In this document: positions 1-42,362 of the stretch, in pieces
Position numbering within the stretch: the first letter of the stretch is position 1
Layout of the letters: every line of letters begins with the position of its first letter
DNA from: a virus
Length of the DNA stretch: 42,362 nt
Reading direction: 5' to 3' (one strand)
Virus record (IMG/VR): IMGVR_UViG_3300032325_000557
Span: 1-42,362 of that record
Position numbers and translations under genes: made by a program
Notes under the pieces: generated by a model
What the model was told of the DNA's origin: nothing
Databases searched by the model: none
Seen by the model: the letters and a program-made list of their open reading frames with translations, nothing else

Positions 1-2
1 CC

Positions 3-1097
3 ATGAGTCAATTAGGGCGCATAGGTGGACAGGTACTTACAGATAATCTGTTACGTGCTGGAGTCGATCTTGCGTTCGAAACTGATCTACTATATCTTGA
101 TGTAAACAATCAGCGTATAGGAATTAAAGATTCAACTCCTGTATATGATCTTGATGTAAACAACAATATCTATGCCAACGATGTTACAGTAGTCACTCAG
201 CTGGCTCCTGGTAATCTAAGACTAACTCCTCTTGAAACTATAACCACTAGTGTAGGTGGCATCGATATCTACATCAACGGTAATGGTGAAATTTTTCATG
301 ATAGACTTACCACAGCTAATCTTGTTCTAGATGGTAATCTTATCTCTAGTATATCTAACAGCAACATAGTGTTGGATCCTAATGGTTCAGGTACAGTTGA
401 GTTACGAGCTGACACCAACATCACAGGTGACCTTGCAGTTAGCGGTAATATTTCTATGAGTGGAAATCTTACAGGGCTAGGCACACTAACCTTTGGTGAT
501 CAGACTCTTGACACAGTGACTATAAACACTGATTTTACGCAGAGCATTATTCCTGGAGACGATTTAACCTATGCCATGGGTGCTGATGCAGGCGATTCTA
601 GCCCACGACGCTGGGCAGATCTACATGTGCCAGAATGGCGGTACATAACTGATGGTGCATGGCCCGGAAGCGGCATTGTGCCAGGATCAGTGGTGATCAG
701 CGATCAAATGACTCTAGACGGAGTTAATAACAAAATATCAGCTATTCAATCCAACGATGATATTTTACTGAGCCCCGACACTGGAATTACCTACATTGAA
801 AGAACCAAGTGGGAAGACAGTGATATAACCAATCTTAATAACACTCCGTTAACTATTGCTACAACTGGCACAGGATACTATGTGTTTTCAGGCAACAACG
901 GTATGATAATACCTGCAGGTCCTGATCTAGATCGAAGAGCCAGTCCAGTTGTTGGCGAAACTAGATGGAATACCGATCGAGCATATCTTGAATGTTATGA
1001 TGGCACAGTATGGGCAGTAAGTACCGGTGGAGGCATCGAGGTCACAACAGAAATCATGGAAGATCTCGGCCATGTCTACACTCTTATGCTAGGGTAA
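3..1097 (+). CDS. Beta-rich virion/tail-fibre structural protein (364 aa)
   Basis: Probable virion protein of the fibre type. The N-terminus (GRIGGQVLTDNLLRAG, then AFETDLLYLDV and RIGIK) matches that of the next gene at 1229, so the two are paralogues and the start at position 3 is plausible although no upstream sequence is visible. Residues about 119-155 carry an LDPNGSGTVELRADTNITGDL segment, which also occurs in the 1229 and 16603 proteins and is typical of trimeric beta-helical shafts. The C-terminal part has the pattern TGTGYYVFSGNNG followed by ETRWNTD and YDGTVWA, seen in many marine phage fibre proteins. Its position at the head of a structural gene run supports a tail role. Exact position in the virion is unknown. 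Confidence 0.75.
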   Translation: MSQLGRIGGQVLTDNLLRAGVDLAFETDLLYLDVNNQRIGIKDSTPVYDLDVNNNIYANDVTVVTQLAPGNLRLTPLETITTSVGGIDIYINGNGEIFHDRLTTANLVLDGNLISSISNSNIVLDPNGSGTVELRADTNITGDLAVSGNISMSGNLTGLGTLTFGDQTLDTVTINTDFTQSIIPGDDLTYAMGADAGDSSPRRWADLHVPEWRYITDGAWPGSGIVPGSVVISDQMTLDGVNNKISAIQSNDDILLSPDTGITYIERTKWEDSDITNLNNTPLTIATTGTGYYVFSGNNGMIIPAGPDLDRRASPVVGETRWNTDRAYLECYDGTVWAVSTGGGIEVTTEIMEDLGHVYTLMLG

Positions 1098-1098
1098 T

Positions 1099-1224
1099 TC
1101 TCCAAAACTGATAAATAACTTTAATTGCAGAAACGACCATTTTTGCAAGATCCGACTGTGGTAAACCGACAAAGAGCGTGAGCTGAAAATCTGGTTAACG
1201 GTGAAACACCGGGGTTATTGGAGA
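1099..1224 (+). promoter_or_regulatory. Structured mRNA leader that can sequester the RBS of the 1229 gene
   Basis: The 131-base gap between two paralogous genes is the longest untranslated stretch in the structural run. TCTCCAA at 1099-1105 is the exact reverse complement of TTGGAGA at 1218-1224, which contains the GGAG ribosome-binding site of the 1229 gene. Inside lie two more possible stems: TTGCA 1125-1129 with TGCAA 1145-1149, and CGGTG 1199-1203 with CACCG 1207-1211 (loop AAA), extended by TAA/TTA across a GGG bulge. I could not match it to a known riboswitch family. The pairing was found by eye, not by a folding program. Confidence 0.5.
1110..1117 (+). promoter_or_regulatory. T4-type late promoter motif (GATAAATA)
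   Basis: GATAAATA differs from the T4 late consensus TATAAATA at one base. It lies between the 5' strand of the RBS-sequestering stem (1099-1105) and the 1229 gene. A transcript starting about 13 bases after the motif's first base (near 1123) would keep the RBS but lose its pairing partner. Confidence 0.5.
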
Positions 1225-1228
1225 GCAC

Positions 1229-2281
1229 ATGGCTATTGGTCGTATTTCCGGTCAGCTCTTAAAGTCTAACTTACTCCGTGCGGGTGAGAATTTAGCCTTT
1301 GAGACAGACTTACTCTATCTGGATGTTGTGAACTCTCGTATCGGGATAAAAACAGCAGCCCCTACCACTGACCTAGATGTTAACGGACACATTCGCTCTA
1401 CAAACATCACAGTAGACAATCAATTAAACATTGGAAACTTACACTTTACTGGTAATACCATAACCAGTGATTCCAACACCATAATTTTTGCAGCAGCCGC
1501 AGGCGAAGCCACTGTGTATCATTCAAGACTGCAGATAGACGACCTTCAACTGCAGGGCAGCACTATATCAACCACAGTCAGCAACAGCAGCATAGAGCTA
1601 GACCCTAACGGCACTGGCACAGTCAACATCATATCCAACACTAACATCACAGGCAATCTTGCAGTCACTGGTAATATCAATGCTACAGGAAATGTTGTAA
1701 TAGGTGGAAATATACAGATTGGTGACGCACTCACAGACAATATTGTGATCAATGCTAGCATCCGTAGTGACCTAGTACCAGAAACTGACAACACATATGA
1801 TTTAGGATCTCCTACATATCGTTGGAGAGCCATTTATTCCTACAATCTTTACACTTCTGCAATAACGGTTCCAACACTGGATGTTGGAAACTTGATGTTT
1901 CGCGACAATGAAATTACAACAACTACTGGACAAGATCTGTATCTTGACGGCAACGGCGCTGGCGGAGTTAGATTAGGTAATTTCAAAATAGCTGATAACG
2001 TGATCACTAACGTGGTGTCAGACGCTGTATCACAAATTGTACAAACTGGTACAGGTTATTTTAAAATACAAGGTACAAATGGTTTTGTACCTCCTGTGGG
2101 AGCAGCTGACACTAGACCAACTGCCTATGCTGTATTGGGGATGACACGATTTAACACAGATTCAGCTGCTTTAGAAATTTGGGACGGAGCAGACTGGGCA
2201 AGTCCCGCAGGTGCAGCAGGTGCTGTATCTGTTGCAGAAGCCAACGATATCGCAGCACAACTAGCACTTACACTAGGATAA
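1229..2281 (+). CDS. Beta-rich virion/tail-fibre structural protein, paralogue of the 3-1097 protein (350 aa)
   Basis: Paralogue of the preceding protein. Both share the N-terminal block (GRISGQLLKSNLLRAG, AFETDLLYLDV, RIGIK), the middle LDPNGTGTVNI...TNITGNLAVTGNI shaft motif (about residues 122-160), and a C-terminal block (TGTGYFKIQGTNGFV, then MTRFNTD and WDGADWA). The middle also has NTYDLGSPTYRWRAIYS, a motif common in phage long-fibre shafts. The start ATG at 1229 follows GGAG with good spacing. The gene follows a structured leader (1099-1224) and a late promoter motif at 1110. It is likely a trimeric fibre or collar-type component; its exact place in the tail is not recognisable. Both paralogues end in LxLG (YTLMLG and LALTLG), which suggests a shared C-terminal contact. 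Confidence 0.75.
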   Translation: MAIGRISGQLLKSNLLRAGENLAFETDLLYLDVVNSRIGIKTAAPTTDLDVNGHIRSTNITVDNQLNIGNLHFTGNTITSDSNTIIFAAAAGEATVYHSRLQIDDLQLQGSTISTTVSNSSIELDPNGTGTVNIISNTNITGNLAVTGNINATGNVVIGGNIQIGDALTDNIVINASIRSDLVPETDNTYDLGSPTYRWRAIYSYNLYTSAITVPTLDVGNLMFRDNEITTTTGQDLYLDGNGAGGVRLGNFKIADNVITNVVSDAVSQIVQTGTGYFKIQGTNGFVPPVGAADTRPTAYAVLGMTRFNTDSAALEIWDGADWASPAGAAGAVSVAEANDIAAQLALTLG

Positions 2282-2285
2282 TAAA

Positions 2286-2618
2286 ATGCCAACAGTTTTT
2301 AAACATTCACTAGTCACACAAATAGGAACTAATCCCACTGATGTAGTAGAGATCGGCGGCGGCGTTAGAGCCACAGTGATTGGCTGCAATCTAGCCAACG
2401 TTACATCGTTTGACACTGTGATAGTAGACATACAGGTAGTAGGAGCAGATACCACATCGGCATATTATGTTAAAGGTCTAGCAATACCACCAAACACCAG
2501 TGTAAAAGTAATCACACAGGGAGAAAAGTTAATTCTTCCAGAAAACACAGAATTACGAATTGTAACAAATACCGCTGACAGCATAGATGCCACTGTTAGT
2601 TATGTAGAGATATCATAA
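2286..2618 (+). CDS. Small beta-sandwich-like virion protein (110 aa)
   Basis: A short protein made almost wholly of predicted beta strands. It opens MPTVFKHSLVTQIG, and contains RATVIGCNLANVT, an IPPNTSVKVITQGEKLIL turn and a DATVSYVEIS end. Small proteins of this pattern occur beside fibre genes in marine T4-like phages and in tail or head decoration roles. It starts 5 bases after the previous stop, behind AGGATAATAAA. The 109-aa protein at 16261 has a similar size, composition and layout (VVSVNVVNRS, LIVVQTPTS), so the two may be distant relatives flanking the giant genes. No enzymatic motif is present. The function is inferred from context only. Confidence 0.6.
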   Translation: MPTVFKHSLVTQIGTNPTDVVEIGGGVRATVIGCNLANVTSFDTVIVDIQVVGADTTSAYYVKGLAIPPNTSVKVITQGEKLILPENTELRIVTNTADSIDATVSYVEIS

Positions 2619-2628
2619 GGAGCAGAAT

Positions 2629-3003
2629 ATGGCCGGAATATCAAGTTCATACTATTTAGGTACAACACCGTCTGAATCATTAGGAGATTCACCGCGCTAT
2701 TGGTATGCTTTGCGTAGAAATGAAGACGGCGAATTGTTTTTAGTTAGAAGTGATCAGATAGCTGATCTCGATGCCTACGAATTAAATATTCCAGGGCCGC
2801 CCGAAGAGGACTTTGATGAATTCGAACCGGGAGTTGATTTTCTAGACGGCATTGATGAAGATCACGAGCCTGTAAAAGAAAATATGTACTATCCTCAATA
2901 TAAATGGGATAATAGATCATTGTTTTATTATGTCGACAGCGACGGAATGTTTTCAGTAAGAATAAACAAGGGATATGCGTATCCCAACAATATTTCTTCA
3001 TAA
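2629..3003 (+). CDS. Acidic small protein in the tail-fibre operon (124 aa)
   Basis: Not a recognised family. The N-terminal half (SSSYYLGTTPSESLGDSPRY then WYALRRNEDGELFLVRSDQI) looks like a small folded beta domain. Residues about 55-85 are strongly acidic (EEDFDEFEPGVDFLDGIDED). The C-terminus (SLFYYVDSDGMFSVRINKGY) repeats the FYYVDSDG-type strand of the N-terminal part. A good AAGGAGC ribosome-binding site lies just upstream, and the gene ends 14 bases before the 1840-aa giant. Its conserved place between small virion proteins and giant adhesins suggests a structural or assembly role, perhaps an adaptor, but nothing shows this directly. Confidence 0.6.
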   Translation: MAGISSSYYLGTTPSESLGDSPRYWYALRRNEDGELFLVRSDQIADLDAYELNIPGPPEEDFDEFEPGVDFLDGIDEDHEPVKENMYYPQYKWDNRSLFYYVDSDGMFSVRINKGYAYPNNISS

Positions 3004-3017
3004 ATTAGGAAGATAGA

Positions 3018-6000
3018 ATGGCAGAGTTTAAGATAACACGATTTAGATACACCTGGCGAGCTGACTGGGATACCAACGTAACTACATATTTTAAAGATGA
3101 TGTAGTGTACTATCAAGGCTCTGCTTGGGCTTGTATCAGACAACACTCTCCGGGGGTGTTTGCTACTGATCAATCATTTACTCCGGCTGGTGAAACAAAT
3201 GCAAAACCAGCCTGGACAAAAACTACAGAAGGTAGAGAGTTTCTCGGACCATGGACAAGTGATACTACATACAACCCGGGGGTGTTGGTTAGCAACGGCG
3301 GCAATCTTTATCTATGTATTACTAGTCATCAATCGTCTACTAATTTTAATACAAATGCAGATAAATTTGAAATACTAGCTACCGGAACTAATTTTAGAAA
3401 TACATGGACTGCTGGTACAAGATATCGAGCGGGTGATGCTGTGCGATACAACGGCTATACATACCAATGTGTACTAGAGCATACTTCAGGCATGGCTTCT
3501 GAAGGTGTGTTAGTAGGAAATTCTGATTCAATAGATGACAGCACAGCCGAAACATGGACAGTAGCAGTTGAAAATTATACATACGTTGGCGAATATCAAA
3601 CATCGACTAGATATCGACAAAACGACCTAGTAAAATACGGCGGCAGTATATTAAAATGCATTATAGAACATACTTCGTCAGGAACACCCGGTAACATAAC
3701 CAACTTGAATTTTCAAACATATCTTTCAGGCTATGAATTTGATAATCAATGGAGTTCGACAACCTATTATGCCATAGGTGATGTGGTTAGATACGGCGGT
3801 GTAGTTTATGTTGCCTCTACAAATAATTTAAATAATCAGCCCGGCCAGAATCAACTATATGATTATGGTCCTGGAGATCCTAATTGGAAAGTTATAACCA
3901 AAGGTATTAACTTTCGAGGCGAATACGATCCACAAGGCAATGAACCATATCAAGAAGGCGATATAATACGACGCGGCGGAGCATTGTGGGTCAGTCTAAC
4001 TAATCAATTTACAGACGACAGCTCACTGATGGTGCTGGACCTATCTAACTGGCAATTAGTAATTGCTGCTCAGAATGTTAGAGGGGGTTGGAGAACTAAC
4101 CTCGATTATAATTTATACGATATCGTTTATTTCAGAGGAGTTACTTATTATGCCAATATTCCTCATCTAAGTTCTTTTGAAAATTTTCCAGGTGATAACG
4201 GCAGCGGTAATGATTATTGGACTATACTAGTAGTAGGTGATGAAAATAATGCACTAAACGTTCAGGGCGATATTCTATCATATGGACTTAGAAGAAATAT
4301 ACTAGAAGACGGTAGTACTCAGTTTACGCTAGGTGATGGTAGCACATTTGGAAATATCAGTGTACCTATTGGTACTAACGATCAATTACTGTATGTTGAA
4401 AACAACCAAGGCGATTTAAATTATACCAATTGGGGCACCATTAACAGAATCTACTATGTCAGAATCGATGGTATAGACGACACCGATCCGGAAAGAGGCG
4501 TAAATTATTTTAAACCGTATCGCACAGTACGATATGCTCTAGAAAGAGCCAACGACGGTTACACAGGTACAACTTCAATCCTAGTTTCCACAGGAGAATA
4601 TCAAGAAATATTGCCTTTGATTGTTCCTGCCAGAACTGCTGTAATAGGAGAAGAACTACGCTCAGTGACTATTCGAGCCAACGAACCAATAGCAGAGTAT
4701 GTTCAAGATGTAGATAAATTTTTAGAAAGCATTGTTCATATTGGAACTAAATTAGGGAATATTATTCAAGGGTTACCTGCTAACCTATCCATCGGTAATA
4801 CAGTACCGCAAGTTACTGCGTTTGCTAGTACAGGTGTCGCAGCAGCAACGGTGAATGATCTTTGGGGTGATATAATAACGATTATTGATTTTAAAGTTAA
4901 CGACCTCGGAGTAGAACCCACAGTAACCGGATCTAATACATTAGGTGGAAACAGCTCGGCAATAGATATATTAGAAGCAAACAGACTATGCATCAAAGCA
5001 GAAGTCGCTGCATATATGAGAAACACCTATCTCTCTTACATATATGACACAACACGTTGGGACAAAGACATTGATAGATTGATCGATGCAGTTATATATG
5101 ATCTACAATATCCTGGAAATTATAAATCCGTATTAGAGGGAAGATATTATGCCAACGCTGTCGTAGGCAGCGCACTTGAAGATATGTTTTATGTAAGAGA
5201 TACCACAGGTATCAGAAACATGACTCTAAAAGGCCTAGAAGGTGCCCTGTCTGCTCCTGCTCCAGGAGATGTATATAGTCTTCCTACAGGCGGTGCTTTT
5301 GTGAGTTTAGATCCAGGTTGGGGCCCAGATGATGAGCGTACTTGGATTATTAATAGAAGCTGTTACGTTCAAAACGTTACAACGTTTGGTGTAGGTGCAG
5401 TAGGACAAAAAGTTGATGGATCTCTACACAACGGTGGAAACAAGTCTATAGTTTCAAACGATTTCACACAAGTAATTTCAGATGGTATTGGTGCTTGGAT
5501 GTTAAATGGTGGCCGAGGTGAATTAGTTTCAGTGTTCTCATATTATGCACATATTGGTATGTTTGCAATGGATGGAGGAATTATCCGCGCTACCAACGGT
5601 AACAGCTCCTACGGAGATTTTGGAGCGGTAGCTGATGGTATCGACCCAAACGAAGTAGTTAGATACGGCTATGTTAACACACAAACCGAACAGGCTGTGG
5701 TAGCTGCTGCCTATGCTGGTGAAATTTTAGACTACATTCTAGGACTAGAATTTTCAAATTGCGGTCAGAATTATACCACCGCCTCGTATACAATTACCAG
5801 TAGTGGTAGTGGTGCTCGAGCGATTCAAGAAGAATTCCGAGATAATGCCATGTTTGAATGTCAGGTGCTTACAGGTGGTACTGGATTTACACAACGAGGT
5901 AACCAAGCGCAAACAGGTGGACCGCTATCTATAACACTAGCTACAGCTGAATCAGCCACCGAAGCACAGATATTAGGCATGCGGATTCTGATCATATCCG

Positions 6001-8540
6001 GAGAAGGAACAGGCCAATATGCATATGTACAGGCCTACAACTCCGGTACAAAAGTGTGTACAGTATATAGAGAAAGTGATGATTTACCAGGATGGGATCA
6101 TATACTACCCGGAACTCCGTCAGCACCGTTACTGACTACCGGTACCCGATATCGTATCGAACCAAGGCCAACATTCAGTGCACCTGGATTCACTGCCAGT
6201 GCTGTAACAATAGTTGATGCCGGAGCATGGTCTGCTGCGGTATATGGAGAAACTAGCCAAATATTTACTGATGTAACAGGCACTGTTGGTACAGGTACCA
6301 CTATAGAAGTTGTGCCAGCACCTGCTAGATTTACAGTAGTGAAAACAGGAAGAACTTATTCAATTACACAGACCAACGGCGGTGCAGGATACGCAGTGGG
6401 CAATACCATAACCATCAACGGCGACGATGTCGGCGGCACAATAGTTGAGCATGATATTGTATTAACAGTCACTGATATTTCAGATGACAGCACCAACTCG
6501 GTTATAGCATATGAGATAGCCGATACCAGCCTAATTGCAGCCAGCGGAAGATTTATTTTAACTCCGACAAGTGGACACTTTGGACGCTATTCGTCGACCG
6601 GAGAAACATGGACCTCATTTGATTTGCCTACCGATGGAAATTGGAAATGTCTAGCAGCCGGTAACAACAGATTTGTTGCAATATCATACGGTAGTTCAAA
6701 TGCCGCTAGCAGTACCAATGGAATAGATTGGACAGCACAGTCTATGCCAGCTTCAAGAAACTGGTCAGGAGTTGCATACGGAAAGCCATCAACAGCTAGC
6801 ACAGGAATATTTTTAGCTGTATCTAGCAATCTTAATTCTGCAGCCTATTCTACTAACGGCACTACGTGGACTTTATCAACATTGCCTACATTTGGTGATT
6901 CCACTTTAAATGAATATGTAGATGTTGCATTCGGAACAGATGTGTTTGTGGCTGTTGCTAACTCTAGTAATATAGCTGCTGTAGGCACATGGAACGGAAC
7001 CACTCTGTCTTGGCAAGGCACTATAATGGATGTAGTAACTGATTCTAGTCAGAAAGATTGGGTCAGCGTTACTTATGGTAATAGACGATTTGTTGCTATT
7101 TCTTCTACCGGTGATGTAGCGTATAGTTTTGATGGATTAACATGGCTACCAGCTAGTATGCCATCGCAAGACGGATCTACCGCACATAATTGGAAACAGA
7201 TTAGATACGGTCAAGGAGTTTTCTTTGCCGTAGGAGATACTGGATCTAAAACTATAGGGGCAGAACCAACCACTGGTCCGACTACCTATGCTGCTACTTC
7301 CTATGACGGTGTTGTATGGACTGAAAGAACCCTAGCATCTGAACTAGAATGGGGAGTTGTTGCTTTCGGAAATCCAGATATTACATTAAATGACAGCACC
7401 TTGTCAAATAATAAACCAACTTGGATTGCAGCACCATCTACCTCTAGTTTTACACTAAACAAAATTTATACAGGTGCTAGAGCACTCGGCAGAATAGTAT
7501 TAGGTGGAGTCACTGTGGGTTCGATGAAAATTTGGGAACCAGGCAGCGGCTACGATTCAGATCCTATAGTAACCGTTACTGACCCTAACAACACCGTGGA
7601 TCCAACTTTTAGACCAAGACTAGCTGATGCTGTGTTAGCCCAGCCTACGTTTGTCAGCAAAGGTGTTTCATATAAAACTAGTACCACTTCAATCACAGTC
7701 ACTGGAGACGGCTTTGCCGATAAGACACCTCTAGGTAAATTCATTACTCTAGACGGACTTACAGTGATGCCCGGACCTGGCGCACAGTTTTATATTGCTA
7801 ACACTACCGGATATAGAGTGGCAGTAATTGTGGGGATTAATGAAGAACTATTACCCAATGGTACTATTAGGTCTACCTTCCAAATCAGTCCAGCATCTAC
7901 CCTAGCTCAATTTATTGAACACGGTATGGAGGTGGTGATTCGTGAAAAGTACAGTCAAGTGCGTATCACAGGGCATGATTTCTTAGACATAGGTTCAGGC
8001 AATTTTGAAGAAACCAATTATCCGCTATTATATAAGAATTATGATTTTACTACTCAACCACAACAAGAAGTTCAAAATTTAAATGGTGGTCGAGTATTTT
8101 ATACCTCTACTGATCAAGATGGTAACTTCCGTGCTGGCGAACAGTTTGCTGTAGAACAAAGTACTGGTATTATCACAATCGCGGCAGAGTTCTTTGATTT
8201 GGCAGGTCTTACAGAATTAAGACTAGCAGGTATTAACGTAGGATCAACAGCTGTTATTAGAGAATTTTCTAAGGATGGATTATTCTTGCAGAATTCCAAT
8301 AACATAATACCCACACAACGAGCTGTTAGAACTTATCTACAAAGTAGATTGAATGTGGGAGGCGAAGACCTGTTAACCCCTAGCATTACAGCTGGTACAG
8401 TTAAGATTGGCCCAACTAGTATAGAAAGCTCAGCGGGTCAGTCAATTATAGTTCCTGTAGTAGCAGATTTTTCAGGTAACGCATCCGGTCTAGGCAACGG
8501 ATATGTAGCCCAAACCATGTTTTACCGTAGTATGAGATGA
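3018..8540 (+). CDS. Giant modular tail-fibre/adhesin protein (1840 aa)
   Basis: Very large structural protein, likely on the distal tail. Domains in order: seven W/Y-rich modules of about 33 residues (about 12-386), each of the form W..xxxY..GDVVxYGGxxYxCxxxH, resembling carbohydrate-binding family 5/12 modules; a spacer with TYYVRIDGIDDTDPERG and a PYRTVRYALERA beta-helix entry (about 480-560); one helical module (about 650-710) ending DLQYPGNY; a right-handed beta-helix-like core (about 770-880: WGPDDERTWIINRS, IVSNDFTQVISDGIGAW); a run of BNR-like W...GxxFVAVS...S.DG..W repeats, probably a beta-propeller (about 1180-1460); and a C-terminal block with YTSTDQDGNFRAGEQF, ELRLAGI and TQRAVRTYLQSR. 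No lytic motif was recognised. GGAAG precedes the start. The 8568 gene encodes a larger paralogue. Confidence 0.8.
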   Translation: MAEFKITRFRYTWRADWDTNVTTYFKDDVVYYQGSAWACIRQHSPGVFATDQSFTPAGETNAKPAWTKTTEGREFLGPWTSDTTYNPGVLVSNGGNLYLCITSHQSSTNFNTNADKFEILATGTNFRNTWTAGTRYRAGDAVRYNGYTYQCVLEHTSGMASEGVLVGNSDSIDDSTAETWTVAVENYTYVGEYQTSTRYRQNDLVKYGGSILKCIIEHTSSGTPGNITNLNFQTYLSGYEFDNQWSSTTYYAIGDVVRYGGVVYVASTNNLNNQPGQNQLYDYGPGDPNWKVITKGINFRGEYDPQGNEPYQEGDIIRRGGALWVSLTNQFTDDSSLMVLDLSNWQLVIAAQNVRGGWRTNLDYNLYDIVYFRGVTYYANIPHLSSFENFPGDNGSGNDYWTILVVGDENNALNVQGDILSYGLRRNILEDGSTQFTLGDGSTFGNISVPIGTNDQLLYVENNQGDLNYTNWGTINRIYYVRIDGIDDTDPERGVNYFKPYRTVRYALERANDGYTGTTSILVSTGEYQEILPLIVPARTAVIGEELRSVTIRANEPIAEYVQDVDKFLESIVHIGTKLGNIIQGLPANLSIGNTVPQVTAFASTGVAAATVNDLWGDIITIIDFKVNDLGVEPTVTGSNTLGGNSSAIDILEANRLCIKAEVAAYMRNTYLSYIYDTTRWDKDIDRLIDAVIYDLQYPGNYKSVLEGRYYANAVVGSALEDMFYVRDTTGIRNMTLKGLEGALSAPAPGDVYSLPTGGAFVSLDPGWGPDDERTWIINRSCYVQNVTTFGVGAVGQKVDGSLHNGGNKSIVSNDFTQVISDGIGAWMLNGGRGELVSVFSYYAHIGMFAMDGGIIRATNGNSSYGDFGAVADGIDPNEVVRYGYVNTQTEQAVVAAAYAGEILDYILGLEFSNCGQNYTTASYTITSSGSGARAIQEEFRDNAMFECQVLTGGTGFTQRGNQAQTGGPLSITLATAESATEAQILGMRILIISGEGTGQYAYVQAYNSGTKVCTVYRESDDLPGWDHILPGTPSAPLLTTGTRYRIEPRPTFSAPGFTASAVTIVDAGAWSAAVYGETSQIFTDVTGTVGTGTTIEVVPAPARFTVVKTGRTYSITQTNGGAGYAVGNTITINGDDVGGTIVEHDIVLTVTDISDDSTNSVIAYEIADTSLIAASGRFILTPTSGHFGRYSSTGETWTSFDLPTDGNWKCLAAGNNRFVAISYGSSNAASSTNGIDWTAQSMPASRNWSGVAYGKPSTASTGIFLAVSSNLNSAAYSTNGTTWTLSTLPTFGDSTLNEYVDVAFGTDVFVAVANSSNIAAVGTWNGTTLSWQGTIMDVVTDSSQKDWVSVTYGNRRFVAISSTGDVAYSFDGLTWLPASMPSQDGSTAHNWKQIRYGQGVFFAVGDTGSKTIGAEPTTGPTTYAATSYDGVVWTERTLASELEWGVVAFGNPDITLNDSTLSNNKPTWIAAPSTSSFTLNKIYTGARALGRIVLGGVTVGSMKIWEPGSGYDSDPIVTVTDPNNTVDPTFRPRLADAVLAQPTFVSKGVSYKTSTTSITVTGDGFADKTPLGKFITLDGLTVMPGPGAQFYIANTTGYRVAVIVGINEELLPNGTIRSTFQISPASTLAQFIEHGMEVVIREKYSQVRITGHDFLDIGSGNFEETNYPLLYKNYDFTTQPQQEVQNLNGGRVFYTSTDQDGNFRAGEQFAVEQSTGIITIAAEFFDLAGLTELRLAGINVGSTAVIREFSKDGLFLQNSNNIIPTQRAVRTYLQSRLNVGGEDLLTPSITAGTVKIGPTSIESSAGQSIIVPVVADFSGNASGLGNGYVAQTMFYRSMR
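3051..4176 (+). repeat. Seven tandem carbohydrate-binding-like modules in the 1840-aa protein
   Basis: Seven degenerate protein repeats spaced roughly 50-65 residues apart share an aromatic after the first strand, Y, then GD/ND-[IV]-V-x-Y/F-x-G and a final aromatic-x-C-x3-H. Examples are WTAGTRYRAGDAVRYNGYTY and YQTSTRYRQNDLVKYGG. Repeats 5-7 have lost the Cys and most of the terminal His. The pattern resembles chitin/cellulose-binding CBM5/12 folds; ligand binding is inferred. Confidence 0.6.
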
Positions 8541-8541
8541 A

Positions 8542-8549
8542 CATAAATA
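8542..8549 (+). promoter_or_regulatory. T4-type late promoter motif (CATAAATA)
   Basis: CATAAATA sits in the 27-base gap before the 2559-aa giant gene. A start about 13 bases downstream of its first base (near 8555) falls immediately before the CTGGAG ribosome-binding site at 8556-8561, giving a very short 5' leader. Confidence 0.5.
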
Positions 8550-8567
8550 TAGATACTGGAGTGTACA

Positions 8568-11500
8568 ATGGCAGAATTTAAATTAGGTAGGATTAGGTTT
8601 GTTTGGAAAGGTGCTTGGAATGCAAGTACCGTATATTACAAAGACGACGTGGTTCGCTTTGGCGGAAAGGTATATCTATGTCAAATAGGACATACTGCTA
8701 ATGCTAACTTTAATGTTGATTTGGATATTGTTCCGACTAAATGGAATCTCATGGCCGATGGACAACGTTGGACCGGCGACTGGACAACGGTCACAGTATA
8801 CGAAGAAGGCGATTTAGTAAAATACGGCGGCACTATTTACATTTGTATAGATGGACATACATCTGCAGTCACTCCTACCTTGGGATTAGAAGCCAATATT
8901 GCTGCCTGGAATCAATTTGTTGAAGGCACCGATTGGAAAGGCACCTGGTCTATTTTAACAAGATATAAATTAAACGATATAGTTAGATACGGCGGTATTA
9001 ACTATATCTGTATAACCGGGCACACAAGTGCAGCTACAACATCATTGGGATTAGAAGATGCGTCTGCTAACTGGCAGGTGTATACACAAGGGCAAGAATA
9101 CCTAGGAACTTGGATTACAGCTACTCGTTACAAGTTAAACGATATTGTAAAATATGGTGCTGGTTTATGGATCTGTACAACACAACACACTGCCGGCGGA
9201 ACCTTTTCAGGAGATTCTGCAAATTGGGCTCAGTATGTTGAAGGTTTAGAATATGAAAGTAACTGGAACAATGTTACTGCCTATCAGCCGGGCGATGTTG
9301 TCAAATACGGTGGTAACAACTATGTTGCTAAAACACAGCATCTTAATTCAAATCCTTTAACAGGCACCTCCGATTGGGATCTATTCTCAGAAGGTTTAAG
9401 TTTCCAACAAAGTTGGGCAAGCGGTACCTCTTATAAAATAGGAGAAGTGGTTACACATGGCGGCAATAACTACATTGCAATTGCCGATAGTCCAAGTGCA
9501 ACTTACGAAGTCACCGCGGTAACAGCGTCAAATGACAGATTTACAATCGCATCAACTACAGGAATTGTAGCGGGTATGACTGTGAGATTTACTGGTTCTA
9601 CATTTGGCGGAGTGTTTACCTCGGGTAGATATTACGTAAAAACAGTAGCAGCTGGATATATTACTATATCAACTACATCTAGCGGTACGACATTCAATGT
9701 CACAGCAGATGCTAGTGGATCAATGACTGCCACTGTCACCGGCGAACCACCAAACACAGCATACTGGGCAGTGATCTCAACAGGCATGAACTGGAGAGGC
9801 ACCTGGGCCGACGACACAGAATACAATGCAGGCGATACCGTTAGACACGGATCAAGCAGTTATATTTGTGTGTTACAACATAGGTCAGAAGGCGATGACG
9901 GATCTACACTAGCTTCACAAGGTGGAGGTCAGCCACTGAGCCGACCAGATCTTGATGCCACAGGCACATATTGGAATCTAGTAGCTGCTGGAAGTGAAAC
10001 ATCAGTGCTAACAACCACAGGTGACCTAGTTTACTATGGCGGTGCAGGCCCTACCAGACTACCAGTAGGCACAGAAGGACAGGTACTACGTGTGAGCTCA
10101 ACAGGTATTCCAGAATGGGTTACCTGGGGCAGCACTAATAATGTGTATTATGTGTCACCTGCTGGTGAAGATAGACCATATCCTGATTGCGGTGCAACAT
10201 TAGATAAACCATGGAAAACCATACGCTATGCCTGCGAACAGGTAGATAACGGACCAAGAAATCCTAATGCACAATATCTTCTAGAACTTAATCGTGCATT
10301 TATACAAAAAGAAATCACAGCATGGATACGGTATCAAATCACTAATGACATAGCACCATTTACAACATTATTCGACTATGATGAATACAAGTGCGAGCGA
10401 GATGTTGGATTTATCATCGATAGATTAATCTGGGATCTTGGACATGGCGGCAACTTAAAAATGCGTGCCGCAGCTTTTAGTTTACTAGGAGCATTTGGCG
10501 AAGATGGAGAATTTTCTGCGCCAGAAGAAGACACACCGTATGTGACACTGGCTGCAGAAGCAGACGAGGGTGTTGCAGCTTATGAACAATTAAAATTGTT
10601 AGTAGCAGATGTGTTAGCTAACGAAGTGCCAACTACTGTGTACCAAACTTTTGCCTTAGATTCTACAGCTGTGGTTACACAATATATCGACACCGACTAT
10701 GTAGCTGAATCTGGAACTATCGCAACTGCAGGTACTTTGTTAGACATTGTTATAACTGCACTTACAGACCTAGTTACAGACAATCTTCCAGAACGTATTG
10801 TTCCGAACAATACAATTAATATTAAAACCGGACAGTATAGAGAAACATTGCCTATTATTGTGCCAGTTGAAACTGCACTGGTAGGTGATGAAAAGCGTTC
10901 AGTGAATGCTGGTCCAGCCGGTAGCCTAACAAATATGTCAGATGCCAAGTACAGTCTAGAAGCATTGACTAGATTGGAATCAGTGGTAGGGGATGTTATT
11001 GTTGGAACCAACGTTACTGAAAGTTCAGGAAATACTGCTATTCAAAGTGTAGCGTTTCCGTTGGCAAGTTCGATTGAACAAACAGATATCAAGAGATTGG
11101 TTAGAGCAATGCAGCACCAGATCGATTTTAAAATCGGCACTACTTACATGGAAAGTTCTGCGAATCCTACAGGATACAATGTGGGATACTTAGCAGGATT
11201 TGGTGATGCTAGAACATTGTTGCGTGAAAACAAAGAATTTATCAAACAAGAAATCACTGCATTTTTAAATGTGAATTACAGTTCAGTAAAATACAGCAGA
11301 ACCAAGTGCAAGCGTGATATTGGATTTATTGTTGATGCTATAGGTTACGATTTAACCTATGGCGGCACTTTGGCTACACTAACAGCAGGTCTGGCCTACT
11401 TTGATGGCGACAACAGCACAGCACTACAGATCGACAGCAGAGAAGTCACAGCCACAGTGGCAGCATATGCTAGAATGAAAACTGTGATCCAGCAGATTAT

Positions 11501-14500
11501 CATTAATACCACAGTGACTAAATCTTCAGGTAACTCAGCTACTCAGTGGACTGACAGCACAAATCTTGCAGGAGGATCAGCGGCTAATGCTACTATAGGA
11601 TCATTGGTAGACATTATTACCAACATCATACAAGGTGATAGCACAGAAGGAAACACCCCACAGATCAATGTGACCACTATAGCTACATTGAACACACTGA
11701 CTTCTACCGCGCACGGTTTAGCAGTAGGAGACGCAGTGGTTCCAAGAATCACAGCCAACGGATTAGTCAACGGTACCAAATATTGGGTGGTAACAGTCGC
11801 TGATGCTAACACATTCCAACTTGCAGCCACATATGGTGGTGCAGTATTAGCTTCATTCACCAACGGCTCCGGACTCGACATTGATTTAGAAGTCATAGAT
11901 TACCCAACTGCAACCAACGCTGTTACTTCCACTACTGCTCTAATAGCAGCCGCGGTGACTCTTGATGCTGCTCAGGAAACCATTGTAACAAATACCACAA
12001 GTTTTATTTCCACAAACTATCCAACATTGGTTTATAATAGTGCAAAATGTGAACGTGATGTGAGATTGATTCTTGAAGCGGTTATGTTTGACTTCATGTT
12101 CAACAGCAACAGTCTAACACGCACAGCAGCTTACTCTTATCTGAGAGCCTCAGCCAGCGATGTGTTTAGTTTAAATCAGAAAGCAGCTACTCGTGCTGCA
12201 TTTGAATATGCTAGAACACAGGCCCGTGCCAACGTTGGAGGCAATGCCACAGCACAGGCACGCATTGATACACTAATGACTACATTAGATGACATTGTCT
12301 ACGGTGCTACCAACGAAGGTTCGATCTGCCAAACTAATATACGTTCTGCAGACTGGGCAAGATTGCAGTTAGAACGCAACAGATCATATATCACAGCAGA
12401 AATTTCAGCCTATATCGGAGCAACTTATACAACTACCGTAACCGCTGCTACTGCTGCTACTAACCTATTCACTTGTTCAAGTACTAGCTGGATGCAGAGA
12501 AATGCAGCTATTAGATTTACAGGTACAGCGTTTGGTGGAATAGTAATTGGCACAACTTACTACATACAGAATGTAGTAAGCGCAACAACATTTAAAATTT
12601 CTGAAACTAGAAACAGTAACACTGCGTTTGATGTTCAGTTCGATGGATCGGGATCTATGACCGTTAGCCTGTACTATGACAGTGCTTCTTGTCTAAGAGA
12701 TGTGGGTCGATATATTGATGCATTAAAATTCGATCTCCAATACCCTGGTAACTATAAATCAAGATTGGCAGCTAGATATTATGCCAACAGTGTTACTGGT
12801 AGTCTTGAAGAAGACATGTATTATCTACGTAACGGCACCGGCATACGTAATCAAACACTACAAGGGCTTACTGGTGATTTGTTAGCTGAAAATGCTTACG
12901 GAACATCTAGGGTAAGTGCCGGTGCATATTGTTCTCTAGATCCAGGTTGGGGACCAAACGACTTCCGTACTTGGATTATTAAGCGTTCGCCTTATGTACA
13001 AAACGTTGCTACATTTGGTAATGCTGCTGTTGGACAAAAGATTGACGGTAATTTACATGCCGGCGGTAACGATTCTATTGTATCAAATGATTTCACACAG
13101 ATTATTTCAGACGGTATCGGTGCATGGGTAACTAATAACGGACGAGCTGAATTAGTTTCGGTGTTCTCATACTATGCACATATAGGATATCTAGCTGAAG
13201 CAGGTGGCCGTATTCGCGGCACTAACGGCAACAACTCCTATGGTGATTTTGGATCTGTAGCAGAAGGATTTGACGTAACTGAAACTCCTATACTCTGTGT
13301 GGTGAATAATAAATCGTATCTTGCAGATGTCGGTAGTGTACAAACAGATGGTATTGATAAATTATATCAATACGAATATGACAATGCTGGAACTGATTAT
13401 ACTGAAGTAGTGTGGACCGTGTCCGGCGGCGGATCAGGAGCTAGTGTCGAACAAGATGACTTCCGTGATGGTGCGGTATTCCAAGTTAGACTAATCGACA
13501 GTGTTGATGACTCAGCTACAGCTCCAGAAGTGGACGGCAACATAGGCGGCATAGGATATATTTCTAATGCCAATACTGCACAAAGCGGAACAACTACACA
13601 ATTATCACTGGCTGCTACTGATGATGAAATCACAGGTGCTTATGTAGGAATGAAACTGATCATTACTTCTGGGGCTGGCGCAGGACAAGTTGGTATTGTT
13701 GATAGTTTCACTGCAGGAACCAAAGTAGCCACAGTAACCAAAGAAAGCACTGGTGGTGCAGGTTGGGATCATATTGTTCCAGGTACAGCTATTGTGGCTC
13801 CGGATGCTAGTTCTACATACTTGGTTGAACCTAGAGTTACATTTACTGCACCGACCTATAGTTCCACATCAAGAACATTGGCTACTGCACAGACTTATTC
13901 GGACGCTGCATATGCACCTACATCTGTAGTGTATCCTACAATAACTCAAACAGCAACCTCCGGTACTGGCACAGCTGCCAGCTTCACAGTGGTTCGTAAA
14001 GGTGTAAAATATTCAGCAGTGGTGCTAAAAGCAGCAGGCACAGGATATGCTAGATTAGATACCATCACATTATCGGGCACTGCTGTAGGTGGAGCGACAC
14101 CCACCAACAATATCACAGTGACAGTAACTGCGGTAAATTCAACTACTGGTGCTATTCTTGCTATAGAGTACACAGGAGTTGGTGCAGGTGGTAATTTTGT
14201 TGCGGTGTCCAGCGGCTCACAAGATGTCAACACTTCAGTTAACGGAACTGCATGGACAGCCAATGCTACAGCATTGCCTAGTACTTCAAACTGGGTAAGT
14301 ATAGCAGCAGGTAAATTAACAACAGTAGAAACTGCAGGGTCTTTTGTGGTAGGTAGATCTTACGTAATCACCACACTAGGTAGCACAGTTTATACTTTAA
14401 TTGGTGCTAATGCCAACTTGGTAGGACAATTTTTTGTAGCCACAGGAGCAGGTTCAGGAACTGGTACAGCTACTCCGATAGCTAATCATTTAGTGGCAGT

Positions 14501-16247
14501 TAGTTCTAGCACCACAGTTAATGCATATTCAACAGATGGAGGTGTAACATGGGCCTCTGGTGGTGCATTGCCAGGAGGCATGAGTGGATTAGCAGTGGCA
14601 GTGGCCTACGGTAATTTATCAGGAGCAGCACGTTGGGTAGTGTTGGGATCTACAGGTGTTACCTGTTACTCAACCAACGGCGGCTTATCATGGATCGCAG
14701 GCGGAAGTCTTGCAGCAGGCACATGGACCAGCATTACCTATGGCCAAGGTGTATGGATAGCTGTGAGTACAGGTGGCACAGCAACCAGTTACAGCACAGA
14801 CGGTGGTGTAACATGGACTGCAGGTGGCGCACTACCTGCTAGTTCAACGTGGGTCAGCGTGGCCTACGGAGCTAACAAGTTTGTAGCCATTAGCAGTTCA
14901 GGCGCGGTAAATCCAGCATGGAGTGTAGACAAGGGTGTAACATGGAGTTCAACTGGTTCTAATGGTTACATTGGATCTGGTACATCAACTCGTGTAACCT
15001 ACGGTCAAGGTGTTTTTGTGGTCACACAAAGCAGCAGCAACAACATGAGCAGTTCAGAAGACGGCATTGTATGGACCACAAGAGCAATAACTCGTGCTTC
15101 AGGCACAGGCGCTTTAGAAGCGGTAAACGGTAATCCTAATCAAACAAGCATATGGGCTATTATTCCGTCAGCATCAACCACAGCAGCCTCAAGTGCAGTA
15201 TTAGGTGCTACAGCTAAAGCCCGTGCATTTGTTGCAGACAATAAGATCTTTGCTATACGTGTGACAGATCCTGGATCTGCATATAGCTCTGCTCCAACTA
15301 TCACTATAACTGATCCTAACAATCTATATGAAGCCCCTACTCTAGTAAGAATAGGCAACGGAGCATGTGCCAATGTTAGCTTTAAAAATCGAGGCGCAGG
15401 ATTCGATGCAGCAATAGTAGAACTAGATTCAGGTGATGGTTACGGTGATAATTTCCAAAATGGGAAATTTATCGGGGTCAAACAGCTTACTGGTACACCT
15501 AGAGCAGGTGCTAACGTGGTTTTTGCTACACAACCTGATACAGTATACAAGTTAGTTCAGGTGCTGTCAGAGTCAGGTACTGTAGACGGCGCAAGATCGG
15601 CGTTTTTCCAACTGTCTCCTGAAATGAGTGTGTTTAATGCACCAGCAGATAACACAGCAATAACTACACGAATACGTTACAGTCAGGTTAGATTGACCGG
15701 TCACGATTTCTTGGATATAGGCACAGGTAGCTTTGTAGAAACCAACTATCCAGGATTACCTACACAGCCTGCCATACAGGCTCGAGAAACTGTAGACAAC
15801 AACGGTGGTCGCGTGTTCTATACCAGTACTGACCAGGACGGTAACTTCCGAGTTGGCGAATTGTTTACTATTGAGCAATCAACTGGTGTTGCTACTTTGA
15901 ATGCAGACGCATTTAATATCGCAGGATTGGCAGAACTAAGTTTAGGTAACATCACTCTAGGTGGAAACTCAGCCACGATCACTGAATTTTCTACAGATCC
16001 ATTCTTAACAGCGAATTCAGATAACGTTGTAGCCACCCAGCGAGCAATTAGAGCATATATTTCTGCACAGATTGGTGGTGGTGGTGCAGCATTGAACGTA
16101 AATAGCTTAGTGGCTGGTTTTATCAGTGTTTCAGGACAACAGATAACTACTACCACAGGCGGCACCATAGCTATGAAAGCTACCTTTGACTTCCGAGCGG
16201 GGTTAAGAGGTTACCCAGTAGCTTGGAACTACTTTTTAAATAATTAA
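8568..16247 (+). CDS. Giant modular tail-fibre/adhesin protein (2559 aa), paralogue of the 3018 protein
   Basis: Longest gene in the window and an expanded paralogue of the 1840-aa protein. In order: seven CBM5/12-like modules (about 10-440; for example WTTVTVYEEGDLVKYGG); four copies of a helical module marked by C-x-RD-[VI] (near 608, 914, 1160 and 1374), where the paralogue has one; the conserved beta-helix core (about 1460-1570: WGPNDFRTWIIKRS, IVSNDFTQIISDGIGAW); a GTGYARLDTITLSG-type module (about 1820); a BNR-like probable beta-propeller (about 1870-2190); and the shared C-terminal block (YTSTDQDGNFRVGELF, LAELSLGNI, TQRAIRAYI). Extra beta modules are inserted at three places, and another interrupts the propeller (about 1922-1970). 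The two giants differ after the final TQRA helix, so the last about 60 residues may carry specificity. CTGGAG precedes the start. Confidence 0.8.
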   Translation: MAEFKLGRIRFVWKGAWNASTVYYKDDVVRFGGKVYLCQIGHTANANFNVDLDIVPTKWNLMADGQRWTGDWTTVTVYEEGDLVKYGGTIYICIDGHTSAVTPTLGLEANIAAWNQFVEGTDWKGTWSILTRYKLNDIVRYGGINYICITGHTSAATTSLGLEDASANWQVYTQGQEYLGTWITATRYKLNDIVKYGAGLWICTTQHTAGGTFSGDSANWAQYVEGLEYESNWNNVTAYQPGDVVKYGGNNYVAKTQHLNSNPLTGTSDWDLFSEGLSFQQSWASGTSYKIGEVVTHGGNNYIAIADSPSATYEVTAVTASNDRFTIASTTGIVAGMTVRFTGSTFGGVFTSGRYYVKTVAAGYITISTTSSGTTFNVTADASGSMTATVTGEPPNTAYWAVISTGMNWRGTWADDTEYNAGDTVRHGSSSYICVLQHRSEGDDGSTLASQGGGQPLSRPDLDATGTYWNLVAAGSETSVLTTTGDLVYYGGAGPTRLPVGTEGQVLRVSSTGIPEWVTWGSTNNVYYVSPAGEDRPYPDCGATLDKPWKTIRYACEQVDNGPRNPNAQYLLELNRAFIQKEITAWIRYQITNDIAPFTTLFDYDEYKCERDVGFIIDRLIWDLGHGGNLKMRAAAFSLLGAFGEDGEFSAPEEDTPYVTLAAEADEGVAAYEQLKLLVADVLANEVPTTVYQTFALDSTAVVTQYIDTDYVAESGTIATAGTLLDIVITALTDLVTDNLPERIVPNNTINIKTGQYRETLPIIVPVETALVGDEKRSVNAGPAGSLTNMSDAKYSLEALTRLESVVGDVIVGTNVTESSGNTAIQSVAFPLASSIEQTDIKRLVRAMQHQIDFKIGTTYMESSANPTGYNVGYLAGFGDARTLLRENKEFIKQEITAFLNVNYSSVKYSRTKCKRDIGFIVDAIGYDLTYGGTLATLTAGLAYFDGDNSTALQIDSREVTATVAAYARMKTVIQQIIINTTVTKSSGNSATQWTDSTNLAGGSAANATIGSLVDIITNIIQGDSTEGNTPQINVTTIATLNTLTSTAHGLAVGDAVVPRITANGLVNGTKYWVVTVADANTFQLAATYGGAVLASFTNGSGLDIDLEVIDYPTATNAVTSTTALIAAAVTLDAAQETIVTNTTSFISTNYPTLVYNSAKCERDVRLILEAVMFDFMFNSNSLTRTAAYSYLRASASDVFSLNQKAATRAAFEYARTQARANVGGNATAQARIDTLMTTLDDIVYGATNEGSICQTNIRSADWARLQLERNRSYITAEISAYIGATYTTTVTAATAATNLFTCSSTSWMQRNAAIRFTGTAFGGIVIGTTYYIQNVVSATTFKISETRNSNTAFDVQFDGSGSMTVSLYYDSASCLRDVGRYIDALKFDLQYPGNYKSRLAARYYANSVTGSLEEDMYYLRNGTGIRNQTLQGLTGDLLAENAYGTSRVSAGAYCSLDPGWGPNDFRTWIIKRSPYVQNVATFGNAAVGQKIDGNLHAGGNDSIVSNDFTQIISDGIGAWVTNNGRAELVSVFSYYAHIGYLAEAGGRIRGTNGNNSYGDFGSVAEGFDVTETPILCVVNNKSYLADVGSVQTDGIDKLYQYEYDNAGTDYTEVVWTVSGGGSGASVEQDDFRDGAVFQVRLIDSVDDSATAPEVDGNIGGIGYISNANTAQSGTTTQLSLAATDDEITGAYVGMKLIITSGAGAGQVGIVDSFTAGTKVATVTKESTGGAGWDHIVPGTAIVAPDASSTYLVEPRVTFTAPTYSSTSRTLATAQTYSDAAYAPTSVVYPTITQTATSGTGTAASFTVVRKGVKYSAVVLKAAGTGYARLDTITLSGTAVGGATPTNNITVTVTAVNSTTGAILAIEYTGVGAGGNFVAVSSGSQDVNTSVNGTAWTANATALPSTSNWVSIAAGKLTTVETAGSFVVGRSYVITTLGSTVYTLIGANANLVGQFFVATGAGSGTGTATPIANHLVAVSSSTTVNAYSTDGGVTWASGGALPGGMSGLAVAVAYGNLSGAARWVVLGSTGVTCYSTNGGLSWIAGGSLAAGTWTSITYGQGVWIAVSTGGTATSYSTDGGVTWTAGGALPASSTWVSVAYGANKFVAISSSGAVNPAWSVDKGVTWSSTGSNGYIGSGTSTRVTYGQGVFVVTQSSSNNMSSSEDGIVWTTRAITRASGTGALEAVNGNPNQTSIWAIIPSASTTAASSAVLGATAKARAFVADNKIFAIRVTDPGSAYSSAPTITITDPNNLYEAPTLVRIGNGACANVSFKNRGAGFDAAIVELDSGDGYGDNFQNGKFIGVKQLTGTPRAGANVVFATQPDTVYKLVQVLSESGTVDGARSAFFQLSPEMSVFNAPADNTAITTRIRYSQVRLTGHDFLDIGTGSFVETNYPGLPTQPAIQARETVDNNGGRVFYTSTDQDGNFRVGELFTIEQSTGVATLNADAFNIAGLAELSLGNITLGGNSATITEFSTDPFLTANSDNVVATQRAIRAYISAQIGGGGAALNVNSLVAGFISVSGQQITTTTGGTIAMKATFDFRAGLRGYPVAWNYFLNN
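8595..9890 (+). repeat. Seven tandem carbohydrate-binding-like modules in the 2559-aa protein
   Basis: Seven protein repeats match those of the 3018 gene (W-x6-Y-x2-GD-[IVL]-V-x-[YH]-G-G-x2-Y-[IV]-[CA]). Repeats 2, 3 and 4 are closest to each other (VKYGGTIYIC, VRYGGINYIC, VKYGAGLWIC), as expected of recent internal duplication. An unrelated beta module (9502-9747) is inserted between repeats 6 and 7. Confidence 0.6.
10280..12790 (+). repeat. Four copies of a helical C-x-RD module in the 2559-aa protein
   Basis: Each copy begins with an amphipathic helix like NRAFIQKEITAWI, NKEFIKQEITAFL or NRSYITAEISAYI, and continues with CERDVGFIIDRL, CKRDIGFIVDAI, CERDVRLILEAV or CLRDVGRYIDAL, usually followed by a DL..GGN or DLQYPGN turn. 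Approximate starts are 10280, 11216, 11975 and 12360. The 1840-aa paralogue has one copy (about 4968-5140) with Trp in place of the Cys. The family is not recognised. Confidence 0.55.
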
Positions 16248-16260
16248 CGGAGAATAAAAA

Positions 16261-16590
16261 ATGGCAACAGGAAGACTAGGCACAGCCAACATTACAACCA
16301 CATCAGAAAACACGGTATACACAGTGCCAGCCAGCACATTCAGTGTAGTCTCCGTGAATGTGGTTAATCGCAGCTCAAGTGCGACAGCTGCTATACGGAT
16401 AGCTGTAGCAACATCAGCTACACCGGGACCCGCAGAATACATAGAATACGACTCATCATTAGTAGCCAATGGCGTTTTAGAACGCACTGGTATAGTAATG
16501 AAGACAGGCGAACTGATAGTGGTACAAACACCAACATCTAGTCCTACACTGAGTGTTGTAGTCTACGGTATAGAAACATCAACAGCATAA
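16261..16590 (+). CDS. Small beta-rich virion protein (109 aa)
   Basis: A short, Ser/Thr/Val-rich protein with a predicted all-beta fold: TENTVYTVPASTFSVVSV-like strands, then VVNRSSSATAAIRIAVATS, and EYIEYDSSLVANGVLERTGIV before a final LSVVVYGIE strand. Similar small proteins accompany fibre genes in marine T4-like phages. The layout is like the 110-aa protein at 2286, including the VKTGELIVV-type turn, so a distant relationship is possible. AACGGAG lies 10 bases before the ATG, and the gene is 13 bases from the giant. It is probably a structural or decoration protein; no enzyme motif is present. Confidence 0.6.
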   Translation: MATGRLGTANITTTSENTVYTVPASTFSVVSVNVVNRSSSATAAIRIAVATSATPGPAEYIEYDSSLVANGVLERTGIVMKTGELIVVQTPTSSPTLSVVVYGIETSTA

Positions 16591-16602
16591 GGCGGATATA
16601 AT

Positions 16603-17583
16603 ATGGGACGAAGAACCAGCGGCCAAACCACAGGCCTAGAAAAAATTGGTAACGTGCAGGCTAGTGCTGCTACCTTAACAACAACGCAGGCCAATCAAGA
16701 CATTACTCTAGATCCAAACGGTACAGGGTTAGCTAATATCAATGCTGACACTGTGATCACCGGTGATCTTACAATAGCCAACCAAGGTGATCTTCGACTC
16801 AGAGAAGCCTCAGGTAACGGCACCAATTACATTGCTCAGCAGGCTGCGGCTAATATGGCTGCAAATTATACCATAACTTGGCCAGCAGCGGTATCGTCGA
16901 CTAGCGGATTTGTTTTAACTTCCGATACCAGCGGTAACTTGTCCTGGGCCAGTGCAGGTGGTAACATTCCTGTAAGTGATTCTGGATCAACAGCCACAGT
17001 GCATTATCCATTTTTTGGAACAGCATCTGGATCAATACCAACTTCACTAAGTCCTTTAGCTAGAGCAAACTTATCATTTGTACCCAGCACAGGCGAATTA
17101 ACAGCAACAATTGGTAGTTTTGCCAACGTCTACGGCGGTACAGCCAACAGTGCAACAATTACAATTAGAGGTACTAGTTCTGGAACCAAAGCTTCGGCAT
17201 CAGTGCTGATGACAGATAACGTGGCCTCTTCAACTACTACCTCAGGTACATTGGTTGTAACTGGTGGTGTTGGTGTTTCAGGGCAAATAACAACAACTAC
17301 ATTGGTTGAAACTTCTAGTATTGTGTTTAAAGAAAATGTCAATCCTATCGAAAACGCACTAGCGTTGATCATGCAACTAGCGGGTGTTACCTACGATCGC
17401 AAAGATAACAAAGAACACGAAGCAGGTCTAATCGCAGAACAGGTTTATAAAATTATTCCAGATCTAGTTAGCTTAGACGCCAACGGCAATCCTCATGGTA
17501 TTAAATATACTAAATTAACAGCCTATTTGTTAGAAGCAATTAAATCGTTAAAGACAGAAATTAATGCGTTAAAAAAGGTATAA
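16603..17583 (+). CDS. Tail fibre with C-terminal peptidase S74 (intramolecular chaperone) domain (326 aa)
   Basis: Trimeric fibre-type protein. Residues about 30-60 contain the LDPNGTGLANINADTVITGDL shaft motif shared with the first two proteins of the window. A LTSDTSGNLSWAS segment and a GTLVVTGGVGVSGQI beta-helix stretch follow. The C-terminal about 100 residues form an S74 self-cleaving chaperone domain: SSIVFKENVNPIENAL, then GVTYDR, EAGLIAEQVYKIIPDLV, GIKYTKLTAYLLEAIKSL. In S74 domains a Ser and a Lys five residues later form the cleavage dyad, and S-x4-K is present in SSIVFK, so autoproteolytic release of the chaperone after trimerisation is likely. It is followed within 7 bases by the glycine-rich adhesin genes, which may attach to its tip. 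Confidence 0.8.
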   Translation: MGRRTSGQTTGLEKIGNVQASAATLTTTQANQDITLDPNGTGLANINADTVITGDLTIANQGDLRLREASGNGTNYIAQQAAANMAANYTITWPAAVSSTSGFVLTSDTSGNLSWASAGGNIPVSDSGSTATVHYPFFGTASGSIPTSLSPLARANLSFVPSTGELTATIGSFANVYGGTANSATITIRGTSSGTKASASVLMTDNVASSTTTSGTLVVTGGVGVSGQITTTTLVETSSIVFKENVNPIENALALIMQLAGVTYDRKDNKEHEAGLIAEQVYKIIPDLVSLDANGNPHGIKYTKLTAYLLEAIKSLKTEINALKKV

Positions 17584-17589
17584 AACTAA

Positions 17590-18651
17590 ATGGCAAATCT
17601 ACAAGCTTCTACATTCACTGATCTCACATTACCGCAAGGTACAACAGCTCAGCGTCCAGCAACCCCAGCTAACGGAATGGTACGTTATAATACTACTATT
17701 AGTTTATTAGAATTCTGGGATGGATCCAATTGGCGTCCGGTTACTGGATATAGTGGAGGTACGATAGGCAGTGGTGGATCTATTACCAAAGTTAATAATA
17801 GTATTGTACACACCTTTACATCAGTAGGCAGTGCAACATTTACTCCATCATTTAACGGATACGTTCAAGTGTTGATTGTTGCTGGTGGCGGCGCCCCTGG
17901 CGGCGGGTGGTCAGGCGGTGGCGGCGGCGGCGGAATGATTTTTAACCGTGCATTTCCAGTCAGTGCAGGAACCAACTATCCAGTGACTGTCGGAGCCGGC
18001 GGAGGTAGAGATACTACATCAAACGGCAGCCCTTCTACTTTTAGTACAATTACTGCCAGTGGCGGAGGACATGCTGGCACTTGGGATCAACAAACACCTG
18101 GTAACCCAGGTGGTTCCGGTGGCGGTGGTGCAAACACATCTATTGACGGAAGCCGACTGCGAGTATTTGGTGGTATTGGTATTACAGGACAAGGTTTTCC
18201 TGGTGGCTCAGGAGTACGTTTCAACGACGACGGCGAAAATACACACAATGGTGGTGGTGGTGGTGGAGCAGGTGGTCCAGGCTGGGCGAGCCAAGACGAG
18301 AATCAACAACAAGCAACTCACGGCGGTCCAGGAGCAGCCAGCGACATCTTAGGCGATATTTTATATTGGGGCGGTGGCGGAGCCAGTGGTCCTCATATCT
18401 GCGACGGTGGTGGTGGTGATGGCGGAGTTGGAGGTGGTGGTGGTGGTGCGTCCCACTATGTTCCAGGATACCCTACAGTCGGTAACGGCTTTGGCGGTGG
18501 CCAATCTTTAAACAAAGGACAGCCAGCATCAAACAATGACGGCCATGCACGTTATGGCGGCAACGGTGCTGCTAACACCGGTGGTGGTGGTGGTGGTGGC
18601 GGTTCAAATCACGGGGGTGGCGGCTCTGGAATTGTAGTAATTAGATACTAA
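17590..18651 (+). CDS. Glycine-rich tail adhesin-like protein 1 (353 aa)
   Basis: First of three tandem paralogues. Residues about 1-60 form a small folded domain with GTTAQRPATPANGMVRYNT and EFWDGSNWRPVTGY, found at the N-terminus of many phage fibre tips. A jelly-roll-like strand pair (HTFTSVGSATFTPSFNGYVQ, VLIVAGGG) follows. The rest is rich in Gly runs separated by conserved islands such as FNRAFPVSAGTNYPVTVG, GQGFPGGSGVRFNDDGENTHNGG and GAASDILGDILYWGGGG, ending GSGIVVIRY. Long glycine-rich motifs are known from T-even gp38-type adhesins, where they pack as polyglycine II helices and present variable receptor-binding loops. A role as receptor-binding tip is therefore likely by analogy; homology to gp38 itself is not established here. 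It lies right after an S74 fibre gene. Confidence 0.7.
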   Translation: MANLQASTFTDLTLPQGTTAQRPATPANGMVRYNTTISLLEFWDGSNWRPVTGYSGGTIGSGGSITKVNNSIVHTFTSVGSATFTPSFNGYVQVLIVAGGGAPGGGWSGGGGGGGMIFNRAFPVSAGTNYPVTVGAGGGRDTTSNGSPSTFSTITASGGGHAGTWDQQTPGNPGGSGGGGANTSIDGSRLRVFGGIGITGQGFPGGSGVRFNDDGENTHNGGGGGGAGGPGWASQDENQQQATHGGPGAASDILGDILYWGGGGASGPHICDGGGGDGGVGGGGGGASHYVPGYPTVGNGFGGGQSLNKGQPASNNDGHARYGGNGAANTGGGGGGGGSNHGGGGSGIVVIRY

Positions 18652-18661
18652 GAGAGAATAA

Positions 18662-19798
18662 ATGGCAACGCTTCAAAACACAACAATCAACGACACAGGA
18701 TTTATTACACTGCCTTCAGGTAATACTGGCCAACGCCCTTCTCCTACAGCTGGTATGATCCGCATAAATTCAGAAAATAATCTATTAGAATTTTATGATA
18801 GCACAGGTTGGAGACCAATCACTGGGGTTAGCAAAGGATCTATTGGCACAGGCGGTAATGAAATTTTATATGCAGGATCAAATGTTGGTCGAGCATCAGG
18901 AGTTGTTCATCTGTTTACCGCAGTTGGCGGTCATACATTTACTCCAGCATTTTCTGGGACTGTAGAAGTACTAGTAATTGGAGGCGGAGCATCTGGTGGT
19001 GGCCACTTAGGTGGTGGTGGTGGTGCAGGTGGATTTACTTATAATAGAGCATATCCTGTTAGCAGCGGCAGTGGTATATCAATCACAGTAGGTGGTGGTG
19101 GTGCAGCTAATACTTATGGTCAAAGTCCTCCAGGATACTCTGGCGGAAACAGTGTTTTTGGAGCTATTACCAGTAACGGTGGTGGTGGTGGCGGATCGTG
19201 GGACAGCAATGCAGCCCGTCCAGGCGGCAGTGGTGGTGGTGGTTGTACAGGATCTCAAGGTAGCGGCTCAAACAATCATACCGGACCAAACGATAGTCGT
19301 AACACAAACATGGGCGGTCGAGCTGTTTCTGGACAAGGATTTCCTGGAGGCTCGGGAATTAGATTTAATCGTCAAAGCGAAGACAGTCACAAAGCAGGTG
19401 GCGGTGGTGGAGCAGGAGGTCCCGGATTCAGTTCTGAAGATGACTGCCACGAAGGACGTATGGGAGAAGGCGGCCCAGGAGCAGCCAACGATATTCTAGG
19501 TTATACATTGTATTGGGCAGGCGGTGGAGGTGGTGCCTGCCATCAAGGAAATACCACAGTTGCATCAAGCGGCGGCATTGGTGGTGGTGGTGGTGGCACT
19601 TTAAATCACGGAAACCCAAGATATCCAGGTACTGCTGGTAGCAGCAGCGGAGGCGGCATGGCATTAAACAGTGGTGGTGGTGTTACTAACAGTGGTTATG
19701 AAGGCGGATCTGCCGGAGCAAACACAGGCAGCGGTTCAGGTGGTGCATATGGTTCTGCCAAAGCTGGCGGCAGCGGCATTGTAATTGTTAGATATTAA
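18662..19798 (+). CDS. Glycine-rich tail adhesin-like protein 2 (378 aa)
   Basis: Second tandem paralogue. It keeps the N-terminal domain (LPSGNTGQRPSPTAGMIRIN, LLEFYDSTGWRPITGV), the strand pair (VVHLFTAVGGHTFTPAFSG, VEVLVIGGG), the islands YNRAYPVSSGS, GQGFPGGSGIRFNRQSED, GAANDILGYTLYWAGGG, and the GSGIVIVRY end. Differences from its neighbours cluster in the segments between Gly runs (for example DNSRNTN-like loops and the region near residues 190-220), which is where receptor loops lie in known glycine-rich adhesins. GAGAG precedes the start, and the gene is 10 bases from the previous stop. It was probably made by tandem duplication followed by divergence. Confidence 0.7.
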   Translation: MATLQNTTINDTGFITLPSGNTGQRPSPTAGMIRINSENNLLEFYDSTGWRPITGVSKGSIGTGGNEILYAGSNVGRASGVVHLFTAVGGHTFTPAFSGTVEVLVIGGGASGGGHLGGGGGAGGFTYNRAYPVSSGSGISITVGGGGAANTYGQSPPGYSGGNSVFGAITSNGGGGGGSWDSNAARPGGSGGGGCTGSQGSGSNNHTGPNDSRNTNMGGRAVSGQGFPGGSGIRFNRQSEDSHKAGGGGGAGGPGFSSEDDCHEGRMGEGGPGAANDILGYTLYWAGGGGGACHQGNTTVASSGGIGGGGGGTLNHGNPRYPGTAGSSSGGGMALNSGGGVTNSGYEGGSAGANTGSGSGGAYGSAKAGGSGIVIVRY

Positions 19799-19812
19799 AG
19801 AGAAAAATACAA

Positions 19813-20952
19813 ATGGCAACCCTAAAAAATACAATAATCAGTGCTAGTAGTGCAGTAACTACTCCAAATAACACACAAAGTACAGTAGCTGGAACCGGCA
19901 AACTTCGCTTTAACACCACTAACAGTCAAAATAGTTTAGAATTTTATGACGGAGTAGCATGGCGTCCAGTTACTGGATACAGCCAAGGAACTGTAGGCAC
20001 AGGTGGACAGACTATATCTTACATATTAGGAAATATTGTACATTTGTTTACTACGGTGGGCAATCATTCATTTACTCCAGCACACACAGGCACTGTTCAA
20101 GTGCTAGTTGTTGGTGCAGGAGCTGGTTCTGGATATGACTGGGCAGTTGGCGGCGGCGGTGGCGGCGTCATTATGAACCGCAGTTTTCCTGTTAGTGCTG
20201 GTACACCATATTCTATAACTGTCGGTGGTGGCTCAGTGGGCGGCGTTGATGGTGGATCTGGAAACGTTGCTGCATCAAACGGTGGTAATTCAGTATTCTC
20301 AACAATCACTGCTAGTGGTGGTGGAGGTGGTGGTTCATGGCAACCCAACGCACCAAGTTCTATGGACAACGGAAGAACCGGTGGCAGATCTGGAAGTTCG
20401 GGTGGCGGTGGATCTAATACTGGCGACGGAGTCGATAGTCGTCAGCGCAATTATGGCGGCAGAGGTATTGACGGACAAGGATATCCAGGAGGTTCTGGTA
20501 TTAGATTTAATGCAGATACTGAAAATACTCACCAAGGTGGAGGTGGAGGTGGAGCAGGCGGTCCTGGCGCAAGTGCTCCGGACGGACGTCAACGATATCG
20601 TTCGTCTTTTAGAGGTGACCAAATTGCAGGCGGCCCTGGTCGCGCAACAGATATTATTGGTGGAAACACTCTATACTTTGGTGGCGGTGGTGCTGGTGGT
20701 GGTCACCTAGGTTGGAACGTTAATGGTTCAGCTGGCGGTATCGGTGGTGGCGGTGGTGGTAGTTTCCACCATAGTGGACCCTACGGAGGCGACCGTAAAT
20801 TTGGACAAGGTGGTGGTCAATCATTAAACAACGGCGAAGATGGATTTGCCACAGCACGTGGTGGTGTAGGTGGTGCAAACACAGGCGGTGGTGGCGGTGG
20901 TGGACAGCACGGTCGCAATGGCGGATCTGGGGTAGTTATTATTAAATATTAA
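19813..20952 (+). CDS. Glycine-rich tail adhesin-like protein 3 (379 aa)
   Basis: Third tandem paralogue and last gene of the plus-strand structural run. The common framework is present: LRFNTTNSQNSLEFYDG followed by AWRPVTGY, HSFTPAHTGTVQVLVVGAG, MNRSFPVSAGTPYSITVGGG, GQGYPGGSGIRFNADTENTH, RATDIIGGNTLYFGGGGAGG, and GSGVVIIKY at the end. It has a longer loop region (RQRYRSSFRGDQIAGG) than its siblings. Its stop codon overlaps that of the convergent halogenase gene by 4 bases, so no intergenic terminator separates the structural run from the accessory island. Confidence 0.7.
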   Translation: MATLKNTIISASSAVTTPNNTQSTVAGTGKLRFNTTNSQNSLEFYDGVAWRPVTGYSQGTVGTGGQTISYILGNIVHLFTTVGNHSFTPAHTGTVQVLVVGAGAGSGYDWAVGGGGGGVIMNRSFPVSAGTPYSITVGGGSVGGVDGGSGNVAASNGGNSVFSTITASGGGGGGSWQPNAPSSMDNGRTGGRSGSSGGGGSNTGDGVDSRQRNYGGRGIDGQGYPGGSGIRFNADTENTHQGGGGGGAGGPGASAPDGRQRYRSSFRGDQIAGGPGRATDIIGGNTLYFGGGGAGGGHLGWNVNGSAGGIGGGGGGSFHHSGPYGGDRKFGQGGGQSLNNGEDGFATARGGVGGANTGGGGGGGQHGRNGGSGVVIIKY

Positions 20953-22514
20953 TCTTTGTAAAAAGTATCTCTAAGATACTGATACAACGAAGGGGCTGTT
21001 TCTACAGCCCTTTTCCATTTGTTTTTCTTCTGTTCGAGTTTTTGAATCACAATAGCGAACTCTTGTTTAAGATCAGTACCGACAGGAAAAATATGATTCA
21101 ACAAAGATACATCATTAGCATGCCAATTCATTCCAGCAGCCAAACAATTGATTCCTGGATCTTCCTGGAAATACCTCACAAAGTTTTTTTGGTACATGGT
21201 TTGATAGTATAATCCTTGTGTCTGTAATTTATTAACACTAGGTGCTAGTTTAATGTAAGATCGTTTTCCTATGTCTCGCCAATATTCCGAATCGTCCCTA
21301 TGGCTTAGAGCATAGTGCATTGAAACGAAATGAGCCCAATAGTTAAATTCGTCTTCACATTTTAAATTAAATTCATCTCGATCCCACTGACTTACACTTC
21401 CTCGAAGCAGCACACTACATAATGTTCGAGCGAATTCGTGAGTAGTAAGCAATCCTGTGCTTTCCAACGGTTCAATAAATGCAGCACTTAGACCTAGAGC
21501 AACAACATTTTTGACCCATAATCGCTCGTGTTTGCCAACTCTCATTTTAATATCTTTAAATTCACAACCTGAAGGATCATACCCTTTAGAAATTAAATGT
21601 GTTATGAAATCTTTTTTAGCATCTTCCGGACTTATGTACTTGTCGCTGTACACATATCCTGTACCAACTCGACTCCACAGTGGAATATTCCACACCCACC
21701 CGTTGTCTAATGCTGTACACTCTGTAACGCTATTAAGTTGAGTTTCTTTATCAGTGTAATTGATTCTAGTTGCCCATGCTCTATTATTAGGCAATAGATT
21801 TTCATAGCTAGTAAAAGGTTCATTTAACGCATCACCTAACAGCATAGATTTAAATCCCGTACAATCAACAAATAAATCTGCTGAAATCATATCACCATTG
21901 TCTAGAGTTAATGTTTCGATGCCATCGTCATTGGTTAAAATGTTAACCACTTCTGCTGAAATATGGCTAACTCCTCGAGGTTTACAATGATGATCTTTTA
22001 ACCATGCACCTAATTTTGCAGCATCAAAATGAAACGCCGTGTCGTTATAAAAATTGAAGTTATCTAGATCTATGTTATCTGTTAAAATTTTATTAGAGTT
22101 AACTAATGCCATTTGAGAATAATAACAATTTACATAATCTTCTGAAGGTGTTTCTGGATATAAGGCTTTTTTAATAAACCAATCATCTTTCAGGTGTAAA
22201 TTTCCTTCCAAACACGGAAGTCCGAACGGATAATACCAAGTACCTCCGTCTTTGTTATAGAAGTTATTAAATTTAATGGCAAGTTTGTACGATGCATCAG
22301 TGGCTTTGATAAAATCTTTATCTTTAATTCCTACCATACGCATCCATCCTCGAATTCCGCCAACGGTGCTTTCACCAACACCCACAGTAGGAACACTAGG
22401 ACTTTCGATAACACTGACTTCAACATCAACAAGTTGAGTGATTAGACTAGCTGCGGTTATCCAACCTGCGCTGCCCCCACCCACTACCACTATTTTTTTT
22501 ATTTTAGAGCTCAT
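20949..22514 (-). CDS. Flavin-dependent (tryptophan-type) halogenase 1 (521 aa)
   Basis: FADH2-dependent halogenase homologue. Enzymes of this family make hypohalous acid at the flavin and pass it, through a conserved Lys, to an electron-rich substrate. Seen here: the FAD-binding GGGSAGW at 12-18; GVGEST at 45-50; the catalytic-Lys position K77 in ASYKLAIKF; VDCTGF near 217-222; the family hallmark W273-V-W-N-I-P278; and EPLESTG near 348-354, whose E351 matches the catalytic Glu and whose STG matches the halide-site loop of PrnA. The full set of residues makes this the most canonical of the four homologues. The length is typical. The start ATG overlaps the stop of the 244-aa gene as ATGA, so translation is coupled. 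Halide and substrate are unknown. A related viral halogenase (VirX1, cyanophage Syn10) is known. Confidence 0.88.
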   Translation of the reverse strand: MSSKIKKIVVVGGGSAGWITAASLITQLVDVEVSVIESPSVPTVGVGESTVGGIRGWMRMVGIKDKDFIKATDASYKLAIKFNNFYNKDGGTWYYPFGLPCLEGNLHLKDDWFIKKALYPETPSEDYVNCYYSQMALVNSNKILTDNIDLDNFNFYNDTAFHFDAAKLGAWLKDHHCKPRGVSHISAEVVNILTNDDGIETLTLDNGDMISADLFVDCTGFKSMLLGDALNEPFTSYENLLPNNRAWATRINYTDKETQLNSVTECTALDNGWVWNIPLWSRVGTGYVYSDKYISPEDAKKDFITHLISKGYDPSGCEFKDIKMRVGKHERLWVKNVVALGLSAAFIEPLESTGLLTTHEFARTLCSVLLRGSVSQWDRDEFNLKCEDEFNYWAHFVSMHYALSHRDDSEYWRDIGKRSYIKLAPSVNKLQTQGLYYQTMYQKNFVRYFQEDPGINCLAAGMNWHANDVSLLNHIFPVGTDLKQEFAIVIQKLEQKKNKWKRAVETAPSLYQYLRDTFYKD

Positions 22515-23245
22515 ATTTTTTTAAATGGGCATTGACCAGCTTTAACTTCTTTTAGTTGTTGATACCTTTCTTTTAAAGGTTTAAAAGGATGTTCTTTTCT
22601 TATATCAGCACATACCTTAATCTCTTCCCACGGGATAGATTGTTCTACTAGTTTAACAATATCGTCACAATTAAATTTAAAATAACATAATGCATCACCT
22701 TTTTTGATTTCAACTTTTGAAATTTGATTCTTAAATTCCCATACAAGTTCGATCGGTCTAGTCCACTTACTGATATCGTACTCTCCGGGGATAATTGTAC
22801 ACTTATCGGTAAAATCATTATAGTGCATAAATGCAGGCAGCAATTGTACAAGTACAGATTCTGTACTAGTAAAGGTATTCAACCAATCTATTCCTATAAT
22901 CGGGTATGGATTAATTTTTGAATCGTTTCCTGATAAAAATCTAATATCTACAATTTTTTCAAATTGTTCTTGAGTTAGATTCTCACTCCATATTTCTCCA
23001 CGATGATCTTCTCTTATATTAGCAATTGTTAAATCAAACGGAGCACGAAACACAAAAATGTTTTTTAAAAAATCAGTGTGCGCAGGACATTTTAAATAAG
23101 TTGAACCTTTTCTTACCTCCACTGAATCTTTGGATAGTCTAGTATAGGGATAATAATCAGTATCGATCAAGGGTTTTATGCATTCTGGATTATCTTGATA
23201 CCACTCGATGCTAGTTCCAAACGACCATTTTACTTCTATTGTCAT
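22511..23245 (-). CDS. Unrecognised protein between two halogenases (244 aa)
   Basis: Not assigned to a family with confidence. It is a soluble protein with many beta-strand-like stretches and aromatic residues, no signal peptide and no membrane segment. Visible features are YYPYTRLSKDS, a YLKCPAHTDFLKN stretch containing H-x-D, WTRPIELVWEF, and IKKGDALCYFKF, which resembles the G-D-P/A turn of cupin-like barrels. The C-terminal 30 residues are Lys-rich and may be helical (FKPLKERYQQLKEVKAG). Both ends overlap the flanking halogenase genes by ATGA, so the three are made as a coupled unit. A partner, substrate-presenting or accessory role for the halogenases is inferred from this arrangement only. 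Confidence 0.7.
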   Translation of the reverse strand: MTIEVKWSFGTSIEWYQDNPECIKPLIDTDYYPYTRLSKDSVEVRKGSTYLKCPAHTDFLKNIFVFRAPFDLTIANIREDHRGEIWSENLTQEQFEKIVDIRFLSGNDSKINPYPIIGIDWLNTFTSTESVLVQLLPAFMHYNDFTDKCTIIPGEYDISKWTRPIELVWEFKNQISKVEIKKGDALCYFKFNCDDIVKLVEQSIPWEEIKVCADIRKEHPFKPLKERYQQLKEVKAGQCPFKKI

Positions 23246-24711
23246 AATTTAGTTAACTCTGAAATTCGATCAACTTCTTTGCTATGTGGTCTACTCCAAA
23301 TATGTCGATTTTTTTCGTGTTCGATATAACTTTTAACCAACATTTCACATGCAATTTCTGTAGGAATAGACAATGGCCTATTAGCCAACGTATACCCTAA
23401 CTGTATCAACATCAAACTCCAGTTAGATCCTCCAAACATATAATTATATTTGCCTGCATTTGGTACAGCTATGTTAGGATTTTCAAGCTCATTAATAAAA
23501 TGTATCATCCTAGTTGAAGGTTGAAATCTTTCTTTAACCCAGTTCCAAAATTTACTAGATCGATGGTTATTTGCATAATGCATGCTGACAAAGTCTACAC
23601 AATCCTCAAATAGTATTTTCATCTGTAAATTAAAATTCATACGATCGATATCGCTGAAATGTCTCTCGTAAATAGCACTATTCAATTGACCAATACCGTA
23701 GGTAATTAATCCAATACCTGTGCTCTCCAACGGCTCAATGAACCCAGAACTCAGGCCAATAGTTACCACATTTTCAGCCCATTGATCTTCATTGTAAAAC
23801 GGATCCCAGTGAATAACTCTGATATTTTCTTTTTTAATTCTGTTATCCCAGTGATTAACAAAATAGTCTTTGGCTTCTTCAATATCAGTAATGTCTCGAT
23901 TAAACACCATTCCGCTGCCTATTCTTGATGCCACACCAATTTTCCAGATCCAACCGTGATCAACAGCTTCACATTCTGCATAAGGTTTAAATTCAGATTC
24001 TCGATTTTGATAAGGCACCGGGCATGCTATTGCAGTGTTTACAAACAGGCGATCGCTTAGGTCAATACGATGCAATGGCTTGCGCAAAACATTTTTAAAA
24101 CCAGTACAATCAATATATAAGTCACTGTAAACTAATTCTTCGTTTTTTAATTTTAACGATTCGATGGTGTCGTTGTCTTTGTAATTAACCGTCATAACAT
24201 CTGAACGGATGATATTGATTTTGTCTTTTAGATGTTCTTGCAAAAATACAACTAGTTTCCCGCAGTCAACATGAAACCCGTAATTATCAATAGCATTAAC
24301 ATCTACTCCGTTGTGTTCTATTGACAAATCGTAACACGATAATGAATATTTTTTAAAATCAAGGTGTTGATTGCAAGACCAACTGTCCCAAGTATTAACA
24401 CCGTTGAAAAGTTTTCTGTTTCCTTTATAAAACGGATGCCAGATGTCGTCATCTTTTTCACGCCAATTAGAAAATAATATTCCGGATTTATACCCAGCAT
24501 CTAACGGAATAAACCAATCTTCTATTTTAAATCCGCATTCTTCCATAAACGGTTTAAAACTCAATAGTGTTGCTTCGCCCACGCCAATAGGTGTACCTAT
24601 TTCCTTATCTACCACAGTTATTTTTATGTCAGGTTGATTTTTATACAAATACGCAGCAGTGAGCCACCCACTAGTTCCGCCCCCGACAATGGTTATACTG
24701 GATACATTCAT
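23242..24711 (-). CDS. Flavin-dependent (tryptophan-type) halogenase 2 (489 aa)
   Basis: Second halogenase homologue. GGGTSGW (10-16) binds FAD, and GVGEAT (43-48) follows. K75 in DAGYKSGILFSNW sits at the catalytic Lys position, IDCTGF is at 200-205, and IEPLESTG (near 325-332) keeps the catalytic Glu (E329) and the STG halide loop. The hallmark W-x-W-x-I-P reads W254-I-W-K-I-G259: the final Pro is Gly, unlike halogenases 1 and 4. I chose the ATG at 24711 because AAGGGAA lies 5 bases upstream and the FAD motif then begins at the normal distance; an in-frame GTG at 24735 would add 8 residues. It is the first gene of a three-gene coupled operon. Confidence 0.85.
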   Translation of the reverse strand: MNVSSITIVGGGTSGWLTAAYLYKNQPDIKITVVDKEIGTPIGVGEATLLSFKPFMEECGFKIEDWFIPLDAGYKSGILFSNWREKDDDIWHPFYKGNRKLFNGVNTWDSWSCNQHLDFKKYSLSCYDLSIEHNGVDVNAIDNYGFHVDCGKLVVFLQEHLKDKINIIRSDVMTVNYKDNDTIESLKLKNEELVYSDLYIDCTGFKNVLRKPLHRIDLSDRLFVNTAIACPVPYQNRESEFKPYAECEAVDHGWIWKIGVASRIGSGMVFNRDITDIEEAKDYFVNHWDNRIKKENIRVIHWDPFYNEDQWAENVVTIGLSSGFIEPLESTGIGLITYGIGQLNSAIYERHFSDIDRMNFNLQMKILFEDCVDFVSMHYANNHRSSKFWNWVKERFQPSTRMIHFINELENPNIAVPNAGKYNYMFGGSNWSLMLIQLGYTLANRPLSIPTEIACEMLVKSYIEHEKNRHIWSRPHSKEVDRISELTKL

Positions 24712-24729
24712 ATTTTCCCTTAAATTGAT

Positions 24730-24784
24730 ATACACTATACTTATATTTTTTTAGTACCACGGAGAAAATTCGTAAATAGTGTAT
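24730..24784. promoter_or_regulatory. Divergent promoter region with 9-base inverted repeat
   Basis: The short region between the halogenase 2 operon (minus) and the oxygenase operon (plus) is bounded by ATACACTAT (24730-24738) and its exact reverse complement ATAGTGTAT (24776-24784). On the minus strand TATAAGTA (24745-24738) is one base from the T4 late consensus. On the plus strand CGTAAATA (24771-24778) precedes the ATG by 12 bases. The region probably drives both operons. Confidence 0.4.
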
Positions 24785-25370
24785 GATAAAGATTGTTGAT
24801 AATTTCATCTCGAAACAATTCCAAGAAGAAATTAAGAGTACTCTACTAGGACACAGTTTTCCTTGGTACTTCACTGAAGACATCACTTTTGGAAAATCTT
24901 TGGTTGAATCTCAAAACCTAGGGCAACCACACCCGGCGCATGCTCATTTATTTTGCAGAAATAAAAAACCTACAAGCAATTATTTTGATATGGTATTACC
25001 ATTGGCCCATTTCGGTGCATCAGAAGCTAATTTTAAATTTAATGAAGTTGTGCAATGTCGAAGTTTTTTACAATATCCGCTAAACAATAGTTTTTTAGAG
25101 AAACATGTAGACAAACTGCACATTGATTTGCCATATGATCATTTAGTTGTGTTATATTATGTGGTAGATTCGGACGGAGATACTTTAATTGTAGATAAAA
25201 TTAGAGAAGGAGACATTGAAGAATATCATCATAACGTTGAAGACTATAACATAATTCAACGAGTTAAACCAAAACAAGGCAGGGCTGTGATATTTAACGG
25301 TAAGTATTATCATACAGCAGAACAGCCGACACACCATATGAGATGTATTATTAATTTTGACATTATATAA
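24783..25370 (+). CDS. 2OG-Fe(II) dioxygenase-like protein, 'DSDGDT' type (195 aa)
   Basis: Small 2-oxoglutarate/Fe(II)-dependent dioxygenase homologue of the prolyl-hydroxylase-like fold. The double-stranded beta-helix motifs are in order: H108-V-D110 (proximal iron ligands), LYYVVDSDGDTLI (about 124-136), FNGKYYHTA with H177 (distal ligand) and R187 in MRCIINFDI (2OG carboxylate). The N-terminus (MIKIVDNFIS, HSFPWYF) is shared with the proteins at 25370, 30543, 32785 and, more weakly, 33394, so these five are paralogues. It is the first of four plus-strand oxygenase genes with overlapping ends. No clear ribosome-binding site sits at the usual spacing; a late promoter-like CGTAAATA lies 12 bases upstream of the ATG. 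The substrate is unknown. Confidence 0.8.
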   Translation: MIKIVDNFISKQFQEEIKSTLLGHSFPWYFTEDITFGKSLVESQNLGQPHPAHAHLFCRNKKPTSNYFDMVLPLAHFGASEANFKFNEVVQCRSFLQYPLNNSFLEKHVDKLHIDLPYDHLVVLYYVVDSDGDTLIVDKIREGDIEEYHHNVEDYNIIQRVKPKQGRAVIFNGKYYHTAEQPTHHMRCIINFDII

Positions 25371-25978
25371 TGGATAATAAAATTCGTATAATAGATAATT
25401 TCTTGCCAGATCTTGAATTTGCAAAATTACAAGAATATATTCTATCGGTTAATTTTCCTTGGTTTTATTGTGAACATGTATCATTGCCTCCTGCAGAAAA
25501 TTTTATTACAGATCCGCTAGCTGTTGAGACTGATGGGTTTCATCATATCTTTTATGATAAAGAATATGATGTTGAAAGTTTTGCTACCGAATATTTAAAT
25601 AATTTTTATAAAAGATTAGAAGAGCAACTGGGATTTACAAAAAATAATTTTATCAGAATTAGGTCTAGCATGAAAAGCCCCAAACTTGGTTTTACATCAG
25701 AAAATTATAATTTACCCCACATTGATTATTTTTTCCCTCATGAAACCTTAATATACTATCTCAATGACTCAGACGGCGATACACGTATTTTTGATCAAGA
25801 ATTTGCACAAACTAAAAATAATTGGGACGAAGAGCCGGAAAAGTTTACAACTAAATGTAGGATTACTCCAAAGGCAAATAGACTGTTATGGATAGACGGA
25901 TTTCGATATCACACTGCCAGCAACCCAATAGAATCAAAAAGAAGAGTTATTATCAATATTAATCTATTACCAAGATGA
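25370..25978 (+). CDS. 2OG-Fe(II) dioxygenase-like protein, 'DSDGDT' type (202 aa)
   Basis: Paralogue of the preceding oxygenase. H117-I-D119 are the expected proximal ligands, YYLNDSDGDTRIF (about 129-141) marks the subfamily, and H181 in FRYHTA plus R191/R192 in KRRVIININ give the distal ligand and the 2OG-binding Arg. The N-terminal NFPWFYCEH is also shared. The iron and co-substrate residues all appear intact, so an active dioxygenase is likely. Its ATG overlaps the preceding TAA by one base (TAATG), indicating coupled translation. The substrate cannot be read from the sequence; hydroxylation of protein side chains or of a small molecule are both possible. Confidence 0.8.
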   Translation: MDNKIRIIDNFLPDLEFAKLQEYILSVNFPWFYCEHVSLPPAENFITDPLAVETDGFHHIFYDKEYDVESFATEYLNNFYKRLEEQLGFTKNNFIRIRSSMKSPKLGFTSENYNLPHIDYFFPHETLIYYLNDSDGDTRIFDQEFAQTKNNWDEEPEKFTTKCRITPKANRLLWIDGFRYHTASNPIESKRRVIININLLPR

Positions 25979-26589
25979 GATTAGATCACTTATTTCCTAT
26001 TCCGATCGTTAGAATAACAGTTGACCCTGCAATAGTCGAGTCCACCACAGCTCTAGTTGATCAGTATATTCAATCTGAAAAATTATTAGAAGCGGAACAA
26101 CCACATCAAGAGTTACTTACAACTTTTTACAATCATAAAGATTTTTTAGGAAAACTTAATGACCAAAAACTTTTAAAGTATATAAATTTAAAAGCAAGAG
26201 AATTTTTAAATCTTCGAGGATTTAATCCAAAATGTTATTTAGAAATTACTTCTTGGCTACAATTATATCCTACAGGAACACATTTCAACAAGCACGATCA
26301 CTATGGTGCAATAATCAGCGGAGTGCTATATTTAAAAGCCCCAACAAACTGCGGAAATATAAGATTTTATAATCCCATCACAGGACGACGAGCGACTGAT
26401 GTATTTTTTGAAAACATAAAAATAACATCCAACGAATATAATTATCACTATGTTGAATATACACCAATAGAAGGGGAAATGATCATGTTCGAATCCTGGC
26501 TTGAGCATTCAGTTGATATGAATTTATCACCTGAAAACAGAATTGCGGTTTCTTTCAATATTTGGGGAGATAAAGATGTCCCAAGTTGA
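25975..26589 (+). CDS. 2OG-Fe(II) oxygenase-like protein, 'SGVxYL' type (204 aa)
   Basis: Member of a second oxygenase-like group in this island, resembling the putative 2OG-Fe(II) oxygenase family common in T4-like marine phages (2OG-FeII_Oxy_5 type). Motifs: NKHDHYGAIISGVLYL with H107-x-H109 at the first metal site, CGNIRFYNP (about 126-134), EGEMIMFESWLEHSV with H178, and R189 in NRIAVSFNIW. The HxH pair in place of the classical HxD recurs in the paralogues at 26576, 28615, 29262 and 29924. The ATG overlaps the previous stop as ATGA. An enzymatic role is probable but less sure than for the DSDGDT type. Confidence 0.72.
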   Translation: MRLDHLFPIPIVRITVDPAIVESTTALVDQYIQSEKLLEAEQPHQELLTTFYNHKDFLGKLNDQKLLKYINLKAREFLNLRGFNPKCYLEITSWLQLYPTGTHFNKHDHYGAIISGVLYLKAPTNCGNIRFYNPITGRRATDVFFENIKITSNEYNYHYVEYTPIEGEMIMFESWLEHSVDMNLSPENRIAVSFNIWGDKDVPS

Positions 26590-27157
26590 GCTGTGGTTTC
26601 CTGTCGCAATATATAAAGAAGATAATCTAATATCGGAAGAAGAAAATAACGAGTTAGTGAAATACTCTTTGAGTCTTAGAGATAAGATTCCCTCTGGCGG
26701 CGAAGATTGGTACGGAGATACTTACAATACCCACGGAACATATGATCTAAGAAAAGATATAAAATTTAGACCGCTATTAAATTTAATATCAATGCATGTG
26801 AACAGTTTTGCTAAAATGCACAACTCCAACGGCGTCTATGAAATTAGTTATGCATGGTTAAACATAAACGATACAAACTCGTATCAAGAACTGCACACAC
26901 ACAATGCTGCTATCTTTAGTTGTTCATACTATCTATCGGCTCCGGAAGGATCAGGCGGCATTGTATTTGAAGACCCAAAAGAACCTGATATGTTTCCTTT
27001 GAAAGCAATCTCAGATAAAAATCAATTAAGTTTTACCAGAATAAAATATGCTGCGACTGAAAGAACATTAATAGCATTTAGATCTTATCTAAGACACATG
27101 GTTCAACCTGGTACTAATGTTGAGCCTAGAATATCTATTGCTGTTAATTTTACTTAA
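26576..27157 (+). CDS. 2OG-Fe(II) oxygenase-like protein, 'SGVxYL' type (193 aa)
   Basis: Fourth gene of the plus-strand oxygenase operon. I used the ATG at 26576, preceded by GGGGAGA at good spacing, rather than an in-frame start 33 bases upstream, because the downstream start gives the typical LWFPVAIYKED opening of this family. Motifs: QELHTHNAAIFSCSYYL with H107-x-H109, GSGGIVFEDP (about 125-134), AFRSYLRHMV with H174, and R185 in PRISIAVNF. The gene overlaps the preceding one by 14 bases. It ends at a convergent junction with two AT-rich hairpins. The substrate is unknown. Confidence 0.75.
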   Translation: MSQVELWFPVAIYKEDNLISEEENNELVKYSLSLRDKIPSGGEDWYGDTYNTHGTYDLRKDIKFRPLLNLISMHVNSFAKMHNSNGVYEISYAWLNINDTNSYQELHTHNAAIFSCSYYLSAPEGSGGIVFEDPKEPDMFPLKAISDKNQLSFTRIKYAATERTLIAFRSYLRHMVQPGTNVEPRISIAVNFT

Positions 27158-27161
27158 CATC

Positions 27162-27190
27162 TTTATTTCTTATTTTTGAAATAAATTCTT
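27162..27190 (+). terminator. Weak AT-rich terminator-like hairpin
   Basis: TTTATTTC (27162-27169) pairs with GAAATAAA (27178-27185) around an 8-base loop, just after the oxygenase operon. The stem contains only A/T pairs apart from one, so termination would be weak. The rest of the 124-base gap is AT-rich with no gene seen. Confidence 0.3.
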
Positions 27191-27269
27191 TATGTCCTAT
27201 ATTCGGATTTATTTTTTCAAAAGTCCTAGTTTCTCTTATAAAATTATCAGAAATATTTTTAACATTCGG

Positions 27270-27294
27270 ATGAATAATCTCTTATTCATTTTTA
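27270..27294 (+). terminator. AT-rich hairpin followed by T-run at the convergent junction
   Basis: ATGAATAA (27270-27277), loop TCTC, TTATTCAT (27282-27289), then TTTTTAA. It could end plus-strand transcription. It overlaps the stop codon of the convergent halogenase 3 gene. Confidence 0.4.
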
Positions 27295-28622
27295 ATCGAC
27301 TCTACGTCGAATAGATTTAAACCTGCTAATACCTGGAGATAATGTGCATCTCGAAATAATACATAAGATGTTTGCTTGTTAAAATCATCGGCAATTGGCA
27401 AATTAATTCGCCAGCGTTTTAAATTTTCTTTGAGAGATTCAGGCAATTCAATTTTTGCAATGTCTTTCCAAAATTGTGTGTTATTTTTATCAGTGATGTA
27501 ATGCAAAATCACAAAGTCTCTGATATTGATCATAATGTCGTGCGTATCTTTATTGTAGTTTTCAATGGTTTCTTCGTTGTAATTGGGTAATCGATGCATC
27601 AATAAAAATGCCTGTTGAATACTAGTGCCTATTGATGTAGCTTCTAACGGTTCAATAAAATTAGCACTAAGCCCGATAGCACAACAATTTTTAATCCAAA
27701 CACGATCTAAATGGCCGGGATCAAAATTAATATGTTTTCCGACTGTGATTTCGTGGCCTAGAAATTTTTCAACTTCGGTCCTTGCTTGGTCAGCGGTTAT
27801 ATAATCGCTGTCAAATATATACCCGTTTCCGTTGCGCCCCCATACCGGAATATTAAACATCCATCCATAGTCCATAGCCTGCGCGGTGGTCCACATGTTG
27901 TATTCTTCTTTTTCTTCAGTTGGAAAAACTATTGCAGATTTCATTTTAAGATACTTGCTATGCGACTGCCATGTGGCTCCTAATTTAGATATTAATAATT
28001 TTTTAAATCCGGTACAATCAATATAAAAATCTGATACATAAGAATTTTGTTCACCGACTAATTTACCAATCTCTCCAGTCCCGTTAAGTTCTGCATCTAA
28101 AATTTCATCATCAATAATGTCAATGCCTCGAAGCTCTGCCACCTTTGTTAAAAAATCATTTAACTTGTTGGTATTAAAATGATATTGATTATATGGAGAG
28201 CCGGCGTTAGAATCTAGATGCCTAGCATAGACTTTATTCTCCCACGATAGACTAGGATTAAGTGTGCGGATAGGCGCCCTTGAAGATATTAATTTTCCAT
28301 ACACTGTAGGGTATTGCCCATTTTTGATATCGTTCTCGGGGCCTATGCTATGCATATAATCTTGCTTGCCCCAACCTTTAAACATAATTCCGCATTTAAA
28401 AGTAGCGTCACAATGACGAATTACTGCTTGGAACGGAACATCGATGTATTTCATAAACTCGTTCCAATGTTCGGTGCTGCCTTCTCCGACACCAATAATA
28501 CCAATTTTTTTAGATCTAATTACAGTAATTTTTAAATGTGGGAATCGAGTTTTAAGAATCAACGCAGCGACAAATCCTGCTGTTCCTCCTCCGACTATTG
28601 ATATCGTTTCTAATTTATTCAT
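27282..28622 (-). CDS. Flavin-dependent (tryptophan-type) halogenase 3 (446 aa)
   Basis: Third and shortest halogenase homologue. GGGTAGF (11-17), GVGEGST (44-50), K76 in DATFKCGIMFKGW at the catalytic Lys position, IDCTGF (201-206), and IEPLEATS (323-330) with E327 at the catalytic Glu position. Two hallmark sites differ from the classical enzymes: W-x-W-x-I-P reads W254-M-F-N-I-P259, and the halide-loop STG reads ATS. The ATG at 28622 is chosen because it lies within the stop region of the upstream oxygenase (8-base overlap) and gives the normal distance to the FAD motif; the longer reading frame would add 15 unrelated residues. It is the last gene of a minus-strand operon with two SGVxYL-type oxygenases. 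Confidence 0.83.
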   Translation of the reverse strand: MNKLETISIVGGGTAGFVAALILKTRFPHLKITVIRSKKIGIIGVGEGSTEHWNEFMKYIDVPFQAVIRHCDATFKCGIMFKGWGKQDYMHSIGPENDIKNGQYPTVYGKLISSRAPIRTLNPSLSWENKVYARHLDSNAGSPYNQYHFNTNKLNDFLTKVAELRGIDIIDDEILDAELNGTGEIGKLVGEQNSYVSDFYIDCTGFKKLLISKLGATWQSHSKYLKMKSAIVFPTEEKEEYNMWTTAQAMDYGWMFNIPVWGRNGNGYIFDSDYITADQARTEVEKFLGHEITVGKHINFDPGHLDRVWIKNCCAIGLSANFIEPLEATSIGTSIQQAFLLMHRLPNYNEETIENYNKDTHDIMINIRDFVILHYITDKNNTQFWKDIAKIELPESLKENLKRWRINLPIADDFNKQTSYVLFRDAHYLQVLAGLNLFDVESIKNE

Positions 28623-29265
28623 CTTTATTTTTCTCTGGAACTTGAAATTTATAATTTCCCGACACACTTATTCGATACTTATCGGATGTGTAGAAAGGAG
28701 CAACTGAGTGATTTAACTCTGCGGGGAATAAGAAAAAATGATTTTCCATACTAGTATCTGCATCAATGTCTTGATGACATATTTTCCCTAAACTGTTGGT
28801 GTAGTGAAATGTAAATTTTCCTGCTAACGGATTTGAAGATTCAGCTCCTGGGGAGTGTATATTTTCATCCTCCATCTTATAAGGAATTTCTATCCAAATT
28901 ACAAATGATAATATGCCGCTATGATTGTGAGATGGATTAAATTCGTGCTTCGCTTGAAAGTTAACCCATGCAGAATCTAAAGTTAATAAACAATCCGAAG
29001 TTAACGTAGATATTGAACTAAGATATCCAAACGAATTATCAAACTCCCAAACATACGGTTCGAATATTTTTTTAATATGTTCTTTAGATTTGATTAATTC
29101 GAATTCTTTTTTAATATTTCCAACAAGTTTTTGATTATGTTTTTTAGCTAGATTAAAATTATTTTGAATTTCTAAAATTTCTTCTTTAAGAGGAGCAAGA
29201 TCTTCTTCAGACAATATTGCGGTAATAACGCCAACATTCGGAAATTGTAAAGTTTTTAAGTTCAT
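28615..29265 (-). CDS. 2OG-Fe(II) oxygenase-like protein, divergent 'SGVxYL' type (216 aa)
   Basis: Divergent relative of the SGVxYL-type group. The core reads NPSHNHSGILSFVIWIEIP with H113-x-H115, KFTFHYTNSLG in place of the usual short strand, and ENHFFLFPAELNHSV with H186 followed by R198 in KYRISVSGNYKF. A helical, Lys/Glu-rich N-terminal third (about 20-70) is longer than in its relatives. It overlaps both neighbours (ATGA with the 29262 gene; 8 bases with halogenase 3), placing it in a coupled operon that delivers a halogenase and two oxygenases together. Whether it is catalytic is uncertain. Confidence 0.68.
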   Translation of the reverse strand: MNLKTLQFPNVGVITAILSEEDLAPLKEEILEIQNNFNLAKKHNQKLVGNIKKEFELIKSKEHIKKIFEPYVWEFDNSFGYLSSISTLTSDCLLTLDSAWVNFQAKHEFNPSHNHSGILSFVIWIEIPYKMEDENIHSPGAESSNPLAGKFTFHYTNSLGKICHQDIDADTSMENHFFLFPAELNHSVAPFYTSDKYRISVSGNYKFQVPEKNKDE

Positions 29266-29885
29266 GTTAAATTAATTGTTAAGTTATCCACAGTTATGTC
29301 AGATCCAAAATTACCAAATGTAAACGAATTAAATCCGATAATTCTCCTATCTGTCAGACTTTCGTTGTTGCTTACTCGATGGCTGACCCAGCTTGGAAAG
29401 ATTACAAGCATATTTGGTTTTAGCCCCAATAACCAACTTTTTGAGTTTAATAAATTGTATTCGTCGATGGTATATTCAAACTGAAAGTTTTTAGAAAAGG
29501 CCGGCTCGAATAATAATTCTAAATCTCCGCTGGTCACGTCGACGTAAAACACTCCGGAAAAAATACTGTTACCGTGAGAGTGTTCGGCGTGGAATGTATT
29601 TTTTGGATTCCTAGTAGACCAGCTATCAGTTATCGCAAATTGATTTTTGATTTTTAAAATATCATAGACATAATGAGCCAGCGCCTTTTGAAAGCTAGAT
29701 TTTAAATCTTTAAATTCTGGTATTTCTAATATTTGACGATTTATAGAAACATAATTGTTACCACCACCACCAGATAGTTTCTCTTCTAAATTTATTAGAG
29801 TATTGTATTCAATAGGAGTTAGCTGTCTAAAGTCCTCGACTATTAATAGCGGAATGCTGGCCAGTGGTATTAGCAATTCTTTCAT
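29262..29885 (-). CDS. 2OG-Fe(II) oxygenase-like protein, 'SGVxYL' type (207 aa)
   Basis: First gene of the operon leading to halogenase 3. Motifs: HAEHSHGNSIFSGVFYV with H102-x-H104, DLELLFEP (about 121-128), MLVIFPSWVSHRV with H169, and R180/R181 in DRRIIGFNSF. The N-terminus (LIPLASIPLLIVEDF) resembles the opening of phage 2OG-FeII_Oxy_5-like proteins. A Gly run (SGGGGNN, about 38-44) is unusual for this family. It is transcribed divergently from the 29924 gene across a 38-base region. The ATG follows AGAAG. The substrate is unknown. Confidence 0.72.
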   Translation of the reverse strand: MKELLIPLASIPLLIVEDFRQLTPIEYNTLINLEEKLSGGGGNNYVSINRQILEIPEFKDLKSSFQKALAHYVYDILKIKNQFAITDSWSTRNPKNTFHAEHSHGNSIFSGVFYVDVTSGDLELLFEPAFSKNFQFEYTIDEYNLLNSKSWLLGLKPNMLVIFPSWVSHRVSNNESLTDRRIIGFNSFTFGNFGSDITVDNLTINLT

Positions 29886-29896
29886 TTTATTTCTTC

Positions 29897-29919
29897 TAGT
29901 ATACTACACTCTATAAATA
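29897..29919. promoter_or_regulatory. Divergent promoter with 10-base palindrome and perfect late motif
   Basis: The 38 bases between two divergent oxygenase genes contain the palindrome TAGTATACTA (29897-29906) and, on the plus strand, an exact TATAAATA (29912-29919). The plus-strand ATG is only 12 bases after the first base of that motif, so a late transcript would begin at or next to the start codon. Confidence 0.45.
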
Positions 29920-29923
29920 TTCA

Positions 29924-30541
29924 ATGTTCACGTTAACTGAAAATCTACTATTTGTAACATCATGCTTTATTACTTATATCAACACCACAGACCATAAAGG
30001 CATAGTTGATGCTATAGAAAAAATACAATCTACAGATGTTGGTAATCAACGCAGTAACGAAGGTGGATTCCAATCGAAAGTGATTCATTCGCCAAATTTT
30101 GATAACTCAGTAACGGCCGATTTATTTAATAATGTTATCTATCCAGCAGCTAGCATGGTGGCTAAATCTTGGTCATTGCCTTCTAACATGGACAGAGTCG
30201 GTTATTGGTACAATGTCAATTACAAGTATTCTTCGAATAGAGAACATACACATCCTAATGCTTTCTTAAGTGGAGTATATTACGTCAAAGTTCCTGAAAA
30301 CAGCGGAAACATAATATTCCTACGAGCAAATTCAGAGCACGATAAAATGGAATTTATACATAACAAGATCTCAGAAGAGGATCTTCAGATTGATAATAAT
30401 AGGATCAACACCGAGCATTGGTACACTCCGGTGGAAGGAATGCTAATTTTGTTTCCGGGACACTTATCTCACTATGTGCGACAAAATTTAACTAATGAAA
30501 TCGATGATAGAAGAATCTCATTATCGTTTAACTTTTATTAA
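29924..30541 (+). CDS. 2OG-Fe(II) oxygenase-like protein, 'SGVxYL' type (205 aa)
   Basis: A single plus-strand gene between two minus-strand operons. Motifs: NREHTHPNAFLSGVYYVKVP with H108-x-H110, SGNIIFLRA (about 127-135), GMLILFPGHLSHYV with H183, and R196/R197 in DRRISLSFNFY. It is the closest in this island to the common phage 2OG-FeII_Oxy_5 pattern. No ribosome-binding site is visible upstream, and a perfect TATAAATA lies so close that the mRNA may be leaderless. Its stop is directly adjacent to the stop of the convergent 30543 gene, leaving no room for a terminator. Confidence 0.75.
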   Translation: MFTLTENLLFVTSCFITYINTTDHKGIVDAIEKIQSTDVGNQRSNEGGFQSKVIHSPNFDNSVTADLFNNVIYPAASMVAKSWSLPSNMDRVGYWYNVNYKYSSNREHTHPNAFLSGVYYVKVPENSGNIIFLRANSEHDKMEFIHNKISEEDLQIDNNRINTEHWYTPVEGMLILFPGHLSHYVRQNLTNEIDDRRISLSFNFY

Positions 30542-30542
30542 C

Positions 30543-31187
30543 TTATTCAAAATCAAAATTAATTACAATTCTAGAACTGTAGTTAACTGGGTAATTACCT
30601 GCATGATATCGATGGCCGTTAAAAAATAATCCCTGCCCTTTCTTCGGTGTTATTCTTACTAGTTCCGGTAGTGGCTGTGCAAAAATAGGATTGTACTCTT
30701 CTTCTTGGGGATTAAAAATTTTATCAAAGATAATCGTATCACCGTCGCTGTCGTCTACATAATATACTAGAGTGCTGTATGGATGCCCTGTATTGAAATC
30801 AACATGCGGAGCAGCATATTTAAATCCGTCGTGACCTCGACCTTTGTGGGTATATCGCAGTCTTATTCTTAAAACATTGTTTACTTTGATATTTGTTTTT
30901 TCTGTAAAAAATTCTAATATTGCTCTAAAGAAATCATAATGAACTGATGCTGAGTTTCCATCAAATGCCATATGAAAAAAGCCAACATCGTCTGTGATGT
31001 TAGGATCAAGATATTCTGGAGTGGTTCCTATACCGTAATGATCCGGGTGACCGATTCTATGCAACAGGAACCAAGGAAAGTGTTGATCTCCTTGAATTCT
31101 ATTAATTATTGCATTTTGAAAAGACTCAGGTACTACGTTATCAATAACTAGTATTTCGTCTTTGATTTTATTAATTCGATAGTCCAC
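30543..31187 (-). CDS. 2OG-Fe(II) dioxygenase-like protein, 'DSDGDT' type (214 aa)
   Basis: Oxygenase of the DSDGDT subfamily. H128-V-D130, LVYYVDDSDGDTIIF (about 140-154), FFNGHRYHAG with H195, and R206 in SSRIVINFDF form a complete set of metal- and 2OG-binding residues. The N-terminal HFPWFLLHR is shared with the 32785 and 25370 proteins. It overlaps the end of the halogenase 4 gene by 17 bases, so it is translated from the same message. This pairing (halogenase followed by a complete oxygenase) suggests that the two act in the same pathway, which remains inference. Confidence 0.8.
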   Translation of the reverse strand: MDYRINKIKDEILVIDNVVPESFQNAIINRIQGDQHFPWFLLHRIGHPDHYGIGTTPEYLDPNITDDVGFFHMAFDGNSASVHYDFFRAILEFFTEKTNIKVNNVLRIRLRYTHKGRGHDGFKYAAPHVDFNTGHPYSTLVYYVDDSDGDTIIFDKIFNPQEEEYNPIFAQPLPELVRITPKKGQGLFFNGHRYHAGNYPVNYSSRIVINFDFE

Positions 31188-32721
31188 GGTCTGATCTAAT
31201 CTTTCTAAAATAATTTATAAATTCCTCGTATGTTTGATAGTTCCTAATCTCTCTAGAAAACTCGTCTTGCAAATCATAGTATGCTTGCGCAGTGATATCA
31301 CGAAGATTGCCGTGCATCAGAATTGAAAAATCTAATTCAGTCAATGCATTGGTGTTGTTTAGTCGATTTATACCAGCCATGACATAGCTGTATAAGGCCC
31401 ATCCTGCAGATCCTGCATATCGAGGAAAATCGTGAGAGGTTGGCAATCTAGTTTTAGCCATTTCTAATAGGTCTTCAACGAACGGAGTTTTAGTAACGCC
31501 TGTATTAATGTACTTCCAAAATTCAGAATCACTACGACCGCCCATGTAATGCATAACTAGAAAATCCTTAACATCGTCAAACATTTTTCTGGTTCTTTGA
31601 TTATATATATTTTGCGATCCTGAATTTATTGTATCATCGAGTGTGGGTTTAATATATTCAAAGATTAAGGTTCTTCCTTGAACGATAGTTGAATGTATGG
31701 ATGTTGCTTCTAGGGGTTCTAAAAATGCCGAGCTAAGGCCGATGGTTATACAATTATTAATCCATGCAGAGTCCTGTCGCCCAGTGTCAAATTTAATAAC
31801 TTTAATGGGATCAATTTCTTGACCTAGTATAGTTTCGATCTCTTCTTGAGCTTTATCCGGAGTTGTAAAGGCATCACAAAACACATAGCCGCATCCCTTT
31901 CGATCCATCAAGGGAATCTGCCACATCCATCCATTCTTTTGCGCCCAGGCAGTTGTATATGGTTCAGGAATCTCGTGCTGTTTATACTTTAATTGAAAAG
32001 GCAACCCGGTATTTAACGGAAGATTTTTTTGATAACTGACCCATTTGTTTCCTGGCATATGTTTCATTAACACTCTACCAAAGCCAGAGCAATCAATGAA
32101 TAGATCACCCTCAACGATATTGCCGTTTTTCAATACTACTGATTTAATAAATCCGCGTTCATCTAAATTTGCATTAACTACTTCGTCGTCAATATGTCTA
32201 GCATTGCGCTCAACCAGACATTTCTTTTTAAAATATTTTCCAACTAGCAGAGCATCGACATGCATTGCGTGTCTATAATTGGCAAATTGATTAGTGTCTT
32301 TTTCAAAATTAGATACACCTTTGTCTATCCAGTATCCGCACTGCGACACATTAACTAGTTCTTTTGGATGTAATCGATTTAGGCCGTAGGCAAATAATGC
32401 GTCTGGAGTAGCTTCTTTGGTATGGCTGCCGTCAATCGGCCCTAGATAGTAGTCATCTATTGAGTTAGTCCACCCTTTGTGTTTAATTGCATATTTTAAA
32501 GTAGCACCTGTTTCGATAATGAACTCGTCATGATCACAACCAAAATCAGCTCCATGATTAATTAAGATATCAGTTAAGTATCCGGTAGTACTTTCGCCGA
32601 CACCGATAACTCCAATTTTAGTAGATTCAATAACAGTGATATTATGATTCGGATGTCGTTTAGTAGCCATTAGGGCAGTGGCCCACCCAGCGGTTCCTCC
32701 ACCCACAATTACAATTTGCAT
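31171..32721 (-). CDS. Flavin-dependent (tryptophan-type) halogenase 4 (516 aa)
   Basis: Fourth halogenase homologue. GGGTAGW (7-13), GVGEST (40-45), K76 in GATLKYAIKHKGW at the catalytic Lys position, IDCSGF (209-214), a canonical W265-M-W-Q-I-P270, and LEPLEATS (334-341) with E338 at the catalytic Glu position. The halide-loop STG of PrnA-type enzymes is ATS here, as in halogenase 3, so these two may form a subgroup. AAGGAA precedes the ATG at good spacing. It is followed by an overlapping 2OG oxygenase gene. Its full length suggests a complete substrate domain. Substrate, halide and partner flavin reductase are not identifiable; no reductase gene is seen in the window. Confidence 0.87.
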   Translation of the reverse strand: MQIVIVGGGTAGWATALMATKRHPNHNITVIESTKIGVIGVGESTTGYLTDILINHGADFGCDHDEFIIETGATLKYAIKHKGWTNSIDDYYLGPIDGSHTKEATPDALFAYGLNRLHPKELVNVSQCGYWIDKGVSNFEKDTNQFANYRHAMHVDALLVGKYFKKKCLVERNARHIDDEVVNANLDERGFIKSVVLKNGNIVEGDLFIDCSGFGRVLMKHMPGNKWVSYQKNLPLNTGLPFQLKYKQHEIPEPYTTAWAQKNGWMWQIPLMDRKGCGYVFCDAFTTPDKAQEEIETILGQEIDPIKVIKFDTGRQDSAWINNCITIGLSSAFLEPLEATSIHSTIVQGRTLIFEYIKPTLDDTINSGSQNIYNQRTRKMFDDVKDFLVMHYMGGRSDSEFWKYINTGVTKTPFVEDLLEMAKTRLPTSHDFPRYAGSAGWALYSYVMAGINRLNNTNALTELDFSILMHGNLRDITAQAYYDLQDEFSREIRNYQTYEEFINYFRKIRSDRGLSN

Positions 32722-32745
32722 GTAAATTCCTTAATTTTGATACAT

Positions 32746-32762
32746 TACTTATTCAATAAGTA
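32746..32762 (-). promoter_or_regulatory. Hairpin in the gap upstream of halogenase 4
   Basis: TACTTAT (32746-32752) and ATAAGTA (32756-32762) form a 7-base inverted repeat with a 3-base loop, flanked by GATAC and GTATC. It lies between two minus-strand genes, 25 bases before the halogenase 4 start. It may be a protein-binding site or a weak attenuator; there is no T-run. Confidence 0.3.
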
Positions 32763-32784
32763 TCATATAACTTGTATGTTCTGA

Positions 32785-33366
32785 TTATAGTTTAATAAAA
32801 TTAAAATTGATTACCATCCTGTAATCACAATTTCTAGGGTGCATTCCTGCATGCAACACATTACCGTTGAAAACTATAATTCTACCTTTCTTTGGAGATA
32901 TGCGGTGTTTAACAGTTACGGTATCTGGATCAAACAAAAACGTGTCACCGTCGCTGTCATTTACATAATAAATCATAACCCAATGTTTATGATTGCTATC
33001 AACGTGGGGCGTTTGATGAGCGTTGACATTTTCAACAGTTACTCGAGGACATAAATTAGCCTTAATTCTTATAATTTTTGAATTAAAATTATAAGCGGTA
33101 GATATTGTTTGAAATAATATTAAAGGTAAATCAACAAATTTAGAATTTATTTTTTCATCAGACACAAAATTATGTGTAAATTGTGTATACTCAAAGAGAT
33201 TATTAGTAATATTTTTATAATACTGATACTCATTAGGTGTTGCAGTTAAATTTTTGTGCTTACATAAAAACCATGGAAAAAAAGAATCCTCAAATAATTC
33301 TTGTATCTGATTTTGTAATCCTACAGGAATTACATTATCGTCGATAAAAATTTCTTGGTTAAACAT
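32785..33366 (-). CDS. 2OG-Fe(II) dioxygenase-like protein, 'DSDGDT' type (193 aa)
   Basis: DSDGDT-subfamily oxygenase with all expected residues: H121-V-D123 in QTPHVDSNH, MIYYVNDSDGDTFLF (about 131-145), VFNGNVLHAG with H172, and R183 in DYRMVINFNF. The N-terminus (FIDDNVIPVGLQNQIQELF, FFPWFLCKH) matches the 30543 protein best, and the two flank halogenase 4 on the same strand. No strong ribosome-binding site is visible before the ATG, and TATATAAGA lies about 15 bases upstream. The composition is notably Asn-, Phe- and Ile-rich, in line with AT-rich DNA. The substrate is unknown. Confidence 0.78.
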   Translation of the reverse strand: MFNQEIFIDDNVIPVGLQNQIQELFEDSFFPWFLCKHKNLTATPNEYQYYKNITNNLFEYTQFTHNFVSDEKINSKFVDLPLILFQTISTAYNFNSKIIRIKANLCPRVTVENVNAHQTPHVDSNHKHWVMIYYVNDSDGDTFLFDPDTVTVKHRISPKKGRIIVFNGNVLHAGMHPRNCDYRMVINFNFIKL

Positions 33367-33393
33367 TTAATTTATTCTAATCTTATATAGGTA

Positions 33394-33996
33394 TTACACA
33401 TAGGTAACCACAAACACTACCCTCCTAGAACCCATAGATGGAAATCGATGTGCATGCCACAACTCTTGAAATGTAACAGCAGTGTATTGTTCACAGGGGA
33501 TTATATAACTGGTGGAGAAATCGTCAGGCCAAATAATTGTCTGTCCCTGATCACAGCTATTTAGATACATTATAAAATTATAATGAGGCCAGCTATGATC
33601 TCGATGTGGTTCGGTATGCCCTGTGCCGTTATGCCAATTTAAATTTAAGTTTGCTCTAAAAATCTTTTTGTATTTTAAACCATTTTCCATCATGTACCTA
33701 TGAAAAATTTCTATAAAAAATTCATAAAATTCACTGAAGTGGTTGAGAGGTCTATCTGTATGATTAATTGATTCGTCTTCAGTCCTGCGCAGTAGTGTAT
33801 GACTAAGAAACGGCGAATTAACCTGACTGATATAGGGTCTAATCGGTTCAGGCAAATACTCAAGAGACTTATTCATAGTTTGCTGACCAATATAATACCA
33901 AGGAAACATTTGCCCTAGTATCGTAGTTTCTATAATTTCTTGTTCTCGAGGATATAGAGTAACAGGAGCGCAGGTAATCGAATCTAAAATAGTCAT
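33394..33996 (-). CDS. 2OG-Fe(II) dioxygenase-like protein, divergent (200 aa)
   Basis: Divergent member of the FPWY oxygenase group. The N-terminus has GQMFPWYYIG, as in its paralogues. The first metal site reads HTEPHRDHSWPHYNFIMYLN with H131-x-D133. The DSDGDT signature is replaced by NSCDQGQTIIW. The distal site is ELWHAHRF with H181 (H183 is a second candidate), and R191/R192 in SRRVVFVVTYV match the 2OG-binding Arg. An active enzyme is therefore plausible. The gene reads divergently from the 34103 gene across a 106-base gap that holds a plus-strand late promoter motif. No Shine-Dalgarno sequence is seen before its ATG. Confidence 0.7.
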   Translation of the reverse strand: MTILDSITCAPVTLYPREQEIIETTILGQMFPWYYIGQQTMNKSLEYLPEPIRPYISQVNSPFLSHTLLRRTEDESINHTDRPLNHFSEFYEFFIEIFHRYMMENGLKYKKIFRANLNLNWHNGTGHTEPHRDHSWPHYNFIMYLNSCDQGQTIIWPDDFSTSYIIPCEQYTAVTFQELWHAHRFPSMGSRRVVFVVTYV

Positions 33997-34066
33997 TTTT
34001 TATATTTAACTATGATTTTTTATCAAGTGAGCAAACCCGGAATGTTAAGGATACAGCTATCTGCCT

Positions 34067-34074
34067 AATAAATA
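34067..34074 (+). promoter_or_regulatory. T4-type late promoter motif (AATAAATA)
   Basis: AATAAATA lies 36 bases before the 34103 start, which also has a good ACGGAG ribosome-binding site at about 34090. A start near 34080 would give a leader of about 23 bases for the three-gene oxygenase operon 34103-36107. Confidence 0.5.
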
Positions 34075-34102
34075 AAAAACAAAATCACCAACGGAGTATT
34101 TT

Positions 34103-34723
34103 ATGACACAACATAATGAAGAATTGTCATTTGAACAGACTGACAGTTTTACTGATTTAGCAGAACTTACCAATAAAACAGCATCTTTAGATATTGTATC
34201 GATTAATAAATCAAATTTATTTTCAAAAGAAGAATGCGATCAAATTTTAAATAGTTCTATAGAAGAGTTATGGCTTCCAGCCAAGGTAATAGGTAATGAA
34301 AAATTACACGTCGGTCGTCGACAAAAAGTTCGAGGTGATGTGACTGGTTTCCCTTTTATGAATATTCGATCAGTTACAAAAAAAGCAAACGACGAAATAT
34401 ATGATTTTAACCTATTAGGTATCATTGATCAAGACTTTCCTCAGCTGTTTAAGTACTCTGAAAAAGAATATTATGATTGGCATTTTGATTTAAACATTAT
34501 GATGCCGTCTAGAAAGATAACATTTATAATTAATCTTACAGATCCTGCAGAATATCAGGGAGGTGAAATTGAATTTTTAAATATAGATACATCCGCAGTT
34601 GATATCGACGAGCAAGGATCGTGCTTGATATTTCCGTCGTACATTCCCTATAAAATAAATCCAATTAAGAAAGGTACCAAACATGTTCTCGTAGGGCATG
34701 TACACGGAGCATTGTTTAAGTGA
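34103..34723 (+). CDS. 2OG oxygenase-like protein with altered metal site (206 aa)
   Basis: Clearly related in layout to the P4H-type oxygenase encoded next door at 34720: YYDWHFDLN (H127-x-D129), ITFIINLTDPAEYQGGEIEF (about 139-158), then CLIFPSYIPYKINPIKKGTK. In the neighbour the same segment reads FPSHIYHQVTPVTKGTR, so the distal iron-binding His is replaced by Tyr183 and the 2OG-binding Arg by Lys193. This protein is therefore probably an inactive or altered partner rather than a normal dioxygenase. An N-terminal extension (about 1-40), rich in Glu and Thr, precedes the fold. Its stop overlaps the GTG start of the next gene (GTGA), which supports a heteromer or scaffold role for it, as inference. 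Confidence 0.68.
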   Translation: MTQHNEELSFEQTDSFTDLAELTNKTASLDIVSINKSNLFSKEECDQILNSSIEELWLPAKVIGNEKLHVGRRQKVRGDVTGFPFMNIRSVTKKANDEIYDFNLLGIIDQDFPQLFKYSEKEYYDWHFDLNIMMPSRKITFIINLTDPAEYQGGEIEFLNIDTSAVDIDEQGSCLIFPSYIPYKINPIKKGTKHVLVGHVHGALFK

Positions 34724-35505
34724 TATTAAAATATAATTACTGGTATTTTTTATCAGCAATCCCCCCAAGTATTTGTGATCAAATTATGGAGATGGGGTTG
34801 ACTTCTATGCACGAACAAGAAGAAAAATACGGTAAGGGAGTTTCGAATGCATCGGTGGGAGGATGGCGACACAAAACTGATAACAGTCACATACCTGCTA
34901 AATCAGCCTCGACAGAGGGACTGCATAAAAAAGGAATAGATCCAGAAAAAACCTATGTTCGAGACTCCTCGGTTGCCTGGCTAAACGATCCAGGCATATA
35001 CGATATAATTTGGGGATTTGTTAAGCAAGCAAACAAAGCAGCAGGATGGAACTTTGATTGGGATTATACTGAAGATTTACAATTTACAAAATATAGTCCA
35101 GGCCAGTTTTATGGTTGGCATACAGATGTCGGAGTAGAGCCATACCGAGCATATGATCCAGCAGTAGACACATATCATAAAAATCCAGACGGATCTATAG
35201 CACTCGATACATTTGGAAAGCCATTAGTTGAAAATCAGTCCACAACCGAAAACCCAAATTTGGTAGGTAAAATACGCAAACTCAGTGTTACCGTAAGTTT
35301 AAATGACCCATCAGAATACAAGGGAGGTAATTTAAAATTTGATCTTGGACCACACGGAAAAAATCGGTATCATACCTGTACAGAAATTCGTCCACGAGGA
35401 TCGATCATTGTTTTTCCATCACACATATATCATCAAGTTACACCTGTAACTAAAGGCACACGCTATAGTTTAGTTGCATGGAATTTAGGAAAACCTTTCC
35501 GATGA
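34720..35505 (+). CDS. 2OG-Fe(II) dioxygenase, prolyl-4-hydroxylase-like (261 aa)
   Basis: Complete P4H/PiuC-like dioxygenase. TKYSPGQFYGWHTDVG contains H134-x-D136; RKLSVTVSLNDPSEYKGGNL (about 186-205) is the typical middle strand; GSIIVFPSHIYHQVTPV has H238; and R248 in KGTRYSLVAWNLG binds 2OG. An insertion of about 40 residues follows the HxD motif (about 142-183), with DPAVDTYHKNPDGS and NQSTTENPN, and is a candidate substrate lid. The start is GTG, overlapping the previous stop as GTGA, so translation depends on the upstream altered homologue. It is the most typical dioxygenase of the island. Confidence 0.84.
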   Translation: MILKYNYWYFLSAIPPSICDQIMEMGLTSMHEQEEKYGKGVSNASVGGWRHKTDNSHIPAKSASTEGLHKKGIDPEKTYVRDSSVAWLNDPGIYDIIWGFVKQANKAAGWNFDWDYTEDLQFTKYSPGQFYGWHTDVGVEPYRAYDPAVDTYHKNPDGSIALDTFGKPLVENQSTTENPNLVGKIRKLSVTVSLNDPSEYKGGNLKFDLGPHGKNRYHTCTEIRPRGSIIVFPSHIYHQVTPVTKGTRYSLVAWNLGKPFR

Positions 35506-36107
35506 ACAACCCAGAAATTTTTAAAGAAAACAAGTATCTTGATTTAAAAAATATCATTCCTTCTGATATGTGTAAAATCATAACCAAGTATTCTCTTCTA
35601 AAAGAAGAAACCGAGTTCACTCCAGAATTAGGAAAAGATGCTCAGGTAGAAAATGCACATTCTGTTTACAGTGATACATTGATGGAAACAATGTCATATT
35701 TTTTACTACCTCATATGGAGAAAAATACCGGGTTATCTCTATGTCCAACCTACACATATTATAGAGTATATCGCCCTGGGATGATTTTAGATAGACATAA
35801 AGATAGACCAAGTTGTGAAATAAGTACAACTGTGTGTTTTGGTTTTAATTACAACAATACCGACCCCGATTATAGATGGGGAATGTATGTTGAGCCAAAC
35901 ATCTTAATAACACAAAATCCAGGTGATTTGATTGTGTACAGAGGGTGCGAAGTAGATCATTGGAGAGATCCGTTTAATGTTGGACCCAGAAGCTATCAAG
36001 TCCAGGCGTTTTTTCACTACATTGACAAAAACGGTCCGTTTTATCCAGAATATGCATACGATAAACGCCCCGGACTCGGGTATCGACTTGATAAAATGCA
36101 TAAATAA
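35502..36107 (+). CDS. 2OG-Fe(II) oxygenase-like protein (201 aa)
   Basis: Third gene of this operon. The ATG at 35502 overlaps the preceding stop (ATGA), and is preferred over an in-frame start 24 bases upstream. Motifs: YYRVYRPGMILDRHKDRPS with H99-x-D101, ISTTVCFGFNYN, a long GMYVEPNILITQNPGDLIVYRG strand pair (about 127-148), and H153 in EVDHWRDPF with R163 in PRSYQVQAFFHYID. The pattern fits phage 2OG oxygenases that hydroxylate unknown targets. The C-terminal 25 residues (YPEYAYDKRPGLGYRLDKM) are an extension beyond the fold. Its stop codon lies inside a late promoter motif for the next gene. Confidence 0.74.
   Translation: MNNPEIFKENKYLDLKNIIPSDMCKIITKYSLLKEETEFTPELGKDAQVENAHSVYSDTLMETMSYFLLPHMEKNTGLSLCPTYTYYRVYRPGMILDRHKDRPSCEISTTVCFGFNYNNTDPDYRWGMYVEPNILITQNPGDLIVYRGCEVDHWRDPFNVGPRSYQVQAFFHYIDKNGPFYPEYAYDKRPGLGYRLDKMHK
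36099..36106 (+). promoter_or_regulatory. T4-type late promoter motif (CATAAATA)
   Basis: CATAAATA overlaps the end of the 35502 gene and lies 30 bases before the 36129 start. A transcript beginning near 36112 would include the GAGGAG ribosome-binding site at 36121-36126. Confidence 0.45.
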
Positions 36108-36128
36108 ATGATAGTATTTTGAGGAGCT

Positions 36129-36566
36129 ATGATGGTTAAAAAATTTACAGTAGACGACATACAAGAAATCAGAGATGCTTGCGAAATCACAGGTGTTGAT
36201 CAAGTATGGTGTCGTATTCTTTTTAAAGGATGCGTAAATGTACACGAATTTTGCGCTCACGCAAGATCAGAAAGCGAATTTTCGAGAGATTTATACGAGA
36301 GATTTAAATCCAATCAATACGGATCAATCACATTTGGAACCGGATTATATAGAACACAACCTGCTGAACAGGCTGATGTTGAAGCAGCTGTGATCGCCAA
36401 ACGAAATCAGCTGTTATTAGAAAGTGATTTTTCCGATTTGCCTGCAACACAAGCTAGATTCACAGATGCACAAAAAACAGCATGGGCTACATATAGACAA
36501 GCATTAAGAGATATTCCATCAACTGCAAGATTTCCGTGGGATCCAGTTTGGCCTACTAAACCTTGA
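36129..36566 (+). CDS. Phage tail assembly chaperone-domain protein (145 aa)
   Basis: The C-terminal about 60 residues match the phage tail assembly chaperone pattern often found next to tail-fibre genes: KRNQLLLESDFSDLPATQAR, then KTAWATYRQALRDIPSTARF, PWDPVWPTKP. The N-terminal half (KKFTVDDIQEIRDACEITGV, CVNVHEFCAHARSESEF) is helical and not recognised; it may bind the fibre or be fibre-derived. GAGGAG lies 3 bases before the ATG, and a second ATG follows directly. In known systems such proteins help fibre maturation or attachment. It stands at the end of the plus-strand side, is followed by a strong terminator and has its own late promoter motif. Confidence 0.75.
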   Translation: MMVKKFTVDDIQEIRDACEITGVDQVWCRILFKGCVNVHEFCAHARSESEFSRDLYERFKSNQYGSITFGTGLYRTQPAEQADVEAAVIAKRNQLLLESDFSDLPATQARFTDAQKTAWATYRQALRDIPSTARFPWDPVWPTKP

Positions 36567-36579
36567 TATACCGTATAAT

Positions 36580-36607
36580 AAAAAAGGCGCATAATGCGCC
36601 TTTTTTT
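36580..36607. terminator. Strong bidirectional intrinsic terminator
   Basis: GGCGCA (36586-36591), loop TAA, TGCGCC (36595-36600), with six A before and seven T after. It works as a rho-independent terminator in both directions, ending the 36129 gene and the convergent groEL gene. It is the only strong terminator recognised in the window. Confidence 0.9.
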
Positions 36608-36623
36608 AATGATCTAAAAACAA

Positions 36624-38589
<1,966 letters not shown>

Positions 38590-38627
38590 TTTTTCTCCTT
38601 AAGTTTTATGCTCAGTTTATAGTGAAA

Positions 38628-38635
38628 TATTTATA
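38628..38635 (-). promoter_or_regulatory. T4-type late promoter motif (TATAAATA) for groES-groEL
   Basis: An exact TATAAATA on the minus strand overlaps the stop of the 88-aa gene. A start about 13 bases after its first base (near 38622) would give a leader of about 33 bases ending in an AAGGAG ribosome-binding site. Confidence 0.6.
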
Positions 38636-38897
38636 AACTTTTTTGTGACTCGTTTTTAATTTTATTATCTAACTGTTTTCTAATAGATGCAATTTTATTA
38701 CGCATTTCATTGCCTTGTGTAGGCAATTGATTGGCATAGACCATATCTATATACATGTTATCCATATTTTTAACTTCGTATATTAGATTATTCAACAGTT
38801 TATTGGCTTCTAGTTTGTCCTGTTCGTTGGACATACCCTCGATAGATTTACGATATCGATCAACATCAGATTGAAATCTCTCAGTTCGTTGTAGCAT
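38631..38897 (-). CDS. Small helical protein of the morphogenesis operon (88 aa)
   Basis: Not recognised. It is almost wholly helical and charged: RTERFQSDVDRYRKSIEGMS, KLEANKLLNNLIYEVKNMDN, and EMRNKIASIRKQLDNKIKNE form likely amphipathic or coiled-coil helices, with a short PTQG break near residue 59. No signal peptide, membrane segment or Cys is present. The start overlaps the end of the Nudix-like gene by 17 bases, so it is translated in the same unit. The location between tail-completion genes and chaperonin genes suggests an assembly role, such as a scaffold or chaperone adaptor, but this is inference from position. Confidence 0.65.
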   Translation of the reverse strand: MLQRTERFQSDVDRYRKSIEGMSNEQDKLEANKLLNNLIYEVKNMDNMYIDMVYANQLPTQGNEMRNKIASIRKQLDNKIKNESQKSL

Positions 38898-39270
38898 TTT
38901 TTATTAACTCCATAACAGTTTCTATTTTTACACGTATTACTTGATTATTTAATGTGGTGCGCAGTCCCGAGTGCAATTGTTTGGGCAAGCAATCTAAATC
39001 TGCCCAACATATAGTCATCGATGCTAGAGTCAAAAACTCTTGATCAACCACGCAGACATATGTGCCATATTCAAAACCGCGATCTTCGGACAGGTACAGT
39101 TCAATGGGAACTATACGGCCCTGTGCATATTGAGTTAACAATTCGTCTGCATCTTCTAGGAGGCTGTTATTGCGCTGAAATGTAGGCACAGTCCATCGAT
39201 CTGCATCCAAGATCAGCAGTATACGACCTGTGGTTTTAGCTAAGAATAGTAGTCCGGCACGCTGTTGCAT
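38881..39270 (-). CDS. Degenerate Nudix-like protein (129 aa)
   Basis: The opening QQRAGLLFLAKTTGRILLIL is the first strand pair of Nudix hydrolase folds, and WTVPTF stands where W-G-L-P-G-G normally begins. The catalytic Nudix box (G-x5-E-x7-R-E-x2-E-E) is missing: the segment reads QRNNSLLEDADELLTQYAQG, with no RE..EE. Later strands (IVPIELYLSEDRGFEYGTYV, ICWADLDCLPKQLHSG) fit the rest of a small Nudix domain. It is therefore probably a non-catalytic or structural relative. I chose the ATG at 39270, just after the gp15 stop, over a GTG at 39306 because the Nudix strand then starts at once. The assignment is by pattern only. Confidence 0.6.
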   Translation of the reverse strand: MQQRAGLLFLAKTTGRILLILDADRWTVPTFQRNNSLLEDADELLTQYAQGRIVPIELYLSEDRGFEYGTYVCVVDQEFLTLASMTICWADLDCLPKQLHSGLRTTLNNQVIRVKIETVMELIKNATTN

Positions 39271-39278
39271 GCCAGTAC

Positions 39279-40856
39279 TTATCCGCCGGCGAGCTTGAAG
39301 TTCCACTCTCCTGGCAAGTACTCACCTTCGAAGGCCTTGATCCATTGTGTGGCATCCCACTTATATTTGATACCTGTTCGTATGTTTTGGATGTGGGTAG
39401 GTGTAAATTCTTCGCCTAGTATATCCGCTGCTTCTAAGGTATTTTGATCTGGATCCCATATTGTCGCCCATTTATGACCAGTCCATTCTATAATAGAGTT
39501 GGCTTTGATAATAGGATCTGTACCGTCTTGATTTTCCCAGGACGAATCGTTGTTGCTGGGCTCTCTCCAAGCCTGAGGACCTCGGTAAGGAACACTGGTA
39601 CTGTCAGCAGGTTTAGAAGGCAGGTCGATGTATCCGCCACGGTTCTCACTGTTGTTGACATCGTCTAGCATTAAAAATCTCAATCCTAAAGGTATGGCTG
39701 CATGTGATCCGTATACTTCTAAAGGATTGTATTTGTAAGGATCGATAATGGCATCTACTGTGCCTCTAGCAGCCACGCCTGGTATGGTGCTGGCTATGTC
39801 GTCATTGGCTGGATAGGTATCAGCATCTAAAGTCACTGTTAGTATACTAGGATCTAACGGGTTGGTTACAAATGTGCCTACTATTTCATAACCGCTGAAT
39901 TTTTTAAACCAAACCGTACTGCCTGGCACATATCCTCCCTGCACTTCTAATATTCTTGTCCAATCTGCAACATCGCCGTTTTTGGTTTCTTTTTCGCTGA
40001 GTCCCAGTGATGTTACAGCATCTGTTGGGTTAACTAATGTTAGATCATACTGGTTATCATTTATATTACCGGTATTTGATTTAAACAATAACACTCTATA
40101 TCTGCCATACGGTTTGGTAATTAAATCAAAATTACCAGGTCTCACATTGTAAATTAAATCTTCAAGATTAAGCACATTTCCTTCTTCGGTGAACACATTG
40201 GCCACAATGCTCTGTACTATGCCTAACTTTTTAACCTTGGCCGGTGGTGATATAAACACAGGCATTTCAAATTCTAAACTGCAGATGTCTATGTCGCTTT
40301 CTCCGCCCTGAGGGATGGTCCTACTGGAAAAATTCGTACTGGTCAAATACATGGCACTGAGGCTGGTCCAGTCTATGTAGTTGTCTGTGGTCTGTAGTTC
40401 TAGGCTAGGATTAAACAATACTAAAATCTGTTCGAGCAATTGTAATTTTTGATCGGTGTTAGATGTCCACAGATCTGCTTTCATGGTCAGCTTGAATGGT
40501 GTGGGCATTAGTCTTTCCACGGTGTAACTGCCGCCTTGTGCGCCTGTGTATTCTCTAGTACCTCCGGCGTCTGTGAATCTGCGTTCACGAATATGTATCT
40601 TTGAAACAAATGTAGGATCACTAAGTCTATTAGTATCCATTTCAAGTCCTGTGATATAACAGGCTATCCTAGGCACTGTAGGCATTTTATTTTCTGAATT
40701 ATCTTTGATAATGCTGGCCACTTGTCTAGTTAGGTCTCCGTACATCACAGGGATCTGTCGCTGTTCGCCGTCACCTGCTTGATACTTGAATCCAATAAAC
40801 ACACGCATGAACTGTGTGACATAGCGTCTTATCTGTCCGTCATAGTGAAAATCCAT
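39279..40856 (-). CDS. gp15-like tail sheath stabiliser/completion protein, extended (525 aa)
   Basis: The first about 215 residues follow the T4 gp15 layout: YDGQIRRYVTQFMRVF, then QIPVMYGDLTRQ, TVPRIACYITGLEMD, a YTVERLMPTPFKLTMKADLW strand, TDQKLQLLEQILVLFNPSLE, and SLEFEMPVFISPPAKV. T4 gp15 caps the finished tail and joins it to the head through gp13 and gp14. This protein is nearly twice the length of T4 gp15 (272 aa). The added C-terminal part (about 230-525) contains GGYIDLPSKPADS, YRGPQAWREPS and GHKWATIWD, which are beta-rich, fibre-like segments. Its ATG overlaps the stop of the gp14-like gene (TAATG). Confidence 0.82.
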   Translation of the reverse strand: MDFHYDGQIRRYVTQFMRVFIGFKYQAGDGEQRQIPVMYGDLTRQVASIIKDNSENKMPTVPRIACYITGLEMDTNRLSDPTFVSKIHIRERRFTDAGGTREYTGAQGGSYTVERLMPTPFKLTMKADLWTSNTDQKLQLLEQILVLFNPSLELQTTDNYIDWTSLSAMYLTSTNFSSRTIPQGGESDIDICSLEFEMPVFISPPAKVKKLGIVQSIVANVFTEEGNVLNLEDLIYNVRPGNFDLITKPYGRYRVLLFKSNTGNINDNQYDLTLVNPTDAVTSLGLSEKETKNGDVADWTRILEVQGGYVPGSTVWFKKFSGYEIVGTFVTNPLDPSILTVTLDADTYPANDDIASTIPGVAARGTVDAIIDPYKYNPLEVYGSHAAIPLGLRFLMLDDVNNSENRGGYIDLPSKPADSTSVPYRGPQAWREPSNNDSSWENQDGTDPIIKANSIIEWTGHKWATIWDPDQNTLEAADILGEEFTPTHIQNIRTGIKYKWDATQWIKAFEGEYLPGEWNFKLAGG

Positions 40857-42247
40857 TATAGGTCTGCCTCTGGTCTAAGAGCCTTGCTGAGACTCTGTTT
40901 TTCTTTAACTGTGTTACCGTCGATGCTACTCACAGTGGGATTATTAATAAATGTAGATTTTTGTGTCTGACGCACATCCTTGCCTGCGAAAGTTTCACCG
41001 GCAGTAACATCACTTGCACCCAGGTTGCTCATGGTCATACGCACATTGTCTTCGAACTTGCGCCATCTTACACCATCAAATCTAAACAACCTATTAGGCA
41101 GATAATCTGTGCGCAGTGCAAACTGTCCATTCACTGGACTGTTTGGAAACGATATACCTGCGGTGAATGGAGCACCGTTGGGCGGTACACCGTCTTTGGT
41201 TAGATATCCTTCATAGCCATCTCCGTCTGATGGTAGTATCACTGAGCTGGCAGTCTGACCAACATAAACAGCATTACCGTCTGCGTCATACAATAAGTTA
41301 CCTGCTTCGTCTGTGGCCTGCGTCTGTGCATCTACAGTCACTGACTCTGCATCTACACTGGCTAATTCTGCAGTACCGTCGTCGGTTCGCTGTAGAGTAT
41401 AATACTTGCTGGTGTCATAGCCGCTGCGTGGTGAATCTGCTTCGGCCTGATCAAGCACCGCAGAAGTGATCTGCATTTCTTTTTCGTAGGTACTGATCAC
41501 ATCTCGTAAGGTGTCTGCAAGTGCATAGTAGGTGTTATTAGGAGGAGCCACACCAGTGACCTCTTGTATGACTTGATATTTTTTACCATTGGCAGCAAGT
41601 ACTACATCATTGGGATAGTATGTTACGGTGGGGTTATAAGTGCCTTTGTAGAATTCTCTGTCTGCAATGTCGTCTAGTATCTGTTTGAATTCTTGACTGT
41701 CTACCAATGGCTTGCACTTGGCGCGATATAGATGCGGGTACCATGTGGCTGAAAATCCTTCGGCTGCTCTACTAACTTCTTCAATCACAAAGAAACGCTT
41801 CAGCGCAAATGTTAAATCATTAAGAGCATATTCATCTTTGAGGTGTGGCAGTTCAATCACATCTCCTGCGATAATTTTACGACCTAGTTTTTCCACAGTG
41901 TCTGTGATGTGGAAGGTGATAAAGATTGTGTCATTCTGCAAGAACAAGCCAAACTGGCTGAGGTTAAAATCTATGTCGCTGATGTTGTAGACACCTCGCA
42001 TGACATAAACGTCGGGATCATATTTGCGATCTCTATTTTCTAAAAATAGAAGATCCTGTATGTTTGCCACATTATCGCCAGTGTAGCTAGGAGTGCTGGG
42101 AGTATCACCCTGTATAGCTGATCCTGGCCCTATGTATCTGTGTACCAGTACATCTGTTCCGCCAACTTGGAACATTTCCCAGGCGGATTTATCTATAAAG
42201 CGAAAATCGTTGCCCTTTTCGGGACGGTATAAACTGAGTCTTGGCAT
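40856..42247 (-). CDS. gp14-like neck protein with C-terminal extension (463 aa)
   Basis: The N-terminal domain (MPRLSLYRPEKGNDFRFIDK, then VGGTDVLVHRYIGP), an NRDRKYDPDVYVMRGVYN strand, the FLQNDTIFITFHI segment, and IAGDVIELPHLKDEY followed by RFFVIEEV and YPHLYRAKCKPL follow the order of T4 gp14-type neck proteins (nDeI...GDLIYFP...I..V....PFYQLG). The match is by pattern, at low identity. The C-terminal half is extra: it includes FYKGTYNPTVTYYPNDVVLA (like the fibre CBM motif), acidic Gly/Asp-rich stretches and LFRFDGVRWRKFED. I chose the ATG at 42247 over upstream in-frame starts because the conserved MPRLS begins there. A late promoter-like GGTAAATA (42262-42255) lies so close that the message may be leaderless. 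Confidence 0.7.
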   Translation of the reverse strand: MPRLSLYRPEKGNDFRFIDKSAWEMFQVGGTDVLVHRYIGPGSAIQGDTPSTPSYTGDNVANIQDLLFLENRDRKYDPDVYVMRGVYNISDIDFNLSQFGLFLQNDTIFITFHITDTVEKLGRKIIAGDVIELPHLKDEYALNDLTFALKRFFVIEEVSRAAEGFSATWYPHLYRAKCKPLVDSQEFKQILDDIADREFYKGTYNPTVTYYPNDVVLAANGKKYQVIQEVTGVAPPNNTYYALADTLRDVISTYEKEMQITSAVLDQAEADSPRSGYDTSKYYTLQRTDDGTAELASVDAESVTVDAQTQATDEAGNLLYDADGNAVYVGQTASSVILPSDGDGYEGYLTKDGVPPNGAPFTAGISFPNSPVNGQFALRTDYLPNRLFRFDGVRWRKFEDNVRMTMSNLGASDVTAGETFAGKDVRQTQKSTFINNPTVSSIDGNTVKEKQSLSKALRPEADL

Positions 42248-42267
42248 AGTCATATATTTACCGCTGC

Positions 42268-42275
42268 AATAAATA
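42268..42275 (+). promoter_or_regulatory. T4-type late promoter motif (AATAAATA)
   Basis: AATAAATA begins 13 bases before the ATG at 42281, so predicted initiation falls on the start codon itself. The opposite-strand motif GGTAAATA (42262-42255) serves the divergent gp14-like gene. Confidence 0.4.
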
Positions 42276-42280
42276 AGAGT

Positions 42281-42362
42281 ATGAGCACAACTGATCAAGC
42301 AAAACAACAGGTTTTCGACTACTGTAAGGCCATGCTGGGCGACGGCATGATCGACATAGAAC
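42281..42362 (+). CDS. Start of a neck-protein-like gene (partial, runs off the window)
   Basis: Only 27 codons are visible: MSTTDQAKQQVFDYC then KAMLGDGMIDIE. The K-x-M-L-G-x-x-[IV]-[ID]-[IV]-E pattern resembles the opening of T4 gp13-type neck proteins (a LGAPVINVEL-like segment), and the divergent gene encodes a gp14-like neck protein, which fits. There is no convincing ribosome-binding site; an AATAAATA late motif ends 5 bases before the ATG. The rest of the gene is outside the window, so the call is provisional. Confidence 0.55.
   Translation, partial: MSTTDQAKQQVFDYCKAMLGDGMIDIE

Follow-up and report, generated by a model that had tools for sequence, protein, structure and literature searches.

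The locus analyzed here raises the question of why a phage would encode a dense array of oxidative enzymes next to its adhesins. For more than 15 years, the halogenases and 2OG oxygenases of phages have been catalogued as metabolic genes of unknown purpose, and for VirX1, the halogenase of cyanophage Syn10, neither a natural substrate nor a discussion of its locus was found in the papers searched. The 42,362-nt window, a linear 42 kb IMG/VR fragment (IMGVR_UViG_3300032325_000557), carries between positions 20949 and 36107 four flavin-dependent (tryptophan-type) halogenases (H1 to H4), thirteen 2OG/Fe(II)-type proteins (O1 to O13) and one further protein (U). Pfam, PHROG and AlphaFold2/Foldseek assigned a family or fold to all 18 of these genes, bearing out the island coordinates and gene counts of the initial annotation, in which only three gene starts needed revision, to 24711 (H2), 28622 (H3) and 26576 (O4). 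No further halogenase or 2OG/Fe(II)-type genes were found in the remainder of the window, and a near-DNA search of phage records with the island returned no match. All four halogenase genes lie on the minus strand and the 2OG-type genes on both strands. Occurrences of the T4 late-promoter motif TATAAATA were at chance level (102 observed versus 101.9 expected), as were those in a sigma-70 promoter scan (75 versus 73).

The halogenases H1 (20949..22514), H2 (23242..24711), H3 (27282..28622) and H4 (31171..32721) match PF04820 over their full length (E 5e-105, 2e-83, 3e-94 and 1e-92, respectively; 281-353 bits, with a curated cut-off of 21) and share the flavin motif GGG[ST][AS]G[WF] (GxGxxG). 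Their catalytic lysine (K77, K83, K91 and K76 in H1 to H4) and glutamate (E351, E337, E342 and E338) are invariant across 10-18 orthologues, and the WxWxIP motif is found as WVWNIP in H1 and WMWQIP in H4, with deviating versions in H2 (WIWKIG) and H3 (WMFNIP). The solved structure nearest to H1 is that of VirX1 (6qgm, E 1.5e-103). The halogenase phylogeny rests on a quick tree, which places H1 in the phage clade of VirX1, H2 in that of S-SSM7, and the four proteins in four separate clades; recent duplication as their origin was rejected on this distribution, and they belong, as far as this tree resolves, to old, distinct phage clades. Arrays of tryptophan halogenases are also known in bacteria, with two to four adjacent genes in some loci of Sphingorhabdus, Caulobacter and Cellvibrio, but in the same tree these belong mostly to clades separate from the phage ones, and neither phage-type 2OG genes nor Gly-rich adhesins like those of the window were detected within 10 kb of the halogenases at 80 bacterial loci. 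The nearest cellular relatives of H4 are from Alphaproteobacteria, at 34-40%, which was not taken as evidence of the host.

Between H1 and H2, and overlapping each by 4 bases, lies U (22511..23245, minus strand; phrog_17480), which has no Pfam family and is conserved across 13 sequences. Its AlphaFold2 model (pLDDT 85) gave a weak Foldseek match to the dUTPase-like (beta-clip) fold. U-like genes follow halogenases in other phages too, and cyanophage proteins at the equivalent position match U weakly in a profile comparison (20% probability, E 0.0012).

Nine of the thirteen 2OG-type proteins score above the Pfam gathering threshold of PF13640 or PF13759. Four of them belong to PF13640, namely O1 (24783..25370, plus; E 4e-6), O9 (32785..33366, minus; E 4e-8), O11 (34103..34723, plus; E 5e-9) and O12 (34720..35505, plus; E 1e-12), and five to PF13759: O3 (25975..26589, plus; E 1e-20), O4 (26576..27157, plus; E 2e-17), O5 (28615..29265, minus; E 8e-10), O6 (29262..29885, minus; E 5e-16) and O7 (29924..30541, plus; E 3e-20). 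Three others, O2 (25370..25978, plus; E 8e-32), O8 (30543..31187, minus; E 2e-26) and O10 (33394..33996, minus; E 4e-23), match phrog_274, also the family of O1, at roughly E 1e-23 to 1e-32. The last one, O13 (35478..36107, plus), was recognized from its AlphaFold2 model (pLDDT 84), whose top solved matches are the prolyl-4-hydroxylases 4j25 (Foldseek E 5e-9) and 4iw3, the viral vCPH and PHD2; the closest of these structurally, the P4H of P. putida, which acts on EF-Tu, and vCPH of PBCV-1, share about 11-16% identity with it. The PHROG label of O13 is "ferrochelatase". An HxD motif is present in eight of the thirteen (O1, O2 and O8 to O13), read as HxD..H in O1, HID..H in O2, HVD..H in O8 and O9, and HRD..H in O10, with invariant residues H117, D119, H181 and R192 in O2 and H131, D133, H181 and R192 in O10. 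All five PF13759 proteins have HxH..H..R instead, as do the solved relatives of O7 (3bvc and 2rg4), and these five may carry out other chemistry.

The island turned out to be part of a larger unit, extending from 17590 to 38589, in which the enzymes are encoded together with three Gly-rich adhesins, a tail-fibre assembly chaperone and a GroEL/GroES pair. The adhesins A1 (17590..18651), A2 (18662..19798) and A3 (19813..20952), all on the plus strand, match PF21722 (Gly_rich_2; E 7e-14, 2e-9 and 9e-10) and are small Gly-rich tip proteins that probably recognize the host. To the right of the enzymes lie the chaperone gene (36129..36566, plus; PF16778, E 3e-14; PHROG tail fiber assembly), the GroEL homologue (36624..38288, minus; PF00118, E 2e-73) and a GroES-like gene (38281..38589, minus), named from its sequence and its pairing with GroEL. 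Outside the unit, the left border is formed by F1, a fibre protein with a Peptidase_S74 chaperone (16603..17583, plus; PF13884, E 5e-13), and the right flank contains the neck gene S6, coding for a gp15-like tail sheath stabilizer (39279..40856, minus).

Comparison with relatives showed that phages exchange and recombine this block as a whole. In the related contig G019, the fibre genes are 80-87% and the neck genes 90-98% identical to those of the window, and the same genes flank the block (F1 80%, S6 94%), whereas everything from A1 through GroES is replaced by a different adhesin trio and other halogenases and 2OG genes. A second pair, G009 and G015, has flanks with 83-91% identity, a block with about 48-67%, and the same borders, so that in both pairs adhesins and chaperone were swapped together at fixed borders. 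The exchangeable adhesin/assembly-chaperone cassettes of tailed phages likewise consist of small adhesins and a PF16778 chaperone replaced at fixed borders, but the unit in the window additionally carries seventeen oxidative enzymes and the chaperonin pair. Enzyme-free relatives with the same neck genes have the large fibre gene directly beside them, the flank sampled being devoid of small adhesins in tandem, and all six IMG/VR contigs found with A2 belong to the set carrying the enzyme cassette. This joint gain, loss and swap of tip proteins and enzymes suggests that the tip proteins are chemically modified by the enzymes encoded with them.

The initial annotation had proposed a multi-step oxidative modification system tied to the adhesins, and the joint presence, absence and exchange strengthen that proposal; that the adhesins themselves are halogenated and hydroxylated before assembly is a reading to which we give somewhat better than even chances, with substrate, residues, halide and benefit all inferred. 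The cassette would then be a receptor-recognition module supplying its own tailoring enzymes. A hydropathy scan found no signal or membrane segments in the block proteins, so the enzymes look cytosolic and could act on newly made A1 to A3 ahead of tail assembly. Each halogenase would brominate, iodinate or chlorinate particular Trp, Tyr or His residues of the Gly-rich domains, the 2OG proteins would hydroxylate other residues (Pro, Asn, Asp, Arg, Lys), and the modification would alter host binding by the adhesin tips. Besides the cytosolic character of the enzymes, this reading is favored by the similarity of the O13 fold to protein prolyl hydroxylases, by the dN/dS of 0.02-0.15 in those genes where it was computable (0.03 in O8, 0.02-0.03 in H4), indicative of purifying selection, together with the invariant catalytic Lys and Glu, and by VirX1, which is encoded close to the Gly-rich adhesins of Syn10 and whose active site is reported as large and accessible (PMC8407142).

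On the other hand, joint exchange and linkage would also fit enzymes matched to the host or its receptor. They could modify a surface protein or polysaccharide precursor of the host, sparing progeny from being trapped or shutting out other phages, and travelling with the adhesins because both fit one receptor, and decoration of capsular polysaccharide has been proposed for a neighboring type of cyanophage cluster (PMC7824862). The block contains no glycosyl-, sugar- or membrane-linked gene and its proteins look cytosolic; we regard host-surface modification as unlikely. Other observations also count against adhesin modification: no clear enrichment of Trp or Tyr was seen in the adhesins relative to Gly-rich proteins outside such cassettes, for which controls were few; five of the 2OG-type proteins have HxH; and no flavin reductase gene was seen within the window. 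Contigs G028 and G025, moreover, have 2OG genes near adhesins and no halogenase in the stretch sampled, and in G047 and G027 either enzymes are few or a clear trio of adhesins is missing.

If the adhesins are the substrate, the residue singled out at the outset, the Trp of the WRP[VI]TG motif shared by the adhesins, is a poor choice of main target and was rejected. An alignment of 43 A-type proteins, A3 included, located it in the N-terminal fibre domain; its DG..W context also occurs in T1 and T2, two further structural proteins of the window; and it is retained in a protein of contig G047 without the Gly-rich domain. Its role is probably structural, and the conserved Trp, Tyr and His of the Gly-rich domain are better candidates.

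Both enzyme families are common in natural-product pathways, and the block might instead produce a diffusible halogenated, oxidized small molecule or peptide. A cluster of halogenase, 2OG and carbamoyltransferase genes in S-SSM7 and S-SSM6a has been interpreted as natural-product-like (PMC7824862), and this cluster of a T4-like phage resembles the island in having halogenase and 2OG genes close to tandem adhesins; H2 falls in the S-SSM7 clade. That cluster differs in having carbamoyltransferase, sugar kinase, isomerase and epimerase genes; none of these, nor any other sugar-modifying gene, is among the island genes. The block likewise lacks any carrier, NRPS/PKS, transporter or precursor gene, and would combine thirteen hydroxylases with no scaffold-building gene. 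With 97% of 20949-36107 coding and intergenic gaps of at most 124 bases, there is scant space for a precursor peptide, and the joint exchange with the adhesins is left unexplained. A small-molecule pathway is thus less likely than adhesin modification, and we hold it to be improbable.

The slot varies, with gene sets that differ from island to island, and O9 has no close orthologues in related cassettes. Such variation would fit an accessory-gene hotspot that collects oxidative genes of unrelated roles, linked to adhesins only through a shared site of frequent recombination. Yet the cassette is present on about fourteen IMG/VR contigs with conserved orthologue order and strand at 50-90% identity, and what has accumulated is limited to two enzyme families and U. 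Moreover, the same association occurs in cyanophages with different genes, and we consider a hotspot rather unlikely.

This recurrence in different islands counts for adhesin modification. Tandem Gly-rich adhesins lie next to halogenase and 2OG genes in G032, G041, G044, S-RIM44, Syn9/Syn10 and S-WAM1, and the same association was found in P-RSM6, P-TIM40, S-CREM1, Sf-CH3, Sf-FR1 and S-SZBM1; the lone halogenases of S-MbCM6, S-PM2, AG-345-O18 and S-B64 have no such adhesins beside them. In Syn10, tandem Gly-rich adhesins are followed by a chaperone-like gene, a halogenase, VirX1 (CPUG_00131, four genes downstream of the first of the two adhesins), a protein placed where U would be, and 2OG genes. 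Syn10 has two halogenases where the window has four, and GroEL/GroES and enzymes on both strands occur only in the window. Halogenases in isolated phages are not only single, as first supposed: Syn9, P-RSM6 and P-TIM40 have two each and S-RIM44 three. The enzyme density is unusual, since a search of INPHARED with H1 matched 65 records with at most three places per record among the matches listed, yet four to six matches per contig are recurrent in the IMG/VR relatives.

The assignment to marine T4-like cyanophages found no support: psbA was found in none of 35 relatives, and S6 has its nearest matches among jumbo-phage proteins annotated for tail sheath completion; a marine origin and a cyanobacterial host are not supported by these sequences. 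The proposal made for cyanophages in 2010, that 2OG proteins reduce the 2-oxoglutarate of the host so as to steer nitrogen signalling (PMC3037559), consequently meets a locus with no sign of such a host, and would leave thirteen diverged 2OG proteins, the halogenases and the joint adhesin exchange unexplained; we regard it as extremely improbable here.

Linkage and en-bloc exchange point to a specific substrate for these enzymes, the adjoining tandem Gly-rich adhesins, which are present in cultured cyanophages too. Next to adhesins, 2OG-type proteins are concealed under two PHROG labels, "DNA endonuclease V" for phrog_274 and "ferrochelatase" for phrog_2954. Tentatively, and at slightly less than even chances, we extend the adhesin-substrate reading to at least two unrelated phage groups, the T4-like cyanophages and a jumbo-phage-like lineage, in which receptor-binding tips would be the substrates of dedicated, swappable halogenase/hydroxylase sets, virion adhesins would be brominated, iodinated or chlorinated and hydroxylated, and this would be the natural role of VirX1 and of many phage 2OG oxygenases. 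If true, phages would tune host recognition through post-translational chemistry, adding chemical to sequence diversity at their tips; predictions of host range made from sequence alone would be only partial, and protein-acting halogenases could be drawn from these islands.

The window, a linear IMG/VR virus record of 42,362 bases, is like most of its relatives a fragment, and its island (20949-36107) encodes eighteen proteins with a coding fraction of 97% and a GC content of ~0.34, compared to 0.40-0.50 in the flanks. Four of these proteins (H1-H4) matched the flavin-dependent halogenase family PF04820 in Pfam (E 1e-83 to 1e-105), bearing out the initial annotation, whose count of thirteen 2OG/Fe(II)-type proteins (O1-O13) also holds, because nine exceeded the gathering score that Pfam sets for PF13640 or PF13759, three further ones belong to phrog_274 together with O1 (itself over the PF13640 cut-off), and O13 was assigned by its predicted fold. 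The O13 model (pLDDT 84) had as its top solved match the prolyl-4-hydroxylase of P. putida, an enzyme also solved with EF-Tu, with PBCV-1 vCPH and PHD2 ranking lower. In PHROG, 2OG-type proteins of the island (24783-25978, 30543-31187, 33394-33996, 35478-36107) are labeled "DNA endonuclease V" (phrog_274) or "ferrochelatase" (phrog_2954), and cyanophage records give the same two labels to genes of such islands. The eighteenth protein, U (22511-23245, minus strand; model pLDDT 85), showed weak likeness to dUTPases and a clearer one to unnamed proteins of other phages in structure comparison. It shares 55-57% identity with its counterparts in the related contigs G005 and G006, versus 74-97% for its cassette neighbors, and genes resembling it stand after halogenases in cyanophages and in two further loci (G032, G044).

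The activities and substrates given here for the island enzymes are predicted. Alignments with 10-18 orthologues each revealed the catalytic Lys and Glu to be conserved in every halogenase (H1 K77/E351, H2 K83/E337, H3 K91/E342, H4 K76/E338), with the WxWxIP motif exact in H1 and H4 and changed in H2 (WIWKIG) and H3 (WMFNIP). Eight 2OG proteins carry HxD..H, and the five PF13759 proteins (O3-O7) carry HxH..H..R, as do the solved, uncharacterized relatives 3bvc and 2rg4, so that the chemistry of O3-O7 is less certain. Where computable, dN/dS against two close relatives was 0.02-0.15, with dS saturated in some island genes, including U and H2.

The solved structure nearest to H1 is VirX1 (PDB 6qgm, E 1.5e-103). 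In a tree of 77 halogenases built by a quick method with SH-aLRT support, H1 joined VirX1 and further cyanophage enzymes in a group made up of phage sequences only, H2 clustered with S-SSM7, and H3 and H4 lay in two other phage clades; the phage label required 3 changes versus 18 in shuffles. The tree points to H1-H4 being old, distinct enzymes. Recent copying was ruled out by their separate clades. Four bacterial loci (L204, L207, L230, L251) hold rows of three or four tryptophan-halogenase homologues, and no phage-type 2OG genes accompany them.

In ten cultured phages (Syn9, Syn10, S-WAM1, P-RSM6, P-TIM40, S-CREM1, S-RIM44, Sf-CH3, Sf-FR1 and S-SZBM1), Gly-rich adhesins of ~250-270 aa stand in tandem, together with a short chaperone-like gene, a halogenase or two, and a series of 2OG-type genes; those of their adhesins that were tested matched PF21722, and Sf-CH11 has a single adhesin. 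Fragments taken from the solved VirX1 are identical to stretches of Syn10 CPUG_00131, which places VirX1 in such an adhesin/halogenase/2OG locus. The lone halogenases of S-MbCM6, S-PM2, S-B64 and AG-345-O18 have neither an adjacent adhesin nor a 2OG string. As many loci were collected by halogenase similarity, the neck-gene set being the less biased part, the association applies to halogenase loci and does not amount to an unbiased census. Syn9 gp39 (392 aa; L154:5669-6847) shows an apparent internal repeat and frameshift when set against the 272 aa counterpart in Syn10, which may reflect an error in the sequence.

Comparison of 29 loci by reciprocal best hits, with mechanical ORFs as the relatives' gene calls, defined a unit of shared order and relative strand: A1-A3 (Gly-rich adhesins), H1, U, H2, O1-O4, H3, O5-O8, H4, O10-O13, TAC (tail-fibre assembly chaperone), GroEL and GroES. 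Around fourteen IMG/VR contigs (G001-G007, G009, G010, G013-G017) carry it, with occasional gene losses and with additional genes and halogenases in places. Median identity among carriers is 0.60-0.74 for A1-A3, the halogenases and GroEL, and 0.40-0.53 for flanking fibre and neck genes. Compared to the window, G019 is 80-87% identical in the fibre genes BIG2, s3 and F1 and 90-98% in the neck genes s4, s5, S6 and S7, with no close orthologue from A1 to GroES; that interval holds a different adhesin trio (194, 173 and 185 aa), three halogenases and several 2OG genes, with small genes at the chaperone position. G009 and G015 share 83-91% identity outside and ~48-67% inside the same borders, and the window and G005 share 34-58% in fibres, mostly 73-93% in the cassette and 82% in S6. 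In enzyme-less relatives found through the neck gene, the large fibre gene adjoins the neck genes, and tandem small adhesins are absent from the sampled flank. These sequence comparisons indicate that adhesins and enzymes are gained, lost and replaced together. The GroEL and GroES-like proteins (36624-38589), which lie inside the exchanged block and are missing from alternative cassettes such as G019, may fold adhesins or enzymes. In the relative L092 (13000-21560), several small adhesins of 167-331 aa with a W.P..P motif stand in tandem, accompanied by a chaperone-like gene, a single halogenase and a single 2OG gene; here the adhesin-enzyme association exists without adhesins of the Gly-rich type.

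A search for psbA in 35 related records found none, and S6 (gp15-like tail sheath stabilizer) is nearest to jumbo phages that infect Pseudomonas, Sinorhizobium and Agrobacterium (~30% identity); the phage is not to be taken for a marine cyanophage. Elsewhere in the window, a tandem pair of paralogous structural proteins (3-2281; 364 and 350 aa) precedes the large fibre genes, and a 2,559 aa fibre protein (8568-16247) has seven stretches matching the carbohydrate-binding module CBM_5_12.

For phage genes of this kind, nitrogen signaling via 2OG (PMC3037559), antibiotic protection of the host (PMC2984593) and, in S-SSM6a, a secondary metabolite or the decoration of polysaccharide (PMC7824862) have been proposed, none of which concerns adhesins. 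A small molecule or glycan product is disfavored here, as the block contains no glycosyltransferase, carrier protein, precursor peptide or transporter. A full-text search covering few subscription journals found no proposal linking halogenase/2OG enzymes to phage tail fibres or receptor-binding proteins. VirX1 is described as a trimer of broad substrate range with a large, accessible active site (PMC8407142), which would accommodate a protein side chain. The Trp of the WRP[VI]TG motif, earlier suggested as a target, is N-terminal; the alignment columns W226 (41/43), Y407 (40/43), H344 and H417 (41/43 each), conserved in the Gly-rich domain of A-type adhesins, are the better candidates. The adhesives of marine animals and the jaw proteins of worms, also Gly- and His-rich, bear halogenated and hydroxylated residues. 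A hydropathy scan found no membrane segment or signal in the island proteins, and in the simplest reading these apparently cytosolic enzymes would modify the co-encoded adhesins ahead of assembly.
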